Assembly (NCBI RefSeq): GCF_023015765.1
Contig: NZ_JALKAL010000006.1
Span: 124,001 to 188,000, forward strand
Reading direction: 5' to 3'
Length of the DNA: 64,000 nucleotides
Source: Ornithinimicrobium sp. F0845
GTDB taxonomy: Bacteria; Actinomycetota; Actinomycetes; Actinomycetales; Dermatophilaceae
Shown here one piece after another: positions 1 to 64,000 of this stretch. The position numbers and the translations under genes are program-made. The notes beneath the pieces were generated by a model, which searched no databases, was not told where the DNA came from, and saw only the letters and a list, made by a program, of their open reading frames with translations. Positions within the stretch are counted from its first letter, which is position 1. Each line of letters begins with the position of its first letter.

Positions 1-524
1 TGGGCGGGGTGGGGTCAAGCGTCCTGCAGTTCGCCAGGCACCTGGGCGCCGACCCGCTGATCGCCGTCGACGTCGACGACGCCAAGCTCGAGGCCGCGCG
101 GGCGCTCGGTGCCACCGTCACCGTCAACTCGCGCTCCACCGACGCGAGGGAGGCGGTGCTGGAGGCCACCGGCGGGGCGGGCGTGGAGGTCGCGCTCGAG
201 GTGCTCGGACGCCCCGAGACCGTGGAGCTCGGCCTCTCGCTGCTCCGGGAGGGCGGACAGCTCGTCCTGGTCGGCATCGCCGCCGGGGCCGCGACCGCCG
301 ACCTGCCCATCACCCAGGTCGTGCGCCGCGGCCTGACCGTCACCGGGTCCTACGGCGCGCGCACCCGCCAGGACCTGCCCGAGGTGGTCCGGCTCGCCGC
401 CGAAGGGGCCTTCGACGTGCGCCGCGCGGTGACCCGGCGGTTTCCGCTGGAGGAGGCTCCCGCGGCATACGACCTGCTCGACGCGGGAGCGATCCAGGGC
501 CGCTCGATCGTCACCATGGGCTAG
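1..524 (+). CDS. Zinc-type alcohol dehydrogenase/threonine dehydrogenase-like protein, 3' part
   Basis: The gene enters from outside the window; the reading frame is already open at the first bases, so the internal GTG at 9 is not a real start. What remains is the C-terminal NAD(P)-binding half of a medium-chain dehydrogenase: a Rossmann glycine motif (GGVGSSVLQ) at the very edge, an acidic residue closing the second strand (VDVDD), then the usual GGAGVEVALE and GGQLVLVGI strands and a C-terminal segment returning to the catalytic lobe (FPLEEAPAAYDLL). The zinc-binding N-terminal half lies upstream and cannot be checked. The substrate cannot be predicted. Its TAG stop overlaps the stop of the convergent TetR gene within one CTAG. 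Confidence 0.85.
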   Translation, partial: GGVGSSVLQFARHLGADPLIAVDVDDAKLEAARALGATVTVNSRSTDAREAVLEATGGAGVEVALEVLGRPETVELGLSLLREGGQLVLVGIAAGAATADLPITQVVRRGLTVTGSYGARTRQDLPEVVRLAAEGAFDVRRAVTRRFPLEEAPAAYDLLDAGAIQGRSIVTMG

Positions 525-1105
525 CGCTGGTCCCGGGGCCGCATCCCCGCCAGGAGGGCCGCGAGCACCCGGTCGGCGTGCTCGTGGGTGACCGGCTCCT
601 GCGTGACCAGGAACCGGTAGTAGAGGGGCCCGGACCACATGTCCATGGCCAGACTCAGGTCGTAGTCCTCGGCGATCTGCCCCTGGTCGCGGGCAGCCTC
701 GAGGCGGGCGATGGTCCGCTGCGTCTGGGGACCGATGAAGCGCTCGTTGACCGCCGCCGCGATGTCGGGGTCATGCTGCGCCTCGCCCAGCAGAGCCCGA
801 TACAGCGGCCCGAAGGGCGGCTTACCCACGAGGTCGATCGCCGCGTGCACCTGGGTGCGCAGGTCGGCCTCGATGTCACCGGTGTCGGGATACTCGAGCG
901 CTGGGGGATTCGCCGAGAGCACCGCATCCATGAACAGCGCACCCTTGGATGGCCATCTGCGATAGATCGTGTGCTTCCCGACTCCGGCGCGGGCGGCCAC
1001 TGCCTCGATGCTCAGGCGGTTGAAGCCGACCTCGAGCGCCAGGTCCAGGGTCGCCGCTCTGATGACCCCGGTGCGGTCGGGCGGAGTGGGTGAGCGATCG
1101 GTCAT
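521..1105 (-). CDS. TetR/AcrR family transcriptional regulator
   Basis: This 194-residue repressor has a typical N-terminal TetR helix-turn-helix at about residues 14-58, including AARAGVGKHTIYRRWPSKG. The C-terminal ligand domain is helical and of the type common in actinobacterial TetR proteins with unknown ligand. I chose the ATG at 1105; a GTG two codons upstream is possible. It is transcribed away from a DoxX-like gene, and the 141 bp between them carries two identical 14-bp palindromes (1125-1138 and 1175-1188). By analogy with other TetR pairs, it probably represses itself and the DoxX-like gene (inference). The effector is unknown. Confidence 0.9.
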   Translation of the reverse strand: MTDRSPTPPDRTGVIRAATLDLALEVGFNRLSIEAVAARAGVGKHTIYRRWPSKGALFMDAVLSANPPALEYPDTGDIEADLRTQVHAAIDLVGKPPFGPLYRALLGEAQHDPDIAAAVNERFIGPQTQRTIARLEAARDQGQIAEDYDLSLAMDMWSGPLYYRFLVTQEPVTHEHADRVLAALLAGMRPRDQR

Positions 1106-1124
1106 GCCCACGGACTATATCGGC

Positions 1125-1188
1125 ACGGCACGTGCCGTTGCATTTGCGGGGCATCCGGGCTTACCGTGGATGGAACGGCACGTGCCGT
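1125..1188. promoter_or_regulatory. Pair of identical palindromic operators for the adjacent TetR regulator
   Basis: The perfect palindrome ACGGCACGTGCCGT occurs at 1125-1138 and again at 1175-1188, exactly 50 bp apart. Both copies lie in the divergent intergenic region between the TetR gene (start 1105) and the DoxX-like gene (start 1247). Position, symmetry and duplication are what is expected for TetR dimer sites controlling both promoters. The binding assignment is inference. Confidence 0.8.
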
Positions 1189-1246
1189 GCCGCTGACGCA
1201 GCGTCTCGTCCGAGACTCGAGACGCCTGATCGAGAGGATTTCCACG

Positions 1247-1594
1247 ATGAGCACCACCGCAACCGTCGTTGTGATCATCGCCGCGGCCTGGGTCGGTTTC
1301 TCGGCCTTCAGCCTGTTCACCCACAAGGCCTACGTGGTCGACAACCTCAGGGACTACGGGGTCCCGGAGAGCTGGTGGCCCTGGCTGGGGACCGCCAAGG
1401 CGCTCGGCGCCGCCGGACTCCTCGTGGGCCTGGCCGTCCCGGCGGTCGGTGTCGCCGCAGCCGCAGGCCTGGTGGTCTACTTCGCCGGTGCCGTCATCAC
1501 GATCGTGCGCGCCGGCACCTACAGCCACATCCCCTTCCCGCTCCTCTACCTCGCACCGGCACTGGCGGCCGGGGTGCTGGTCGGCACCGGGTGA
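1247..1594 (+). CDS. DoxX-like small membrane protein
   Basis: This 115-residue protein is almost entirely hydrophobic, with about four membrane segments (residues 5-25, 45-62, 65-85 and 92-113). It resembles DoxX-like proteins: an N-terminal segment ending in a Tyr/Val-rich loop, then GVPESWWPWLGTAKALGAAGLL. The ATG at 1247 follows a GAGAGGA ribosome site; longer in-frame starts would run through the operators. No enzymatic residues stand out. The gene is divergent from a TetR repressor and is preceded by its probable operators, so expression is likely induced by the repressor's ligand. Many DoxX-family proteins have been linked to oxidative or electrophile stress, but no role can be read here. 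Confidence 0.8.
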   Translation: MSTTATVVVIIAAAWVGFSAFSLFTHKAYVVDNLRDYGVPESWWPWLGTAKALGAAGLLVGLAVPAVGVAAAAGLVVYFAGAVITIVRAGTYSHIPFPLLYLAPALAAGVLVGTG

Positions 1595-1691
1595 CGGCGG
1601 CCGCTTCCCGAGAGCTCCTACAACACCTACGTCCACCCCGGTCGGGCGTGCCCCGCGCGGTCATGTCACCGCCGGATGTCATGGTGAGGAC

Positions 1692-4600
1692 ATGCACCTG
1701 ATCGACGGCACGCCGCGGCTCAGCGCCACGGACCTCACGACGCACCTGGCGTGCGCCCATGCCACGACGCTGGATCTCGAGGCGGCCCGGGGACGGCGCG
1801 AGCGGCCGGAGGCCGGCTTCGATGAGCAGGTGCAGCTCGTCTTCGACAAGGGGCTGGCGCACGAGCGGTCCTACCTGGCCGCGCTGCAGGAGCAGGGGAG
1901 GCAGGTCGTGCACGTCCCGGGCCGCGGGTCCGTCGCCGAGCGCGAGGCGGCCACGGTCGAGGCGATGTATGCCGGGGCGCAGGTGATCTACCAGGCCGCC
2001 TTCGCGGACGAGAAGTGGGTGGGCTACGCCGACTTCCTGCTGAGGGTGGAGCGACCGAGCCGGCTGGGGAGCTGGTCCTACGACGTGGCCGACACCAAGC
2101 TGGCCCGCCACCTGCAGACCGCGGCCCTGCTGCAGATGGCCTCCTACGCGCAGCACCTCGAGCGGATCCAGGGCGTGGCACCGCAGCAGCTGGTGGTCGT
2201 CACCGGTGACGGCGCCGAGCACCCCTGGCGGCTCGTGGACGTCGAGTCCTACGCGCGCCGGACCCGGGAGCGGCTCGAGGACTTCGTCGCGGCGGGCACC
2301 CCGACCCGTTCGGCGAAGGTGTCGCACTGCGCCCGCTGCCGCTGGCTGTCGGTCTGTGAGCAGGAGTGGGTCGAGCGCGACGACCTGGTGCAGGTCGCCG
2401 GGCTGCGCAGCGACCAGCGCGAGCAGCTCGAGGCGGCCGGGATCACGACGGTGGCGCAACTGGCCTCGGCGACCGACGCCGACCTGGCCGGCGCGCTGAC
2501 CAGCCGGACCCGCGACCGCGCCCGGAGCCAGGCCCGGCTCCAGGTGAGCGAGCGGGAGACCGGCGTTGCGTCATACGAGCTGCTGCCGGCACGCCCGGGT
2601 GAGGGGCTGGAGCTGCTGCCCGCGCCGGACCCGGGCGATGTCTACCTCGACTTCGAGGGGGACCCGTTCGCCGAGGACGGGGCCGGGCGGGAGTATCTCG
2701 CGGGCATCTGGACCCGCGACGAGGAGTTCCTGACCTGGTGGGCGCACGACCGCGCCGAGGAGAAGCAGCTGACGCGCGACCTGCTGACCTGGCTCGACGA
2801 GCGCTGGCAGCAGTTCCCGGGGATGCACATCTACCACTACGCGGCCTACGAGCAGACGGCGCTGAAGCGGATGGCCCAGCAGCACGCCACCGCCGAGACC
2901 GAGCTGGACATGCTGCTGCGCGGCGAGCGGTTCGTCGACCTGTATGCCGTGGTGCGGCAGAGCCTGCAGATCAGCAAGCCGAGCTACTCCATCAAGAAGC
3001 TCGAGGCCTTCTACTGGGAGCACGCCCGGACCGGGGAGGGCGATGAGGTCGCCGACGCGCTGACCTCGGTGATCGAGTATGAACGGTGGCTGGCTCAGGG
3101 CCGCGACGACCAGTCGATCCTGGACCGGCTGGCGGCCTACAACCGTGAGGACGTGCGCTCAACCCACGCGTTGCACGAGTGGCTGGAGGCGCGGCGCGCC
3201 GAGGCGGAGCACGTGCTCGGGCGCACGCTCGGCCGCCCGGGGGAGGGTGCGCGGGAGGAGGCCACCGACTCCGAGGCGATGCAGGTCGAGACGGCCCTGG
3301 CCGAGCGGCTGGTCGACGCCGGGCAGGAGCTGCTGGCCGGCTGCATCGGCTTCCACCGGCGCGAGCAGAAGCAGGTGTGGTGGGACTACTACCGCACGGC
3401 GGAGATGAGCGGCGAGGACCTCGCCGAGGACCGCGGAGCGACGCTGGGCGGACTCGGTGATCCCGTCGAGGTCGGCAGCATCGCGAAGTCCCTGCTGTGG
3501 CGCTACGAGTTCCCGCCCCAGGAGACGTCCCTGAGCCTCGCGAACACGGTGGACGATGCCCGCGAGCACACCCGGGTGGGCACCATCACTGAGCTGGACG
3601 CCGAGGCCGGCTACGTGGTCATCAAGCGGGTCAAGAGCTCCGGCTCGGTCACACCCACCGGGCTGGTCGGCAGGGACGTCATGCCTATCGCCGTGCTGCA
3701 GGAGTCGCTGCAGCGGCTGGCGGACGACACCCTCGCCGGGCGGGACACCATGGGGCTGGCGCTGCTCGAGGGGCGGGTGCCCTCCGGCATGGAGCCGCGC
3801 GCCGGGGAGAGCCCGGGCGAGGTCGTCCGGCGGGTCGGTGCCGGCCTGGACAGGCAGGTGCTCGCGGTGCAGGGGCCGCCCGGGTCGGGCAAGAGCTACT
3901 CCGGCACCCAGCTCATCCGGGACCTGCTCGACGCGGGTCTGCGGGTGGGGATCACCGCCAACAGCCATTCGGTCCTCACCCAGCTGGTCGAGGGTGTCGG
4001 ACGCCCCGCGGTCCGCAAGGGCGTCGCGCGAGCTGACCAGAGCGGCCCGGTCCGGGTCCTGGCCGACAACGAGGGGATCGAGCGGGCCGTCGCGGAGGGG
4101 GCCACCCTGGTAGCCGGCACCGCCTGGCTGTGGGCCCGTGCCGGCATGGCCGACGCGGTGGACGTGCTGGTCGTTGACGAGGCGGGCCAGTTCGCGCTGG
4201 CCAACGCGCTGGCCGTGGCCCAGGCCGCCACTCGGGGCATCGTCCTGCTCGGCGACCCCCAGCAGCTGCCCCAGGTGGTGCAGGGCAGCCATCCCTACGG
4301 CGCCGAGCGGTCCGTCCTGGAGCACCTCATCAACGGTGCCGAGACCATCGCGGCCGACCGTGGGGTGTTCCTCGATCTCACCTACCGGATGCACCCGGCG
4401 ATCACCCGCTTCGTCTCAGACCTGTCCTACGCCTCCCGGCTGGAGTCCGCGCCCGGGCGGGAGCGGCAGGAGGTGGCGGCGCCCGGCGAGCTGACCGGGT
4501 CGGGGCTGAGGTGGGTGCCGGTAGAGCACGAGGGCAACGTCTCGGAGTCCATGGAAGAGGCCGAGGCGGTCGTCGGGCTGGTCGCAGACCTGCTGCGGGG

Positions 4601-5027
4601 GACCTGGACCGACGACAAGGGCACCACCGCGTCGATCGGGTTGGCCGACATCCTCGTGGTCTCGCCCTACAACGCGCAGGTCAGGCTGCTGCAGGAGCAT
4701 CTCCCGGAGGGCCTCCAGGTCGGCACGGTCGACAAGTTCCAGGGGCGCCAGGCGCCCGTCGTGATCTTCTCGATGGCTAGTTCGAGTGGGCAGGACGCCC
4801 CGCGCGGGGTGGGGTTCCTGCTCGACAGCCACCGGGTCAACGTGGCCGTCTCCCGCGCCAAGGCGCTCGCCGTCGTGGTCGGCAGCCCGGCCCTGCTGGA
4901 GTCACCAGTCAGCACCCCCGAACAGCTGCGGCTCGTCAACGCGCTGTGCCGGTTCGTGGATCTCGCTGAGGCTGCTGCTGAGGGCGACCCGAGCGCGGAT
5001 GACGACGCCGACCGGGGTGTGGCCTGA
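1692..5027 (+). CDS. TM0106-type RecB-like nuclease fused to a superfamily 1 helicase
   Basis: This is a 1111-residue fusion. Residues 1-230 resemble a Cas4/RecB-type nuclease with a likely iron-sulfur cluster: one Cys near residue 20 (HLACAHATTL) and a cluster CARCRWLSVC near 212-222. A helical-hairpin segment follows, then an RNase H-like/YprB domain starting VYLDFEGDPF (about residue 316) and ending YNREDVRSTHALHEWL. The C-terminal half is a DNA2/NAM7-type helicase with Walker A GPPGSGKS (about 727), VDEAGQ (about 828), a LGDPQQLPQ motif and a VDKFQGRQAP motif. The ATG at 1692 follows GGTGAGG; an earlier in-frame extension has no support. The architecture implies processing of single-stranded or branched DNA, possibly repair, but the role of this family is not established. 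Confidence 0.9.
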   Translation: MHLIDGTPRLSATDLTTHLACAHATTLDLEAARGRRERPEAGFDEQVQLVFDKGLAHERSYLAALQEQGRQVVHVPGRGSVAEREAATVEAMYAGAQVIYQAAFADEKWVGYADFLLRVERPSRLGSWSYDVADTKLARHLQTAALLQMASYAQHLERIQGVAPQQLVVVTGDGAEHPWRLVDVESYARRTRERLEDFVAAGTPTRSAKVSHCARCRWLSVCEQEWVERDDLVQVAGLRSDQREQLEAAGITTVAQLASATDADLAGALTSRTRDRARSQARLQVSERETGVASYELLPARPGEGLELLPAPDPGDVYLDFEGDPFAEDGAGREYLAGIWTRDEEFLTWWAHDRAEEKQLTRDLLTWLDERWQQFPGMHIYHYAAYEQTALKRMAQQHATAETELDMLLRGERFVDLYAVVRQSLQISKPSYSIKKLEAFYWEHARTGEGDEVADALTSVIEYERWLAQGRDDQSILDRLAAYNREDVRSTHALHEWLEARRAEAEHVLGRTLGRPGEGAREEATDSEAMQVETALAERLVDAGQELLAGCIGFHRREQKQVWWDYYRTAEMSGEDLAEDRGATLGGLGDPVEVGSIAKSLLWRYEFPPQETSLSLANTVDDAREHTRVGTITELDAEAGYVVIKRVKSSGSVTPTGLVGRDVMPIAVLQESLQRLADDTLAGRDTMGLALLEGRVPSGMEPRAGESPGEVVRRVGAGLDRQVLAVQGPPGSGKSYSGTQLIRDLLDAGLRVGITANSHSVLTQLVEGVGRPAVRKGVARADQSGPVRVLADNEGIERAVAEGATLVAGTAWLWARAGMADAVDVLVVDEAGQFALANALAVAQAATRGIVLLGDPQQLPQVVQGSHPYGAERSVLEHLINGAETIAADRGVFLDLTYRMHPAITRFVSDLSYASRLESAPGRERQEVAAPGELTGSGLRWVPVEHEGNVSESMEEAEAVVGLVADLLRGTWTDDKGTTASIGLADILVVSPYNAQVRLLQEHLPEGLQVGTVDKFQGRQAPVVIFSMASSSGQDAPRGVGFLLDSHRVNVAVSRAKALAVVVGSPALLESPVSTPEQLRLVNALCRFVDLAEAAAEGDPSADDDADRGVA

Positions 5028-5166
5028 CCCCCGCCACGGGGTGACCGACTCCCGCTGCGTCGTGTCCGTCCGCACCTCGCGCGGACGGTGGGCGTGCACC
5101 TGCCGCCGCTGGCGGTGCCGGGGGTCGGGCCCCCGCAGATCGGCCGTGTGCATGACGGTCTCCATG

Positions 5167-5679
5167 TCAGCCCAACCTCACGCCGCGATCGCCCAGGCGA
5201 CCGGGCGCCTGCAGCTTGGCCGTGTCCGACCGGGCCATCTTCGCGCCCTCCACCGGCGCGCTCACGCTCAGCGCATACCACTGGTCGCCGAAGTGCAGGC
5301 TGACACCGTCCGGGCCGAACGACATACGGTCGGACAGACCCGGGCCACCGCCGGGCAGGGGCACCGCCACGTCGACCGCGCGGATCTCGCCGGCCGCCAG
5401 GTGCAGGCCGAGCGGGTGCTCAAACCTGGAGGAGAAGCGGCGCCCGTCCGGCCGGTGCGGCTCGTCCCTGTCGCGCATCCCCGGCATCCCCTCGTTGTCA
5501 CCCACGTCCTTGAGCGTGAAGGACAACTGCTGGACCGTGCGCGCCTCGGACTCGTGACCGGTCAGGGTGACCCGGACCGGGATGGTCGGGTCGTTCCAGT
5601 CGAAGTGTTTCGGCGCCTCCAGGTCCACCTTGATGCCGCCGGTGTCGAAGACCTTCTTGATCCTGTCGAAAAAACCCAT
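5167..5679 (-). CDS. SpoOM-like (arrestin-fold) protein
   Basis: This 170-residue protein starts MGFFDRIKKVFDTGGIKVDLEAPK and continues as a beta-rich domain (IPVRVTLTGHESEARTVQQLSFTLKD, then LHLAAGEIRAVDVAVPLPG). That is the look of SpoOM-family proteins, whose beta-sandwich resembles arrestins and which in Bacillus affect sporulation control. In non-sporulating actinobacteria the function is unknown. There is no signal peptide; the short basic amphipathic N-terminus could touch the membrane. The ATG at 5679 is preceded by GAGGGAGA on the minus strand. The gene is divergent from the DUF445 gene at 5882. Family assignment rests on sequence character only. Confidence 0.6.
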   Translation of the reverse strand: MGFFDRIKKVFDTGGIKVDLEAPKHFDWNDPTIPVRVTLTGHESEARTVQQLSFTLKDVGDNEGMPGMRDRDEPHRPDGRRFSSRFEHPLGLHLAAGEIRAVDVAVPLPGGGPGLSDRMSFGPDGVSLHFGDQWYALSVSAPVEGAKMARSDTAKLQAPGRLGDRGVRLG

Positions 5680-5881
5680 GCGTCTCCCTCGCGTGTGTCA
5701 CGAGACCTGGGGCGACGTCGTCGGTGCGCGCCGGTGAGCCTCCTGACGCCAGCGAGCCTACGGCGGGGGCCGGTCGGTCCGAATCCGTCGGGAGGATGAC
5801 ATCCGGTGGCCCTGAGGAGGTGCGACGTACCCTGATCCCCGACACTGGGCGGGGCGTGCGCCCCGCTGCGGAAGGACGCTG

Positions 5882-7162
5882 ATGACTACTGCGACCCCGA
5901 CGGTCGGTGCCGGACCGCGGATGCCGAACCTGAGCGAGGGCGACCTTGCGCGCCGGGCCAACCTGCGCCGCATGCGGTGGTTGGCCACCGGCCTGCTGGT
6001 GCTGGCGGCCATCGTCTTCGTCCTGACCCACGGCCACGGGGGCTTCTGGGGCTACGTCAACGCCGCGTCCGAGGCCGCGATGGTCGGTGCCGTCGCAGAC
6101 TGGTTCGCCGTGACCGCACTGTTCCGCCACCCGCTCGGCCTGCCGGTCCCACACACGGCGATCATCCCGCGACGCAAGGACATGTTGGCCCGCAGCCTGG
6201 AGGAGTTCGTCGCTGGCAACTTCCTGACGGAGCAGACCATCCGGGAGCGCTATCTGGACGCGCAGGTGACCCGCCGGCTGGGGGAGTGGCTGAGTGATCC
6301 GGTGAACGCGGAGCGGGTGATCCAGGAGGCCTCGCCCCTGGCCGCACAGGCCCTGGAGCGCGTCGGCGGCCCGGACCTGCAGGAGTTCATCGAGCAGACC
6401 CTGCTGCCGCGGGTGCGCAAGGAGCCGCTGAGCCCGCTGGCGGGCCACCTGCTCGAGCAGGTCGTGCAGGACAAGGCGCACCACGGGTTGATGGACATCG
6501 CCTTCCGCGAGCTGCACACCTGGCTGGCGGTGCATCCCGAGGACGTCCGTCGCATCATCGCCGCCCGGGCCCCGTCGTGGTCGCCGACCTGGCTCGACGA
6601 CGTGGTGGTCGGCCGGATCTACACCGAGCTCGTCGCCTGGGCCCGCGAGGTGGACCGGGACAAGGAGCACCGGGTGCGGCTGGCGCTCGACTCCTACCTG
6701 GCGGACCTGTCCCGCGACATGCAGCACGACCCCGACACGATCGCCACCACCGAGCAGCTCAAGGAGCGACTGCTGGACCACCCGCAGGTCGCCCCGAGCC
6801 TGCTCGCGGTCTGGGACGCGGTGAAGGTCGTGCTGCTCGAACAGCTCGGCGACCCGCAGGGGGTGCTGCGCACCCGGCTCGCGCAGGAACTGCAGGACCT
6901 CGGGCACCGGATGGTGAGTGACGACATACTGCGTCCTCGCCTGGATGCGTGGGGAGCCGACGCCGCAGCGGTCCTGGTCTCCCGCTACGGCTCCGAGCTG
7001 ACCACGGTCATCAGCCACACCATCGAGCGGTGGGACGGCCGGGACGCCGCGGACCGCATCGAGCTGCACGTCGGGCGCGACCTGCAGTTCATCCGGATCA
7101 ACGGCACCGTCGTCGGCGGCCTCGTCGGCCTGCTGATCCACACCGTCTCGCAGCTGCTCTGA
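5882..7162 (+). CDS. DUF445 family membrane protein
   Basis: This 426-residue protein has one membrane segment near residues 32-52 (MRWLATGLLVLAAIVFVLT), a conserved stretch AMVGAVADWFAVTALFRHPLGLPVPHTAIIP typical of DUF445/YjiN proteins, a long helical body, and a second hydrophobic segment at the extreme C-terminus (GTVVGGLVGLLIHTVSQLL). The family builds membrane-anchored helical scaffolds. In Bacillus, YheB/YqgA-type relatives have been studied, but the biochemical role is not known. The ATG at 5882 follows GGAAGGACGCTG. It stands alone, with a divergent neighbour upstream and a convergent one downstream. Confidence 0.85.
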   Translation: MTTATPTVGAGPRMPNLSEGDLARRANLRRMRWLATGLLVLAAIVFVLTHGHGGFWGYVNAASEAAMVGAVADWFAVTALFRHPLGLPVPHTAIIPRRKDMLARSLEEFVAGNFLTEQTIRERYLDAQVTRRLGEWLSDPVNAERVIQEASPLAAQALERVGGPDLQEFIEQTLLPRVRKEPLSPLAGHLLEQVVQDKAHHGLMDIAFRELHTWLAVHPEDVRRIIAARAPSWSPTWLDDVVVGRIYTELVAWAREVDRDKEHRVRLALDSYLADLSRDMQHDPDTIATTEQLKERLLDHPQVAPSLLAVWDAVKVVLLEQLGDPQGVLRTRLAQELQDLGHRMVSDDILRPRLDAWGADAAAVLVSRYGSELTTVISHTIERWDGRDAADRIELHVGRDLQFIRINGTVVGGLVGLLIHTVSQLL

Positions 7163-7219
7163 GCCGCACACCCGGCCGGGGCGTCGTGAGCGCCGTGAGC
7201 GTTCCCTCTCGCGCGTTCC

Positions 7220-8302
7220 CTAGGAGGCGGCGGGGCCGGAGAGGCGATACACGTCGTGACCGTCCCCCTCGGTTGAGCGCAGCCGTCCCCGCGCCACGAG
7301 CAGCAGCAGGTGTGCGCGGGTCTCCATCGTGGCCAGGGCCGAGTTGAACAGGTCAAGTGTCTCGAACGCCCGCTCGTGACGGGTCCACGGCAGGGTCTTC
7401 GCGACGTCGTGCGCCGTCAGCCCGCGGTCACCGCTGAAGGCCGCCAGGCACTGCTCGAGCCGGTGCTCGTGGTGGCCGAGCAGCTGGTCGACCCGCTCGT
7501 GGGAGGACATCCCCACCGGCCCGTGCGCGGGCAGCACGCGCAGGTCGGGCAGGCCGCGCACCTTGGTCAGCGAGGCCATGAAGTCACCGAGCGGCTGCAC
7601 CGGGTTGGCGCCCTCGAAGCCGATGGACGGGGTGATGGTCGGCAGCACGTGGTCACCGGCGAACAGCAGGCCCGCCGACTGGTCGGCGAAGACGTAGTGG
7701 CCCTGGGTGTGTCCCGGGGTCGAGACCGCGTCGAGGGCACGCTGCCCCACGGCGATCTGGTGGTCGCCCTCCAGCCAGGCGTCCGGGTAGCCCCACAGGG
7801 ACGGGTCGATCCGCTCGTCACGGTGCTCCGCGGCCCACCGCTCGGCGATGTCCCTCGCACCGGAGCGCACCAGCACCGGGGTGTGGTGACTCTCCCCGGG
7901 CACCGCCTGCTGCAACCGGTCCAGGGACGGCTTCTCGGCCAGGCCCAGACTGACGTGGGAGCCGACCTCCCGACCCAGGACGACCGCCTGGGTGTAGTGG
8001 TCCCGGTGCACGTGCGTCACGAGGAACGACCGGATGTCGTGCACGGTGCGACTGATGGTGGCCAGGGAGCGGTCGAGCACGGTGCGCGAGGCCTCGATCG
8101 CCCAGCCCCCGTCGATCAGGGTCAGACCGGACTCGGTCTCGATCGCGTAGACGTTGACCGCCCGCAGCCCGTCCATCGGCAGCGGCAGCGGGATCCGGTA
8201 GATCCCCGGTGCGACCTGCCAGGCACCCTCCTCGGTCCAGTGCGTGCCGGAGTCGGGGGACACGGCGCGCGCCGTCGGCGTGCTCTCCTGGGAGGTGGTC
8301 AT
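7220..8302 (-). CDS. Metallo-beta-lactamase fold hydrolase
   Basis: This 360-residue enzyme has the metal-binding motif THVHRDHY (His97, His99, Asp101, His102), preceded by LTLIDGGW and followed by a later STPGHTQGH and LFAGDHVLP carrying the remaining ligands. That is the glyoxalase II/lactonase-like branch of the fold. A C-terminal domain of about 90 residues (ERVDQLLGHHEHRLEQCLAAF) is the winged-helix-like tail seen in LACTB2-type proteins. The substrate is unknown. It overlaps the upstream dedA-like gene by 4 bp (ATGA at 8299-8302), so the two are translationally coupled. The last bases reach almost to the DUF445 gene, which converges on it. Confidence 0.9.
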   Translation of the reverse strand: MTTSQESTPTARAVSPDSGTHWTEEGAWQVAPGIYRIPLPLPMDGLRAVNVYAIETESGLTLIDGGWAIEASRTVLDRSLATISRTVHDIRSFLVTHVHRDHYTQAVVLGREVGSHVSLGLAEKPSLDRLQQAVPGESHHTPVLVRSGARDIAERWAAEHRDERIDPSLWGYPDAWLEGDHQIAVGQRALDAVSTPGHTQGHYVFADQSAGLLFAGDHVLPTITPSIGFEGANPVQPLGDFMASLTKVRGLPDLRVLPAHGPVGMSSHERVDQLLGHHEHRLEQCLAAFSGDRGLTAHDVAKTLPWTRHERAFETLDLFNSALATMETRAHLLLLVARGRLRSTEGDGHDVYRLSGPAAS

Positions 8303-8973
8303 CTCTCGATCATGTCAGGTGACTGATCTGCTGGACCCGGCACCTCGGCATACTGCCGCTCCTGCTCCGGCTCCATCGTGAAGCGCTGCACGAGGCGGTC
8401 CACCAGAGCGCCCAGGACGATGCCGAGCCCGATCGCCAGGACCACGCCCAGCAGCGGATGGTCGTGCATCCAGGTGCCGCCGAGCCACCCGACCCCGACC
8501 CCGAAGCAGGCCCAGACCGTGCCCGCGGTGAGGCAGAGCGGGAGGTAGCGGCGCAGCGACATCCCCACCGCACCCGCGGTCAGGTTGACCACGACCCGCA
8601 CCACGGGCACGAACCGGCCGGTGATGATGAACAGGGCGCTGCGGCGGCGCAACGTCCGGCCGGTGCGGTCGATGACCGCGGCCATCCGCGGGGTGCGCAT
8701 CCAGGCGAACCTCCGCAGACCCACGCGGCGACCCAGGGAGTATGCCGTGAGGTCACCCAGGACCGCGCCCGCCGCTCCGGCGAGGAGCACCAACCCGACG
8801 TTCGGCTGCCCGGTCGCGGCCGCGACCGCGGCCAGGCCGATCACCAGCGACTCGCTGGGCAACGGCGGGAAGAAGCCGTCCACGGCGCAGAACAGCAGGA
8901 GCGCGAGGGGCACCCACGGCTCGGTGGCGGCGTCAAGCAGGACGGTGTTGAGGGTGTCGATCAGGTCCAGCAC
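8299..8973 (-). CDS. DedA family membrane protein
   Basis: This is a 224-residue polytopic membrane protein with DedA/SNARE-associated (VTT) hallmarks: the early FFPPLPSESLV motif, a GAVLGDLTAYSLGRRVG segment and the basic-glycine stretch FVPVVRVVVNLTAGAVGM. DedA proteins are half-proton-driven transporters, some of which flip undecaprenyl phosphate or phosphatidylethanolamine; the substrate here is unknown. It starts at a GTG (8973) with GGAG seven bases upstream. It is the first gene of a two-gene transcript with the metallo-beta-lactamase-fold hydrolase, overlapping it by 4 bp. Confidence 0.88.
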   Translation of the reverse strand: MLDLIDTLNTVLLDAATEPWVPLALLLFCAVDGFFPPLPSESLVIGLAAVAAATGQPNVGLVLLAGAAGAVLGDLTAYSLGRRVGLRRFAWMRTPRMAAVIDRTGRTLRRRSALFIITGRFVPVVRVVVNLTAGAVGMSLRRYLPLCLTAGTVWACFGVGVGWLGGTWMHDHPLLGVVLAIGLGIVLGALVDRLVQRFTMEPEQERQYAEVPGPADQSPDMIER

Positions 8974-9115
8974 GGGCGGGCTCCAGCCGTCGGGTTTGGC
9001 ATCCGGTCAGGACGCTCGTTCCACGGTGTCTGGTCACCGCCCGCTGCGGTATCGGGGGTGACCCTGGGCGGACCCCCAGTCGCCCCTGAGTCGCCGGTGC
9101 CTAGACTCAAGCCGA

Positions 9116-9512
9116 GTGGGGACAGGTGTCCCGCGCTTGTCTTCGATCACGGTCCGCGCCGTCCTTGTTGACGCCCGAGACCTGGACGCTGCGGAGGAGC
9201 AGTACCTGGCGCACAGTCGGCTCACGTACACCTCGGTGGAGGACGTGTCGCCGACCCTGCTCCCGGACGGTCCGGTCCTGCTGCACGTCGATGTCGATGT
9301 CATTGACGCACAGGAGATTCCCGGACTGCGCTTCCCGGCAGCCAACGGGTCCGACACGCTCGCGGGTCGTTGCAGCCGTCCAACGACTCATAAGCAGCGG
9401 TCGCATAGTGGCTCTCGACGTGGCGTGTCCGTGGCTCGAGCCAACCGGCGACGACGACATTGCACGGCGAGCAGAGGTAGTCGCATCCTTGCTGCTGGTC
9501 GACCTCCCGTAG
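9116..9512 (+). pseudogene. Arginase/ureohydrolase-family remnant, truncated and frameshifted
   Basis: One frame encodes VLVDARDLDAAEEQYLAHS and then PVLLHVDVDVIDAQEIPGLRFPA, the signature region of the arginase/agmatinase family, with the metal-binding Asp residues of DVDVID. That frame then loses similarity at about 9352-9366, and the +1 frame takes over with VVAAVQRLISSGRIVALDVACPW and ends VASLLLVDLP at 9512, which is the normal C-terminus of the family. The N-terminal half, including the first metal-binding His and Asp residues, is absent. So this is the C-terminal third of a gene carrying a frameshift. No promoter or ribosome site was seen. A sequencing error could explain the frameshift but not the missing N-terminus. 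Confidence 0.8.
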
Positions 9513-9600
9513 GAGCTACCAAGCACGCTCATCGGCACGAGCGACCTACGGCGGATGAGTGCGTCCAGCCTCGTGGTCAGGAGCGTCTCGACGTGTAGCA

Positions 9601-9953
9601 TCAACCATTGCTCAGCGCCTGCGTCCACTCGGTTTCGGTCGGCACCAAGAGCCCTGGGAAGTGACCGTCCTCCTCATGGTCGAACCCCACCATGGTGCTG
9701 AGGGGCTCGTCCTCCAGGCCGATGAACTGCACTATGCAGTGGTTGACACCCGGGCCATAGAACTCCCGGATGACTCCAGGGTGGTGGTGTTTGAGAACAC
9801 GCCCGGCCCGAACGAGGTCGGGATCCAAGACTCCGATGCGTCGTCGTCCCCTGAGTACAGGACACTGACGCCGACCCTCGCCTCGTCGGCTCGCAGGAAG
9901 CGCATGAGGTGAGTGTTCCATGAGCTCCAGGCAGCATGTCCGGTGATCCGCAT
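9601..9953 (-). pseudogene. Possible frameshifted small gene of unknown function
   Basis: Two overlapping minus-strand frames each look protein-like for half of this stretch. From an ATG at 9953 the first reads MRITGHAAWSSWNTHLMRFL and on to SVLYSGDDDASE. The second, shifted near 9845, reads RIGVLDPDLVRAGRVLKHHHP, REFYGPGVNHCIVQFIGLEDE and MVGFDHEEDGHFPGLLVPTE before stopping at 9601. Joined, they would give about 117 residues. I do not recognise the family. The next 60 bp upstream hold a long inverted repeat. The stretch sits beside the arginase remnant, so the whole 9.1-10.0 kb region looks like decaying DNA. Confidence 0.4.
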
Positions 9954-9970
9954 CAGCCCCAACGATGGTG

Positions 9971-10030
9971 GCACGTGTCCGGGAACTACTCACTCCCTGC
10001 CGCTCGACGGGGTAGTTCTCGGGCACGTGC
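9971..10030. repeat. Long inverted repeat, copy 1 (GGAACTAC...GTAGTTC family)
   Basis: Arms 9971-9989 (GCACGTGTCCGGGAACTAC) and 10012-10030 pair at 17 of 19 positions around a 22-nt loop. A closely related and perfect version lies at 25048-25105. No run of T follows either arm, so it is not an obvious intrinsic terminator. Confidence 0.85.
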
Positions 10031-10267
10031 CCGCCTGGCTGTGACGCGAGTGGCGGGTGTGGCTGGCCTCCTGACCTCGCGCACATCGGCACGAGAGTGA
10101 GGTGCCCCGGACGTTAAGGGACAGGACGTCCCAGTCGGCGGACAGTAGATCTCCGTGGTGGCGGATGGCTCGACCGCTTGCCCGCCCCGGGCGGTGAATC
10201 TGCAGGTCAGCGCGTCCCTGTGGACAAGATCTGCGCGCCGACGGGGCATGTCGACACCATCAGCCCC

Positions 10268-10717
10268 ATGACCGACGACAACATCTTCAATCTGGACGCA
10301 CGACCGGCGATGCCCTCGCTCTGGGATCCCGAGGTCGCCAATGCGGCGCTCGACGCGTTCGTGGACGAGGACGACCGGATGACCGGTGGGCTCGCGTTCC
10401 TGTTCTGCGACGAGGAGGGCAAGCTGCTGCAACCGGTCCTGGTCGCCGACCTGCCCACACCGCTCCGCGCAGCCGACCGTTGGACGGCACTGCGCTGGGC
10501 CACCGGGCTCTGCGAGATGGTCGGGGACGACCACGCCGGTCCGCTGGGTCTGATCCTCGCGGTCGTCCGGGAGGAGGGCCCGGTCTGCGACGAGGACCGG
10601 GAGTGGCACCAGGTGGCGCTCGACGCGTGCGCCGAGGTCGGCGCGCCGATGCTCGGGATGCACCTGGTGACGATGGACGGGGTGGTCGCCCTGCCCGCGG
10701 CCCTCCGCGCGGCGTAG
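10268..10717 (+). CDS. Conserved hypothetical protein
   Basis: This 149-residue acidic protein starts MTDDNIFNLDARPAMPSLWD. A mixed alpha/beta pattern follows: GGLAFLFCDEEGKLLQPVLVADLP, then GPLGLILAVVREEGPVCDEDREWHQVALDAC and a final LGMHLVTMDGVVALPAA. The layout (strand, 'DEEG' turn, strand, helix, strand) superficially recalls RadC/JAB-like or CBS-adjacent actinobacterial proteins, but I see no metal-binding motif and do not recognise the family. The ATG at 10268 was chosen because the upstream extension is low-complexity and lacks a ribosome site. There is no signal peptide or membrane segment. It precedes a lipoprotein gene on the same strand by 57 bp. Confidence 0.65.
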   Translation: MTDDNIFNLDARPAMPSLWDPEVANAALDAFVDEDDRMTGGLAFLFCDEEGKLLQPVLVADLPTPLRAADRWTALRWATGLCEMVGDDHAGPLGLILAVVREEGPVCDEDREWHQVALDACAEVGAPMLGMHLVTMDGVVALPAALRAA

Positions 10718-10774
10718 TGCTCTGCTGCGCCGACCTGGGGTGCTCCGGCCGACGGTGGCGTTACGCTGACGCGT

Positions 10775-11596
10775 ATGGCCGACCGGCACCGTCGCGGGGA
10801 GGCGGTGGCTGTGCTTGCGGCCGCCGCGCTGGCGCTGGCTGCCTGTGGCACCCAGACCGAGGAGGACCCGAGCCTGAGCATCGGCCCGACCGGTCCCACG
10901 GACGGGGAGGACCGCACCGACCCCGACGCGACCGGCGAGCCTGCCGCCACCACGGCACCCTCACCGACCACGTCGGGGCCGACCACCGATCCGGCGGCGA
11001 CTGCCGGCCCGTCGACCTCTGGCACCTCGACCTCTGGCACCTCCACCGGCACGGGCGATGCCACGGTGACTGACGTCCCTGACCCGAGCGAGGTCCCGAC
11101 CACCACCACGGAGGAGCCCGCCGGGGAGGCAGGGGCCGAGGGCGACCCGGGGCCGCTGCCCGGTTTCGCCGAGGAGACCGTGCAGCAGGACCCGACCGGC
11201 CAGGCGCAGCTCATCATCGACGGCATCCGGCTCGGGCTCCAGGACGGCTTCGACCGGGTCGTGCTGGACCTGTCAGGCACCGGCGAGGTCGGCTGGCGGG
11301 TGGAGTACGTCGATGCGCCCGCTCTCGACGGCAGCGGCATCCCGGTCGACCTGGCCGGCGACCACGTCCTGGTGGTCAGCGCCCTCGGGATGGCCTACCC
11401 CGAACCCGGCGACACGACATACGACGAGCTGCTGCTGGTGGACGGTGGCGACCTGACGACGGTGAGCGAGGTCCTGCGGGCGGTGCCCTTCGAGGGCCAG
11501 GTCCAGGTGTATGTCGCGACGCGGGACCGCGTGCCGTTCCGGGTGTTCCGGTTGGGCGACCCCGAGCGGCTCGTCGTTGACGTGCAACACCCCTAG
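10775..11596 (+). CDS. Secreted lipoprotein with AMIN-like domain
   Basis: This 273-residue protein has a signal sequence ending in a lipobox (ALALAAC, Cys near residue 24), so it should be lipid-anchored outside the membrane. A Thr/Pro/Ser-rich linker of about 100 residues follows and includes a short STSGT duplication. The C-terminal ~130 residues form a globular domain that begins RLGLQDGFDRVVLDLSGTGEVGWRVEY and ends RVFRLGDPERLVVDVQ, the pattern of AMIN-like domains found in cell-envelope proteins. A role in peptidoglycan or polysaccharide binding is inference from the family. The ATG at 10775 lacks a strong Shine-Dalgarno site. Confidence 0.8.
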   Translation: MADRHRRGEAVAVLAAAALALAACGTQTEEDPSLSIGPTGPTDGEDRTDPDATGEPAATTAPSPTTSGPTTDPAATAGPSTSGTSTSGTSTGTGDATVTDVPDPSEVPTTTTEEPAGEAGAEGDPGPLPGFAEETVQQDPTGQAQLIIDGIRLGLQDGFDRVVLDLSGTGEVGWRVEYVDAPALDGSGIPVDLAGDHVLVVSALGMAYPEPGDTTYDELLLVDGGDLTTVSEVLRAVPFEGQVQVYVATRDRVPFRVFRLGDPERLVVDVQHP

Positions 11597-11758
11597 GCCA
11601 CGAATCTTCGGCCGCCCGCCTGTCTGAGTTGACATTGCCGAAGATCCTGTGATTGGGTGACGCCACCCATCCAGAGCGGCCGAGAGACCTGGCTCGTCGA
11701 CGCCGCAGCAACCATCCCGTGGGGGACAGGTGCTCACGCCAGGACCGATGGAGGCATC

Positions 11759-11842
11759 GTGCACGACAGCACCACGCACATCCCGCACCTGCGACGCCAT
11801 GTCGACCTGATGCGCCGGGCGGTCAGCGCCTGTCGTCCCTGA
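11759..11842 (+). CDS. Putative leader peptide of sulfur operon
   Basis: This 27-codon ORF starts at GTG with GATGGAGG just upstream and ends ...LRRHVDLMRRAVSACRP. The RRHVDL core and the Cys-Arg-Pro end match the short 'putative leader peptides' found ahead of actinobacterial sulfur-assimilation genes. It lies 165 bp upstream of the flavin reductase/SfnG operon. A Cys codon two before the end would let ribosome stalling on charged tRNA-Cys report cysteine supply. Attenuation by that route is inference; the peptide family and its genomic setting are known. It is too short to be found by length-based gene callers. Confidence 0.8.
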   Translation: MHDSTTHIPHLRRHVDLMRRAVSACRP

Positions 11843-11917
11843 CGCGCTGCCCGCCGCTCTCCCCGCCTGAACCCTCGCCACACCGGCGATCCCCGCGCGC
11901 CCGAGCGCGCTCCCGGT

Positions 11918-11986
11918 CCCTGCCTCGCAGGGCCGCCACCCCTGCCGCGCAGGGGTCCTTCACCACGCGGTCCGCCCCGACGGACC
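11918..11986 (+). promoter_or_regulatory. Three tandem hairpins between leader peptide and flavin reductase gene
   Basis: Three short perfect stems lie in a row: CCCTG-CCTCG-CAGGG at 11918-11932, ACCCCTG-CCGCG-CAGGGGT at 11938-11956, and GGTCCG-CCCCGA-CGGACC at 11969-11986. The first two share complementary CCCTG/CAGGG arms, so they can re-pair with each other. The third ends ten bases before the AGGAG ribosome site (11997-12001) of the flavin reductase gene. This is the arrangement expected for a leader-peptide attenuator or ribosome-site control; the mechanism is inference. Confidence 0.5.
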
Positions 11987-12007
11987 CGGCCATGTCAGGA
12001 GATCCAC

Positions 12008-12562
12008 ATGTCCGCCCAACCGCTCACCCGTCCCACCATCCCTCCCGAGAGCCAACCCGTGGACCTGCGCCACGCCTTCGGCCGCGCCGCCTCCAGCACC
12101 TGGGTCGTCACCGGCTCGGGGGAGCGGGGGCCTGTCGGGTTCACCGCGATCTCGATCGTGTCGGTGTCCGTGTCGCCGCCGCTCGTCTCGTTCAACATCG
12201 CCAAGACGTCCTCGTCGCTGGTGACCATCGCCCAGTCCGGCCGGGCGGCGCTGCACCTGCTCGCCGAGGACCAGGAGCCGCTGGCCCAGCGGTTCGCCCG
12301 GGACCGCACCCGGCGGTTCGTCGACGACGGCGCGTGGGCCTATGACGACCACGGGCTGCCCACGATCCACGGTGCAGCCTCCCGGCTGGTGACCCGGATC
12401 CACGACCTGGTCGACGCCGGCGACAGCTTCCTGGCGGTCGCGCGCGTCGAGCACGCGGTCACCTCCGGCCGGCGCCCGCTGCTGCACCACGCCGGGGCCT
12501 ACACGCCACTCGGCGAGCCCGCCCTCCACAGCCTCACCCACCCCACCACCCCAGGAGCCTGA
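12008..12562 (+). CDS. Flavin reductase family protein (partner of SfnG-like monooxygenase)
   Basis: This 184-residue protein belongs to the flavin reductase (HpaC/SsuE-like) fold: HAFGRAASSTWVVTGSGERGPVGFTA, then SVSVSPPLVSFNIAKTSSS, LHLLAEDQEPLAQRFA and the C-terminal GRRPLLHHAGAY. It should use NAD(P)H to reduce FMN and hand it to the neighbouring FMNH2-dependent monooxygenase. The ATG at 12008 sits six bases after AGGAG. It is the first structural gene of a three-gene operon; the next gene starts three bases after its stop. Sulfur-responsive control through the upstream leader peptide is likely (inference). Confidence 0.88.
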   Translation: MSAQPLTRPTIPPESQPVDLRHAFGRAASSTWVVTGSGERGPVGFTAISIVSVSVSPPLVSFNIAKTSSSLVTIAQSGRAALHLLAEDQEPLAQRFARDRTRRFVDDGAWAYDDHGLPTIHGAASRLVTRIHDLVDAGDSFLAVARVEHAVTSGRRPLLHHAGAYTPLGEPALHSLTHPTTPGA

Positions 12563-12565
12563 CCC

Positions 12566-13714
12566 ATGACACACGCCATCTCGACCGAGGACCTGTCCTT
12601 CGCCTACTGGGTGCCCAACGTCTCCGGCGGCCTGGTCGTCTCCACCATCGACCAGCGCACGGACCACACGCCGGCTTACAACCGCGAGGTGGCGCGCACC
12701 GCCGAGCGGGTCGGCTTCGACTACGCCCTGACGCAGGTGCGCTACCTGGCCTCCTACGGCGCCGACGCCCAGCACGAGTCGGTCTCCTTCTCCCTCGGGC
12801 TGCTGGCCGCGACCGAGCGGCTCAAGGTCATCGCGGCCGTCCACCCGGGCCAGTGGCCGCCGACCATCCTGGCCAAGCTCGCGGCGACCGCTCAGGAGCT
12901 CTACGACAACCGCTTCGCGCTCAACGTCGTCTCCGGCTGGTTCAAGCGGGAGTACACCGACCTGGGGCTCGCGTGGCTCGACCACGAGGAGCGCTACCGC
13001 CGGGCCGAGGAGTTCATCGAGGTGCTTCGCGGGCTCTGGACCGAGGACGACTTCACCTATCGCGGCGACTTCTACCGCACCCGCGACGTCACCTTCCGGC
13101 CCCAGCCCCGCCTCCAGCCGGAGGTCTTCCAGGGAGGCAACTCGACCTCCGCCCGCGCCATGGCCGGACGGCTCTCCGACTGGTACTTCATGAACGGCAA
13201 CTCCCTCGAGGGCGCCGCCGAGCAGATCCAGGACGTCGGAGCCCAGGCCGCCGCTCACGGCCGCCGGGTCCGGTTCGGGCTCAACGGCTTCGCCGTGGTC
13301 CGCGACACCGAGGCGGAGGCCCGCGAGGTGGTCGAGGAGATCATCGCCAAGGCCGACGTCGACAAGGTCAACGACTTCGGCACCGCGGTCAAGCAGGCCG
13401 GTGCCGCGACCGCCGACAAGAAGGGGATGTGGGCCGACAGCGAGTTCAAGGACCTCGTGCAGTACAACGACGGCTTCCGCACCGGTCTGATCGGCACCCC
13501 CGAGCAGGTCGCCCGCCGTATCGTGGACTACAAGAAGGTCGGCGTCGACCTGCTCCTGCTCGGCTTCCTGCACGTGCACGAGGACGTCGAGCGGTTCGGC
13601 ACCGAGGTCATCCCCCTCGTCCGCGAGCTGGAGCGCGAGGCGGGTCTGGAGCCGACGCAGTATGCCGGGGCTCGCCACAGCGAGTCCGTCACGGATGAGG
13701 AGGCGGTGGCCTGA
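12566..13714 (+). CDS. sfnG: FMNH2-dependent dimethyl sulfone monooxygenase, SfnG-like
   Basis: This 382-residue protein is a luciferase-like (LLM class) flavin monooxygenase. Its N-terminus LSFAYWVPNVSGGLVVSTI and the internal NVVSGWFKREY, YRRAEEFIEVLRGLW, PQPRLQPEVFQGGNS and DLLLLGFLHVHEDVERF stretches match the sulfonate/sulfone branch, best fitting SfnG. SfnG converts dimethyl sulfone to methanesulfinate plus formaldehyde using reduced FMN. The upstream flavin reductase gene supplies the cofactor and is three bases away. The stop overlaps the ATG of the OsmC gene (TGATG). SsuD-type alkanesulfonate monooxygenase is the main alternative. Cytoplasmic; part of organosulfur scavenging under sulfate limitation. 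Confidence 0.85.
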   Translation: MTHAISTEDLSFAYWVPNVSGGLVVSTIDQRTDHTPAYNREVARTAERVGFDYALTQVRYLASYGADAQHESVSFSLGLLAATERLKVIAAVHPGQWPPTILAKLAATAQELYDNRFALNVVSGWFKREYTDLGLAWLDHEERYRRAEEFIEVLRGLWTEDDFTYRGDFYRTRDVTFRPQPRLQPEVFQGGNSTSARAMAGRLSDWYFMNGNSLEGAAEQIQDVGAQAAAHGRRVRFGLNGFAVVRDTEAEAREVVEEIIAKADVDKVNDFGTAVKQAGAATADKKGMWADSEFKDLVQYNDGFRTGLIGTPEQVARRIVDYKKVGVDLLLLGFLHVHEDVERFGTEVIPLVRELEREAGLEPTQYAGARHSESVTDEEAVA

Positions 13715-14352
13715 TGACAGAGGTCGTGACCGCGGTCGGAGCCGACTCGACCGAGGGCGGAGCCGACGCGCCGGCCGCGGCGGCGGCCGCGCTGCGCGCG
13801 CGGCAGAAACCGGTGAAGACGCGCTACCGCGAGGACCCCGACTCCGCGCTGACCCCCAGCACGGCAACCGCCCGGGTGGACCAGGCCGGGCTGACGGCGA
13901 CGGTCGGGACGTGGGCCGGCGACGTCGTCGCGGGCCTGCACCCCGCCGCCGGTGGCGACGGCACGCAGGCCTGCTCCGGCGACATACTGCTGCAGGCCCT
14001 GGTCGCGTGTGCCGGGGTGACCCTGTCCTCGGTCGCGACGGCGCTGGGTGTCGAGCTGCGCTCGGCGACGGTGACGGCCAACGGCACCTGGGACGCGCGC
14101 GGCACGCTCGGCGTCGACCGGGAGGCCCCGGTCGGGCTGACCGGCATCGAGCTGCTCTTCGCCCTGGACACCGACGCCGATGAGGACAAGGTGACCCGGC
14201 TCCTGGAGCTGACCGAGCGCTACTGCGTCGTGGCCCAGACCCTGCACGACCCGCCCGAACTCAGCATCCGTAGGGCCGTAGTCCACCGAGCGCACGGAGT
14301 GGCGGTCAGCGACCTACGAAATTCGGTCGCGACCACACTCCGGCGGGATTAA
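13714..14352 (+). CDS. OsmC family protein
   Basis: This 212-residue OsmC-like protein has the two conserved cysteines in their usual contexts: ACSGDILLQALVACAGVTLSS near residues 87-101 and ERYCVVAQTL near residue 170. The residues around the first Cys differ from canonical Ohr/OsmC, as in the many SAM- and sulfur-linked OsmC relatives. An Ala/Glu-rich N-terminal extension of about 30 residues precedes the domain. OsmC proteins reduce organic peroxides with a reactive Cys pair; in sulfur operons the role is not settled and could be detoxification of reactive sulfur or oxidants made by the monooxygenase. Its ATG overlaps the SfnG stop by one base, so it is the third gene of that operon. Confidence 0.85.
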   Translation: MTEVVTAVGADSTEGGADAPAAAAAALRARQKPVKTRYREDPDSALTPSTATARVDQAGLTATVGTWAGDVVAGLHPAAGGDGTQACSGDILLQALVACAGVTLSSVATALGVELRSATVTANGTWDARGTLGVDREAPVGLTGIELLFALDTDADEDKVTRLLELTERYCVVAQTLHDPPELSIRRAVVHRAHGVAVSDLRNSVATTLRRD

Positions 14353-14389
14353 CGTCAGAAGACTTCCGCCATCCGACACTGGAGTCCTG

Positions 14390-15817
14390 ATGACCGCCTC
14401 ACCGCTGCGCCTCGCCCTCGCCGGCACCGCCGCCGTCGCCCTCACGCTGACCCCCGCCCTGGCCGGGGCGGCCCCCGGCAGACCGGGTGAGCCGCGCTTC
14501 CAGGAGGGCGCGGACGGGGCGGGTGATCCGTACTTCCCGCTGGCGGGGAACGGCGGCATCGACGTGCTGCACTACGACCTCGACCTGACCTACCAGCTGC
14601 CCGACCCCGCGCCGGCACCGTTGGAGGGACAGCTCGACGGGGTGGCCACGATCGAGCTGCGGGCGACGCAGGACCTGCACCGGTTCAACCTCGACCTGCG
14701 GGGGCTGACCGCGAGCGAGGTGGTCGTAGACGGCAAGTCGATGCGCTTCGACCAGGTCGAGAACGAGCTGCGGGTCAGTCCGCGGCCCAAGCTCAAGACC
14801 GGCGACGAGGTCACCGTGGAGATCACCTACGGCGGCACCACCACCCGGCCGACCGACATCGAGGGGGCCCTCTACGGCTGGGTGACCACCCGCGACGGCG
14901 CCATGGTCGTCAGCGAGCCCGACGGCTCGGCCACCTGGTTCCCGGTGAGCGACCACCCGACCGACAAGGCGACCTACGCCTACGAGATCACCGTCCCGGA
15001 AGGGTCGGTCGCCGTCGCCAACGGGCTGCTGGAGGGGTCGGAGACCAACGACGGGTGGACGACCTGGACCTGGGACGCACCGGACCCGATGGCCGCCTAC
15101 CTGGCCACCGCCACGGTCGGCGACTTCGAGCTGGACTCCTACGTCGCGGCGAACGGCACGCAGATCATTGACGCGGTTGATCCTGGTCTGCCGGCGTCGG
15201 CCTCGGCCAGCCTGGCGCTGACCAGCGACATGCTGGTGTTCTTCGAGGACGCCTTCGGGCCGTACCCGTTCAACTCCTACGGCGCGATCGTGGACGACGA
15301 CTCGGTCGGTTACGCCCTGGAGACCCAGACCCGCTCGTTCTTCAGCCGCCGCGCGGCAGAGGGCACGGTCGCCCATGAGCTGGCGCACCAGTGGATGGGC
15401 AACCACGTCAGCCCGGGGCGCTGGGCCGACATCTGGCTCAACGAGGGCTGGGCGTCCTACTCCTCCTGGATGTGGAGCGAGGAGCAGGGCCGAACCACCG
15501 CCCAGGAGAACTTCGAGGACGTGATGAGCACGCCGGCCGACGACGGCTTCTGGGACGTGGTCGTCGCCGAACCCGGACCGTTGTGCCTGTTCTGCGGCGC
15601 GATCTATGACCGTGGCGCAGCGACCCTGCACGCGCTGCGGGTCGAGATCGGCGACGGCGCCTTCTTCGAGCTGGCCAAGACCTGGGTCGCCGAGTTCGGC
15701 GGCGGCACGGCGACCACCGCCGACTTCACTGCGCTCGCCGAGGGTGTCTCCGGCCAGGACCTCGAGGGCTTCTTCGACGTGTGGCTCTACACCCCGGAGA
15801 AGCCGACAACCTGGTGA
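14390..15817 (+). CDS. Secreted M1 family metallopeptidase
   Basis: This 475-residue gluzincin aminopeptidase has a classic signal peptide (LRLALAGTAAVALTLTPALAGAAPG), the N-terminal beta-saddle domain of M1 enzymes (HYDLDLTYQLP, VATIELRATQDLHRFNLDLRGL), then the zinc site HELAHQ near residue 330 with the third ligand Glu 19 residues later in IWLNEGWASY. It ends after the catalytic domain, lacking the long C-terminal helical domain of the 850-residue enzymes, which is usual for short actinobacterial M1 proteins. A usual GAMEN-type anchor is replaced by a GYALETQTRSFF stretch. It probably trims extracellular peptides. It follows the sulfur operon by 37 bp but has no evident functional link. 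Confidence 0.92.
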   Translation: MTASPLRLALAGTAAVALTLTPALAGAAPGRPGEPRFQEGADGAGDPYFPLAGNGGIDVLHYDLDLTYQLPDPAPAPLEGQLDGVATIELRATQDLHRFNLDLRGLTASEVVVDGKSMRFDQVENELRVSPRPKLKTGDEVTVEITYGGTTTRPTDIEGALYGWVTTRDGAMVVSEPDGSATWFPVSDHPTDKATYAYEITVPEGSVAVANGLLEGSETNDGWTTWTWDAPDPMAAYLATATVGDFELDSYVAANGTQIIDAVDPGLPASASASLALTSDMLVFFEDAFGPYPFNSYGAIVDDDSVGYALETQTRSFFSRRAAEGTVAHELAHQWMGNHVSPGRWADIWLNEGWASYSSWMWSEEQGRTTAQENFEDVMSTPADDGFWDVVVAEPGPLCLFCGAIYDRGAATLHALRVEIGDGAFFELAKTWVAEFGGGTATTADFTALAEGVSGQDLEGFFDVWLYTPEKPTTW

Positions 15818-15890
15818 CCCACCCCCGACCGAGCGCGCGGGACGTCCTCCCCGGAGGCCACCCGTGCGCCCGGTGGGGGGGTCAGGGGGG

Positions 15891-16964
15891 TCACGGGCGG
15901 GCCTCGATGACCATGTTGAAGTCGTTCTCGGCGGCTCGGCGGACCGACCCGAAGCCGGCCTCGGCCAGCACCTCCCGCAGGCGCGACTCGCCGGCCAGGG
16001 CACCGAGGGCGAGACCCACCGGCTGCGACAGCGAGTTCGGCGTGCACAGGAAGGTGGAGGCCGCGAACCCGAGGGCGGCCATCGGGATCGTCCCCAGCGT
16101 CGTCGCCAGGTCGTCGGCGGCGCGTGGCTCGATCAGCACGAGCGTGCCGTCGGCGGCCAGTGACTGCCGGGCGTGGGCGGCGGCACCGACCGGGTCGCCG
16201 AGGTCGTGGAAGGCGTCGAAGAAGGTGACCAGGTCGACGTCCTTGTCCGGGTAGGCCTGGCTGTCGCTCACCCCGAACCGCACCCGGTCCGACAGCCCGG
16301 CGTCCGCGGCCCGGCGGGTAGCCGTCTCGATCGAGGCGGCGTGCACGTCGTAGCCGACGAACTGCGAGGCGGGGTAGGCCTGCGCCATCAGGAGCACCGG
16401 GGCGCCGTGCCCGCAGCCGACGTCGATCACCCGGGCGCCGGCCCGCAGCTTCTCGTGCACGCCGGCGAGCGCCGGGATCCACTCGCTGACCAGGCTGTTG
16501 CGGTAGCCGACCGAGAAGAACCGCTCGGTCGACTCGAAGACCGTCGGGTCCTGGTCGGCCCAGGGGATGCCGGCCCCGCTGCGGAACGCCTCGACCAGCT
16601 CGTCGGTCCGGCGGTGCATCCCGCTGATCAGCGGGGCCGCCCCGGCCATCGCCGCGGGGGAGTCGTCCGCGGCCAGCACCGCCGCGTGCTCCGGCGGCAG
16701 GGTGAAGGTCCCGTCCTCGGGGTCGTGCTGGACGATGCCGACGGCAGCCTGCTGCGCCAGCCACTCGCGGACGTACCGCTCGGCGGTGCCGGTGTCCGCG
16801 GCGAGCTGCGCGGGGGTGAGGGGACCGCCCGCTGCCATGGCGGCATACAAGCCGGTCCGGTCGCCGACCACCATCATGGCGGTGGTGGCACCCCCGGCCA
16901 GCAGGCCGCCGATGTGCTGGGCGAAGGCTCCGACCTTCTCGAGGTCCAGTGTTGCGGTTGTCAT
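15891..16964 (-). CDS. Class I SAM-dependent methyltransferase with N-terminal winged helix
   Basis: This 357-residue protein has an N-terminal winged-helix/dimerisation region (LTPAQLAADTGTAERYVREWLAQQAAVG) and a Rossmann methyltransferase domain with motif I VIDVGCGHGAPVLL near residue 177, an acidic VGYDVHAAS and a motif IV VDLVTFFDAFHDLGDPVGAAAHA. Such two-domain proteins are close to small-molecule O-methyltransferases; several were misannotated as regulators because of the winged helix. The substrate is unknown. It is divergent from the SARP/BTAD regulator at 17053 with 88 bp between them, so it is the likely target. A SARP-like direct repeat lies in that gap. Confidence 0.9.
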   Translation of the reverse strand: MTTATLDLEKVGAFAQHIGGLLAGGATTAMMVVGDRTGLYAAMAAGGPLTPAQLAADTGTAERYVREWLAQQAAVGIVQHDPEDGTFTLPPEHAAVLAADDSPAAMAGAAPLISGMHRRTDELVEAFRSGAGIPWADQDPTVFESTERFFSVGYRNSLVSEWIPALAGVHEKLRAGARVIDVGCGHGAPVLLMAQAYPASQFVGYDVHAASIETATRRAADAGLSDRVRFGVSDSQAYPDKDVDLVTFFDAFHDLGDPVGAAAHARQSLAADGTLVLIEPRAADDLATTLGTIPMAALGFAASTFLCTPNSLSQPVGLALGALAGESRLREVLAEAGFGSVRRAAENDFNMVIEARP

Positions 16965-17010
16965 GATCTCTCCTCTGCTGGGACTGGACGACCAGCGTGC
17001 GCTGTGCGGA

Positions 17011-17029
17011 TTTCACGGGAGTTTCACCG
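17011..17029. promoter_or_regulatory. SARP-type direct repeat in divergent promoter region
   Basis: TTTCACGG at 17011-17018 and TTTCACCG at 17022-17029 are direct repeats with an 11-bp period. SARP-family regulators bind direct heptamers on an 11-bp (or 22-bp) period, and the gene next to it (17053) encodes a SARP. The site lies in the 88-bp gap between that regulator and a methyltransferase gene. Binding is inference. Confidence 0.5.
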
Positions 17030-17052
17030 CGACGTCGGGCACACTGGGGCCG

Positions 17053-19920
17053 ATGCCTGAGCTGCGGTACGGCGTGCTCGGAGCGCTGGAGGTCCACGTC
17101 GACGGCCACCCGCGGGAGATCCCCGCGGGCCGTCAGCGGGCCGTGCTCGCCTGCCTGCTCGCCCACCGCGGGCGGCCCGTCCCCGCGGCCGCGCTCGTCG
17201 AGGCCGCGTGGGGCGAGGAGCTGCCGGAGGACCCGGCGCGGGCGCTGCGGACCGTGCTCTCCCGCCTTCGCGCGCACCTGGGACAGGAGGCGATCCGGCT
17301 CGACCCCGCGGGCTACCGCCTGACCCGCGCCCCGACCGACGCCGAGGAGTTCCTGGATCTCGTGGAGCGGGCCCGCACCGCCGAGCCCGCCGTGGCCGGC
17401 GACCTCCTCGGCCGTGCGCTGGCCCTGTGGCGCGGCCCGGCCTACGGGGAGTATGCCGACACGCCCCTGATCTCGACCGTCGCCGAGCACCTCGACCGGC
17501 TGCGGAGGGACACGATCGAGGCGCGTGCCTCCGCGCTGGTCGAGACGGGGCAGCCGGCTGACGCAGTGGCCGGCCTCGAGGAGCTGCTCGCCGAGCAGCC
17601 GTTCCGCGAGAGCACGGTGGAGCTGCTGGTCAGGGCGCTGTACCACGCCGGTCGGCAGACCGAGGCGCTGGATCGGCTGCGGGCCTACCGGGCGCTCCTC
17701 GGTGAGGAGCTCGGACTGGACCCCTCGCCCGCGCTCACCGAGCTCGAGGGGCACATCCTGGGGCACGGGCTCGCGGCACCGCGCACCCGGACGGCCGGGC
17801 CGCCCGCGTGGCTGGACACGTCCACCGCGTTCATCGGTCGGGAGGACGACCTGGCGGAGCTGGTCGCGGCGGTCGCTGACAACCAGGTGACGGTGGTGAC
17901 CGGCCCCGGCGGCGTCGGCAAGTCGCGGCTCGCCGCGGAGTCCCTGGCGGTGCTGCACGACCGGCTGGGGCTGCCGATCTCCGTGGTGGAGCTCGCCGGG
18001 GTTCCCCGTGGCGGGGCCCGGGCCGCGCTCGCCGAGGGGTTGGGGCTGCGTGGTGACGCCGACGCGGACACCGACGCCCTGGTGGAGTTCCTGACCGCGG
18101 TCCCGCACCTGCTGGTCCTGGACAACTGCGAGCACCTGCTCGACGAGCTGGCGCCGCTCGTCGCCACGATCGCTCGGCGGTGCCGGGACGTGCGGGTGCT
18201 GGGCACGAGCCGGCACCGGCTCGGCGTCCCCACCGAGCTGGTCCTGCCGTTGACGCCGCTGCGGCTGCCCGACCCGGGCGCGACGGTCGGCAGCCAGGAG
18301 TCGACGGCGTCGGTGCGGATGCTCGGCGATCGGGTCCGGCGGCTGCGGCCCTCCTTCGCCGTCACCCCGGACAACGCGGCTGAGGTGAGCGAGCTGTGCC
18401 GCCGCTGCGACGGGCTGCCGCTGGCGCTAGAGCTGGCCGCCTCACGGGTGGCGACGACCGGCGTGGGCGAGGTCCTGGCGCGGCTGCCGGAGGACCTGTC
18501 ATCCAGCGGACTCTCCGGCGTCGTCGCCTGGTCCTACCGGTTGCTGGGGGAGCCGGAACGATGGCTGCTGCAGTGCCTGTCGGTCTGTGCCGGCGACCTG
18601 GGGGCCGCGTCGCTCGCTGGTTTGATGCGACACGTCGACAACGGGGCCGAGGTCGGGCCCACCCTCGGCGAGCTGGTCGAGTCCTCGCTGGTCGTCCGCC
18701 ATGAGGTCGGTGCGGGTCCGGGAGCCGACCGCTTCCGGCTGCTGGAGATGGTGCGCACCTTCGCCGCCCGTCAGCTCCAGGAGTCTGGCCGCGCCGAGGA
18801 GGTCCGGACGGCCCACGCGCACTGGGTGGCGGAGCTCGTGACGGACGTCCAGACCGACTGGGCGCGCGTCGACGGTGCCGAGCTGAGCGCCCGACTCGCC
18901 CGGTGCAGCGCCGAGGTGAGCACCGCCCTGCGGTGGGCGCTCGGGGCAGGGGAGGTCGCACTGGCCTCCCGGATCACGCACGCGCTGGCGCGGTGCTGGC
19001 ACTGGACCCCCAGCCCGGCTGTGCGTGACCTGATGCTCGAGGTGGCGGAGCACGGGCTGCGGCACCCTGGTCCGGGCGTCGCGGCCGGTGTCGCGTCGGG
19101 GGCGTTCGTCGCGGGGGAGCGCGGCGAGGTGGGTCGCGGCGTCGAGCTCGCCACCGCCGCACTGGAGGCCTCGCACGATCCAGCGGTGCGCGCGACGGCG
19201 CAGTTGGCTCTGGCGGTGGCCGCGATGTACTCCGGCGACATTCCTGAGTCGGTCAGCCGGTTCCGCGCGGTCGCCGCGGATCCCGGGCTCACCGGCGAGG
19301 CCAACAGCTCCATGGCGCTGCTCGCCTGCTACGCCGACGACCTGGACACTGCCCGGGAGCACGCCGAGGTCGCGCTGGCCGCAGGGGCGGTGGGTAGCGA
19401 CCACACCCTGGCGTTCGCACGCTACGCCGCCGGTGAGGTCGAGGCGCGCACCGACCCGGACGCGGGCGCGGTGCTGCTGCGGCAGGCAGCGGAGGAGGCC
19501 GACCGGATCGACGCCGAGCAGGTCGGACGCGTCGCCCGGATCGCCCTCTTCGCCCTGCTGGTGCGTGGCGGGGAGCGCGGCGAGGCGGTGACGCTGGGGC
19601 TGCGGCTGGTGTCGGACCTGCGCAGGCTGGCCGCCTGGAACCAGATCTGGACGCTGCTGCGGGTGCTCGCCGAGTTGCTGGCCGACAGCGGCAGGTGGTC
19701 GGACGCGGCGTTCCTCCTGGGGGCGGCGGCTGGGGCGAGCGGCGCACCGCCGCCGATGGGTGCCGACATCGAGCGGTATGCCGAGTTGCGAGCCGACCTG
19801 TCCCGTCACCTGGGCGCGCGGGTCACCGAGCAGATCGAGGCGCTCGCCGCGGCGACGCCCCGGACGGCGGTGCTCAGCCGGGCCGAGCACCTCCTGGAGA
19901 GCCACCCGGCCCGGCTCTGA
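17053..19920 (+). CDS. SARP/AfsR-type transcriptional regulator (BTAD + STAND ATPase)
   Basis: This 955-residue regulator has an N-terminal winged-helix DNA-binding domain (residues 1-95, LRYGVLGALEVHVDG), a bacterial transcriptional activator domain (BTAD, 95-245; FLDLVERAR, LWRGPAYGEY, HAGRQTEALDRLRAYRALL), and a STAND/NB-ARC-type ATPase starting near 265 with Walker A VTGPGGVGKS (about 283) and LVLDNCEHLL. The last 350 residues are helical, TPR-like. This is the AfsR/large SARP layout. In such proteins the ATPase and TPR sense a signal and the N-terminus activates promoters with direct heptamer repeats. I used the ATG at 17053. The divergent methyltransferase gene is the best target candidate. 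Its C-terminal codons run into a tandem repeat. Confidence 0.92.
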   Translation: MPELRYGVLGALEVHVDGHPREIPAGRQRAVLACLLAHRGRPVPAAALVEAAWGEELPEDPARALRTVLSRLRAHLGQEAIRLDPAGYRLTRAPTDAEEFLDLVERARTAEPAVAGDLLGRALALWRGPAYGEYADTPLISTVAEHLDRLRRDTIEARASALVETGQPADAVAGLEELLAEQPFRESTVELLVRALYHAGRQTEALDRLRAYRALLGEELGLDPSPALTELEGHILGHGLAAPRTRTAGPPAWLDTSTAFIGREDDLAELVAAVADNQVTVVTGPGGVGKSRLAAESLAVLHDRLGLPISVVELAGVPRGGARAALAEGLGLRGDADADTDALVEFLTAVPHLLVLDNCEHLLDELAPLVATIARRCRDVRVLGTSRHRLGVPTELVLPLTPLRLPDPGATVGSQESTASVRMLGDRVRRLRPSFAVTPDNAAEVSELCRRCDGLPLALELAASRVATTGVGEVLARLPEDLSSSGLSGVVAWSYRLLGEPERWLLQCLSVCAGDLGAASLAGLMRHVDNGAEVGPTLGELVESSLVVRHEVGAGPGADRFRLLEMVRTFAARQLQESGRAEEVRTAHAHWVAELVTDVQTDWARVDGAELSARLARCSAEVSTALRWALGAGEVALASRITHALARCWHWTPSPAVRDLMLEVAEHGLRHPGPGVAAGVASGAFVAGERGEVGRGVELATAALEASHDPAVRATAQLALAVAAMYSGDIPESVSRFRAVAADPGLTGEANSSMALLACYADDLDTAREHAEVALAAGAVGSDHTLAFARYAAGEVEARTDPDAGAVLLRQAAEEADRIDAEQVGRVARIALFALLVRGGERGEAVTLGLRLVSDLRRLAAWNQIWTLLRVLAELLADSGRWSDAAFLLGAAAGASGAPPPMGADIERYAELRADLSRHLGARVTEQIEALAAATPRTAVLSRAEHLLESHPARL

Positions 19921-19979
19921 CAAACGGCCCGGCTCTGTGACACGGCCCGGCTCTGTGACACGGCCCGGCTCTGAGACAC
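19904..19979. repeat. Tandem 18-bp repeat at end of SARP gene
   Basis: A unit close to CACGGCCCGGCTCTGTGA recurs about four times between 19904 and 19979, running from the last codons of the SARP gene to the start of the next gene. The SARP stop codon (TGA at 19918-19920) falls in the first copy. The units differ at one to three positions. No promoter or hairpin is obvious; slippage expansion is likely. Confidence 0.8.
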
Positions 19980-19983
19980 TCGG

Positions 19984-20883
19984 GTGGTGAGCACCGCCAC
20001 CTCGGCCCTCGTCACCTCCTCCGGCCTGGCCTACCGCGTCCAGGGTGCCGCTGACGGCACACCCGTCGTCTCCCTGCACGGCACCCCAGGCTCCCGCTTC
20101 AGCGGCACCCCGGGCCCGGACGCGCTGCACGCCCTCGGTCTGCGCGTGGTCACCTACGACCGGCCGGGGTATGGCGAGACACCCGGCGGGGAGGCCCGCA
20201 CGGTGCGCGAGCTGGCCCAGGACGTGCTCGACGTCCTCGACCACGCCGGGATCGAGACCCCGGCCGGGGTCTTCGCCGGCGGTGGCGGCACACCGGCCGC
20301 GCTCGCCGTGGCCGCGCTGCACCCCGAGCGGGTCGCCGCGCTGACGCTGATCTGGCCCCTGGCGCCCTCGGCCGCGGACGCCGGCAGCCCCGCGATGGAG
20401 TCGCACGAGTGGGCCCGCGACATGGACGAGCAGCAGCGGATGATGCACGCGTTGGCACTCCAGGACCCGGTGTTCCTGCGCGACCAGCTGGAGCTCGGGC
20501 TCGGCGCACACGCCGGCGCCGACGGCATCGTCCTGGACATGATCGAGGTGCAGGAGCCGTGGGGCGTGGACCCCGCCGACGTCCGCTGCCCGGTCGACGT
20601 CTGGTGGGGGACCGACTCGTCGGTGTCCCCGGCCGGCCACGCCGCCTGGCTCGCCGACCGGCTCAGCGGCGCTGACGTGGAGCGGCACGAGATTGCCGAG
20701 CACAAGTGGCACGTCCGCCGTCTCGTCGAGGTCTTCGCGGTCCTGGGGGAGCGGCTGGGGGCCACGCCGCCCATGAACCAGGAGCTCGAGGCGGCCGCGT
20801 GGTCCGCACCGGTCGACACCGACGGGTGCGGCAGCGGCCGGATCGGCGGCTGCGCCTGCGGCGCGGGCGGCTGCGGGTCCTGA
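19984..20883 (+). CDS. Alpha/beta hydrolase-fold protein lacking the usual nucleophile serine
   Basis: This 299-residue protein has alpha/beta-hydrolase features: the oxyanion loop SLHGTPGSR, YDRPGYGET, and a C-terminal His candidate in EHKWHVRRLVEV. The nucleophile elbow reads AGGGGTPAALA; aligned with the usual G-x-S-G-G-G-P-x-A-L-A, the serine is glycine. A catalytic hydrolase is therefore doubtful unless another residue acts. The C-terminus adds a Gly/Cys-rich tail (CGSGRIGGCACGAGGCGS) with five cysteines in about 18 residues. It could start at either of two adjacent GTG codons (19984 or 19987). It follows the SARP gene, separated only by the tandem repeat. No neighbour suggests a substrate. 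Confidence 0.75.
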   Translation: MVSTATSALVTSSGLAYRVQGAADGTPVVSLHGTPGSRFSGTPGPDALHALGLRVVTYDRPGYGETPGGEARTVRELAQDVLDVLDHAGIETPAGVFAGGGGTPAALAVAALHPERVAALTLIWPLAPSAADAGSPAMESHEWARDMDEQQRMMHALALQDPVFLRDQLELGLGAHAGADGIVLDMIEVQEPWGVDPADVRCPVDVWWGTDSSVSPAGHAAWLADRLSGADVERHEIAEHKWHVRRLVEVFAVLGERLGATPPMNQELEAAAWSAPVDTDGCGSGRIGGCACGAGGCGS

Positions 20884-20924
20884 CGCAGCGGCGGGCGGGA
20901 CCCTGCCGCTTCGCCGTTGACGAG

Positions 20925-21338
20925 TCAGATCAGGATGGAGGCGGCTCCGACCGCGTCGTAGGTCGCTCGGGCGCGCCGGTCGCGACTGAGTAGTTGGAGA
21001 CCATGGTGCGCGGCGGTGGCACCGACGAGGGCGTCATACGTCGCACCTCCGCGGACGCCAGCCACAGCAAGCCGGCGCAGCAGGGCGTGGTGCTCGTCCG
21101 CGGGCAGGGTGCGGATGTCCAGCTTCAGGGCATCGATGACCTCGGCCGCGGCCTCCGGCGCCAGTCGATGTGGAGCGGGCAGTCGGGTCAGGACGCTGTA
21201 GAGCTCCAGCAGCACGTGCGCCGGCAGGATCTGCACGCCGCCCATGGCCGTGCGGGCCACCTCGTGCTGAGGGTGCCAGCTGAGCAGGGCAGCGACCAGC
21301 ACGCTGGTGTCGCACGACCTCACCGTCGGGCGGTTCAC
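20925..21338 (-). CDS. PIN-domain toxin (VapC-like)
   Basis: This 137-residue protein is a PIN-domain ribonuclease: first acidic residue in SCDTSVLVAAL (Asp10), Glu in LLELYSVLTRLP, Asp in TYDALVGATA and a final Asp in LLSRDRRA. These four acids hold the metal used to cleave RNA, usually tRNA or rRNA in this family. The start overlaps the last codons of the upstream antitoxin gene by 4 bp (ATGA, 21335-21338), the standard toxin-antitoxin layout. The two make one module. It is the first of two PIN systems in the window, the other at 25156. Confidence 0.85.
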   Translation of the reverse strand: MNRPTVRSCDTSVLVAALLSWHPQHEVARTAMGGVQILPAHVLLELYSVLTRLPAPHRLAPEAAAEVIDALKLDIRTLPADEHHALLRRLAVAGVRGGATYDALVGATAAHHGLQLLSRDRRARATYDAVGAASILI

Positions 21339-21580
21339 CGGCGCGTGGAGTCGAGCGTGTCCCGCACGATCTCGTCCGTCAGTGGTGGCAGGTCCTCAAG
21401 GGGCCGGACCACCGGAAGACCATCCTCGATCGCCACCTGGACCTCAGCCGGCGCCAGCTCGATCTCGATCCGCCCGTCCACGAAGGTCACGTCAATCGCC
21501 CTCCCCGCGCTCAGCTGCATGGCGTCCCGGATCACCTTCGGCACCACGATCCGTCCAGCAGCATCAATGGTAGTCCGCAT
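21335..21580 (-). CDS. AbrB/MazE-type antitoxin
   Basis: This 81-residue protein begins RTTIDAAGRIVVPKVIRDAM, the swapped-hairpin AbrB/SpoVT DNA-binding fold. The C-terminal half (VRPLEDLPPLTDEIVRDTLD) is the acidic, flexible part that would wrap the PIN toxin encoded just downstream. The ATG is at 21580. Longer frames upstream pass through the tandem repeats and are not real. It should neutralise the toxin and repress the operon (family knowledge). Confidence 0.85.
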   Translation of the reverse strand: MRTTIDAAGRIVVPKVIRDAMQLSAGRAIDVTFVDGRIEIELAPAEVQVAIEDGLPVVRPLEDLPPLTDEIVRDTLDSTRR

Positions 21581-21666
21581 GGCAGAACAATACCGCTCCT
21601 CATGGCATGACACCGTGGGTCGTGGCCACGGAGTCCGATGCCTTCGACGCCGAGCAGAAGGCATCC

Positions 21667-21812
21667 CGGACCTCCCAAGGAATGCGCTGGTACCCAACCT
21701 CCCCAAAGATGCGCTGGAGGTGTAAAAACCTCCCCAAAGATGCGCTGGAGGGGTACAAAACCTCCCCAAAGATGCGCTGGAGGGGTACAAAACCTCCCCA
21801 AGAATTGGTGGG
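21667..21812 (+). repeat. 32-bp-period direct repeats, locus A (4-5 units)
   Basis: Units resembling ACCTCCCCAAAGATGCGCTG recur in direct tandem; the CC of the core falls at 21698, 21729, 21761 and 21793 (steps of 31, 32 and 32), with a degenerate unit before. They occupy most of the 370-bp gap between the MazE-like gene (start 21580) and the M14 gene (start 21951), where I see no other gene. This is the first of eight loci of the same family in the window. Confidence 0.9.
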
Positions 21813-21950
21813 TCAGGATTGGGTAAAGAGTGATTGGGAACTCTTGACCAGTCGCGGGCCGACCGACAGGGTGGGCACATCCACCCTGTCGGCCGTCCGG
21901 GTGCAGGGGTTTTCCGGACGGCGGGCTCCCGCTCGGCAGAAGGATCGCCC

Positions 21951-24900
21951 ATGACGCGTCGCACGCTGGCCACCGCACTCTCCGCAGCACTCCTGATCGC
22001 CGGCCCGGTCGCGGTCGCGTCCTCCGGGCACGGCGATCCACCCGGCCGCGCCACGGACGTCGGGACCCTCCAGTTGGATGACGCCGAGAGCGCCCTCGTC
22101 CGGCTGGAGCTGCCGGACCGCGCGGTCCTGGAGCAGCTGCTCCGGGACGACGCGGACATCGCCGCCATCCCGGCCGCCTCGCCGGAGGCCCGCGGTGACC
22201 GCGTGCTCGTCGATCTGGTGCTGACCGGCGAGGAGCTGGCGCAGCTGGAGTCGCAGGGCGCCACCGTGCTCCAGGTCATCCAGCGCGAGGGCGACGGGAC
22301 CCGGCACTTCGAGGCCAGCCGGGAGGCGGCGGCCCGCCAGCACGAGGCCGGCCTGACCAGGACCGCGGGCTCTGCGGTGCCCCAGGACACGCTGACCTTC
22401 GACCACGCCTACTGGTGGACCTCCGGCGGGCAGACGTTCGTCCAGGTCCAGGTCTCCACCACCGCCGGGACCGACCCCGCCCTGCAGATCACGGTCGACT
22501 GGGAGAGCGCGGACGGGACGACCGGGAGTTTCCCGCTGGTCCGCTACGTCGACGCGGGCCAGTACCTGTTCCACTACCACCAGCCAGCGCCCCTACCGGA
22601 CACGCCCGTCACGCTGACCGCCACGTCCAACCAGGGCGGCACCGCGACCGCCGAGCCGGTTTCGTGGCCGGGCAGCGAGCCGCCACCCCTGCCGTCGGGC
22701 TACCAGCAGGACTTCATCGACGCCTACCTGACGCCCTCCGAGATCAACGAGCGGATCGACCGGCTGGCGGAGCAGTACCCAGACCTCGTCGACGTCATCG
22801 AGCTGCCCCACCAGACCCACGGCTACAACCGGACCGCCAAGGCCTACCTCGGCGACCCGGCCGCGACCGCGATCGTGGTGGAGTCCGTCGCCTCCGGTGC
22901 CTCCGGCATGAACGGCACCGAGGTCCGGGTCGTGGACCCGGGCGCCCCGGACCAGGCCCTCAGCGGGGAGTATGCCGACGGGACCCTCACCGTCTCTCTC
23001 GCCACCGATGCCGCTGGTCAGGTGAGCAGCACGACCGAGGAGGTGACGGCATACCTCAACGAGCAGTTCTCCGGGACGTTCGGTGCCTTCGTCCTGGACG
23101 GCGCGGAGGGCCAGCCGATGCCCCTCGCCGAGGCCGTGCTTGATGACGGGCTGGAGGCCCCGCACCTGAGCCCCGACGGCGCCATGGTCCGCGCGCTGCG
23201 GATCGGCGTGCACCGCGACGGGTCGAGGCCCGGGGTCTACACCTACAGCCAGGAGCACGCCCGCGAGTGGGTCACGCCGCTGGTCACGATGGAGTTCGCC
23301 GAGCGCATGCTGGCCAACCACGCCACGGACGAGGAGACCGCCCGGCTGCTGGAGGAGGTCGAGATCTTCGTCCTGCCGGTGGTCAACCCGGACGGTGCGA
23401 ACTACTCGTTCAACGACTACAACTTCCAGCGCAAGAACCTGTCCGAGCACTGCGAGGGCGTCAACCGGGAACCGGCCTGGGAGGACAACTGGGGTGTGGA
23501 CGTCAACCGCAACTACGCGGTCGGCTCGGTCTGGGACGGCTATGTCGGCGGGTCGCTCAACTGCCTGTCGGGCAGTTTCGCCGGCACCGGTGAGCTGTCG
23601 GAGGCGGAGTCCCAGAACGTGACCTTCGTCGCCGAGCAGTTCCCGAACATCACCCACGCCATCAACGTGCACAGCTACGGCGGCTACTTCATGTGGTCTC
23701 CGGGCGCCTACCAGGCCGACGGCCGGGTGCCGCTGCCCCTGCCGGAGCCGGAGGTCGCCGAGGACTTCATGGTCGCCGCCCAGCGCATCGTGGGGGCCAT
23801 CGCCGGGCACCGCGGCACGGTGACCTGGCCGTCCAAGACCGGTCCGGTCGTCGACGTGCTCTACAGCGCCGCCGGCAACTCCGGTGACCACCTGTTCTAC
23901 GAGCACGACATCTACGCCTGGGACTTCGAGGTGGGCAACGACCTGTGGAACGAGGCCACCCAGCAGTGGGAGGGCGTCGGGTTCCAGCCGCCGTTCGAGG
24001 AGGCGCACCCCGAGTCCCAGGAGTATGCCGCCGGGCTGGTCGAGCTGGTCCGGGTCGCCGCTGACGACGCCCCGGTCCACCGGCTGAGCGGGGTGAACCG
24101 CTATGCCACGTCGGTGGCGATCGGTCAGGAGGCCTTCCCGGAGAGCCAGACGGCCGTGCTGGTCAGCGGTGCCGAGGTCGGTCTGGTCGACGGTCTGGTC
24201 GCCGGGCCGCTCGGCCGCCACCTGGAGGCGCCGGTCCTGCTGACCCGACCCGACCAGCTGCCCGCCGTGGTGGCGCAGGACCTGTCCGACCGCGGTGTCA
24301 CCGAGGTGGTCGTGGTCGGCGGGGAGGGCGCGGTCAACGAGGCCGTCGTGGACACCCTGACCGGTCTGGGCATCGACTCCGAGCGGGTGTCCGGCAGCGA
24401 CCGATTCGCCACGGCCGCCGCCGTCGCCGAGCGCCTGGGCGCGGGGGACGACGTCATCGTGTCCTCCGGTGAGGCCGGTCACCTCGTGGACGCCCTCGCG
24501 GTGTCCGGACCGGCAGCCGCCACCGGCACCCCGGTCCTGCTCGTCCGGCAGGACCGTGTCCCGAACGCCACGGCGCAGGCCCTGGAGGGCTACTCCTCGG
24601 CGGTGGCCGTCGGCGGCGCCGGTGCCATCTCCGACGACGTGCTCGCGGAGCTGCCGAACGCCGAGCGCCTCGCCGGTGCTGACCGGTGGAGGACGGCCAC
24701 GACCATCGCCGACCACTATGTCGGTGAGGGACTGGACGCCACCTCGGTGGCGGTCAGCTCCGGCGCTGACGCCCACCTGGTCGACGCACTGCCCGGTGGC
24801 ACGCTGGGTGAGGTGGTGCTGCTGTCCCGCCCGGGCGAGCTGCCCTCGGCGACCACCGCCTGGCTGGCCGCCTCGGCCGACACCGAGCACGTCTGGGTGC

Positions 24901-24974
24901 TGGGTGGTGTGACGGCGGTCGCGGACACCGTGATGGACACTCTCCGAGCGATGCTCGCGCCCTGGGCGGAGTGA
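21951..24974 (+). CDS. Secreted M14 carboxypeptidase with three cell-wall-binding (CWB2) repeats
   Basis: This 1007-residue protein has a signal peptide (TLATALSAALLIAGPVAVASS), an N-terminal accessory region of about 220 residues with a beta-sandwich look, then a peptidase M14 domain. Visible M14 residues are the zinc motif SQEHAREW, the substrate-binding VDVNRNYA, the zinc-binding INVHSYGG and the catalytic DFEVGND. From about residue 700 three CWB2 repeats follow (HRLSGVNRYATSVAIG, ERVSGSDRFATAAAVA, ERLAGADRWRTATTIA), which fix proteins to the wall non-covalently. It is a wall-attached zinc carboxypeptidase for peptides or murein-derived peptides. The ATG at 21951 follows AGAAGGA. A single-repeat CWB2 protein is encoded at 55911. 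Confidence 0.93.
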   Translation: MTRRTLATALSAALLIAGPVAVASSGHGDPPGRATDVGTLQLDDAESALVRLELPDRAVLEQLLRDDADIAAIPAASPEARGDRVLVDLVLTGEELAQLESQGATVLQVIQREGDGTRHFEASREAAARQHEAGLTRTAGSAVPQDTLTFDHAYWWTSGGQTFVQVQVSTTAGTDPALQITVDWESADGTTGSFPLVRYVDAGQYLFHYHQPAPLPDTPVTLTATSNQGGTATAEPVSWPGSEPPPLPSGYQQDFIDAYLTPSEINERIDRLAEQYPDLVDVIELPHQTHGYNRTAKAYLGDPAATAIVVESVASGASGMNGTEVRVVDPGAPDQALSGEYADGTLTVSLATDAAGQVSSTTEEVTAYLNEQFSGTFGAFVLDGAEGQPMPLAEAVLDDGLEAPHLSPDGAMVRALRIGVHRDGSRPGVYTYSQEHAREWVTPLVTMEFAERMLANHATDEETARLLEEVEIFVLPVVNPDGANYSFNDYNFQRKNLSEHCEGVNREPAWEDNWGVDVNRNYAVGSVWDGYVGGSLNCLSGSFAGTGELSEAESQNVTFVAEQFPNITHAINVHSYGGYFMWSPGAYQADGRVPLPLPEPEVAEDFMVAAQRIVGAIAGHRGTVTWPSKTGPVVDVLYSAAGNSGDHLFYEHDIYAWDFEVGNDLWNEATQQWEGVGFQPPFEEAHPESQEYAAGLVELVRVAADDAPVHRLSGVNRYATSVAIGQEAFPESQTAVLVSGAEVGLVDGLVAGPLGRHLEAPVLLTRPDQLPAVVAQDLSDRGVTEVVVVGGEGAVNEAVVDTLTGLGIDSERVSGSDRFATAAAVAERLGAGDDVIVSSGEAGHLVDALAVSGPAAATGTPVLLVRQDRVPNATAQALEGYSSAVAVGGAGAISDDVLAELPNAERLAGADRWRTATTIADHYVGEGLDATSVAVSSGADAHLVDALPGGTLGEVVLLSRPGELPSATTAWLAASADTEHVWVLGGVTAVADTVMDTLRAMLAPWAE

Positions 24975-24989
24975 CCGGCTGACGGCCCC

Positions 24990-25034
24990 CGAGTTTCCGT
25001 GCACGGCCACCGAGTTCCCGTGCACGACCACCGA
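24990..25034. repeat. Tandem partial copies of the GGAACTAC inverted-repeat arm
   Basis: CCGAGTTTCCGTGCACGGCC and CCGAGTTCCCGTGCACGACC stand in direct order just downstream of the M14 gene. Both contain the TTCCCGTGCACG core that forms the right arm of the long inverted repeat starting at 25048. They may be debris from rounds of copying of that element. Confidence 0.65.
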
Positions 25035-25047
25035 GTCGTCGTACCGG

Positions 25048-25105
25048 CACGTGCACGGGAACTACCCAAGGGTCGTGAGGTCCACGGGTAGTTCCCGTGC
25101 ACGTG
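25048..25105. repeat. Long inverted repeat, copy 2 (perfect 20-bp arms)
   Basis: Left arm CACGTGCACGGGAACTACCC at 25048-25067 and right arm at 25086-25105 are perfect complements around an 18-nt loop. A diverged copy is at 9971-10030. No poly-T follows. It lies between the M14 gene and a convergent PIN toxin gene, so it could act as a bidirectional terminator, but the dispersed copy and the adjacent partial copies suggest a small repeat element. Confidence 0.85.
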
Positions 25106-25155
25106 TCCCCTCCCTCGCAGTTGTCTCGGACGTCGGTGCTCGCCCCTCGCCGATG

Positions 25156-25533
25156 TCACCCGGGACAATGCGTCGTGACGCCGTGACGTCGGGCGGTGGC
25201 CCCGGCGCGCTGGTCCGTCGTGACCCACGTGGCGTTCAGCCGGAGGGCCATCGCGGCATACCAACCGTCCGCGACCGACATCGAGTCTCGCCACCGCCAC
25301 GCCTGGCGGATGTCGGCCTCCGTCCACTCGGCGCTGAATCTCGCGCGGAGGTGCTGGTCAAGGGCGCGGTCGGCGTCCTCAGCCGAGATGACGGCCCGCT
25401 GCTGCAGAGCGCGGAGGCTGCCGACGACCTCGGCATCGAAGTGAGGAGGAACCACGACCGGCTCATCGGGGTCAGGCGGGCTGATGACCCCGGTGAGCAC
25501 GTCGACCCAGGCCGAGGCGTCGAGGACGATCAC
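25156..25533 (-). CDS. PIN-domain toxin (VapC-like), second system
   Basis: This 125-residue protein has the PIN acids: Asp5 in IVLDASAWVDVL, Glu in DAEVVGSLRAL, Asp in SVADGWYAAMA, and Asp in WVTTDQRAG. The SVADGWYAA/ATxxTTD arrangement is typical of VapC ribonucleases that cleave structured RNA. It overlaps the end of the upstream antitoxin gene by 4 bp (ATGA, 25530-25533), so the pair is a classical operon. It differs from the 21-kb PIN protein in length and sequence, so the two modules are independent. Confidence 0.85.
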   Translation of the reverse strand: MIVLDASAWVDVLTGVISPPDPDEPVVVPPHFDAEVVGSLRALQQRAVISAEDADRALDQHLRARFSAEWTEADIRQAWRWRDSMSVADGWYAAMALRLNATWVTTDQRAGATARRHGVTTHCPG

Positions 25534-25784
25534 CCGGTGCCCATCTCCTCGCGCACCGTGGCCAGGGCTGCCGCGGTGTCCTCGCGCGTGCCCGTCCGTG
25601 GGGCGGTCCGTGCGATCTCGTCGTACAGGGCGGCACGTCGCCTGGCGTCGGCGTGTGCGGCGAGGTCGCTGGCGATGAGCTCCTTCAGGTAGTCGGACAG
25701 GCTCATCCGCCGGCGGGCTGCCTCGGCTTTCGCAGCTGCGGCCATCTCCGCGTCCACCGACCGGATCTGCAGGTTCGTGGCCAT
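25530..25784 (-). CDS. Ribbon-helix-helix antitoxin (FitA/VapB-like)
   Basis: This 84-residue protein starts MATNLQIRSVDAEMAAAAKA and continues RRRMSLSDYLKELIASDLAA, the ribbon-helix-helix pattern of FitA/VapB-type antitoxins. The rest is helical and charged (DEIARTAPRTGTREDTAAAL) and would bind the PIN toxin. A start at ATG 25784 is supported by the fold; the frame extends eight codons further with no ribosome site. Just upstream, TGCATGC occurs twice within 20 bp (25803-25819), a plausible dimer-of-dimers operator (inference). Confidence 0.8.
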   Translation of the reverse strand: MATNLQIRSVDAEMAAAAKAEAARRRMSLSDYLKELIASDLAAHADARRRAALYDEIARTAPRTGTREDTAAALATVREEMGTG

Positions 25785-25855
25785 GAAACCATCATACGGC
25801 CACTGCATGCAGGTGCATGCGTGCTGTGGACTGGAGGCCCCTGCGGGTCGAGCAT

Positions 25856-25918
25856 GAACGAAACCACTACAAAATGCGTGGAGGGGTGAACGAAACCGCT
25901 ATGAAAAATGGGGGGGAT
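25856..25918 (+). repeat. 32-bp-period direct repeats, locus B (2 units)
   Basis: GAACGAAACCACTACAAAAT at 25856 and GAACGAAACCGCTATGAAAA at 25888 are exactly 32 bp apart. The pair fills the gap just upstream of hrpA and ends about two bases before its GTG start, so its G-rich end (GGGGGGG) could serve as hrpA's ribosome site. Confidence 0.9.
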
Positions 25919-25920
25919 TT

Positions 25921-28900
25921 GTGACGATGGCTGGCATGCCCGCCCAGCACGCCACCCCACCCCGGCGTGCCCGCGACCAGCGTCGCAGGCGGCCCCGGTC
26001 GCAGCCCGACCCGCAGCGGCGGGCCGAGCGGCTCGAGGCGCGGCGGGCGATGCTGCCGGCCAGTATCAACTACCCGCCGGAGCTCCCGGTCGTCGAGCGG
26101 CGCGAGGACATCGCCGCCGCGATCCGGGACCACCAGGTGGTGATCGTCGCCGGGGAGACCGGCTCGGGCAAGACCACCCAGCTGCCCAAGATCTGTCTCG
26201 AGCTCGGCCGCGGCATCGAGGGCACCATCGGGCACACCCAGCCGCGACGGATCGCCGCGCGCTCGGTGGCGGAGCGGATCAGCGAGGAGCTGGCCGTCGA
26301 GCTCGGCACGACGGTGGGCTACCAGGTGCGGTTCACCGACCGGTCGACCAAGGACACGCTGGTCAAGGTGATGACCGACGGAATCCTGCTCGCGGAGCTG
26401 CAGCGCGACCGCGACCTGCGCCGCTATGACACGCTCATCATCGACGAGGCCCACGAGCGCAGCCTCAACATCGACTTCATCCTCGGCTACCTCAAGCAGC
26501 TGCTGCCGCGCCGCCCGGACCTGAAGGTGATCATCACCTCGGCCACCATCGACGTGCAACGCTTCTCCGAGCACTTCGCCGACCGCGACGGCAAGCCTGC
26601 CCCGGTCGTGGAGGTCACCGGGCGCAGCTATCCGGTCGAGATCCGCTTCCGCCCGCTCACCCGTCCGGCACCACCGGCCAAGGACGGCACACCCCGCGAC
26701 GTCGAGATCGACCAGGTGACCGGTGTCTGCGAGGCGGTCGAGGAGCTGTGGACCGAGGACCCCGGCGGGGGACCGGCCGACATCCTCGTCTTCTGCTCCG
26801 GCGAGCGGGAGATCCGCGACGTCGCCGACGCCCTCGACGGGATGAACCTGCCGGCCACCGAGGTGCTCCCGCTCTACGGCCGGCTCTCCGCAGCCGAGCA
26901 GCACCGCGTCTTCAGTCGGCACTCCGGGCGCCGGATCGTGGTCTCCACCAACGTCGCCGAGACCTCGCTGACCGTGCCCGGCATCCGCTACGTCATCGAC
27001 ACCGGCACGGCCCGCATCTCCCGCTACTCCCAGCGCCTGAAGGTCCAGCGCCTGCCGATCGAGCCGATCAGCCAGGCCAGCGCCAACCAGCGCTCGGGCC
27101 GGTGTGGTCGCCTCGCCCCCGGCATCGCCGTCCGGCTCTACTCCCAGGAGGACTTCGAGGCCCGACCCGAGTTCACCGAGCCGGAGATCCTGCGGACCAA
27201 CCTGGCCTCCGTCATACTGCAGATGACCAGCCTCGGACTGGGTGAGATCGCCCGCTTCCCCTTCCTCGAGCCGCCCGACTCGCGGCAGATCGCCGACGGC
27301 GCCCGCCTGCTCGACGAGCTCCAGGCCATCGACCCCGACGCCCCGGTGCACGTCCCGCGGAAGCGACTGACGCCATACGGCCGGGCGATCGTCGCTCTCC
27401 CGGTGGACCCGCGGCTCGCGCGGATGGTGATCGAGGCCGAGCGCAACGGGGCCCTGCGCGAGGTGCAGGTGATCGTCGCCGCCCTGTCGATGCAGGACCC
27501 CCGCGAGCGGCCGGCCGACAAGCAGGCGCAGGCCGACCAGTCGCACGCCCGGTTCAAGGACGAGGAGTCCGACTTCGTCACGCTGCTCAACCTGTGGCGC
27601 TACCTGAAGAAGCAGCAGAAGGAGCTCTCCGGCAGCGCGTTCCGGCGGATGTGCAAGCGTGAGTACCTCCACTACCTGCGCGTTCGCGAGTGGCAGGACC
27701 TGCACACCCAGCTCAAGGCGGCGACCCGGTCCCTCGGGCTGCAGGCCAACAGCAACGACGCCAGCCCGGACCAGGTGCACCAGGCGCTGCTGGCCGGGCT
27801 GCTCTCGCACGTCGGCCTCTACGACCGGGACAAGCGGGAGTATGCCGGGGCGCGGGGGGCGCGCTTCGTCATCCAGCCCGGGTCGGTCCTGCACCGCAGG
27901 AACCCGGACTGGGTGATGACCGCCGAGCTCGTCGAGACCACGCGGCTGTGGGCGCGGGTCAACGCGCCGACCGACCCGGCGTGGGTGGAGCGGGCCGCCG
28001 CGCACCTGGTGAAACGCTCCTACTCCGAGCCGCGGTGGTCCCGGAGCCGGGCCTCGGCGGTGGCGACCGAGCGGGTCACGCTGTACGGCGTGCCGCTGGT
28101 CGCCGACCGGACGGTGGCCTACGGCCGGATCGACCCGGAGGTGGCGCGCGACCTGTTCATCCGGCACGGCCTGGTCGAGGGGGACTGGGACACCCGGCAC
28201 GACTTCTTCCACGCCAACCGGCGCCTGATCCGGGAGCTGGGAGAGCTGGAGGCGCGGGCGAGGCGCCGCGACATCCTGGTCGACGACGAGACGCTGGTGC
28301 AGTTCTATGACGCGCGTATCCCTGAGGAGGTCGTCTCCGGGGCGCACTTCGACACGTGGTGGAAGACGGCCCGGCGCGCCGACGCCCGGCTGCTGACCTT
28401 CACCGAGGACCTGCTGGTCAGCGACGACGCGTCGCTGGTGAGCGACCGGGACTACCCGGGCACGTGGCGCCAGGGTGAGCTGGAGTTCACCGTCACCTAC
28501 CAGTTCGAGCCGGGGTCCGGGTCGGACGGGGTGACCGTGCACCTGCCGATCGAGGTGCTCAACCGGGTGCGGCCCGACGGCTTCGACTGGCAGGTGCCGG
28601 GGCTCCGCGAGGAGCTGGCGACGGCTCTGGTCAGGTCGCTGCCCAAGGAGATCCGCCGCAACTTCGTGCCCGCCCCGGACCACGTGCGCCGGGCGCTCGC
28701 CGAGATCGGGGAGCCCCGGGACGAGGACGAGACCTTCGTCGAGGCGCTGGCCGAGGAGCTGACCGCCCGCCGCGTGGTGCCCGTGGCGCCCTCGGACTTC
28801 GACGTCGCACGGGTGCCGGACCACCTGCGGGTGACCTTCGCCGTGGAGCGGACGCACCCGCGCAAGGGACGGGGCCGGGCGCGGGTCGAGCTGCTGGGGG

Positions 28901-29865
28901 AGGGCAAGGACCTGGCCGCGCTCCAGGCCGAGCTGGCGCCCGCGGTCCGGACCACGATGGCCCGCGCGGCGGCGAGCATCGAACGGACCGGACTGACCTC
29001 GTGGACGGAGGCCATCGGCATACTGCCCGAGACCTTCGAGCAGCAGGTGGCGGGCAAGACGGTGGTGGGCTATCCGGCGCTGGTCGACACCGGTGCGGCG
29101 GTTGACGTGCGGGTGCTGGGGACGGCCTCCGAGCGGGACCGGGCGACGCGCGTCGGGGTGCGGCGGCTGCTGCTGCTCAACACGACACCGCCGTGGAAGC
29201 GGCTGCTCGCGCTGCTGACCAACCCGCAGAAGCTCTCGCTCGGGCACAACCCGCACGGGTCGGTGCCGTTGCTGCTCGAGGACGCGCTGGCGTGCGCGGT
29301 GGACTCGGTGGTCGCCGAGATGCCGGGCGCGCGGGTGCGCACCCCGGAGGAGTTCGATCGGGCTCTGGCGACGGTGAGGCAGCAGGCGGTGCCGCGGGTG
29401 CTGCAGATCGTGGAGAGTCTGGTGCCGATCCTGGACACGGCGCGCGAGGTGTCGCTGGGGCTGCAGCGGCTGACCGCACCGGCCGCTGCGGAGATGGCCG
29501 CTGACCTGCGGCGACAGCTCGACGCGCTGATCCGGCCCGGCTTCGTGGCGGACACGGGCTACCACCGGCTGCCGCACCTGCGGCGCTATCTGGCGGCGAT
29601 GGCCGAGCGGCTGGAGAAGGGCGCGCAGGACCTGGCCAAGGACCGCGACCGGATGGCCACGGTCCACACGGTCGAGGAGGAGCACGCGAAGTTCCTGGCC
29701 GGGCTGCCCCCGCACCGGCGCCTCGACCAGGACGTCGTGGACATCGGCTGGATGCTGCAGGAGCTGCGGGTCAGTCTGTTCGCCCAGCGGCTGGGGACAC
29801 CGCAGCCGGTATCTCCGAAGCGGATCTACGCGGCGATGGACCGGGCCGAAGACCCCCAAATTTAG
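25921..29865 (+). CDS. hrpA: ATP-dependent RNA helicase HrpA
   Basis: This 1314-residue DEAH-box helicase has an Arg-rich N-terminus, motif I GETGSGKTTQLPKI near residue 78, IIDEAHERSLN (DEAH), SATID, a helicase C domain ending NQRSGRCGR, the HA2 and OB regions, and the long C-terminal DUF3418-type domain (VARVPDHLRVTFAVER onward). Length and order match bacterial HrpA, an RNA/ribonucleoprotein remodeller. The GTG at 25921 or the ATG at 25927 are both possible; the repeat block immediately upstream provides the only G-rich ribosome site. Its last codons and TAG stop (29863-29865) lie inside repeat locus C, so the final Asp-Pro-Gln-Ile is repeat-derived. Confidence 0.95.
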   Translation: MTMAGMPAQHATPPRRARDQRRRRPRSQPDPQRRAERLEARRAMLPASINYPPELPVVERREDIAAAIRDHQVVIVAGETGSGKTTQLPKICLELGRGIEGTIGHTQPRRIAARSVAERISEELAVELGTTVGYQVRFTDRSTKDTLVKVMTDGILLAELQRDRDLRRYDTLIIDEAHERSLNIDFILGYLKQLLPRRPDLKVIITSATIDVQRFSEHFADRDGKPAPVVEVTGRSYPVEIRFRPLTRPAPPAKDGTPRDVEIDQVTGVCEAVEELWTEDPGGGPADILVFCSGEREIRDVADALDGMNLPATEVLPLYGRLSAAEQHRVFSRHSGRRIVVSTNVAETSLTVPGIRYVIDTGTARISRYSQRLKVQRLPIEPISQASANQRSGRCGRLAPGIAVRLYSQEDFEARPEFTEPEILRTNLASVILQMTSLGLGEIARFPFLEPPDSRQIADGARLLDELQAIDPDAPVHVPRKRLTPYGRAIVALPVDPRLARMVIEAERNGALREVQVIVAALSMQDPRERPADKQAQADQSHARFKDEESDFVTLLNLWRYLKKQQKELSGSAFRRMCKREYLHYLRVREWQDLHTQLKAATRSLGLQANSNDASPDQVHQALLAGLLSHVGLYDRDKREYAGARGARFVIQPGSVLHRRNPDWVMTAELVETTRLWARVNAPTDPAWVERAAAHLVKRSYSEPRWSRSRASAVATERVTLYGVPLVADRTVAYGRIDPEVARDLFIRHGLVEGDWDTRHDFFHANRRLIRELGELEARARRRDILVDDETLVQFYDARIPEEVVSGAHFDTWWKTARRADARLLTFTEDLLVSDDASLVSDRDYPGTWRQGELEFTVTYQFEPGSGSDGVTVHLPIEVLNRVRPDGFDWQVPGLREELATALVRSLPKEIRRNFVPAPDHVRRALAEIGEPRDEDETFVEALAEELTARRVVPVAPSDFDVARVPDHLRVTFAVERTHPRKGRGRARVELLGEGKDLAALQAELAPAVRTTMARAAASIERTGLTSWTEAIGILPETFEQQVAGKTVVGYPALVDTGAAVDVRVLGTASERDRATRVGVRRLLLLNTTPPWKRLLALLTNPQKLSLGHNPHGSVPLLLEDALACAVDSVVAEMPGARVRTPEEFDRALATVRQQAVPRVLQIVESLVPILDTAREVSLGLQRLTAPAAAEMAADLRRQLDALIRPGFVADTGYHRLPHLRRYLAAMAERLEKGAQDLAKDRDRMATVHTVEEEHAKFLAGLPPHRRLDQDVVDIGWMLQELRVSLFAQRLGTPQPVSPKRIYAAMDRAEDPQI

Positions 29866-29975
29866 GGGAGGTTCTGTACGCCTCTCCCGCATTCTTGGGG
29901 AGGTTTTGCACGTACCGAATTACCCCAAGAATGCGGGCTGGGCGTGCAGAGTCTCCCCAAGAATGGGTGGGCCTA
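29852..29975. repeat. 32-bp-period repeats, locus C, in both orientations
   Basis: Two minus-orientation units (AGGTT at 29869 and 29901) are followed by plus-orientation units (CCCCAAGAATG at 29923 and 29955), each pair exactly 32 bp apart. The head-to-head arrangement could fold into an imperfect hairpin. The block lies between convergent hrpA and the DsbA-like gene and supplies the stop codons of both (TAG at 29863-29865 and, on the minus strand, TAG at 29973-29975). Confidence 0.85.
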
Positions 29976-30761
29976 CAGACCGAGGGCAGCGGCCAGGCCC
30001 TCCGGGGTCTGCTCACCGGCGAAGCGTTCGCCGTCGATGAGCACCGTGGGCGTGCCGAACCGCCCCGACGGCCCGGCCAGGTCCGGGTCGGCCAGGGCGC
30101 GGTCGGTCGCGTCACGCACCCACCCGTCATACTCCCGGTCCAGGATGCAGGCGCGGGTGTCGGCGGAGCCGGCCCCGGCGTCGCTGACCGCCCCGGTGAG
30201 CACGTCGTCGTTCACGCTGCCCTGGGTGGCCGCCTGCTGCAGGTCGAAGAGGCTCTGCGTGACGTCGAGGAAGGCGCCCGGCTCGTGGGTGGCGACGCAG
30301 GCCGCCGCGTTGGCCGCGCGGCTGGAGAACTGCGTGCCCTGGCTGGCGTTGTCCATGAGCGCGACCGGGTGCACCTCCAGCGCGATGGCGCCGGCCTCGA
30401 CCTGCTCGGTCAGGAACGGCATGTTGGTCTGCTCGAAGGCCAGGCAGTGGGGGCACTGGAAGTCGACGTAGACGCCGACCCGGGGGAGATCCTCGGCCGC
30501 GTCCGCGGACCCTTCGGCGTCGACACCACCGTCCTGACCCACCAGGACGACGCCGTCGTCGGTCATGTTGCCCGGTGTCGCCGAGGCGCCCCCGCCCTGG
30601 TTGAGCGCGATCGCGGCGACGACCGCGACCACCGCCAGGACGGCGACGCCGATAAGGGAGCGGAAGACCACCTTCACGCGCTGGTCCTGGGCCGCCCGGG
30701 CCTGCTGCTCTGCTCGGACACGCTCGCGCGCCGACTGCTGCTGTTTCTTCTTCTGAGCCAT
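29973..30761 (-). CDS. Membrane-anchored DsbA-like thioredoxin-fold oxidoreductase
   Basis: This 262-residue protein has a basic Gln/Lys-rich N-terminus, one membrane anchor (about residues 33-55) and an extracytoplasmic thioredoxin domain. The active site is QCPHC (Cys103, Cys106) in VGVYVDFQCPHCLAFEQ, with the cis-Pro loop FGTPTVLIDG near the end. A second Cys pair (AACVAT and RACILD) may form a structural disulfide. It should oxidise thiols of exported proteins. The next gene upstream is a VKOR homologue, 29 bp away on the same strand, which re-oxidises DsbA with quinone. The ATG is at 30761. The stop lies in repeat locus C. Confidence 0.9.
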   Translation of the reverse strand: MAQKKKQQQSARERVRAEQQARAAQDQRVKVVFRSLIGVAVLAVVAVVAAIALNQGGGASATPGNMTDDGVVLVGQDGGVDAEGSADAAEDLPRVGVYVDFQCPHCLAFEQTNMPFLTEQVEAGAIALEVHPVALMDNASQGTQFSSRAANAAACVATHEPGAFLDVTQSLFDLQQAATQGSVNDDVLTGAVSDAGAGSADTRACILDREYDGWVRDATDRALADPDLAGPSGRFGTPTVLIDGERFAGEQTPEGLAAALGL

Positions 30762-30790
30762 GGGTCTTGAAGTCCTTCGGTTGAGAGAGG

Positions 30791-31396
30791 TCAGAGGTAG
30801 CGCAGGACGTCCAGCCGGAGCTGGGCGAGGACTGCGATGAGGAGGTAGCAGGCCAGGGTGAGCGGCACGATCCAGGTCAGCAGGTAGGCGCCGGCGCGCT
30901 GCGCACCGGCGCCGAGCACCCCGGCCGCCGCGTTGCGCAGCGTGACCGTCAGGAAGAGCGGGATCATCACCGCCCACACGACCATGCACCAGGGGCACAG
31001 CGTGCCCAGGACGTAGATGCTCTGGCCGACCAGCCAGAGGACGAACGCCAGCCCCGCCGTGACGCCCGCCTGGAAAGCGAGCCAGAACCAGCGGGCGAAG
31101 GTGGCCCCCGCGAGGAGGGCCACCCCCACCGCGACGGGCGCCACGAACCCGGCCAGACCGAGCAGCGGGTTGGGGAACCCGAAGACCTCGCCCTGGTCGG
31201 AGGTCAGGTTGGCTCCGCACTGCACGACGATGCTGAAGTCGCAGCCCAGCGCCGCCTCCGGGTCGTCGAGGGTGACGAACTTGGCGAGCACCAGCTCGAA
31301 CGAGGCCCAGAGGCCGACCAGTCCGGCCGCCACCAGGAAGGGGGCGAGCAGCCGTCGGTCGCCGGACCGTGTCTGCACGCCGTCTTCGCCGGTCAC
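30791..31396 (-). CDS. Vitamin K epoxide reductase (VKOR) family protein
   Basis: This protein of about 200 residues has four to five membrane segments. Conserved features are the loop pair CDFSIVVQC, the FGFPNPLLGLAGF stretch and the quinone-site CPWC in LGTLCPWCMVVWAV. VKOR takes electrons from DsbA-like proteins and passes them to quinone, replacing DsbB in actinobacteria. It directly precedes the DsbA-like gene. The start is uncertain: GTG at 31396 is the first after the CopC stop, and GTG 31378 is an alternative; neither has a strong ribosome site. Confidence 0.88.
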   Translation of the reverse strand: MTGEDGVQTRSGDRRLLAPFLVAAGLVGLWASFELVLAKFVTLDDPEAALGCDFSIVVQCGANLTSDQGEVFGFPNPLLGLAGFVAPVAVGVALLAGATFARWFWLAFQAGVTAGLAFVLWLVGQSIYVLGTLCPWCMVVWAVMIPLFLTVTLRNAAAGVLGAGAQRAGAYLLTWIVPLTLACYLLIAVLAQLRLDVLRYL

Positions 31397-31415
31397 CGGG
31401 TGCGGTGGGTGCGAA

Positions 31416-32117
31416 TCACTGGTCGCCGCCCTGCTCAGGGGCGCCGCGACGCAGGACCCGCACCACGACATACGCCAGGGCAGCGAGGACCACGCCGATC
31501 ACGACCGGCAGCCACGGGAATCCACCGGAGGACTCGTCGGCCTCGTCGTCGGCGACCTCCGCCGCCGCCGAGTTCGCCGTCGTGGGTGCCGGATCGGTCT
31601 CGGCCGGTTCCGTCGCGGGCTCGGTGGTCTGCTCCGCGGTCTCCTGGGCGGCGGTCGTCGGTGCCGGCTCGGTGGTGGTCGGCTCCGCGGGCTCCGGCTC
31701 GGGAGCGTCGACGGTGAACGGGATCACGCCGGAGATGGGGTGGCCGTCCGAGGAGGTGACGCGCCAGGTGACCTCGTAGGAGCCGTTCGGCAGACCCTCC
31801 TGGACGGGGACGGTGACGTCCACGCCGTCGACGGTGGGCTCACCCGCCTCCCAGGATGCGCCGTCGCTGTCGGTGACGACCACGGCGGCGCCCATGTCGA
31901 GCACCTCGCCGGAGAAGGTCAGCCGCACCTGCGTCGGTGGCTCGTCCAGGGTCTCGCCGTCGGTGGGACTGCTGTCAGTGAGCGTGTCGTGGGCGGATGC
32001 CGCTGAACCGGTGCCGAGCAGCACGGCGCCCGCGAGCAGGGCAGCCAGGGCACCGAGGATGAGGTGGGGGATGGATGGAACGGGACGCGTCACAGCGCGC
32101 CGGGAACGGGTGTGCAT
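31416..32117 (-). CDS. CopC-domain copper-binding exported protein
   Basis: This 233-residue protein has a signal peptide cleaved at ASA-HDTL, leaving His as the N-terminal residue, the copper-binding position of CopC proteins. The beta-barrel domain follows (SSPTDGETLDEPPTQVRLTFSG, VTWRVTSSDGHPISGVIPFTV; the internal SSDGHPISG matches the family). A Thr/Glu/Pro-rich linker of about 55 residues and a C-terminal membrane helix (WLPVVIGVVLAALAYVVV) tether it. It should bind copper outside the membrane. Upstream is a His-rich membrane protein gene and downstream the VKOR gene, so a link between copper handling and disulfide formation is conceivable (inference). Confidence 0.9.
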   Translation of the reverse strand: MHTRSRRAVTRPVPSIPHLILGALAALLAGAVLLGTGSAASAHDTLTDSSPTDGETLDEPPTQVRLTFSGEVLDMGAAVVVTDSDGASWEAGEPTVDGVDVTVPVQEGLPNGSYEVTWRVTSSDGHPISGVIPFTVDAPEPEPAEPTTTEPAPTTAAQETAEQTTEPATEPAETDPAPTTANSAAAEVADDEADESSGGFPWLPVVIGVVLAALAYVVVRVLRRGAPEQGGDQ

Positions 32118-32230
32118 GGGTTGTCCTCTGGGCAGGCTCCGCCCGGTGGAGGCAACGGGTCGTCACCTCGGGTGCGGAGACGTCGAAAGGCGCCGACGGT
32201 CCCGGCACCAAGAGGCACCCGGCCGCGACG

Positions 32231-32836
32231 CTAGGGAGTCGGAACTGCCAGAGGGCTCGGTGGTCCGCGGCGCACGAGGGAGGTGTGCACCGCCAGGGAG
32301 GTGGTGGGCACCCAGGCCTGCTCGTCGACGAGCCGGGCCGAGGGTGTCGTGGGACGCGCGGGCAGGGGAGTGACCGGGTGCAGGAAGCGCCACGTCAGGC
32401 GTCGCACCGTGGCCCTCAGGCGCGCCACGATCAGCTCGCCATGACGCAGGGTGGCCGCAGTCAGCAGTGCCGCTCCCACGTGGGCCAGGCCCATCCACAG
32501 CGAGGAGGTCCCGTCGCCGGTGGACCCAGGAGCGTGGTGTGCATGCGCCGCACCGCCCAGGTCGGGAGCACCCAGCATGAACAGGTTGTGGAAGAGGACC
32601 TGGCTCGCACCGACCGACAACAGCAACCGCAGCGACGGCAGGGTCATCCTGGCGAGGAGGATGCACACGCCGAGGGCGAGCAGCAGCGGCACGATCAGCC
32701 CAGGGAGTGCCGGTGGCGCACCGCCGGCCATGAGGTGGAAGAGCAGGGCGGTCGCCGTGGCGACCACCGCCGCCGCACCGCCTCGGACCAGTGCGCGCCG
32801 CTGGGCTGCTGCCCAGGGGTTGTGCGCCGTGTCCAT
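32231..32836 (-). CDS. Multi-spanning membrane protein, possibly copper-associated
   Basis: This 201-residue protein has about four membrane segments and a short His-rich loop (GGAAHAHHAPG) between segments three and four. The C-terminal tail of about 60 residues is Arg/Pro-rich and soluble. I do not recognise the family. It lies 113 bp upstream of copC on the same strand; CopC is often found beside CopD-like membrane proteins, and the His-rich loop would suit a metal role, but CopD motifs are not seen. The ATG at 32836 is chosen over the GTG two codons earlier. Confidence 0.65.
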   Translation of the reverse strand: MDTAHNPWAAAQRRALVRGGAAAVVATATALLFHLMAGGAPPALPGLIVPLLLALGVCILLARMTLPSLRLLLSVGASQVLFHNLFMLGAPDLGGAAHAHHAPGSTGDGTSSLWMGLAHVGAALLTAATLRHGELIVARLRATVRRLTWRFLHPVTPLPARPTTPSARLVDEQAWVPTTSLAVHTSLVRRGPPSPLAVPTP

Positions 32837-33009
32837 GCCCACATGCTACGTATGACGCACCGCGGCCTGGTCTCCGACCCCGCCCCGGGCGGTGGGCGGG
32901 TCGTTGTCCCTGCGGAAGGCCCTGGGGGAACGATGAATTCGGCGGGTCGGCCCGGTCACCACGTTGCACAGGCCGCTGATCGGCGGCGGCCGCGACAGAG
33001 GAGATCACC

Positions 33010-33795
33010 ATGACCACCGCACTCGGCAGCATCATGCTCGGCACCACCGACGTGGACCGGTTGCACCGGTGGTACGCGACGGTGCTCCCGCCGGACAGCG
33101 ATGACCTCCAGGGGGACTACCGGATCCTGGGGTACGGCGGGTTCTACCTCTTTCTCGACGGTCGCGACGACGTGCAGACGGCACACCCCGACCCCGCCCG
33201 GACCCTGCTGAACTTCGACGTCGACGACGCCCGCGCCGTGGCCGCCCGGATCGAGGCCGCCGGGTCGTCCTGGGTGGCGCCGCTGGAGGACCGAGACGGG
33301 AGCCTGTTCGCGACGGCGCAGGACCCGGACGGCAACTACGTCCAGGTGATCCAGCTCAGCCCGGAGCACATCTCCGACATGCAGGCCAACCAGACCGGCA
33401 CCCGGCCACCGGTTGGCATGGTCGTGGGCGAGGCATTCAGCGGCTTCTCCGTCGACGACCTCACCGCTGCCCGGACCTTCTACGCCGACACCCTCGGTCT
33501 GCGGGTCGGCTCCGGTCCGGAGGCGATGCCGCTGCTCTTCCTGGACGCCGGTGGTCGCAAGATCCTGGTCTACGAGAAGGGGGAGGCGCACGTCCCCGCC
33601 ACCTACACCGTGCTGAACCTGCCGGTTCTGGATGTCGAGGCGGCCGTGCGGGACCTCGGCGGCCGAGGCGTGGAGTTCCTGCGCTACGCGGGCATGCAGC
33701 AGGACGAGCTCGGCATCCACCGCGGCGGTGGCCCGCTGATCGCCTGGTTCAACGATCCGGCCGGCAACGTGATGTCGGTGATCGCGCGGGACTGA
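33010..33795 (+). CDS. VOC family protein, two glyoxalase-like domains
   Basis: This 261-residue protein is a duplication of the betaalphabeta-betabetabeta vicinal-oxygen-chelate fold, with domain 1 at residues 1-120 (LGSIMLGTTDVDRLHRWYATVL, ATAQDPDGNYVQVIQL) and domain 2 at 135-258 (GEAFSGFSVDDLTAARTFYADTLGL, WFNDPAGNVMSVI). The metal-ligand pattern is incomplete in domain 1, as in many actinobacterial members. Substrate unknown; antibiotic-binding or glyoxalase-type roles occur in the family. The ATG follows AGGAGATCACC. It stands alone on this strand, 37 bp before the GNAT gene. Confidence 0.88.
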   Translation: MTTALGSIMLGTTDVDRLHRWYATVLPPDSDDLQGDYRILGYGGFYLFLDGRDDVQTAHPDPARTLLNFDVDDARAVAARIEAAGSSWVAPLEDRDGSLFATAQDPDGNYVQVIQLSPEHISDMQANQTGTRPPVGMVVGEAFSGFSVDDLTAARTFYADTLGLRVGSGPEAMPLLFLDAGGRKILVYEKGEAHVPATYTVLNLPVLDVEAAVRDLGGRGVEFLRYAGMQQDELGIHRGGGPLIAWFNDPAGNVMSVIARD

Positions 33796-33831
33796 GCCTG
33801 AGGGGGAGGGTGAGTGGTTAGCCTGCGGAGG

Positions 33832-34323
33832 ATGACCGATCCGCGCACCAGGGCCCTCACCCCGGCCGACGAGGACCTGCTGAGGGTTGCGACGCTGGGC
33901 AACCTCAACTGGGCCGAGGAGCGCTTCACGATGCGTGACGTGACGGATCGCCGCGAGTTCGCCCACTACACGCGCCTGCTCCCCGAGCGTGGAGACCTCG
34001 GGCTGGTGGCCGAGCAGGACGACGCGGTGATCGGGGTGGCGTGGGCGCTGTTCCTGCCGGAGGAGGACGCGGGCTATGGCTTCGTCGACGCTGACACACC
34101 GGAGCTGAGCCTGTGGGTCCACGCCCGGGCGAGGCGGCAGGGCCTGGGCCGACTCCTGCTGCAGCTCCTGAAGGACGAGGCCCGGACCCGAGGGATCCGC
34201 AGCCTGAGCCTGTCGGTGGAGGCGGGGAACCCCGCCAGGCGTCTCTACGACGCGGAGGGCTTCCGTGCCGTCACGGGACGTGAGCGGGACGGCGTGATGG
34301 TCTGGACGGACGGACGGCGCTAG
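33832..34323 (+). CDS. GNAT family N-acetyltransferase
   Basis: This 163-residue acetyltransferase has a recognisable acetyl-CoA loop with R-x-x-G-x-G-R (RRQGLGRLL), a strand LSLWVHARARRQGLG, and the C-terminal SLSVEAGNPARRLYDAEGFRAV. The substrate cannot be predicted. The ATG at 33832 follows GCGGAGG. The stop overlaps the convergent anti-sigma-like gene's stop within one CTAG, the same arrangement as the first two genes of the window. Confidence 0.88.
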   Translation: MTDPRTRALTPADEDLLRVATLGNLNWAEERFTMRDVTDRREFAHYTRLLPERGDLGLVAEQDDAVIGVAWALFLPEEDAGYGFVDADTPELSLWVHARARRQGLGRLLLQLLKDEARTRGIRSLSLSVEAGNPARRLYDAEGFRAVTGRERDGVMVWTDGRR

Positions 34324-35234
34324 GGACCCCAGGTCGCCGTGGCAGTGCTCGGCGCCGGGCCCCCGCCCAGGTCGGCGGGGTCACCACCTCCGCCGATCAG
34401 GAACTCGCCGATCACGGTCTCGCCGTCGGACTCGTAGACCGGCACGCTGACCGCCTGGCCGGAGCGTTGCTCCTGAAGTTCAAGGGCGTGCTCGGGCGAG
34501 GTCGGTTGCCCCCACGCGGCGTTCATCTCGGACACGTAGGCATACCCCTGCCGGCCGTTGATCGCCACGACCGCGAGGAGGTCGGGGGTGCCGTTGACGT
34601 TCTCCACGCCGTAGGTCTCGCCCTTGGCGTTCACGCCCCACTCAGTGAGCTCGGTGCTGACGTAGGAGGCCGTCAGCCGCCAGGACGCCCCCTCGGTGGC
34701 CCTGATCTCGACCTCCTCGGCACCCCTGGCGAGGCCGACGACGTAGGCCAGTGACTCGAAGTCCTCCGCCCTGGTGAGCTCGGTGCCGGCGTCTGCGCTG
34801 TCGCAGATCATGCCGGCACCGTCGGGATAGATGAACTCACCGGCGCTGAGGCAGTCCAGCACCATCCCCACCCCGCTCGCACCCTCGGGTCGTTCGCCCA
34901 GGTGCACCGTCATCGCCCCGGTGCCGGTGATCGTCACCGGGTCGCTGAGGTGCGTCACGCGGGTCCCGCCGAAGCCGACGTCCGGTCCCGCGACCTCGCT
35001 CGCCGCCGATGTCTCCGACCCGCCGGGGGTGATCTCGGCGGTCTCGGGCAGCAGCTGCGCGGCGACGGGCACCGCCAGCGCCACGGCCGCCACCGCACCG
35101 CCGACCGCGATGGCAGTATGCCGACGCCTGCGCCGGCGCACCCGCTCGCCGACCTGTTCGAACCGGTCCGCAGGCTCCCGCAGGTCCGGGGGCAGGTCCC
35201 GCAGCAGCATGGTCACCTCGTCCGTGTCGTTCAC
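34320..35234 (-). CDS. Single-span membrane protein, likely partner of the ECF sigma factor
   Basis: This 304-residue protein has a cytosolic N-terminus of about 38 residues (TMLLRDLPPDLREPADRFEQ followed by VGERVRRRRRRH), one membrane helix (AIAVGGAVAAVALAVPVAA) and a secreted domain of about 240 residues, ending in a Gly/Pro-rich tail. The placement, directly after an ECF sigma gene with a 4-bp GTGA overlap, and the short cytosolic segment suggest an anti-sigma or sigma-coupled sensor. No classical zinc-binding HxxxCxxC motif is present. The start is the GTG at 35234, preceded by AGGAGGA. Confidence 0.75.
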   Translation of the reverse strand: MNDTDEVTMLLRDLPPDLREPADRFEQVGERVRRRRRRHTAIAVGGAVAAVALAVPVAAQLLPETAEITPGGSETSAASEVAGPDVGFGGTRVTHLSDPVTITGTGAMTVHLGERPEGASGVGMVLDCLSAGEFIYPDGAGMICDSADAGTELTRAEDFESLAYVVGLARGAEEVEIRATEGASWRLTASYVSTELTEWGVNAKGETYGVENVNGTPDLLAVVAINGRQGYAYVSEMNAAWGQPTSPEHALELQEQRSGQAVSVPVYESDGETVIGEFLIGGGGDPADLGGGPAPSTATATWGP

Positions 35235-35755
35235 AGCTCCTCCTTCACCAGCGCGTCGTGACCGACGGTCTCGCGCAGCCGGGCCAGGCCCTTGGCGGTC
35301 TGACTCTTCACCGTGCCCTCCGAGCAGTTCATGATCTCGGCGACCTCGCGCACCGCCAGGTCGTCGAAGTAGCGCAGCACCACCGCCTGCCGCTGCCGCA
35401 CCGGCAGGGCGGCCAGCGCCTCGGCCAGGACGACGCGGTCGGTGACGGGTCCGCTGTGGTCGGCGACGGCATACTGCCGCGGCGATATGCCATGCCCCGC
35501 CGAGGTGAGGTCCGTCGCCCGCTCCCGGTGCCAGAAGCGGGCGCGCCAGCTGGCGTTGGTGCGGACCATCGCAGTGCGCACATAGGCCTCCGGGTGGCCG
35601 TGACGGACCCGGTCCCAGTGCGGCCACGTCCGGGCCAGCGCCGTCTGCAGGAGGTCCTCGGCGGCCGCCGGGTCGCCGGTCAGCATCCACGCGGTCCGCA
35701 GCAGCGCCGGCGAGCGTCGCTGCACGAACTCCCGGAACCCCTCCGGCTCCCGCAT
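35231..35755 (-). CDS. SigE-family ECF RNA polymerase sigma factor
   Basis: This 174-residue sigma factor has region 2 (FREFVQRRSPALLRTAWMLT, EDLLQTALARTWPHW) and region 4 (LPVRQRQAVVLRYFDDLAVREV, MNCSEGTVKSQTAKGLARL) in the style of actinobacterial SigE-family sigma factors. It should direct transcription from a dedicated promoter class, often including its own gene. ATG 35755 follows AAGGAGG. It is overlapped by the membrane partner gene by 4 bp. Repeat locus D lies about 60 bp upstream, in the promoter region. Confidence 0.9.
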   Translation of the reverse strand: MREPEGFREFVQRRSPALLRTAWMLTGDPAAAEDLLQTALARTWPHWDRVRHGHPEAYVRTAMVRTNASWRARFWHRERATDLTSAGHGISPRQYAVADHSGPVTDRVVLAEALAALPVRQRQAVVLRYFDDLAVREVAEIMNCSEGTVKSQTAKGLARLRETVGHDALVKEEL

Positions 35756-35812
35756 CTGGCCTCCTTGCTCCTGACCATTGAACCGGCTGGGCGCCGGGAT
35801 CGGTTGCCTCCC

Positions 35813-35877
35813 CCAACTTTCGTAGTGGTTCTGCTGGTCGATCCCGGATTTTCGCAGGGGTTTTGCTGGTCGCTCAG
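35813..35877 (-). repeat. 32-bp-period direct repeats, locus D (2 units)
   Basis: Two minus-orientation units place GCTGGTC at 35833 and 35865, exactly 32 bp apart. The stop codon of the SDR gene (TGA at 35874-35876) stands at the edge of the first unit. The block separates the SDR gene from the sigma-factor gene. Confidence 0.88.
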
Positions 35878-36680
35878 CGCAGGTAGCTTGCACCGTTGAA
35901 GTCCACGACCGCCCCCGAGACCCACTCCGCACCGGGCTCGGCCAGCGCACAGATCGCGGCGGCGACCTCCTCCGGCGAGGCCACCCGGCCGAACGGACTC
36001 TGCGCGCGGATCGCGTCGCCCGAGGCGCCCTCGAGGACGCTGACGGCCATGTCGGTCGCGATGAAGCCCGGGGCGAGCGAGACCACGCCGATCCCGTGCG
36101 GCGCCAGGGCCACCGCCATCGACTGGCCGAAGGCGTGCAGCCCCGCCTTGCTCGCGCCGTAGGCGGGGACGTCCGGCTCCCCGCGGTAGGCGCCGCGTGA
36201 CCCGACGTTGACGATGCGTCCGGTCGGGCTGCCGTCGGGCGGCGGCACCTCCAGCATGTGCCGGGCCACGCAGAAGGTGAGGTTGGCCGGACCCATCAGG
36301 TTGGTCTCCAGCGTCGTCCGCCACGCCCGGACCCACGTGTCGTAGTCGGCGTCGGTCACCCGGTGGTCCCCGCGCCGGCTGCCGCCGGCCTGCGGGTCGA
36401 GGAAGAGCGCGGCGTTGTTGACCAGGACGTCGATCCGCCCGAGGACCTTCGCGGCCTCGCTCGCGAGGGTCCGCGTCTCGTCGGGGGAGGCAAGGTCGGC
36501 CTGCAGTATGCCGTGCCCGTCACCCGGGAGTGACTCCAGCACCTCGCGCGCCCGGTCCTCGGCGCCGCGGTAGTGCACCACCACCCGGTCACCGCGCTCG
36601 GCGAACGCGCGGGCGGTCTCGGCCCCCACCCCACGAGAGGCGCCGGTGACCAGAATCCCTCGGCCGGTCACGGTGTCCAC
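35874..36680 (-). CDS. Short-chain dehydrogenase/reductase
   Basis: This 268-residue SDR has the cofactor motif VTGASRGVG, NNAALF (NNAG-type), Ser in NVGSRGAY and the catalytic YGASKAG. It ends in the usual GAVVDFNGASYLR. The chemistry is NAD(P)-linked oxidation/reduction of an alcohol or ketone; the substrate is unknown. It starts at GTG 36680 and overlaps the 3' end of the lipoprotein gene by 13 bp, with GAGGAGC just upstream, so the two are cotranscribed. Repeat locus D begins at its stop codon. Confidence 0.9.
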   Translation of the reverse strand: MDTVTGRGILVTGASRGVGAETARAFAERGDRVVVHYRGAEDRAREVLESLPGDGHGILQADLASPDETRTLASEAAKVLGRIDVLVNNAALFLDPQAGGSRRGDHRVTDADYDTWVRAWRTTLETNLMGPANLTFCVARHMLEVPPPDGSPTGRIVNVGSRGAYRGEPDVPAYGASKAGLHAFGQSMAVALAPHGIGVVSLAPGFIATDMAVSVLEGASGDAIRAQSPFGRVASPEEVAAAICALAEPGAEWVSGAVVDFNGASYLR

Positions 36681-37219
36681 TGCTCCTCGATGGTGACGAT
36701 CTCGCCGTCGGCCGTCTCGATCCAGATGCCGAAGATCGGGCCGCGCTCGGCGACCACGTCGCGCCAGCTCGCGAAGTCGCCCTGCTCGCCGGACTGCGGG
36801 TCGCCGCTGAGGTAGTAGGTGGCCGTGGCGTCGGTGGCCACCGGAAGCTCACGGGTGAGCTCGTTGTTGTTGCGGACGTAGACGTCGCCCACCGGCGGCT
36901 CCGCGCCGTCCTCCTCGGCGGCCGCGACCCCGGCGTCGCCGGTGAACCAGCAGGCCAGGTCGAAGGCCATGCCGGAGTCCGTGGTTGAGGGGGCGAAGCC
37001 GAACCAGCGTCCGTCCGGCAGGCTCGTCTCCGAGCTCGGGGTGCACCCCGAGCCGTGCGGCCCGTCCGGCTCGGCGGTCGGGGCCGCGGACTCCTCGGCG
37101 GCGTCCGGCGTCGAGACCTCCACCGTCACCGGGGGCGTGGTCTCCGGCGTCTCCGAGCCGCCGCACGCGGCCAGGACGAGCGCGAGGCCGATCGTCGGAG
37201 CCAGCAACTTCCCCTTCAT
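36668..37219 (-). CDS. Secreted lipoprotein of unknown function
   Basis: This 183-residue protein has a lipobox (LALVLAACGG, Cys19) and an acidic Pro/Thr/Glu-rich linker of about 40 residues. A C-terminal domain of about 120 residues follows with the motifs SSETSLPDGRWFGFAPST, DLACWFTGD and VYVRNNNELTRELPV. The domain is unrecognised; the SGC/LAC cysteines may form a disulfide. The same region is the first gene of a two-gene unit with the SDR. Confidence 0.75.
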   Translation of the reverse strand: MKGKLLAPTIGLALVLAACGGSETPETTPPVTVEVSTPDAAEESAAPTAEPDGPHGSGCTPSSETSLPDGRWFGFAPSTTDSGMAFDLACWFTGDAGVAAAEEDGAEPPVGDVYVRNNNELTRELPVATDATATYYLSGDPQSGEQGDFASWRDVVAERGPIFGIWIETADGEIVTIEEQWTP

Positions 37220-37344
37220 GGTGCACCGCTTCCCCAGGGACGGACGGACCCTCCCAACCTAGTGCGGGAATCCTCTGGGCACCACGTTCGTTGACAGACC
37301 CGATGCACCACGGCGCACCCGCGCCCGCACGAACGGAGCCCATC

Positions 37345-37737
37345 ATGGCCACAGCCGCCCGCAAGACCCTTCGCTGGGGCGCCCTCATGGGTGTCGCCAA
37401 CGCGATCCGCTCCGCGAACCGTCCCGGCTCGCCGGGCCTGGGGGAGCGCCTGGCCGCGCTGCCGCGGATGGCTGGGGCGATCATGACCAAGAAGTACTCC
37501 GGCGTCGCCGGCTCCCAACTGCTGATGATGCTGGCCGCCGTCGGGTATGTCGTGAGCCCGGTCGACCTGATGCCCGAGGCAGTTCTGCTGCTGGGTGGGC
37601 TGGCGGACGACGCCCTCGTCGTCGGCTGGCTCTCCGTTGCCGTCATCAACGCGACCGACGACTTCCTGGACTGGGAGAAGAATGCGAAGGCCTACCCGGG
37701 CCAGGTCCACCACTCCACCACCCACCATTTCTCATAG
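37345..37737 (+). CDS. YkvA/DUF1232 family membrane protein
   Basis: This 130-residue protein has the DUF1232 core YVVSPVDLMPEAVLLLGGLADDALVV near the middle, flanked by hydrophobic segments and preceded by a basic N-terminal stretch. The family is membrane-associated; its function is unknown. The ATG at 37345 follows GGAGCCC. Its last codons (HHSTTHHFS) and TAG stop fall in repeat locus E, so the natural C-terminus may have been altered by repeat insertion. Confidence 0.8.
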   Translation: MATAARKTLRWGALMGVANAIRSANRPGSPGLGERLAALPRMAGAIMTKKYSGVAGSQLLMMLAAVGYVVSPVDLMPEAVLLLGGLADDALVVGWLSVAVINATDDFLDWEKNAKAYPGQVHHSTTHHFS

Positions 37738-37778
37738 TGGTTCCGTCCGCCCTCCACAACACTTTGTGGGGGTTCGCG
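37724..37778 (-). repeat. 32-bp-period direct repeats, locus E (2 units)
   Basis: Minus-orientation units place GGTT at 37739 and 37771, exactly 32 bp apart. The first unit contains the TAG stop (37735-37737) and last residues of the YkvA-like gene. Confidence 0.85.
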
Positions 37779-37868
37779 GGCGCACCTGGTGTCCTACGTC
37801 CACTACCGCCTGTCCGAGGCGCAGTTCGCGGCGGTCGAGCGCGACGCCGCGACGGCAGTGTGCCGCAA

Positions 37869-38115
37869 CTCACCGACCGGGAGTCGCGGGTGCTTGACCT
37901 CGTGGGTCGGGATGCCGGACCCGTCGTTGCCGCCGTGCACCCAGTCTGACCAACCGGGAGATCGGTGAGCAGCTGTTCATCAGCGCAACCGAGCGTGCAC
38001 GGTGGCCGCGATCCTGCGCCCGATCAGCGTGACCTCGCGCACCGAGGCCGCCGTCCTGGCAGCCCACGCGGGCAGCGGTCCTGAGGCAGCGCCGGACGGG
38101 AACGCGACCACCTAA
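37869..38115 (+). pseudogene. LuxR-type regulator remnant, fragmented
   Basis: Pieces of a LuxR-type helix-turn-helix lie in order but in different frames: LTDRESRVLDLVGRDAG from about 37869, LTNREIGEQLFISAT from about 37948, and ILRPISVTSRTEAAVLAAHAG ending at a TAA at 38113-38115. The first piece runs into a stop after drifting, and the loop between helices is deleted or scrambled. The pieces correspond to the C-terminal DNA-binding domain; a receiver or sensor domain is not found upstream, where 37738-37868 holds only repeat locus E and unrecognised sequence. Confidence 0.75.
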
Positions 38116-38148
38116 GGCGGACTGAGGCGTCCCGCACCGTCTTAGGTG
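38109..38148. terminator. Inverted repeat at end of LuxR remnant, possible terminator
   Basis: CACCTAAGGCGG at 38109-38120 and its near-complement ending CTTAGGTG at 38148 form a 12-bp stem with one mismatch around a 16-nt loop. It begins at the last codons of the LuxR remnant. No T-run follows, so termination is uncertain. Confidence 0.45.
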
Positions 38149-38283
38149 CTCACCCGCCGGGCCTTAGACCCGAAAGAGTGCCCGAACAGTAGGCACCTGC
38201 CCGATGCCCGCGGCGTGCCTTAGCGAGCAACGTAGTCGTTATCAACAACGGCGGCCCGAGGGCCACAAGCAAAGGACACGATC

Positions 38284-38478
38284 ATGGGACAGCTCGAGAT
38301 CCAGATGGCACAGCAGATCGCTCACGAGAACGACCGCGACCTCGCCCAGCGGGCCGAGTTCGCCCGGGTGATGGCCGAGCGCGGCATCGACACGAAGGTG
38401 AGCGGCAGCCGGACCCTCGGTCTGCGCCACTGGGCGGAACGCCTGCACCTGGCGCACGCTGCCCACCCCGCGCACTGA
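38284..38478 (+). CDS. Small hypothetical protein
   Basis: This 64-residue protein (MGQLEIQMAQQIAHENDRDL onward) is helical and charged, with a His/Ala-rich end (LHLAHAAHPAH). It starts at ATG 38284 after GCAAAGGACACG, a weak ribosome site. No similarity to a known family is recognised. It sits alone between the LuxR remnant and repeat locus F. The high count of Glu, Arg and Gln would suit a nucleic-acid or partner-binding helix, but that is not testable here. Confidence 0.6.
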   Translation: MGQLEIQMAQQIAHENDRDLAQRAEFARVMAERGIDTKVSGSRTLGLRHWAERLHLAHAAHPAH

Positions 38479-38535
38479 TCGCCAGTGCGCCTGGCGACCC
38501 AGGACCCCGGACCGACACCACGGTCCGGGGCCCAC

Positions 38536-38620
38536 ATTTTTCGTAGTGGTTTCGTCGGTCCCTCACGCATTTTCGCAGGGGTTTTGCTGGTCGCTCCCGC
38601 ACTGTTGTCGTGGTTTGTGC
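38536..38620 (-). repeat. 32-bp-period direct repeats, locus F (3 units)
   Basis: Minus-orientation units place GGTTT at 38548, 38580 and 38612, each exactly 32 bp apart, giving three units between the small ORF and the drug-efflux gene. The rest of this 338-bp gap (to 38816) shows no gene. Confidence 0.9.
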
Positions 38621-38816
38621 CTTCACCCGTCCGACGCGCAGGGCGAGGTGCTCGCGGAGGTGAGCGCACGGCATACGGCCCCAGGTCGGGGAAAATTCGG
38701 TTGCCCGAGGAGGACCGGCGCGCGCACCATCGAAGGGTCGCCGATGACTTCGGCCGCCCGCGGCGGTCATACCGCCCGTGAGGGACACCAACCCACCCCG
38801 TGACGGAGGAACACCC

Positions 38817-40298
38817 ATGTCTACGCGCACCACCGAAGCGCACGCCCAGGCCGGGACGGGTCGCACGCCGGCCGTCGTGCTGTGGCTGGTGGCTGCCGCG
38901 TTCGTGGTGATCCTCAACGAGACGATCATGATGAACGCGATCCCGCAGCTCATGGTCGGTCTCGACATCGACGAGGCCGCGGCCCAGTGGCTGTCCACCG
39001 CGTTCCTGCTCACCATGGCCTCGGTCATCCCGGTCACGGGGTGGTTCCTGCAGCGGGTCACCACCCGCGCCGCCTTCGCCACGGCGATGAGCGTCTTCAT
39101 CGTCGGCACGCTGCTGGCGGCGTTCGCGCCGACCTACCCGGTCCTGCTGATCGCCCGGATCGTCCAAGCCTCCGGCACCGCGGTGATGATGCCGCTGCTG
39201 ATGACGACCCTGATGACGGTCGTCCCGGAGCGGGACCGCGGTCGTGTGATGGGCAACGTGACCCTCGTGATGTCGGTGGCCCCGGCGCTCGGCCCGGCCG
39301 TCGCCGGACTGCTCCTTCAGCTCGGCTCGTGGCGGTGGATGTTCCTGACCGTCCTGCCGATCGCCGTCGTCGTCACGGTCCTGGCGCTGCGCCGGCTGCC
39401 CAACGTGGGTGAGCCCCGGCAGGTCGGCATCGACTGGTTCAGCGTCGTCGTGGCCGCCCTCGGCTTCGGCGGCCTGGTCTACGGGTTGAGCCGTTTCGGC
39501 CGCGGCCTGGGTGCGGAGCCCTGGCTGATCGTCGGCGGGAGCGCGGTGGCCATCCTGGTCTTCGTGCTGCGACAGCTGCAGCTGCAGCGCCACGGCGACC
39601 CGCTGCTGGACCTGCGCACCTTCCGGCACACGGTCTTCAGCCGCGGGGTGCTGCTGCTGTCGGTCTCCTTCATGGGGATGCTCGGGGCGATGATGCTGCT
39701 GCCGCTCTACTTGCAGTCGGTCCGGGGCCTCACCGCGCTGGAGACCGGGCTGCTGGTGATGCCCGGCGGCATCGCGATGGGTCTGCTCGGACCTCGCGTG
39801 GGACGGGCCTTCGACCGGTTCGGCAGCCGCCTGCTGATCGTCCCCGGCGCGGTCGGGGTCGCCGTGGCGATGGGGTCGCTGACGCAGATCGGCACCCACA
39901 CGCCATACTGGCAGCTCCTCGGCGCGCACCTGCTGCTCATGGTCAGCCTGGCCGCGGTCTTCACGCCGACGTTCACGCTGGCGCTCGGTGACGTGCCCGC
40001 TCGGCTGTACTCCCACGGCAGCTCGCTCCTGGGCACCCTGCAGCAGGTCGCCGGCGCGTTAGGCACCGCCATCGTGATCACCATCATGACCGCGCGGGCC
40101 GACCAGCTGGTCGACCGCGGGACCCTGACGCTCGACGCGACCGTCGAGGGCATGCGCTGGGGCTTCGGGTTCGGTGCCATCGTCGCGCTGGTCCTGATCG
40201 GGCTGGTGCTGCTCATGCCCAACCGGCTGCACGACCGTGACGAGGCCCCGGCCGAGCTGCCCGACGGCCTCGACGAGGAGCTCAGCCCGGTCTCTTGA
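38817..40298 (+). CDS. DHA2-type multidrug efflux MFS transporter
   Basis: This 493-residue membrane protein has about 14 hydrophobic segments in the drug:proton antiporter-2 style. Family landmarks are FVVILNETIMMNAIPQLM (motif D1-like), MASVIPVTGWFLQRV, IVQASGTAVMMPLLMTTLM (motif C-type region) and SVAPALGPAVAGLLLQ. It exports lipophilic compounds in exchange for protons; the substrate is not predictable. The ATG at 38817 follows CGGAGGAACACCC. No TetR or MarR regulator is adjacent. Confidence 0.92.
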   Translation: MSTRTTEAHAQAGTGRTPAVVLWLVAAAFVVILNETIMMNAIPQLMVGLDIDEAAAQWLSTAFLLTMASVIPVTGWFLQRVTTRAAFATAMSVFIVGTLLAAFAPTYPVLLIARIVQASGTAVMMPLLMTTLMTVVPERDRGRVMGNVTLVMSVAPALGPAVAGLLLQLGSWRWMFLTVLPIAVVVTVLALRRLPNVGEPRQVGIDWFSVVVAALGFGGLVYGLSRFGRGLGAEPWLIVGGSAVAILVFVLRQLQLQRHGDPLLDLRTFRHTVFSRGVLLLSVSFMGMLGAMMLLPLYLQSVRGLTALETGLLVMPGGIAMGLLGPRVGRAFDRFGSRLLIVPGAVGVAVAMGSLTQIGTHTPYWQLLGAHLLLMVSLAAVFTPTFTLALGDVPARLYSHGSSLLGTLQQVAGALGTAIVITIMTARADQLVDRGTLTLDATVEGMRWGFGFGAIVALVLIGLVLLMPNRLHDRDEAPAELPDGLDEELSPVS

Positions 40299-40365
40299 GG
40301 GCTTCGGTCCTGCGTGGCGGGCAGTATGCCGATCCGCGGGTCCGACGGGCCGTCCCAGGCCTGGT

Positions 40366-40428
40366 GGGCCTACAAAACCACTACAAGAAGACGTGGCGGG
40401 CCTACAGAACCACTACATTTTTAGGTGG
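40366..40428 (+). repeat. 32-bp-period direct repeats, locus G (2 units)
   Basis: CCTACAAAACCACTACAAG at 40369 and CCTACAGAACCACTACATT at 40401 are exactly 32 bp apart. The TAA stop of the minus-strand S9 peptidase (40421-40423) lies in the second unit. The MFS stop is about 70 bp upstream. Confidence 0.9.
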
Positions 40429-42604
40429 ACTCACCGTCCGCGCGGTCGGAGGTCGCCTCCTCCAGCTCCTCGGCCGCCGCGGCGGCCCGCAGCTGCTTCT
40501 CGGTCGGGGCGCTGCGCCCCAGCTCCACGGGCAGCTCGGGCGCCTCTGCCCCCAGCACGTGCTCGGCCAGGAAGCCGGACACCACCTGATACCAGACCTT
40601 CGCGTGCTGCGGGGAGAGGATCCAGTGGTTCTCGTTGGGGAAGTACAGGAACCGGTGCACGGTCGAGCCGTCGTCGCCGGCGGGCCGCCCGGACGCGGCG
40701 AGCAGTTCGTACCAGAGCCGCAGGCCCTCACCGATCGGCACCCGGTAGTCCTTGTCACCGTGGATGACCAGCATCGGCGTGACGATCTTGTCGACGAAGC
40801 GGTGCGGACTGTTGGCCTCGCCCATCTCCCGGGTCATCTCGCGCTGCCAGTAGAACGCGGCGTCCGTGGTCGGCCCGAACTGGTCCAGCGCCCACAGCGA
40901 CGCGTGCGTCACGATCGCCCGGAACCGGTCGGTCTGCCCGGCGACCCAGTTGGCCATGTAGCCGCCGAACGAGCCGCCCATCGCCGCGGTCCTGGTCTCG
41001 TCGATGTCCTCGCGGGCGACCACGTGGTCGGTGATCGCCATCAGGTCCTCGTAGGGCGCCTGTCCCCACGAGCCCCAGCCACGCTGGATGAAGTCCTGCC
41101 CGTAGCCGGTCGACAGCGCCGGGTCCGGCAGCAGCACGGCATACCCCTGTGCCACGAGCAGCCACGGGTTCCACCGCCAGGTCCAGGCGTTCCACGACCC
41201 CAGCGGCCCGCCGTGGATCCACAGGAGGAGGGGGTGTCCGGCCGCGCCCGCGTCACCCTCGGGCAGCGCCAGCCAGCCCCGCACCCGCGTGCCGTCGGCC
41301 GCGGTCGTCTCGACGTCCTCGAGCCGGCCGGGGATCTCGGGCCGCTCCACCGGGCCGGGCAGCGCGGCCGTCGCGCCGGTGGACAGGTCGATCCCCACGA
41401 TCTCGGCCGGGAAGAGATAGCTGGAGCGCACGGCATACGCGCGGGTCCCGTCGGGCGAGACGACCACCTCGGAGTATGACGAGTCGTCGGTGGTCACCTG
41501 GCTCACCTCTCCCGTGGTCACCTCGATCCGGAAGACGGGGGAGCGGCCGTTGTCGTCGGCCGTCGCCAGCACGGCGCTGCCGTCCGGCAGCCAGGCGGCG
41601 GGGCTGGCCCAGCGGTCCCAGCCGGCGGCCAGCGGGGTGCGCTCGCCGGAGGTGAGGTCCAGCAGGTGCAGCACCGGGTGGGGTGCCTGGTCAGGGGTGC
41701 TCTTGCGGTCGACCACGATCAGGGCCCGGGTACTGTCGGGGCTGATCAGGGGAGCGTAGAACTCGTGGTCCGGCTCGTCGGCGACGACGGAGCGTGCGCC
41801 CGTCGCGAGGTCGATGCGCACCAGCTGGCTGCGCTGCTCGCCTCGGGCCTCCGGCACCGTGAGCGACACCAGCGCGAACGTGCCGTCCGGGCTGACCGCG
41901 GGCCTGGCATCGCGCATCGCGGAGCCGACACCCTCGCTGACCCAGCGCAGCTTCAGCGGTGGGACGTGGTCGGTGGTCGTGGGGCGCGTGCTCTCGGCCT
42001 CCTCGTCGGGCTCGGCGACGAAGAGCTGCGGCGCGACCGGGCCCAGGTCGGCGTCCCAGAAGCGCACCGGATAGCTGTCGTGCAGGATCGCCTGAACCCC
42101 GCCGTCCTTGCGCGCCTTGTGGATCGCGGCATGGGTCTTCTCGTCGGTGGCTCCGGGCAGCAGGCCGGCGACCACCACCGTCACGTCGGCGTCGCGGGCG
42201 CACAGCACGCCGGACACGCCACCGGGCCGGGACAGGACGACACGCGCCTCGCCCCCGCCCGCCGGGATCTCCCAGAGCGCGGCCTCCGGGCTGTCCTCGT
42301 CGGCCTCCGGGTTGGGCCGGGCCGAGGTGAAGTAGAGGGTGCCGTCGCTGCTGAAGGCCGCGCCGGCCTCACCCTTGGCGCTGCGGGTGATCCGGTAGGC
42401 CGGGCGCTCGCCCTGGGGGTCCACGCCCCACAGCGCGGTGGCGTAGCCGGTGCCGGCCTTGGTGACCGTGGACACCGTGGTGACCAGACGGGTGCCGTCG
42501 TGACTGATCGCCAGGCCGCCGAGGCGTGGCATCGCGACATACTGATCCAGATCATGGAAGATGGTGGGGGTGGCCAGCGGCTCCGAGGTCATGAGGTCTT
42601 TCAT
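40421..42604 (-). CDS. S9 family serine peptidase (prolyl oligopeptidase/acylaminoacyl type)
   Basis: This 727-residue enzyme has an N-terminal beta-propeller region (repeated Asp-Gly-Thr turns such as ISHDGTRLVT and SPDGTFALV) and a C-terminal alpha/beta-hydrolase domain. The nucleophile elbow is GGSFGGYMANW (Ser near residue 545) and a final His is in NENHWIL. It should cleave short peptides. The ATG at 42604 is the longest; ATG 42592 is an alternative, and neither has a clear ribosome site. Its stop codon lies in repeat locus G. It is probably cytosolic, as no signal peptide is seen. Confidence 0.93.
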   Translation of the reverse strand: MKDLMTSEPLATPTIFHDLDQYVAMPRLGGLAISHDGTRLVTTVSTVTKAGTGYATALWGVDPQGERPAYRITRSAKGEAGAAFSSDGTLYFTSARPNPEADEDSPEAALWEIPAGGGEARVVLSRPGGVSGVLCARDADVTVVVAGLLPGATDEKTHAAIHKARKDGGVQAILHDSYPVRFWDADLGPVAPQLFVAEPDEEAESTRPTTTDHVPPLKLRWVSEGVGSAMRDARPAVSPDGTFALVSLTVPEARGEQRSQLVRIDLATGARSVVADEPDHEFYAPLISPDSTRALIVVDRKSTPDQAPHPVLHLLDLTSGERTPLAAGWDRWASPAAWLPDGSAVLATADDNGRSPVFRIEVTTGEVSQVTTDDSSYSEVVVSPDGTRAYAVRSSYLFPAEIVGIDLSTGATAALPGPVERPEIPGRLEDVETTAADGTRVRGWLALPEGDAGAAGHPLLLWIHGGPLGSWNAWTWRWNPWLLVAQGYAVLLPDPALSTGYGQDFIQRGWGSWGQAPYEDLMAITDHVVAREDIDETRTAAMGGSFGGYMANWVAGQTDRFRAIVTHASLWALDQFGPTTDAAFYWQREMTREMGEANSPHRFVDKIVTPMLVIHGDKDYRVPIGEGLRLWYELLAASGRPAGDDGSTVHRFLYFPNENHWILSPQHAKVWYQVVSGFLAEHVLGAEAPELPVELGRSAPTEKQLRAAAAAEELEEATSDRADGEST

Positions 42605-42702
42605 ATCACCGCGTGGCCCTTGTTCCTGAACGCCCGTGCTGGGGCGGAATCTCTCGGCCGTCGCAAGCGTTGTGGGGACAGAGCACCTGAGGAAGGACTG
42701 AC

Positions 42703-43626
42703 GTGATCGAGCCGAGTTCGCTGTACCACCTGGAGACCGATGCTGATCGGCAGCCCCAGCAGGCGTCGCTATTGCATGTCGCGCTGGAGGGCTTCATGGA
42801 TGCCGGCAACGTGCGCGCGCAGCTGACCGAGCTCCTCCTGGAGCAGCTCGACCACACCGTGGTCGCGTCCTTCGACATGGACAGCCTCATCGACTACCGC
42901 TCGCGGCGACCGTTGATGACCTTCGACCGCGACAACTTCAGCTCCTTCGAGGACCCCTCGCTGGTCCTCTACCGCGTGATCGACCGCTCCGGCGAGCCGT
43001 TCCTGCTGCTGGACGGACTGGAGCCGGACTTCCACTGGGAGGCCTTCGCGGAGGCCGTGCACCAGCTGTGCCTCGGGTTCGGCGTGCGACGCATGGTGTC
43101 GGCGCACGGAGTGCCCATGGCCGTGCCGCACACCCGCCCGATCGGTGTGACCAGCTTCGCCAGCGACCGCGAGCTGCTGGCACCGGCTGAGCCGCTGTTC
43201 GGCCGGGTCCAGGTGCCCGGCAGCGCGGAGTCGCTGCTCCACCTGCGGTTGGCCGAGGCGGGCGTGGAGACGATGGGTGCCGCCGTGCACGTGCCGCACT
43301 ACCTCGCTGAGGCGAGGTTCGGCGATGCCGCGGTGGCCGCGCTCGACACGCTCGTCGGGTTCACCGGTGTCGACCTGCCCCGTGAGGAGCTGGTCGCAGC
43401 CGCGGGCCTGAACCGCGCCGAGATCGCCAAGGAGCTCGAGGACAACCACGAGGCCGCCGAGGTCGTCGCCGCGCTGGAGCAGCGCTACGACCGCTTCCTG
43501 GACGGCCAGCGCAAGCGCAGCCTGCTGGCCGCCGAGGTCGCTGACCTGCCGAGTGCGGACGAGATCGGTGCTCAGTTCGAGGACTTCCTGCGGGCTCACT
43601 CCGACGACGACTCGCCGGAGCACTAG
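42703..43626 (+). CDS. PAC2 family protein (proteasome-assembly chaperone-like)
   Basis: This 307-residue protein has the PAC2 pattern: LHVALEGFMDAGNVRAQL, ASFDMDSLIDYRSRRPLMTF, then YRVIDRSGEPFLLLDGLEPDFHWEAFAEAV and VHVPHYLAEARFGDAA. PAC2 proteins are common in actinobacteria, some encoded near proteasome genes and others, as here, isolated; archaeal and eukaryotic members act in proteasome assembly. No Prc/Pup genes are in the window. The start is GTG 42703 after AGGAAGGAC. A strong hairpin terminator follows 15 bp after the stop. Confidence 0.85.
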   Translation: MIEPSSLYHLETDADRQPQQASLLHVALEGFMDAGNVRAQLTELLLEQLDHTVVASFDMDSLIDYRSRRPLMTFDRDNFSSFEDPSLVLYRVIDRSGEPFLLLDGLEPDFHWEAFAEAVHQLCLGFGVRRMVSAHGVPMAVPHTRPIGVTSFASDRELLAPAEPLFGRVQVPGSAESLLHLRLAEAGVETMGAAVHVPHYLAEARFGDAAVAALDTLVGFTGVDLPREELVAAAGLNRAEIAKELEDNHEAAEVVAALEQRYDRFLDGQRKRSLLAAEVADLPSADEIGAQFEDFLRAHSDDDSPEH

Positions 43627-43641
43627 CCCCCACCCCACGCC

Positions 43642-43683
43642 ACAACGATCCCCGAGCCGCAGCAGCGGCCCGGGGATCGTTGT
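43642..43683. terminator. Bidirectional intrinsic terminator
   Basis: ACAACGATCCCCG at 43642-43654 pairs perfectly over 13 bp with its complement at 43671-43683, with a GC-rich 16-nt loop. It lies between the PAC2 gene (plus strand) and the YGQQ-rich protein gene (minus strand), which both end toward it. The right arm ends in TGTTGTG rather than a T-run. Confidence 0.75.
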
Positions 43684-43735
43684 TGTGCGTCGCGCTGCGC
43701 GGATGAGCCCGCGCGGTGCCTGTTCGAAGCCGGTG

Positions 43736-45163
43736 CTAGTCGTTGTCCGGGCGCGGCGGCGGAGGCGGCGGGAACTGCTGGGTGCGGTCGTCCGTGTTCT
43801 GGTCGTCTGTGCCGTGGTCGTTTGTGCCGTGGTCGGTTCTGCCGTGGTCGTCTGGAGCCTGGTCCTGCGTGACCGAGTCGGACTGCTCGCTCGCCGGCTC
43901 GGATGACTCCGCGGACGTCGGGGCGGACTGACCCGGGACAGGCTGTCCGGGGGACCACGCCGTGGCGCCACCACCGACGGCCTGGGTCTGGCCCTGTGGC
44001 GGGTCGGGGTCGTTGGGCTGCTCGCCGTAGCCCTGGTCGTGCTGCGGCTGCCCGGGGTGCGGGTTGTAGCCGGGCGGCTGCTGTCCGTAGTGCTGCTGCC
44101 CGAAGGCCTGAGTCTGGTCCTGCTGCTGCGCGAAGCTCTGGGTCTGGTCGGATTGCTGGCCGTAGTCCTGGCTCTGCTGGCCGTAGCCCTGCTCGGGCTG
44201 CTGGCCATAGCTCTGGCCCTGCTGGCCATAGCCCTGCTCGGGCTGCTGGCCATAGCCCTGGCCCTGCTGGCCATAGCTCTGGCCCTGCTGGCCGTAGCCC
44301 TGCTCAGGCTGCTGGCCATAGCCCTGGTCCTGCGGCTGGCCGTAGCCGTAGGGCTGCTGTCCATACGCCTGACCCTGCTGGTCGTAACCCTGCGGGCCGT
44401 AACCCTGCTGGCCGTAGCCGGCCGGGGCCGGCGGGTAGCCCTGCGTCTGGTCCTGGCCGTAGGGGGACTGGCCATAGGGGGCCTGGCCAGCGGGAGGTTG
44501 TCCGTAGGGGGACTGGCCGTAGGGAGACTGGCCGTACGCGGACTGGCTCGTGTCGGCATACTGCCCGCCGCCGTAGCCACCCTGCTGGGGGTAACCCTGC
44601 CCGGGCGCCGGGGGAGTGGCGTGCGAGCTGTACTGGTACGGCGCGGCGGCGGCCTTCGGGCTCTTCCGTCGGGTCAGCAGGGCACCCAGGCCCAGGAGCG
44701 CTGCGACCGCGAGCGCGATGCCACCGAGGATCAGGCCGAGGTTGCCCACGATGCCGGGGGCCGTCGTGCGGGTCGCGTTGGGCCCGACGTAGAGCGCGGC
44801 GTCGGTGCCCTCGCAGGTCACGACATAGCTGCCCTGCTCCAGGCTCGCGGGGGTGCGGGCGACCTCGAAGAACTCGCGGTCGCCGACGTCGACGGAGTAG
44901 GCCGACGTCGGACGCTCCATGGTGCGGTCACCGGCGAAGCACACGGTGTCGTCCCGGACGTCCTCCTCGGCCCAGAGCGACATGCCCGAGCCGGGGATCG
45001 AGACCGACTGGCCCGAGTTGATGCCCTGCATGTTGGGCGTCGCGGTGTTGAGGACCCCGAAGAGACCGAGGCCGAGCAGGACCAGACCCGCGAGCGTGAA
45101 CAGCGCAGCAAGCCCACCCAGGACCTTGGACGGACCGCCGGACGACTTCTCCCCTTGTGCCAT
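43736..45163 (-). CDS. Membrane protein with a prion-like YGQQ-repeat tail
   Basis: This 475-residue protein has two membrane segments (about residues 16-38 and 135-160) around a short domain ([40 protein letters not shown]). The remaining 300 residues are low-complexity: first Gln/Pro/Tyr ([16 protein letters not shown]), then about 30 repeats of YGQQ, GYGQQP and SYGQQ type, then a Ser/Asp/Gln tail ending [13 protein letters not shown]. The Tyr-Gly-Gln/Ser composition is like FUS-type prion-like domains that condense in eukaryotes. It starts at ATG 45163. The function is unknown; a sticky surface domain or a phase-separating scaffold are possibilities. Slippage of the repeats is expected between strains. 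Confidence 0.8.
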
Positions 45164-45281
45164 GGCCGCGAATCTAGCGCACGAGGGGGACAGCGCGAAG
45201 GAAGGTGCCCGGACGGTCGAGGTGGCAGGATGGTCCAGAGGCGCCGCGAGCAAGCCGCGGCCGGAGAGATCGGGAGAGCAC

Positions 45282-45986
45282 GTGGGCCTGTTCGACACGA
45301 AGAACACCGAGGACCCGGGGGCCGCGCAGGCCGTCGAGGAGAGCGGGGTCACGGCCAAGACCGCCAACGCCCTGGTCGGGAAGCTGATGGACATCGGCAT
45401 CGACGGACTCGGCCCCCTGGACTCGGTCGACAAGGTCGTCGCGGAGGCACTGAAGGACAAGAAAGGCGACCCCGAGAAGGCCATCAACACGATCGTCCGC
45501 TCCCATATCAAGATGAGCGCGGTCGGCGGCTTCGTCACCGGTTTCGGCGGGATCTTCACCCTCGTGGTCTCCCTGCCGGCCAACATCGTCGAGTTCTACG
45601 TGCTCGCCACCCGCATGGTCGGCAGCATCGCCCAGATCCGGGGCTACGACCTCAAGCAGCCAGAGGTGCGCGCCGCGGTCATGCTGACGCTCGTCGGGGC
45701 GGACAGCCAGGACCTGCTGGCCAAGGCCGGTGTCGCCGGGAGCGGTCGCCTCGCGCAGGTCGCCCTGCAGCGGCTGCCCAAGGCGGCCGTGATGGTGATC
45801 AACAAGGGCGTCGGTTTCCGGCTCGCCACCAAGATGGGCGCCAGGTCCCTGAGCCGCTTCACCCGGGCGGTGCCCGTGGTGGGTGGTGCGATCGGCGCTG
45901 GCCTGGACGCCTTCCTGATGAACCGGATCGGCGACCAGGCGCGTGAGGAGTTCCCGCTCCGCGAGGTTGCGCAGCTCGACGCCTGA
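45282..45986 (+). CDS. EcsC family protein
   Basis: This 234-residue protein begins at GTG 45282 after a GGGAGA site. The conserved EcsC-like region runs [50 protein letters not shown], with a hydrophobic stretch that may associate with membrane. The family is widespread in bacteria; function is unclear. It is divergent from the YGQQ-rich membrane protein gene, 118 bp away, so they may share regulation. Confidence 0.75.
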
Positions 45987-46082
45987 GCCGACTTGTCCAC
46001 CGGGGTCACCCGGGCCGCTCGGTTGTCCACAGGTTCCGGGGCCTCCGGTGCGCGGCGGTCGCATGCGGTCGACCGTGGGGGC

Positions 46083-47192
46083 ATGACGACCTCAGAGATC
46101 CGAGTCCGTGGCGTGGCCGAGTTGATCGCCACGCTGCCCCACCAGCTGGGCTACCACCCCGAGGACAGCCTGGTGCTGGTCCTGCTCGCCGGGATGGACG
46201 AGGGGGACGGCTCGCGCAAGCCCTCCGGTGCCATCCAGATGATGTGTCGCATCGACCTGCCCCACGACGCGGGCGCCTACGAGGAGACCCTGTCCACGGT
46301 CGGGGCACTGCTGCGGCGGGAGCGGCCCGCGGTGGTCGAGGCGATCGCCTTTGAGGACGGCGCCGACGCCACCGAGACCCTGCTGGCCGTGGGCCGGGCC
46401 TGCGAGGCGGAGGGCACCCTGGTCGACCGGCTCGCCAGGGTGCGCGGTGGGCAGTGGCTGGCGGTGACCCCCGAGGGCGACGACCCGGGAGTATGGCGAT
46501 CGCTCCCGTCCACCCATACCGTCCCGGCCGTCGCCGATCTCGTCGTGCGCGGCGCCGCCCCGGGGCCGGGACGGGCGGAGCTGATCGCCCGGATCCGCGG
46601 GGCCGGCAGGGCCCGCGGGCAGGAGGTTGCCGACGAGCTGGCCGCCGCCATGGTGACCTACCAGTGGGCGGGGGCGGAGGCGTCCGGGGCCGACCAGCGC
46701 GGGCGCACCTACGAACGCTTCCTCGAGCGTGGCGCCCGCGCCTGGCAGCGCGTGCTGGACACGACCCGGGGGGCACCGCAGATCGAGGACCTGCCGCCCG
46801 CGGTCCTCGCGCAGGGGCTGGTGATGCTCTGGGACCGCGAGTTCCGCGACGCCCTGATCTCCTGGTTGGCACCCGGGCAGCTGGGGCCGGGCATGCTGCC
46901 CGAGCAGGTGATGGCCGCCCTCGTGCGGCACCTCCCGCTGTCCCGGACCCTGGACCGCGGTCGGCTCGACCGGCTCGTCGAGCTCTGTGCGGTGGTGCCT
47001 GACGAGTGGGCTGCGCCGGTGCTCACGGTGACCGCGCAGGCCGCGTGGGCGCTGAACAACGGCACCCTGGCCAACATCGTGATCGACCGGGCGCTGCAGG
47101 CCGATCCGAACTACTACCTGGCTCAGTTGACCGAGCAGCTGCTGCGCCACGCCGTGCGCCCACCCGGTGGACCGTTCGCGTCGGCCGCCTGA
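46083..47192 (+). CDS. DUF4192 family protein
   Basis: This 369-residue protein matches the actinobacterial DUF4192 family: [29 protein letters not shown] at the N-terminus, a middle [26 protein letters not shown] region and a helical C-terminus of about 130 residues ending [29 protein letters not shown]. The family is thought to be cytosolic and has no known activity. ATG 46083 is preceded by GGGGGC, a weak ribosome site. A universal stress protein gene follows 65 bp downstream. Confidence 0.85.
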
Positions 47193-47257
47193 CCTGGGTG
47201 CAGGGCGTGTAGCCTCCCTCTGGAGAGTGCAGCACGACTGACAGGGAGTGTGACGAC

Positions 47258-47668
47258 ATGACGATCATCGTTGGATATGTGCCCACCAAGGAAGGCCGTG
47301 CCGCCCTGCGCCGTGCGGCTCAAGAGGCTTCGCTGCGGCACCTCAAGCTGATCGTGGTGAACTCCCACCGCGGCGGCCGGGACTTCGACGCCAAGGAGGC
47401 CCAGCGCTTCGAGGCCGAGCTGGGAAGGGTCCAGGAGCAGCTCGACGCCGAGGGCATCGAGCACGAGGTCCGGGCGCTGGTCCGCGGCAACGAGCCGAGC
47501 GAGGACCTCATCGCCATCGCCGAGGAGTCCGGGGCGGAGTTCATCGTCATCGGGCTGCGCCGGCGCACCCCGGTGGGCAAGCTGATCCTGGGCTCCAACG
47601 CCCAGCGGATCCTGCTGGACGCCTCCTGCCCGGTGCTGGCCGTCAAGGCCGACGACGTCGACGAGTGA
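47258..47668 (+). CDS. Universal stress protein (UspA family)
   Basis: This 136-residue protein has a Rossmann-like Usp fold: IIVGYVPTKEGRAALRRAAQEA at the start, a central GIEHEVRALVRG, and the ATP-binding GLRRRTPVGKLILGSNAQRIL (G-2x-G-9x-G-S/N type) near the end, finishing SCPVLAVKADD. The intact motif suggests it binds ATP. Usp proteins help survive starvation and stress. The ATG follows a GGGAGTGTG site. Confidence 0.92.
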   Translation: MTIIVGYVPTKEGRAALRRAAQEASLRHLKLIVVNSHRGGRDFDAKEAQRFEAELGRVQEQLDAEGIEHEVRALVRGNEPSEDLIAIAEESGAEFIVIGLRRRTPVGKLILGSNAQRILLDASCPVLAVKADDVDE

Positions 47669-47697
47669 GCTGAGGGCGACTCGGCCCCCTGCATCGG

Positions 47698-47736
47698 CCC
47701 GTCGCCCCCGGGTCAGCCCGTCGCCCCCGGGTCAGC
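47698..47736. repeat. Tandem 18-bp repeat at end of ECF42 gene
   Basis: CCCGTCGCCCCCGGGTCA occurs twice in direct order. The TGA stop of the ECF42 gene (47732-47734, minus strand) is in the second copy. Confidence 0.8.
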
Positions 47737-48976
47737 CCCGGAGCTGGTCCCGGCGTCGCGTGAGGTAGGCGCGCTCGGCCGGGTTGGCGGCCAGCGCGAT
47801 CGCCCGGTCGTAGGCCGTCCGTGACTCTGCGCTGCGCCCGAGCCGCCTGAGCAGGTCGGCCCGTGTCGCGTGGAGCGCGTGGTAGGCGTCCAGCCCGTCG
47901 GCGAGTCGATCGACCTGGGCCAGCGCGACCGCCGGGCCGTCGAGCTCGGCCACCGCGACCGCCCGGTTGAGCCTCACGATGGGTGAGGGGTCGAGGGCGG
48001 CCAGCCGGTCATACAGCGTGAGGACCTGGGACCAGTCGGTGTCGCTCGAGGAGGGCGCCACGGTGTGGACCGCGTTGATGGCCGCCAGCAGCTGGTAGCG
48101 GCCCGGCGGGCCCGCACCGGCAGCGACCGCCCGGACGCGCTCGCGGACCAGCTCCTGACCCTCCACGATCAGGCCCCGGTCCCACGCCCCGCGGTCCTGC
48201 TCCTGCAGAGTGACCAGCTCGCCGGTGGCGGACACTCGCGCCGACCTCCGGGCGTCGGTGAGCAGCATCAGGGCGAGCAGGCCCGCCACCTCGCCGTCCT
48301 CGGGCACTAGCACGAGCAGCAGGCGCCCGAGCCGGATCGCCTCCTCGGTCAGGTCGACCCGCAGCAGGTCCTTCCCCTGGCTCGCGAGGTAGCCCTCGTT
48401 AAAGATCAGATAGACCACGGCGAGCACGCCGGCGAGGCGTTCGTGGATATCCTGGCCCGACGGCACGCGGTAGGGGATGTGCGCCGCCCTGATCTTGGTC
48501 TTCGCCCGGGTGATCCGCTGGGCCATGGTCGTCTCCTGCACCAGGAACGCCCGGGCGATCTCGGCGACGGTGAGCCCGCCGATCAGGCGCAGGGTGAGCG
48601 CCACCCGGGCCTCCATCGACAGGGCCGGGTGGCAGCAGGTGAAGACCAGCCTGAGCCGGTCGTCCTCGACCGGCCCGGAGGGATCCGGCCGCGTGCTGTC
48701 GTGCAACATCAGTGCCGCCTGGTGCTTGGCCATCCGTTGGGACTCGCGGCGGATCCGGTCGATCGCCCTGCGTGTGGCCGTGGTGGAGAGCCACCCTCCC
48801 GGGTTGGGAGGCAGCCCGTCCCGCGGCCACCGCTCCACGGCCACCGCGAAGGCCTCGGCCGCCGCCTCCTCGGCGATGTCGAGGTCGCCGAAGCGGCGGG
48901 TCAGGGCGGCGACCACCCGCGCCCACTCCTCGCGGTGGACGCGGGCGATCGCCGCCTCGACAGCCGGATCGGTCAC
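47732..48976 (-). CDS. ECF42-type RNA polymerase sigma factor
   Basis: This 414-residue protein is an extended ECF sigma factor: region 2 (EEWARVVAALTRRFGDLDIAEEAAAEAFAVAV), region 4 (SMEARVALTLRLIGGLTVAEIARAFLV), then a C-terminal extension of about 200 residues with TPR-like helices, typical of ECF42. ECF42 members need the C-terminal extension for activity and are encoded beside YCII/DGPF-domain proteins, as here (two such genes immediately upstream). No anti-sigma factor is expected. The GTG start at 48976 overlaps the upstream gene's stop by 4 bp (GTGA). Confidence 0.93.
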   Translation of the reverse strand: MTDPAVEAAIARVHREEWARVVAALTRRFGDLDIAEEAAAEAFAVAVERWPRDGLPPNPGGWLSTTATRRAIDRIRRESQRMAKHQAALMLHDSTRPDPSGPVEDDRLRLVFTCCHPALSMEARVALTLRLIGGLTVAEIARAFLVQETTMAQRITRAKTKIRAAHIPYRVPSGQDIHERLAGVLAVVYLIFNEGYLASQGKDLLRVDLTEEAIRLGRLLLVLVPEDGEVAGLLALMLLTDARRSARVSATGELVTLQEQDRGAWDRGLIVEGQELVRERVRAVAAGAGPPGRYQLLAAINAVHTVAPSSSDTDWSQVLTLYDRLAALDPSPIVRLNRAVAVAELDGPAVALAQVDRLADGLDAYHALHATRADLLRRLGRSAESRTAYDRAIALAANPAERAYLTRRRDQLRG

Positions 48977-49359
48977 GAGTCCAGCAGCGCCTGGATGGAC
49001 TCCGGGGTGTTGAAGGGGCGCACCTCCACCGCGCCGCGGCACGCCCTGGACCCCTCCGCGGCCAGCGCGAGGGCCTCGTCCAGGTCGGCCGCCTCGATCA
49101 CCCAGAAGCCGCCGAGGTGCTCCTTGGTCTCCAGGTAGGGACCGTCGGTGAACACCGGCCGCTCGCCCCGACCGTCCACGGTGGTGGCGGTGCTCGCGGG
49201 CTCCAGCCCGTCGGCGAAGACGAAGTGCCCCTCGCGCTGGAGTTTGTCGTTGAAGGCACCGGTGTCGGCCCACTCCTGCAGGAGCTCGGACCTAGACGAT
49301 GATCCGCCGGACGCCGGGGGATCGGTCGGCCCGAAGACCGAGAGCAGGTACCGGGCCAC
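48973..49359 (-). CDS. YCII/DGPF-domain protein 1
   Basis: This 128-residue protein has the DGPF signature (VFTDGPYLETKEHLGGFWVIEAADLDEALALA) of the YCII-related fold. It overlaps the ECF42 sigma gene by 4 bp. It is the second of two related genes ahead of the sigma factor; in ECF42 loci these proteins are probably the output or sensor of the module. It starts at GTG 49359, five bases after the previous gene's stop. Confidence 0.92.
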   Translation of the reverse strand: MARYLLSVFGPTDPPASGGSSSRSELLQEWADTGAFNDKLQREGHFVFADGLEPASTATTVDGRGERPVFTDGPYLETKEHLGGFWVIEAADLDEALALAAEGSRACRGAVEVRPFNTPESIQALLDS

Positions 49360-49364
49360 CCGGC

Positions 49365-49757
49365 TCAGCCCTGACCGGCGTCGGTGGGGCGACCGTGACC
49401 GCCCACGTCCGGTCCCGGGGGAAACCGGTGCACCTCCTGCGGCCAGTCGAGGGCCACCGTCAGGCGTCCGGCCCAGTGGCGTGCCGTCTCGTCGTCGGGG
49501 ACGTCGATGACGCAGAAGCCGCCGAGGTGCTCCTTGGTCTCCACGAACGGACCGTCGGTGAAGATCGGCTCGCCGTCCTTATTCTCGACGCTGAACAGTG
49601 CGGTCGAGGCGTCGATGCCGCCGTTGCCGAAGACGAAGACACCGGCGGTCTCCATCTCCCGGACCACCGCCATGCTCGCCTCGGCCTTCGCGTGCAGCTG
49701 CTCCGGTGTGTGCTCCTGCACCCACTCGTCGTTGAACGCAATCAGATACTCCGGCAC
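49365..49757 (-). CDS. YCII/DGPF-domain protein 2
   Basis: This 130-residue paralogue of the preceding YCII protein carries IFTDGPFVETKEHLGGFCVIDVPDDETARHWA. The start is GTG 49757 preceded by AGGAGACGAG; longer frames upstream do not have a ribosome site. It is the first gene of a three-gene unit (YCII, YCII, ECF42) with gaps or overlaps of only 5 and -4 bp. A catalytic Asp/His pair usual in YciI is not evident, so it may bind rather than transform a ligand. Confidence 0.88.
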   Translation of the reverse strand: MPEYLIAFNDEWVQEHTPEQLHAKAEASMAVVREMETAGVFVFGNGGIDASTALFSVENKDGEPIFTDGPFVETKEHLGGFCVIDVPDDETARHWAGRLTVALDWPQEVHRFPPGPDVGGHGRPTDAGQG

Positions 49758-50010
49758 TTCTCGTCTCCTCTCGGTCGGGGCGAGGGCGGTGCCGCTCGCT
49801 CCGGGGCGGCCCGGCTGGCCACCCGCTGACACCTCCACGAACGGCCCTGCTCCGATACGACACCATCCGCAGAACTCATCGCAAGCGCGACCGCCACCCG
49901 GCCCGTGCGCGCGGCGTCCGGACCGCGCCCACGCACGAACCCTCGCGCGGCAGGGCCCCGTGGTCCTATGCTGACCGGCACGATCCCCGACCGCCAGCGG
50001 AAGAATCCCC

Positions 50011-51666
50011 GTGACCAAACCAGCCATCCTGACCGTCGATGACGACCCGATGGTTTCCGCCGCGATCACCCGCGACCTGCGCGAGCACTACGGCGCTGAC
50101 TACCGGGTGGTCGGCGCGACCTCGGGGGAGGAGGCGCTCAAGTCGCTCGAGCGGCTGCTGCTCCGGGAGCAGCCGGTGGCCCTGATCGTCACCGACCAGC
50201 GGATGCCCGCGATGGCGGGGATCGAGCTGCTCGAGCGGGCCAGACCACTGGCGCCCACGGCCAAACAACTGTTGCTCACGGCCTACGCAGACACCGACGC
50301 CGCGATCCGGGCGATCAACGACATCGGGCTGGACCACTACCTCCTCAAGCCCTGGGACCCGCCCGTCGAGCGCCTCTACCCGGTGGTCGACGACCTGCTC
50401 GGCGACTGGCAGCGCGCCCACCCCGACGTCACCTCCGAGGTGCGGGTCGTGGGCCACCGCTGGTCCGAGGCGGCGCACACCACCAAGACCTTCCTGGTCC
50501 GCAACCACGTGCCCTACCGGTGGATCGACGTCGAGGCGGATGACGAGGGGGAGCAGCTCGTCGGCGCGGCGGGGGCGAGTCCCGGCGACCTGCCCCTGGT
50601 GCTCCTGCCGGACGGCACGGTCCTGCGGACTCCGACCAACGTCGAGCTGGCCACGTCCCTCGGCCTGCGCACCCGCGCCGAGCAACCCTTGTACGACCTG
50701 TGCATCGTGGGCGGGGGACCGGCCGGTCTGGCGTCGGCCGTGTACGCAGCCTCCGAGGGGCTGCGAACCGTCATCGTCGAGCGCGAGGCACCCGGTGGAC
50801 AGGCCGGGCAGAGCGCCGCGATCGAGAACTACCTCGGCTTCCCGCGGGGGCTCAGCGGCGCGGACCTCACCCAGCGTGCCGTCGCCCAGGTCGTCCGGTT
50901 CGGCGCCGAGATGGTCGTCGCCCGAGACGTCGTCGGGCTGGAGCGGCGCGGACCCGGGCGGGCGGTGCTGCTCGACGGCGGGGGAGAGATCGAGGCCCGC
51001 TCGCTCATCGTCACCACGGGTGTGTCCTACCGGCGGCTCGGCGCGGCGGACGTCGACGGGTTCACCGGGCGGGGCGTCTACTACGGCGCCACCGCCAGCG
51101 AGGCCAGCCAGTGCGAGGGTGACGACGTCTACGTGATCGGTGCCGCGAACTCCGCCGGCCAGGCGGCCCTCAACCTGTCCCGCCACGCCAACCGGGTGGT
51201 GATGCTGGTCAGGGGCGACTCGCTCGAGGCGACGATGTCGCAGTACCTGATCGACCGGATCAACGAGGCCCCCAACATCGAGGTGCGGTTGCGGACCGAG
51301 CTCGTCGGTGGGCGGGGCGACGGCCATCTGGAGGCGGTCACCCTCCGGCACCGTGACTCGGGGGAGGTCGAGGAGGTGGAGACCAGCTGGGTCTTCGCCT
51401 ACATCGGGGCGGTCCCGCGGACCGAGTGGCTCGGGGACCTCGTGGCGCGGGACGACAAGGGCTTCGTCCTGACCGGCACGGACATGCTCCAGGCCGCGGG
51501 CGGCACCTGGTCGCTGCCCCGTGTGCCCTACGCACTGGAGACCAGCCTGCCCGGGGTGTTCGCCGCGGGCGACGTGCGGCTGGACTCCATGAAGCGGGTC
51601 GCCTCGGCTGTGGGTGAGGGAGCCATGGCAGTCCACTTCGTCCACCGCTACCTCGCCACCACCTAG
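50011..51666 (+). CDS. Response-regulator/thioredoxin-reductase-like flavoprotein fusion
   Basis: This 551-residue protein has a receiver domain (residues 1-125: TVDDDPM acids, phosphoacceptor Asp in LIVTDQRMP, Lys in YLLKPWD), a thioredoxin-like segment (about 140-220, VRVVGHRWSEAAHTTKTFLV) and a thioredoxin-reductase-like FAD/NADPH module from about 230 (CIVGGGPAGLASAVYAASEG, IENYLGFPRGL, VYVIGAANSAGQAALNLS, FAAGDVRLDSMKRVA). The usual CxxC redox pair is replaced by TASEASQCEG, so it does not reduce thioredoxin in the normal way. The adjacent histidine kinase gene, nine bases downstream, is its likely phosphodonor. It starts at GTG 50011. Confidence 0.92.
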   Translation: MTKPAILTVDDDPMVSAAITRDLREHYGADYRVVGATSGEEALKSLERLLLREQPVALIVTDQRMPAMAGIELLERARPLAPTAKQLLLTAYADTDAAIRAINDIGLDHYLLKPWDPPVERLYPVVDDLLGDWQRAHPDVTSEVRVVGHRWSEAAHTTKTFLVRNHVPYRWIDVEADDEGEQLVGAAGASPGDLPLVLLPDGTVLRTPTNVELATSLGLRTRAEQPLYDLCIVGGGPAGLASAVYAASEGLRTVIVEREAPGGQAGQSAAIENYLGFPRGLSGADLTQRAVAQVVRFGAEMVVARDVVGLERRGPGRAVLLDGGGEIEARSLIVTTGVSYRRLGAADVDGFTGRGVYYGATASEASQCEGDDVYVIGAANSAGQAALNLSRHANRVVMLVRGDSLEATMSQYLIDRINEAPNIEVRLRTELVGGRGDGHLEAVTLRHRDSGEVEEVETSWVFAYIGAVPRTEWLGDLVARDDKGFVLTGTDMLQAAGGTWSLPRVPYALETSLPGVFAAGDVRLDSMKRVASAVGEGAMAVHFVHRYLATT

Positions 51667-51675
51667 GAGCAGCCC

Positions 51676-53067
51676 GTGCGCGTCGAGGACCTGCGCCCCA
51701 TCGAGCTCTTCGCCGGTCTCAGCGACGAGCAGCTCGCCGAGCTCCTCGCGGCGTCGGAGGAGATCGCCTTCCAGCCGGGCGAGACCCTCTGGGTCGAGGG
51801 CGGTCACGCCGACGACTGGTGGGTCCTCGTCGACGGCGTCATCGACCTGGTGCGGCGCACCGAGCGGGAGGACATGGTCGTCGGCCGGATGGACGCCCCG
51901 GGCCGGTGGGCCGGAGGCTTTCGCGCGTGGGTGGAGACCGGGCGCTACCTGGCCGCCGCCCGCGGCCTCGAGGCGGGCCGGGTGCTCAGGGTGCCCGCGA
52001 CGGCGCTGCGCGACCTCACGGCACGGTGGTTCCCGTTCGGCAGCCACCTGATCAAGGGCGTCTACGGCATGGCGCTGTATGTCGAGTCGACCGCCCGCCA
52101 GCGCGACGCCCTGGCCACCCTCGGCAAGCTCGCCGCGGGGCTGGCCCACGAGATCAACAACCCGGCCGCGGCGGCGACCCGGGCCACGGCCGCGCTCGGT
52201 GCGGCGGACGATGCCCTGTTCGCCTCGCTGAACGAGCTGGCCAGGCACGGGATCACGGCACAGCAGTTCACCGCCCTGGACGACCTGCGCCGGGACCTGG
52301 CCTCCCGGCCCGCCCCCGCCTACGTCGACCTGGCCGAGATCGAGGACGCGCTGGCCGAGCGGCTGGAGGCCAGCGGGGTGGACCGCAGCTGGGTGGCGGC
52401 GCCGGTGCTCGCCTCGGCCAACGCCGACCAGCAGTGGTGCGACCAGCTCGCCGAGGTCGTCGACGAGCGCTCGCTCCAGGCCGGCCTGGACTGGGTCGTC
52501 GCCAGCCTCCAGGCCACCGTGCTGCGCGCGGAGATCACCGAGTCGACGCGGCGCATCTCCGAGCTGGTCGCCGCAGTGCGTTCCTACTCCCAGATGGACC
52601 GGTCCGCACTGCAGCAGCTGGCCGTCACCGAGGGCCTCGAGAGCACCCTGCTGGTGCTGGGCCACCGGCTGCGGGACGGCACCGTGGAGGTGGTGAAGGA
52701 GTATGGCGAGGTGCCGCGGATCGAGGGCTACGCCGGGGAGCTCAACCAGGTGTGGACCAACCTGATCGGCAACGCCCTCGACGCGATGGCGGGCGAGGGC
52801 ACGCTGCGGATCACCACCCGTCCCGGCGACGACGGCGGTGTCGTCGTCGAGATCGGTGACTCCGGCCCGGGCCTGCCGCCCGAGGTCGCCGAGCGGGCCT
52901 TCGAGGCGTTCTTCACGACCAAGCCCGTGGGGCAGGGCACCGGTCTCGGGCTCGACATCGCGCGCCGGATCATCGTGGAGCGCCACGGCGGCACGATCGA
53001 GATCGACTCGGAGCCCGGTGACACGGTATTCCGGGTCGCGCTGCCGCCCGCACCCCCCACCACCTGA
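51676..53067 (+). CDS. Cyclic-nucleotide-binding-domain histidine kinase
   Basis: This 463-residue protein has an N-terminal cNMP-binding-like beta-roll (ELFAGLSDEQLAELLAASEE, FQPGETLWVEGGHADDWWVLVDG), a helical DHp with LAAGLAHEINNPAAAA (His158 is the phosphate acceptor), and a HATPase domain with NQVWTNLIGNALDAM (N box), EIGDSGPGL and TTKPVGQGTGLGLDIARR (G boxes). No membrane segments are seen, so it should be soluble. It forms a pair with the upstream REC-flavoprotein, so the two probably link a redox or nucleotide signal to flavin chemistry. Starts at GTG 51676. Confidence 0.93.
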   Translation: MRVEDLRPIELFAGLSDEQLAELLAASEEIAFQPGETLWVEGGHADDWWVLVDGVIDLVRRTEREDMVVGRMDAPGRWAGGFRAWVETGRYLAAARGLEAGRVLRVPATALRDLTARWFPFGSHLIKGVYGMALYVESTARQRDALATLGKLAAGLAHEINNPAAAATRATAALGAADDALFASLNELARHGITAQQFTALDDLRRDLASRPAPAYVDLAEIEDALAERLEASGVDRSWVAAPVLASANADQQWCDQLAEVVDERSLQAGLDWVVASLQATVLRAEITESTRRISELVAAVRSYSQMDRSALQQLAVTEGLESTLLVLGHRLRDGTVEVVKEYGEVPRIEGYAGELNQVWTNLIGNALDAMAGEGTLRITTRPGDDGGVVVEIGDSGPGLPPEVAERAFEAFFTTKPVGQGTGLGLDIARRIIVERHGGTIEIDSEPGDTVFRVALPPAPPTT

Positions 53068-53120
53068 CCGACGCCACCACCTGACCCACCTCCTGCAACG
53101 GCCGGCGCGGAGCGCCGTGA

Positions 53121-53173
53121 TCCGGTGGGTGCACCCTGGTGCGGTGGGAGCGCCCTGGTGCAGTGGGAGCGCG
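53121..53173. repeat. Short imperfect tandem repeat after histidine kinase gene
   Basis: A unit like GGTGGGAGCGCCCTGGTGC recurs about three times between 53121 and 53173 (GGTGGGTGCACCCTGGTGC, GGTGGGAGCGCCCTGGTGC, then AGTGGGAGCGC). It lies between the histidine kinase and the hemerythrin gene. No gene is seen in this stretch. Confidence 0.65.
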
Positions 53174-53186
53174 GTCGGACCGCGGG

Positions 53187-53687
53187 TCAGGCTTGGGCGC
53201 AGACCCAGCCGGCAGGCATCTCACCCTCGAGGATGAAGTCGTGCAGCTCCTGCTTCGCCTCGTCCGCCAGCACCACGTCGCCCTGCGGATAGATGATCGG
53301 CTCCTCCTTGGCGTTGTGCGCGGCCAGGGCGCCGAGGAGCTCGCGGCACCGGTCGGCCGCGGCACCGGAGCCGCTGACCGGGGCCGTCAGGGTCGCAGCC
53401 TCCTGCTCCAGGGCGTCCAGGACGCGCCAGATCTCGCCGTGCTCGCGCAGCATCACCAGCACCGGGGGCAGCATCCCGGCCGCGCGTAGCGGGGGGAACA
53501 GGAACTCCTCCTCGAGATAGATGTGGCGCCGCAGGGCGCTCCCGGCCCGGGCCAGCTCGTCATCGCGGACGACTCCCGCCGACAGGCCCTCGGCGAAGGA
53601 CTCCAGCCCCGCGTCGATCTCGTGGTGCTCGCGCTCCAGAGCCTCGGTCAGCGTGTCCGGTCCGTCGTGGTGTCCACCCGCAGCCAT
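53187..53687 (-). CDS. Hemerythrin-domain protein
   Basis: This 166-residue protein has the hemerythrin four-helix pattern with metal-binding residues spread as expected: EREHHEID, RRHIYLEEEFLFPPL, MLREHGEIW and LAAHNAKEEPIIYP. Such proteins hold a di-iron centre and bind oxygen or sense iron/oxygen. The ATG at 53687 is chosen; a longer frame upstream lacks support. The gene is convergent with the histidine kinase gene and divergent from sigA. A shared redox theme with the nearby flavoprotein pair is inference. Confidence 0.9.
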   Translation of the reverse strand: MAAGGHHDGPDTLTEALEREHHEIDAGLESFAEGLSAGVVRDDELARAGSALRRHIYLEEEFLFPPLRAAGMLPPVLVMLREHGEIWRVLDALEQEAATLTAPVSGSGAAADRCRELLGALAAHNAKEEPIIYPQGDVVLADEAKQELHDFILEGEMPAGWVCAQA

Positions 53688-53818
53688 GCCGCCAGCATAG
53701 GCCGCCGAAGACGCACGGACGAGCCCCACCCAGCCCCTGCCAAAGGTGCGGCGTCGGCGGGCCAGGCACACGGCATACTGCAGCAGAACCTGCTGGTCAG
53801 GAGGGATTGACAGGGTGT

Positions 53819-53852
53819 GGGAACATCTTTGCGGTCCGACTGGTTTTATAAT
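53819..53852 (+). promoter_or_regulatory. SigR/SigH-type promoter candidate for sigA
   Basis: GGGAAC at 53819-53824, an 18-nt spacer, and GTT at 53843-53845 match the GGAA(T/C)-N18-GTT signature of SigR/SigH (thiol-stress) sigma factors. A TATAAT at 53847-53852 overlaps the end and could serve a housekeeping promoter with a weak -35. The leader to the sigA start is about 130 bp. In Streptomyces, hrdB has a SigR-dependent promoter; use here is inference. Confidence 0.5.
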
Positions 53853-53983
53853 GGAGGCAGGCAGACCTCCCGGTCCACCGGATCGGGTCGCCTGGATTGC
53901 CGAACACTCCATCGTCCTGGGTGCTTCGCCGTGCCCGGCGCACTTCCCCGAGTCCGCCCCCCAAGCGCCCCCGAAAGTAGCTG

Positions 53984-55819
<1,836 letters not shown>

Positions 55820-55849
55820 CCGGCGCAGGCCAACCACTTTCGCATACTG

Positions 55850-55886
55850 ACGATGCCCCGCCCCTCACGCTGGGACGGGGCATCGT
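55850..55886 (+). terminator. Intrinsic terminator of sigA
   Basis: ACGATGCCCCG at 55850-55860 pairs perfectly with CGGGGCATCGT at 55876-55886 (11 bp, 15-nt loop). It lies 30 bp after the sigA stop and just before the convergent CWB2 gene's end. The following bases are GCAGTATG (an octamer discussed in the findings), not a T-run. Confidence 0.8.
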
Positions 55887-55910
55887 GCAGTATGTCGTGG
55901 GGCAGCGAGC

Positions 55911-56405
55911 TCAGGGGGCCTCGCACAGCGTGGGGTCGGCGTAGGCCTTCAGCGCGTCGAAGACGGTGTCGTTGACCGCGCCCTCGCCGCCCATGACATG
56001 GATGTAGCAGGGCTGGAGCCGCGTCAGCTCATTGCGGGTGACGACCGGGATACTGTCCTGCGTCACGAGAAGGAGCGGTCCGTCGCCGAAGTGGCTCAGA
56101 CCGATCGCGAGAGCATCCGGATACATCTGGCCACTGGCGATGTAGACCGTCCCGGTGATCGTCGCGTCCCAGCCGTAGGCCACGCTGATCTGCGCGGCCG
56201 TCGCGTAGCGGTTGGCACCCCAGACCCGGCTCACACCGTCCTCGGTGACCACGTCCTGCGGGGAGAAGTGGGCGGCCGTCCGCTGCTGGGTCGACCCCTT
56301 CCCGGTGGCCTCCCCGGCGTCCTGGGTGGCGATGGCGGCACCGGCCAGGGCACCTCCGGCGATCAACGACAGACTCAGGATCCCGCTCGCGAGCTCACGC
56401 TTCAT
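55911..56405 (-). CDS. Secreted CWB2 cell-wall-binding protein, single repeat
   Basis: This 164-residue protein has a signal peptide (SGILSLSLIAGGALAGAAIA) and a single cell-wall-binding repeat-2 (SRVWGANRYATAAQISVAYG, then TGTVYIASGQMYPDALAIGLSHFGDGPLLLV and YIHVMGGEGAVNDTVFDAL). CWB2 repeats fix proteins to teichoic-acid-like or other wall polymers and usually come in threes; one alone is likely a small wall protein or adaptor. Two Cys residues at the end (QPCYIHV and PTLCEAP) may form a disulfide. The start is ATG 56405 after a weak GAGAGAG site. Confidence 0.85.
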   Translation of the reverse strand: MKRELASGILSLSLIAGGALAGAAIATQDAGEATGKGSTQQRTAAHFSPQDVVTEDGVSRVWGANRYATAAQISVAYGWDATITGTVYIASGQMYPDALAIGLSHFGDGPLLLVTQDSIPVVTRNELTRLQPCYIHVMGGEGAVNDTVFDALKAYADPTLCEAP

Positions 56406-56591
56406 GGTCCAGTTCTCTCTCTCGAGATGAGGGTCGACGCACCCTGCGTCGCCCGACAGGGAGGAAGCGTCCTGGTGACTGGTCCCCCGTGTTGAGGTGA
56501 AGCATGGCCACCTGGGTCGCGGCCGTCAAGAGGCTTCGGCAGACAGCGACACGCTACGCATTCGGTAGGGCGCGGTAACACCACACGGCGC

Positions 56592-56813
56592 GATGCTCCT
56601 CTGTTTGGCAGGCGCTGGGCTGGCGGTCGCGACACGACGCGCCCATTGGGCCAGCCGGCCGCGACAACCAGCCCGGCGGACGTCTTCGGGCGCCCTCCGG
56701 TTCTTATGGCCGACTGTGCAGCCGGCCCGAGGATCACCAAGGCGCTCGAAGACGCCTCGGTGGGGCCGGCGGTCGCGACACGACCGATGCTCCGCTGTTC
56801 GTCAGGCGGTGGG
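56592..56813. repeat. Direct repeats in the 450-bp gap before the TgpA-like gene
   Basis: The gap 56406-56859 contains no gene I can support. A 28-bp sequence starting GATGCTCC at 56592-56619 recurs, diverged, at 56786-56813, and GGCGGTCGCGACACGAC occurs at both 56622-56638 and 56768-56784. The pairs stand about 146-194 bp apart in direct orientation, as in a local duplication or remains of a small element. Confidence 0.65.
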
Positions 56814-56859
56814 GTGGATTCTCTCCGCCCCACGCGCCCGGTCGGGGGAGGGGGCCCAC

Positions 56860-59175
56860 CTACCGTCGGAGGAGGCGGCCCGGGAGGGCGCGCAGGTAGT
56901 GCCAGCCGCTGCGGGGGAACAGCTTGGCGCTGGCCCGGATGTTCCACGGCAGCTTGGCCGAGACCGAGTCCAGCACGCGCATGACGTCGCCGTGCATCGT
57001 CGTGTCGTCGGTGTCCTGGGTCCGTGAGGCGTCGGCGTAGCGTGCCCGCTCCAGAACGGTCGTCGCGCGGCCCATCGCGTCGGCCGTGGGCCGGTCCAGG
57101 CGCGCGGCGGTCACGTAGTGACTGGCCATCTCGCGCGGGCTCCGGTCGGGCGGGGGGTCGATGCCGTAGTCCTCCAGGGACCGCTTCAGCAGCTCCCACT
57201 GCCCCTCGATGCGCTCCTGCGGTGTGGCCGCATGGCGGAGCACCGACTCCCGGTGCCGGCGACCGGCGATCGCGACGACCGCCATCAGGACGCCGAGCAG
57301 CACGACGACGACCAGGGCACGGAGCAGGATGGGCGCCGCGGAGCGCACGAAGTCCTGCAGGTCCTCCCACCAGCTGGTGTCCTCCGCGGTGCCCTCCGGC
57401 TGCTGGGTCGGGACGCCCGTCGGGGTCGCCGTCTCGGTGACCGTCGGGACCTCCTCGCCAGCGCCGGAGTTCAGCTCGCTGTAGGGCGGGGGAGGTCCGG
57501 ACCGGATGCCCGGGGTGGGCTCGAAGCGGGTCCACCCCAGGCCGTCGATCCACAGCTCCGGCCAGGTGTGCGCGTCGGAGACCACCACGGAGAACGACCC
57601 GTTGGCCTGCAGCTCGCCGGGCAGGAACCCGACCGCCATCCGGGCCGGGATCCCCTGCTGACGGGCCATCATCACCATCGCCGTGGCGAACTGCACGCAG
57701 TAGCCCTGGCGGGTCTGCAGGAAGTGGCTGATCGCGTCGTCGCCTCCGGCCCCCGGCGCGAGCTGGAGGGAGTAGGTGTAGAGGCCGCTGCGGAAGTGCT
57801 GCTGGATGAGGTTGGCGACCTCGAGGTCGTTGGTGGCGTCCCCGACGACCTGGTCCGCGAGCGCCGACAACGCCGCCTCGCCGTCGGGGTCCACCTGCAG
57901 ATAGTCCTCCCACTCGCCCGGGTCGGCCTCCGCGTCGCCCACCCCGTCGGGGACCCGGCCGGTCTGGGCGACCTGCAGGAAGCTGACCTGATAGGTGTCC
58001 GGTCGCTCCGAGACCCGCACCGCGGCCAGCTCCGCGTCCCACTGCATGGTCGTGTCCTCGGACGTGACGCTGAGGACCGGACCCGGGAGCGCCAGGTGCG
58101 GTGCGCCCAGGCTGTTGCTGAGGACGGACATCTCGGCGACCTGGAGGGAGAGCTCATCGGCCATGGCGGCCTGGGGCGAGGTGCCCGGGGTGAGCTGAGG
58201 CGCCTGCGGCGGGCCGGGGTCGTAGTCGGGTGGGAGCCAGCGCTCGCCGTCATACTCGTTGGTGGCCGTCACCCGCAGGGGTTGCAGGGGGCGGCTCGGC
58301 GAGCGGAACCGGATGACCGGATCGTCCGACTGGTCGTGCAGGTCGGCGGTGACATCCATCGTCTCGGTGAAGCTCACCTGGCCGCTGCCGCCGACGGAGC
58401 GGCCGTCGGGGTCGCGCGCCAGGCCCTCGGCGAAGAAGGTCGGAGGCAGGTGCGGGACGACGGAGGCGAGCACGAGGGCGCCCAGCACGGTCACAACGGC
58501 CAGCACCCGGGCCACCGTGCGATGTCCGCTCGGTCCGTGCGAGACGTCGTGGGCGCCCACGCTCTCGCGGCGGTCGGCCGAGCTCCACCCCGACACCAGC
58601 CGGTTGCCCTGCTGGGCCACCATCAGGAGCCAGGCCAGGGCCGCTGCGGCGAAGAACCACGGGTCCATCGCCCGGCCACTGTTGGAGACCGAGACCAGGA
58701 AGGCCGCGGCCAGCGGCAGCCCAGCCGTCGCCGGGGCCCGCCCGGTCACCCCGATCGCGTCGACCGACACGGCCGTCAGCGCGAGGACGGAGACGATGAG
58801 GAACTCCACGCCCTCGTTGGTGGGTGCTGGAGCGGCGAAGGACTGCAGGGTGCGCCCGGCCTCGCGGAGCAGCTCGGTGGCACGGTCGAGGGTGTCCGGC
58901 CCGGGGACCACCACCCACATCAGGGTGTCGCTCAGGTAGCGCCAGACGAGGGCCCCCAGGACGGCCAGCGCCTGGCCGAGGACCACGAGGGTGGGGTCGG
59001 CGTCCAGGCTGCGCAGCACCGCGCCGACGACGGCGACCAGGAGGACCAGCAGGATCGCCGGCCCGATCCAGTCACCCTCCCTCAGCAGGTTGGTCAGGGG
59101 CCAGGCGACGGTGAGCGTGGCCAGGGCGGCGAGCCCGGCCTCCGGCCACAGACCACGGTCCAGGTTGAACCTCAT
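56860..59175 (-). CDS. Transglutaminase-like membrane protein (DUF3488/TgpA-type)
   Basis: This 771-residue protein has six or so N-terminal membrane segments (the first WPEAGLAALATLTVAWPLT), a long extracellular region and a C-terminal membrane helix near residue 625. The transglutaminase-like site reads QTRQGYCVQFATAMVMMARQQGIPARMAVGF (Cys), VVSDAHTWPELWIDGLGWTRFEPTP (His, Asp). This architecture is TgpA-like. Such genes occur with MoxR ATPase and DUF58 genes, as here; the role is unknown but probably peptide or envelope protein modification. The ATG at 59175 is ten bases after the DUF58 stop. Last gene of the operon. Confidence 0.9.
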   Translation of the reverse strand: MRFNLDRGLWPEAGLAALATLTVAWPLTNLLREGDWIGPAILLVLLVAVVGAVLRSLDADPTLVVLGQALAVLGALVWRYLSDTLMWVVVPGPDTLDRATELLREAGRTLQSFAAPAPTNEGVEFLIVSVLALTAVSVDAIGVTGRAPATAGLPLAAAFLVSVSNSGRAMDPWFFAAAALAWLLMVAQQGNRLVSGWSSADRRESVGAHDVSHGPSGHRTVARVLAVVTVLGALVLASVVPHLPPTFFAEGLARDPDGRSVGGSGQVSFTETMDVTADLHDQSDDPVIRFRSPSRPLQPLRVTATNEYDGERWLPPDYDPGPPQAPQLTPGTSPQAAMADELSLQVAEMSVLSNSLGAPHLALPGPVLSVTSEDTTMQWDAELAAVRVSERPDTYQVSFLQVAQTGRVPDGVGDAEADPGEWEDYLQVDPDGEAALSALADQVVGDATNDLEVANLIQQHFRSGLYTYSLQLAPGAGGDDAISHFLQTRQGYCVQFATAMVMMARQQGIPARMAVGFLPGELQANGSFSVVVSDAHTWPELWIDGLGWTRFEPTPGIRSGPPPPYSELNSGAGEEVPTVTETATPTGVPTQQPEGTAEDTSWWEDLQDFVRSAAPILLRALVVVVLLGVLMAVVAIAGRRHRESVLRHAATPQERIEGQWELLKRSLEDYGIDPPPDRSPREMASHYVTAARLDRPTADAMGRATTVLERARYADASRTQDTDDTTMHGDVMRVLDSVSAKLPWNIRASAKLFPRSGWHYLRALPGRLLRR

Positions 59176-59185
59176 GACGCGAACC

Positions 59186-60439
59186 TCACGTGAGCGCCCC
59201 CACCCGCCGGGCGGCGCGCAGCTGCTCCCACGCACCGGGGACCGAGTCGTCCGGCCCGACCAGCACCGTCTGCCACCCGGCCTGCGTCAGCACCCGGGTG
59301 TGCCGGGCAGCGGTCGTGGGGTCACCGTTCGACTCGGCGCGGAAGGCGTCGGAGTCGAGCACCATGGCCATCGCCGCCGAGCCGGGCTCCCGCACGGCCG
59401 CGAGGTGGCTGAGCTCGGCCTCGTCGTGCGCGACGACCACGGAGATCAGCAGGACGCCACCCGAGGTGAAGCTGTGGGCCGCAGCGGCCAACGGCTCCAG
59501 GCTGGTGCCCTGGTCGGCCCGTGCCCGGGCGAGCGTGGCGAGGGCCTCGTCGAGCCCGATCTGCACCCCGGCCGAGCCGTCCTCGACGGTCCGGTGGGTC
59601 AGCAGGTGGATCACGAACCCGTCCTTGATCAGGTGCCGGGCCAGCGAGGCGACGGCGCTGACCGCCCACTCGAAGGAGACCTGGTAGCCGGTGCCGGGGT
59701 GGGCGCCGGCCCGTGAGTCGAGCAGTAGCACGGCCCGGCGACGCGCGGGACGGTCCTCCTGGCGCACCATGATCTCCCCCCGGTGCGCGGTGGCGGGCCA
59801 GTGCACGCGACGCAGCTCGTCGCCGTCGCGATACTGCCGGATCGACACGTCGTCCTCGCCGTGCAGCGACACCATCTGCGGGAGCTCGCCCTCGGTGCCC
59901 CGGCCCTGGCCGGCCACGCGCCGGTCGCCGAGGTCCCAGACATAGGGCAGGACGAGCAGCTCGACGGTCGCGGGCAGCTGCAGCGCGACGTGGGTGAGCC
60001 CGAACGGGTCGCGGCGCCGCAGGGTGATCGGCCCCACGGCGAAGGCCCCCCGGTGGCGGCTGCGCACCTGGTAGTGCAGCCGGCGCGACTCCTGCGGCGT
60101 CATCCGGGGCAGGATGAAGCGCGGCCGGTCGCCGAGGGCGTAGTCGAACTGCTCCTCGGCCAGGAACATCGGCGTGGGCCGCTTGCCGACGTTGGTGAAG
60201 TGGACCTCGACGGTGCCCGCCTGGTCGGGGTTGAGCCGGGCCGGGGTCACGGTGCGCTGCACTCGCAGGGTCGGCGGCGTCGCCCGGACCAGCAGTCGGG
60301 CCAGGAGCGGCAGGACCACCAGCAGCAGCCCCACGCGCGTCACGTCGCGATAGCCGAGGACCATCCCGGCCAGGGCGATGACCGCCCCCAGGCCCAGGAA
60401 GACCTGGCCCCGACTCGTCAGCACCCCCGGGGCACGCAC
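59186..60439 (-). CDS. DUF58 domain protein
   Basis: This 417-residue protein has two membrane segments at the N-terminus (QVFLGLGAVIALAGMVLG and GLLLVVLPLLARLLV) and a DUF58 domain with the conserved stretch RQYRDGDELRRVHWPATAHRGEIMVRQEDRPARRRAVLLLD, reminiscent of a von Willebrand factor A-type fold. These proteins pair with MoxR ATPases, probably as chaperone-dependent assembly partners. The start is GTG 60439 with a GAGGAGAG site. It is the middle gene of the MoxR-DUF58-TgpA unit, 10 bp from both neighbours. Confidence 0.93.
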   Translation of the reverse strand: MRAPGVLTSRGQVFLGLGAVIALAGMVLGYRDVTRVGLLLVVLPLLARLLVRATPPTLRVQRTVTPARLNPDQAGTVEVHFTNVGKRPTPMFLAEEQFDYALGDRPRFILPRMTPQESRRLHYQVRSRHRGAFAVGPITLRRRDPFGLTHVALQLPATVELLVLPYVWDLGDRRVAGQGRGTEGELPQMVSLHGEDDVSIRQYRDGDELRRVHWPATAHRGEIMVRQEDRPARRRAVLLLDSRAGAHPGTGYQVSFEWAVSAVASLARHLIKDGFVIHLLTHRTVEDGSAGVQIGLDEALATLARARADQGTSLEPLAAAAHSFTSGGVLLISVVVAHDEAELSHLAAVREPGSAAMAMVLDSDAFRAESNGDPTTAARHTRVLTQAGWQTVLVGPDDSVPGAWEQLRAARRVGALT

Positions 60440-60449
60440 GTCCCTCTCC

Positions 60450-61424
60450 TCAGCGTCGACCGGAGGGCACGGGGGTGCGCTGCAGTATGTCGGACACCAC
60501 GTCCGCGGTCGTCCGTCCCGTCAGCTGTGCCTCACCGCTGAGCATCAGGCGGTGGGTCAGCACGGCCGGCGCCAGGGCCTGCACGTCCTCGGGGAGCACG
60601 TGGTCGCGCCCGACGAGGGCGGCGTTGGCGCGGGCCGCGCCGAGCAGGTGCAGCCCGGCGCGCGGGGAGGCGCCTAACCTGATCGAGGGGTGCTGGCGGG
60701 TCGCGGTGACCAGCGCCACGACATACTCCCGCAGGGCGGGGGCGGTGTGCAGGCGACGGACGGCGCTGATCTGGCGCTGCACGGTCTCGCCGTCGGTGAC
60801 GGGCTCGAGGGAGCCCAGCGGGTCGGCCTCGCCATGGGACTGCAGCATCGCCAGCTCGGCCGCCCCGGAGGGGTAGCCCATCGAGATGCGCGCCATGAAA
60901 CGGTCGCGCTGCGCCTCGGGGAGGGGGTAGGTGCCCTCCATCTCGATAGGGTTCTGGGTGGCCATCACCAGGAACGGACCGGCCAGCTCGTAGGTGCTGC
61001 CGTCGACGGTCACCTGACGCTCGGCCATGCACTCCAGCAGCGCCGACTGGGTCTTGGGGGAGGCCCGGTTGATCTCGTCGCCGACCACGATGTTGGCGAA
61101 GATCGCGCCCCTGCGGAACTCGAAGGTGCGGGTGTCCTGGTTGAAGACATTGACGCCCGTGATGTCGCTGGGCAGCAGGTCGGGCGTGAACTGGATGCGG
61201 CTGACGTTGCAGTCGATCGAGCGGGCCAGGGCCTTGGCCAGCATCGTCTTGCCCACACCCGGCACGTCCTCGACCAGCAGGTGGCCCTCGGCCAGGAGCA
61301 CCGTCACCGCGGTGCGGAGGGCGTGCTCCTTGCCCTCGATCACGGTGCTGATCGCCCGGTGGATGGCACCGGCGACGGACTGCACGGAGTCCAGGTCGGG
61401 AGCTGGCCCTGCATTCACGGTCAT
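60450..61424 (-). CDS. MoxR family AAA+ ATPase
   Basis: This 324-residue ATPase has Walker A EDVPGVGKTMLAK, Walker B IVVGDEINRASPKTQSALLE with the MoxR sensor QNPIEMEGTYPLPEAQRDRF, and a lid domain ending LAPAVLTHRLMLSG. MoxR ATPases act as chaperones for assembly of partner proteins with VWA-type domains. It is the first gene of a three-gene minus-strand unit. The ATG is at 61424; longer upstream frames overlap the mraZ promoter region and have no ribosome site. The unit is divergent from mraZ. Confidence 0.94.
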   Translation of the reverse strand: MTVNAGPAPDLDSVQSVAGAIHRAISTVIEGKEHALRTAVTVLLAEGHLLVEDVPGVGKTMLAKALARSIDCNVSRIQFTPDLLPSDITGVNVFNQDTRTFEFRRGAIFANIVVGDEINRASPKTQSALLECMAERQVTVDGSTYELAGPFLVMATQNPIEMEGTYPLPEAQRDRFMARISMGYPSGAAELAMLQSHGEADPLGSLEPVTDGETVQRQISAVRRLHTAPALREYVVALVTATRQHPSIRLGASPRAGLHLLGAARANAALVGRDHVLPEDVQALAPAVLTHRLMLSGEAQLTGRTTADVVSDILQRTPVPSGRR

Positions 61425-61658
61425 GGAGGTGATCCTGCCTCGTCGTCGAGCGTCGGTGCGCGTGCTTCTCTCGTAGAAGCCTACGTGCCCGGCGGCCAAC
61501 TCCGATGGTCCGTCGCCCGGGTTGGTGAGCACGTGAGACAGACGCCCGACGCGGCGCTGAGGTTGCAGTCCCTCCGGTGCTCGTTTCCCCCACTTTCCCC
61601 CCACCTTCCTGACCTGCACAAATGCTCTGAGCAAGCCGCGAATTGCCGTCGGATGGCG

Positions 61659-61710
61659 TTGACAGTGGTGCAAAGTGGAGTACTGTGGGGCGCATTGGAT
61701 GGACCTGGAG
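61659..61710 (+). promoter_or_regulatory. mraZ promoter with four MraZ boxes
   Basis: TTGACA at 61659-61664, a 16-nt spacer and TACTGT at 61681-61686 form a good sigma-70 promoter. Overlapping it are four TGGNN pentamers on an exact 10-bp period (TGGAG 61676-61680, TGGGG 61686-61690, TGGAT 61696-61700, TGGAG 61706-61710), the arrangement of MraZ operator repeats. Autorepression of the mra cluster is therefore likely. The rest of the 61425-61740 gap shows only a 6-bp-stem hairpin at 61464-61480. Confidence 0.8.
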
Positions 61711-61740
61711 TAGCCATCGACTCGGGAAGGGGTGGTCACG

Positions 61741-62172
61741 GTGTTGCTTCTCGGCACCTACTCGCCCCGCCTGGACGACAAGGGACGGATGTTCCTGCCG
61801 GCCAAGTTCCGCGACAAGCTCGCCGGGGGAGTGGTGATGACGCGTGGTCAGGAGCGCTGCCTCTACGTCTATCCGATGGCCGAGTTCGAGAAGGTCGCCG
61901 AGCGCCTGCAGAGCGGCCCGACCACCAACGCCGGAGTCCGCGCCCACCAGCGACTTCTCCTGTCCGGCGCCTCCGACGAGATCCCCGACAAGCAGGGCCG
62001 GGTCACCGTCCCGGCGATCCTGCGGGAGTATGCCGGGCTGTCCCACGAGTGCACCGTCATCGGCTCCGGCGACCGCCTCGAGATCTGGGACGCCCAGGCC
62101 TGGGCGACCTACGTCGCCGACCACGAGGACGCCTTCGCCAACCAGAGCGAGGAGGTGGTCCCGGGCCTGTAG
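61741..62172 (+). CDS. mraZ: MraZ, transcriptional regulator of the division/cell-wall cluster
   Basis: This 143-residue protein has the two DxxxR-type SpoVT-like repeats of MraZ: GTYSPRLDDKGRMFLPAKFRD near the start and PDKQGRVTVPAILREYAG in the second half. MraZ forms a ring that binds TGGG-type repeats upstream of its own gene and represses the cluster. Four such repeats precede it here. The GTG at 61741 gives the canonical length; a GTG nine bases earlier is too near the ribosome site. First gene of the dcw cluster. Confidence 0.95.
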   Translation: MLLLGTYSPRLDDKGRMFLPAKFRDKLAGGVVMTRGQERCLYVYPMAEFEKVAERLQSGPTTNAGVRAHQRLLLSGASDEIPDKQGRVTVPAILREYAGLSHECTVIGSGDRLEIWDAQAWATYVADHEDAFANQSEEVVPGL

Positions 62173-62261
62173 AAGTCGATCCCCCACCTCGCCCCACCCC
62201 GACCCCCCACCTCACTCCACCGACCGGCCCTGATGTCTGGTCTCCAGCCGCACCGCCCGCA

Positions 62262-62334
62262 CCCGACTCCACTTCCCCGGAGCCGGGCGCACCACGAGCA
62301 GGACCATCCCGACTCCTCTTCCCCGGAGCCGGGC
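62262..62334. repeat. 27-bp direct repeat between mraZ and rsmH
   Basis: A 27-bp sequence beginning CCCGACTCC at 62262-62288 recurs with one mismatch at 62308-62334 (46-bp period). It lies in the 343-bp gap between mraZ and rsmH, which otherwise shows only GC-rich sequence and the AAGGAGGAGACG ribosome site of rsmH. Each unit contains CCCCGGAGCCGGG, a partial palindrome. Confidence 0.8.
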
Positions 62335-62515
62335 CGGACCACTCGGACGGCGCGGAGGGGGACCAGGTCCCAGGGCCCGAGGAAGAACAGCACTGGCGCC
62401 GCACGGCGGCTGGGACCACCACCCACCACGACACACCCAAGCACCGACCACCGACAGCCACCCACGAGAGCCAGCACCGGGACACGGAGCAGCACCAGGA
62501 CCGAAGGAGGAGACG

Positions 62516-63568
62516 ATGACACAGCGACCGGCCGCAGCACGGCATACTCCCGTGCTGCGCGATCGCATCGTCGAGCTTCTCGCACCCGCCTTGCAGGACG
62601 AGGGCGCGGTCTATGTGGACGGCACCCTCGGGATGGGGGGCCATGCGGAGGCGATCCTCACGGCCTGCCCAGGGGTCACGGCGGTCGGCATCGACCGGGA
62701 CACCGAGGCGCTCACCCTGGCCGGGGAGCGCCTCGCGACTTTCGGGGACCGGTTCGTCCCGGTGCACGTGGTGTATGACGAGATCACGCGGGCCCTGGCG
62801 CAGCGCGGCATCCGGGAGGCGCAGGCGATCCTGTTCGACCTCGGTGTCTCCTCGCTGCAGCTGGACGAGGCGGAGCGGGGCTTCGCCTACCGGATGGACG
62901 CGCCGCTGGACATGCGGATGGACCAGACGACCGGCCTCACCGCGGCGGACGTCCTGAACTCGTATGACGTGCGCGAGCTGGAGGTGATCCTGCGCGAGTT
63001 CGGCGAGGAGAGGTTCGCGCGCAAGATCGCCAGGGCGGTGGTGACCGAGCGGGAGAGGGAGCCGTTCACCACCTCGGCGCGGCTGGTGCAGCTGCTGCAC
63101 GACGTCGTGCCGGCCGCCTCCCAGCGCTCCGGCGGCCACCCGGCCAAGCGGACCTTCCAGGCGCTGCGGATCGAGGTCAACGCCGAGCTGTCCGTGTGGC
63201 AGGACGCGCTGCCGGCCGCGCTGGACCTGCTGCCGGTGGGCGGGCGGATCGCGGTGCTGTCCTACCACTCCCTGGAGGACCGGATCACCAAGCGCGGGCT
63301 GGCCCTGGGCGCGACCAGCTCCGCGCCGCCGGACCTGCCCTTCGAGCTGCCCGAGCACAAGCCCTGGCTGCGGCTGCTCACCCGGGGTGCCGAGATGGCC
63401 GACCCGGCGGAGACCGCGCTGAACCCGCGGGCCGCCTCGGTGCGGCTGCGTGCCGCCGAGCGGACCCGTGCAAAAGCCCTGCAAAAAAGCGTGAGGGACC
63501 AGCGAAACCCCTACGAAATTGCGGGGGAGACCAGCAAAACCACTACGAAAAAGGGGGAAACCCGATGA
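62516..63568 (+). CDS. rsmH: 16S rRNA (cytosine-1402-N4)-methyltransferase RsmH (MraW)
   Basis: This 350-residue enzyme has [13 protein letters not shown], the SAM site [16 protein letters not shown], the [20 protein letters not shown] motif and [11 protein letters not shown], all standard for RsmH, which methylates C1402 of 16S rRNA. The core ends near residue 325. The last ~25 residues ([20 protein letters not shown] onward) are encoded by repeat locus H and are not a normal RsmH end, so the natural stop has been displaced. The ATG follows AAGGAGGAGACG. It overlaps the ftsL start by 4 bp (ATGA). Confidence 0.96.
63474..63562 (+). repeat. 32-bp-period direct repeats, locus H (3 units) inside rsmH 3' end
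   Basis: AAAGCCC near 63474, AAACCCC near 63505 and AAACCAC near 63537 mark three units; GACC is at 63497 and 63529, exactly 32 bp apart. The units encode the C-terminal tail of RsmH. The last unit ends AAAAAGGGGG, which becomes the ribosome site of ftsL. Confidence 0.9.
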
Positions 63569-64000
63569 GCCAGATGACCGTGGCCCGTGCCATCGCCCGC
63601 CCCGCCCGTGCGCCGAGGACGGCACCGCCGCCGCGGCAGCGTGCCCGACTGAGGGTCGTCGACGCGGCTCCCACGACGCAGAGCCACACCGGCTTCGTCG
63701 TGCTGTGTATCGCGCTGGTCGTCGCCGGCCTGCTCGGCGCGCTGCTGCTCAACACGGCGCGCGCCGAGAGCTCGTTCACGCTGTCGGACCTGCGCAAGGA
63801 GCAGACCGTGCTGCACGACACCCGGGTCACCCTTGAGGCCGAGCTGTCCGCCAAGCGCTCGCCGGAGACGCTGGCGGTCGAGGCCGAGCGGCTCGGCCTG
63901 GTCCCGTCGCCGTCCACGGCGGTGCTCCGACTGTCGGACAACACGGTCCTCGGCGTGGCGGCGTCGGTCGACGTCGACGACAGCTTTACCGTGGTCACGC
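63565..64000 (+). CDS. ftsL: FtsL-like septum-formation protein, 5' part
   Basis: The gene starts at ATG 63565, overlapping the rsmH stop (ATGA), and runs off the window. The visible ~145 residues start [20 protein letters not shown] (basic, cytosolic), then one membrane helix ([20 protein letters not shown]) and a coiled-coil-like stretch ([20 protein letters not shown]), then [21 protein letters not shown]. That is the shape of FtsL. Position between rsmH and, expected next, a PBP gene fits the dcw order. The ribosome site GGGGG is provided by repeat locus H. Confidence 0.85.

Follow-up and report, generated by a model that had tools for sequence, protein, structure and literature searches.

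Dozens of paired 32-bp repeats in seven related actinobacteria may be binding sites that stop transcription at gene ends

Seven related genomes of one actinobacterial genus carry numerous short arrays of direct repeats whose units follow one another in a conserved 32-bp phase. These arrays are polar: the T end (...AATTGGGG) mostly lies at the stop codon of a converging gene, and the opposite S end does not. We propose, with a probability of roughly 0.4, that the arrays are phased pairs of sites for a putative co-evolving DNA-binding factor and that they would most likely act as direction-dependent transcription stops.

Arrays in the window and across the genus

The window, by which we mean the whole 64-kb stretch of DNA that was analysed, contains nine arrays of direct repeats (Table 1) with 32-bp steps, one step being 31 bp. 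The original prediction had named eight loci with 32-bp steps everywhere except at A; all eight are present, locus C consisting of two back-to-back arrays, and both the exceptional step and the degenerate edge unit at A were recovered. At equal thresholds, none of 20 Markov-1 versions of the window yielded an array, against 8 in the real one, a comparison that is not independent because the weight matrix was partly trained on the window arrays.

Table 1. Repeat arrays of the window and the genes that meet them. Array coordinates and orientation come from a weight matrix trained partly on these same arrays; genes and start codons were called by our own codon-usage script.
Feature	Coordinates	Strand	Description
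Array A	21687-21810	+	4 units, steps 31/32/32, CCTCCCCAAAGATG sub-type
Array A edge unit	~21670		degenerate, 27 bp from neighbouring unit
Array B	25853-25913	+	2 units, upstream of hrpA
Array C-left	29854-29914	-	2 units; hrpA stop codon in T unit
Array C-right	29909-29969	+	2 units scoring low in the matrix; back to back with C-left
Array D	35811-35871	-	2 units; begins right after SDR stop codon
Array E	37723-37783	-	2 units; T unit holds DUF1232 gene stop
Array F	38532-38624	-	3 units
Array G	40367-40427	+	2 units; T unit holds S9 peptidase stop
Array H	63465-63557	+	3 units; rsmH reads through
hrpA-type helicase (DEAD, Helicase_C, OB_NTP_bind, DUF3418)	26050-29865	+	ends inside C-left; stop TAG 29863-29865, inside a repeat unit
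DsbA-like thioredoxin-fold gene	29973-30761	-	converges on C-right; stop 29973-29975, T end immediately ahead of it
Short-chain dehydrogenase (SDR)	35874-36680	-	upstream of D; stop codon 35874-35876
DUF1232 (YkvA-like) gene	37345-37737	+	ends inside E; stop TAG 37735-37737
S9 (prolyl oligopeptidase) gene	40421-42604	-	ends inside G; stop TAA 40421-40423
rsmH (MraW methylase family)	62552-63568	+	passes through all of H; TGA (63566-63568) beyond H overlaps an ATG (63565-63567)

The arrays had been predicted to supply the stop codons or last residues of adjacent genes. This is borne out for the hrpA, DUF1232 and S9 stops, which lie inside repeat units; the DsbA-like stop falls just outside a unit, and that of rsmH comes after its array. 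The C-termini of hrpA and DUF1232 differ, by eye, in relatives without the array, as the prediction implied. Array D had been placed at the SDR stop, where it does begin; since three relatives (G002, G007 and G017) have the same SDR end with an empty site, it merely adjoins that stop. The rsmH and SDR genes reach their arrays at the opposite end from hrpA, DUF1232, S9 and DsbA. By our own gene calls the genes flanking array A are divergent, and the G run at the T end of array B could be a ribosome site, a role that had been predicted for B and H. An array stands at the place equivalent to F in G024, and at the gene end of array G the genomes G002, G017 and G007 each carry arrays in their own dialects.

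A search independent of the matrix used the core AAACCNCTACGAAAAATG with at most three mismatches, which matched 62 times in the 4.2-Mb genome; its reversed form matched 6 times. Furthermore, 99 arrays taken from several genomes contain 127 steps, of which 117 measure 32 bp and the others 30, 31 or 33 bp, so that both the dispersal and the spacing predicted for the units extend beyond the window. A strict pattern scan of genome contigs returned one locus; another pattern, whose background was high (101 against 85 in the control), was used solely for fetching loci. Outside the arrays, no clear general excess of a 32-bp period was found in stretches of 20-64 kb, and a search for long decayed array tails found none. 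A second, unrelated repeat family with an identical 32-bp period exists.

Among 31 genomes of the genus, seven have at least 48 model matches and the other 24 have 0 or 1, counted over at most 150 candidates per genome; further genome counts were made under stricter filters. Counts in other dialects are low because training of model R1 and of the weight matrix relied mainly on this genome. The first pattern had suggested a patchy, horizontal spread. In a comparison over part of an 8-kb stretch, the seven array-rich genomes also came out closest, at 82-89% identity (at most 80% for the others), which speaks against such spread and makes a clade trait likelier. IMG/VR held no match for a two-unit pattern, and plasmids and phages none for the 64-nt consensus of this genome's dialect.

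Polarity at stop codons

Gene context was assessed for 169 arrays from the seven genomes, fetched mostly as the best-scoring, with at least 250 nt on either side. In 83 of 91 arrays on which a gene converges from the T end, that end lies -16 to +8 nt from the gene's stop, and it falls at a converging stop in 82 of 90 against 19.6 expected under uniform placement, pooled counts that include orthologues and are not independent; this genome alone gives 27 of 30. Of 46 convergent pairs, by contrast, 3 have a stop at the S end, where 11.9 would be expected. A second array stands back to back in 13 of 44 convergent cases, and back-to-back inverted arrays were counted in 17 of 84. To describe the units as occurring in either orientation thus overlooks the chief finding, namely that orientation relative to genes is largely fixed. 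An apparent strand bias in G007 (22 to 4) disappeared with that genome's own dialect pattern (67 to 52).

Where the T end points toward the first stop of a tandem gene pair (44 pairs), the next start lies a median of 118 nt past the S end, leaving space for a promoter. The 42 operon-type cases, in which the array runs S to T in the direction of the genes, have their next start at a median distance of 12.5 nt from the T end. Most arrays (149 of 169) lie outside called genes, 12 of these being read through at a gene end. The 20 intragenic arrays all point S to T in the direction of their gene, and 15 share one frame.

Our first choice, drawn from this orientation and position, is that a protein would bind on one face of the DNA at gene ends. 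Each array would be a pair, sometimes three to five, of sites for one sequence-specific factor, and a spacing of about three helical turns would place the bound molecules on the same face. A gene entering from the T end meets the array within a few bases of its stop codon, at a spot where other gene ends have more RNA structure; operon and intragenic arrays point the opposite way. A bound array would then stop or strongly slow RNA polymerase that arrives at the T end, and polymerase arriving at the S end would pass. Against this barrier reading, the 55 of 169 arrays whose T end faces a start codon need another role or none, and the second family with a 32-bp period would need a second factor.

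The RNA running from the stop codon into an array has almost no structure (mean z -0.33 over 84 cases, against -1.06 for 162 other gene ends) and contains 32% T against 14%. An intrinsic terminator, a G+C-rich hairpin followed by a U tract, was accordingly rejected, array gene ends being less structured than others. A hairpin within the unit, in RNA or single-stranded DNA, had been invited by GTGG...CCAC and was dropped for want of covariation: among 92 inner units and 70 end units, no stretch of column pairs showed more pairing than expected, the best isolated z of 4.8 resting on 4% paired. These transcripts could instead carry an RNA-level 3' element, in which the U-rich, weakly structured sequence after the stop (CCCCAAUUUUCGUAGUGGUUUUG) would serve as a pause or Rho-type stop or as the site of an RNA-binding protein, directly behind stop codons where ribosomes leave. 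We consider this improbable. Within genes and operons it is the other strand of the array that is transcribed, so that a single RNA motif cannot cover both situations; there is no clear RNA reason for a conserved 32-bp phase, and the dialects alter the RNA strongly.

The stop codons themselves suggest a translation device, the array acting as a multi-frame stop cassette in which a TAG on one strand of the unit is moved to another frame by a step that is not a multiple of three. TAGs do occupy one strand of the units in two dialects, and by themselves would force intragenic arrays into a single orientation, a point that also counts against the barrier reading. Moreover, 26 of the 91 converging genes have their stop within the array (offset -15 to -11), and stops beside arrays are TGA 37, TAG 24 and TAA 23 against 121, 34 and 8 in control genes. 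We nevertheless regard the cassette as highly improbable, since 53 of these 91 genes have the stop right at the T end (offset -5 to +9) and the core of the G002/G017 dialect has no TAG.

Dialects, shared places and copying

The arrays occur in three sequence dialects, each lineage having its own, and in sub-types within one genome. When orthologous arrays were defined by flank score, 89 cross-genome pairs (87 full-length) shared place and orientation, 13 shared the place in opposite orientation, and the reversed-flank control gave none. Among the matches listed, places common to different dialects include the interior of glgB-type and MaoC-type frames. Arrays that are orthologous but belong to different dialects resemble each other no more than random ones do, and this holds for the spacer too (0.46 against 0.43, reached by 72 of 500 shuffles), whereas orthologues within the group G000/G005/G006/G024 retain spacer memory (0.60 against 0.48; 0 of 500 shuffles). 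No within-genome pair exceeded 92% identity among 182 full-length arrays, 57 of them in this genome, and the conserved motifs therefore look kept by selection rather than by recent copying.

The main rival to the barrier reading is a non-autonomous mobile repeat resembling MIRUs, in which two-unit elements some 60 bp long would have been inserted at or beside stops by a putative enzyme, tolerated there and at operon junctions, later multiplied in tandem, and left to decay. Empty sites occur at D, as above, and at locus L009 in G006 and G002; two of them seem, by eye, to have TGA/TC-like bases at both edges, although empty sites may equally be losses. The 13 shared places whose arrays are oppositely oriented (L013 in G002 is an example, and some are inverted pairs) fit mobility and count against a barrier, and the sub-types within one genome fit it as well. 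Mean unit score likewise declines outward from the T end (29.1, 27.1, 24.0 and 19.0; n=99, 99, 23 and 5). On the other side stand the absence of closely similar copies, the many places shared across dialects, and a polarity stricter than tolerance requires. Additionally, a Y1 transposase (PF01797, RAYT), the one candidate gene family tested across genomes, was found in 0 of 31 genus genomes by a profile that detects it in 5 of 14 control genomes, a search that covers the REP type of enzyme. A gene between inverted arrays was also considered as a 'master' transposon and rejected, L143-L148 and L152 holding ordinary-looking genes as judged by eye from their translations. We hold a mobile repeat to be possible, though rather unlikely.

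Neutral molecular drive would instead have gene conversion among dispersed arrays spread the dialects, with location marking where such tracts are harmless. It would account for lineage-specific dialects at shared places and for cross-dialect orthologues that show no detectable spacer memory. That lack weighs against the barrier reading, under which sites changing one by one should retain a trace of their origin, short of saturation. Conversion should, however, yield some identical pairs, which are missing among the full-length arrays of this genome, and the spacer memory of the G000/G005/G006/G024 group is also at odds with it; we judge drive to be quite improbable. A broader form of the barrier reading, in which one factor at phased pairs would provide the genus with genome-wide one-way barriers at numerous stop codons, replacing terminator hairpins, and fast co-evolution of site and factor would give sister species different dialects at the same gene ends, seems to us doubtful to unlikely.

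Known repeat systems and the meaning of the arrays

The arrays were predicted to be neither CRISPR nor REP-like, and tests of spacers, hairpins, Y1 transposase and doublets agree. A CRISPR array is rejected because there are no unique spacers, the 32-bp unit being contiguous with about 8 loosely conserved positions. REP/REPIN-RAYT systems likewise consist of many short dispersed doublets, and the minus strand of the array even has GTAG; their doublets are inverted (93% of 430 doublets in PMC3116915), whereas ours are direct and lack both helix-like pairing and a Y1 transposase. Like MIRUs, the arrays are actinobacterial, intergenic, in direct tandem copies and present in operon junctions. MIRUs prefer overlapping stop and start codons and insert with a TGA-type target duplication. 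PMC4213456 describes 77-bp and 53-bp MIRUs with promoter activity between senX3 and regX3. MIRUs are mycobacterial and about 50-100 bp long, in contrast to a 32-bp unit that is numerous in seven genomes of one genus only and shows conserved phase, polar anchoring at converging-gene stops, and dialects.

Rickettsia palindromic elements are inserted in frame into proteins with a preferred frame, as are our intragenic arrays, but the latter have no palindrome and make up just 20 of 169. Eukaryotic rDNA protein-roadblock terminators (Reb1/TTF-I boxes) are tandem, polar sites right after the transcript end; they belong to one eukaryotic locus type, and here a putative roadblock would serve many bacterial gene ends. 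NrdR boxes are also paired about three turns apart, but are palindromic, located in promoters and of other sequence. The Beggiatoaceae TAACTGA direct repeats form many sets of 2-6 short copies beside genes with a putative binder; PMC4679880 describes them as heptamers lying mostly just upstream of start codons, with no 32-bp phase. Open-access literature searches returned no matching described family, one distant analogue and a set of genotyping papers, and from these searches and the failed membership tests the arrays look like an undescribed kind of element.

Bacterial transcripts are thought to end via hairpins or Rho. If the barrier reading is true, a polar, hairpin-free, phased direct repeat at stop codons, whose sequence shifts between lineages although its places often stay the same, would be a new mark of gene ends, and three dialects at shared loci would offer a natural series for following how a binder and its dozens of sites co-evolve. 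Even if the arrays are mobile repeats, their anchoring in one orientation at stop codons goes beyond what the compared elements explain.

Array architecture and distribution

The source genome (G000; 4.2 Mb in 59 contigs) carries nine direct-repeat arrays within the window, whose G+C content is 71.6%, and their 32-bp unit is approximated by GGACCAGCAAAACCACTACGAAAATGCGGG, with a conserved core of AAACC-C----AAAA and about eight loosely held positions. The terminal unit typically finishes in ...AAAATTGGGG(G) and gives way to unique sequence; this end is designated T and the opposite end S. Among 99 arrays, 76 contain two units, 18 three and 5 four, and the spacing claimed in the original prediction is maintained outside the window, with 117 of 127 steps being 32 bp and the remainder 30, 31 or 33 bp. 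The units themselves recur beyond the window, the predicted core giving 62 genome matches as against 6 with a reversed control.

A two-unit model (E ≤0.1; up to 150 candidates evaluated in each genome, with overlapping windows counted) matched seven of 31 genus genomes repeatedly (G000, 137; G002, 52; G005, 141; G006, 80; G007, 123; G017, 48; G024, 154) and gave 0 or 1 match in each of the other 24. The same seven were matched among 186 family genomes (E ≤0.01), together with G010, G026, G031 and G101 once each; among 396 genomes sampled from the order (E ≤0.001) only G000 was matched, the other six evidently lying outside the sample. These seven are also the nearest by identity across part of an 8-kb stretch. 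One G024 locus matches, at 100% identity over 1699 bases, a contig assigned to metagenome bin 'Actinomycetales bacterium AS06rmzACSIP_198'. Searches of viral contigs, plasmids and phages for arrays gave no match, and a search of the open-access literature found no description of such arrays.

Polarity of arrays relative to genes

Gene calls came from a script using codon usage learned from the window, and each of 169 arrays with enough flanking sequence (58 from G000) was oriented from S to T. A gene converges on the T side of 91 of these arrays, and in 83 its stop lies -16 to +8 nt from the T end. For arrays with neighbors on both sides the coincidence is 82/90, compared with 19.6 expected from uniform placement in the gap; G000 by itself gives 27/30. 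The rule is absent at the S end: among 46 convergent pairs it coincides with a stop in 3, as against 11.9 expected, and where the gene on that side runs along the array, 16 of 78 S ends fall between -16 and +8 nt after its stop. The T unit itself contains the stop codon in 26 of the 91 arrays (offset -15 to -11); there, in the G000 dialect (the lineage-specific spelling of the unit), the complementary strand is CGTAGTGG. A start codon faces the T end of 55 arrays, within -16 to +12 nt in 22; 42 of the 55 run along co-directional genes, with a median of 12.5 nt from T end to next start. Where the T end lies at a stop between co-directional genes (44 cases), a median of 118 nt separates the S end from the start of the following gene.

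Arrays within called genes follow the gene's direction in 20 of 20 cases, a count in which orthologues are entered separately (the glgB-type locus four times) and a few gene calls are weak. Fifteen of the 20 use one reading frame, encoding a QNxxENAGxxxKTxxKIG-like peptide. Pfam assignments show a maltokinase cap domain joined through the array to GlgB_N/GlgB domains in a single frame (L044 of G000, L115, L186, L204, L171), an array between FAS1-type and MaoC dehydratase domains, two dehydratase domains joined likewise in L004, and, as further hosts, an alanine-racemase-fold (YggS-type) protein and a GMC oxidoreductase.

The arrays occupy positions where intrinsic terminators would stand. The 65 nt leading from the stop into 84 T-end arrays have a fold z of -0.33, only slightly better folding than in shuffles, compared with -1.06 at other gene ends (n=162); thymine makes up 32% of the stop-to-array stretch versus 14% at other gene ends. 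Pairing covariation was sought inside the unit and none was found. With little folding and no covariation, the arrays are therefore not intrinsic terminators. REP, RPE and CRISPR elements likewise each fail on the features tested, in agreement with the prediction that the arrays are neither CRISPR nor REP-like. PMC4679880, PMC4213456 and PMC3116915 served as published comparators.

Dialects, turnover and other repeats

Three dialect patterns, each allowing ≤3 mismatches, were scanned over 31 genomes. AAACCNCTACGAAAAATG occurs 122 times in G024, 62 in G000, 48 in G006, 31 in G005, 26 in G007, 9 in G002, 0 in G017 and 0-3 in others; CGGTCCGAACCTCCCCAAAAATG 87 times in G017, 52 in G002, 0 in G024 and ≤6 in the remainder; and GCGTRCGARACCTYTATCAAAATG 119 times in G007, 16 in G005, 12 in G024 and ≤5 in the remainder. 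Reversed controls of the latter two gave 0 in every genome.

Comparison of all collected arrays yielded 89 cross-genome pairs at the same place and in the same orientation (reversed-flank control, 0/15351) and 13 at the same place but oppositely oriented, several of which stem from inverted array pairs. By eye, one or more of the relatives shown carry an array at 8 of 12 aligned loci (L029, L131, L013, L003, L138, L004, L025, L044), and none does at the other four (L009, L012, L046, L040). The yggS-type locus (L025) has an array in G006, G024 and G007 and lacks it in G017 and G002; at window locus D, the flanks are joined without an array in G002, G007 and G017; and, by eye, L009 is empty in G006 and G002 directly behind the converging gene's TGA, itself retained.

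Other repeats also occur (see table), including a second tandem family, approximately CACCGAGCGCAYGGCGTGGCGCGATTCCAAC, unrelated in sequence, mostly of 32-bp period and, by eye, located beside gene ends in genomes of the same clade. Its strict pattern gave 12 matches among the 186 family genomes, in G000, G007, G017 and G024 only. The duplicated gene end at L263 possibly reflects recombination at the array.

Coordinates of other repeats and of a duplicated gene end
Feature	Locus	Position	Remark
Second family	L253	200-340	beside gene end (by eye)
Second family	L254	180-360	beside gene end (by eye)
Second family	L255	215-400	beside gene end (by eye)
Second family	L262		beside gene end (by eye)
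Second family	L256		one 28-bp step
Second family	L258, L259, L260		
Second family	G000:C1	576476-576507	
~16-bp tandem repeat CTGCCAGTACTCGTAA	G005 L106/L107, joined (locus E orthologue)	~19180-19265	directly 3' of DUF1232 gene; TAA/TGA in units; then G005's own 32-bp array
Short tandem repeat with GGTGAGGCGCGCGGCATACGGAA	G017 L102 (locus F orthologue)	~18030-18100	intergenic
Core resembling GGTGAGGCGCGCGGCATACGGAA	window	~38655-38680	
Core CCACTCGGAAAATGCG, outside studied arrays	G000:C23	67782 and 67844	62 bp apart; search pattern's background high
Core CCACTCGGAAAATGCG, outside studied arrays	G000:C12	120207	search pattern's background high
Core CCACTCGGAAAATGCG, outside studied arrays	G000:C57	196756	search pattern's background high
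Gene end (41 protein letters), twice	L263 (G007)	C1:2707400-2708700	~430 bp apart, flanking four-unit array

A candidate barrier to polymerase

We tentatively propose, with a probability of about 0.4 and from sequence patterns, that the arrays are a direction-dependent barrier to polymerase. Since phase is conserved, phased pairs of sites would carry bound protein on one face of the DNA; polarity and place suggest an action on polymerase leaving a gene; and a barrier passable in one direction only would fit the same-strand rule in genes and operons. Within genes, that rule would also be enforceable by in-frame stops on the other strand.

A MIRU-like mobile element is the main rival explanation of the arrays, somewhat less probable than the barrier, and MIRU differ from the arrays in unit size and host. 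The nearest array pairs within one genome are ≤92% identical; such a lack of identical copies points to selection acting on each site rather than recent copying. For 45 full-length pairs of orthologous arrays from different dialects, identity is 59% at the median (quartiles 52-66%, range 43-80%); their flanks, among the matches listed, are 77-96% identical. Within the G000/G005/G006/G024 group (37 pairs), similarity exceeds random in both spacer (0.60 versus 0.48) and core (0.58 versus 0.50), and the 45 cross-dialect pairs are not above random (spacer, 0.46 versus 0.43, reached by 72 of 500 shuffles). This lack of spacer memory across dialects, together with the 13 opposite places, favors replacement, reinsertion or saturation, and weakens the view of a co-changing factor.

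Under a one-way barrier, the dialects would mean that the specificity of the bound factor shifts between species. A second, unrelated family with mostly the same period suggests that the 32-bp step may be a property of the machinery rather than of one sequence.
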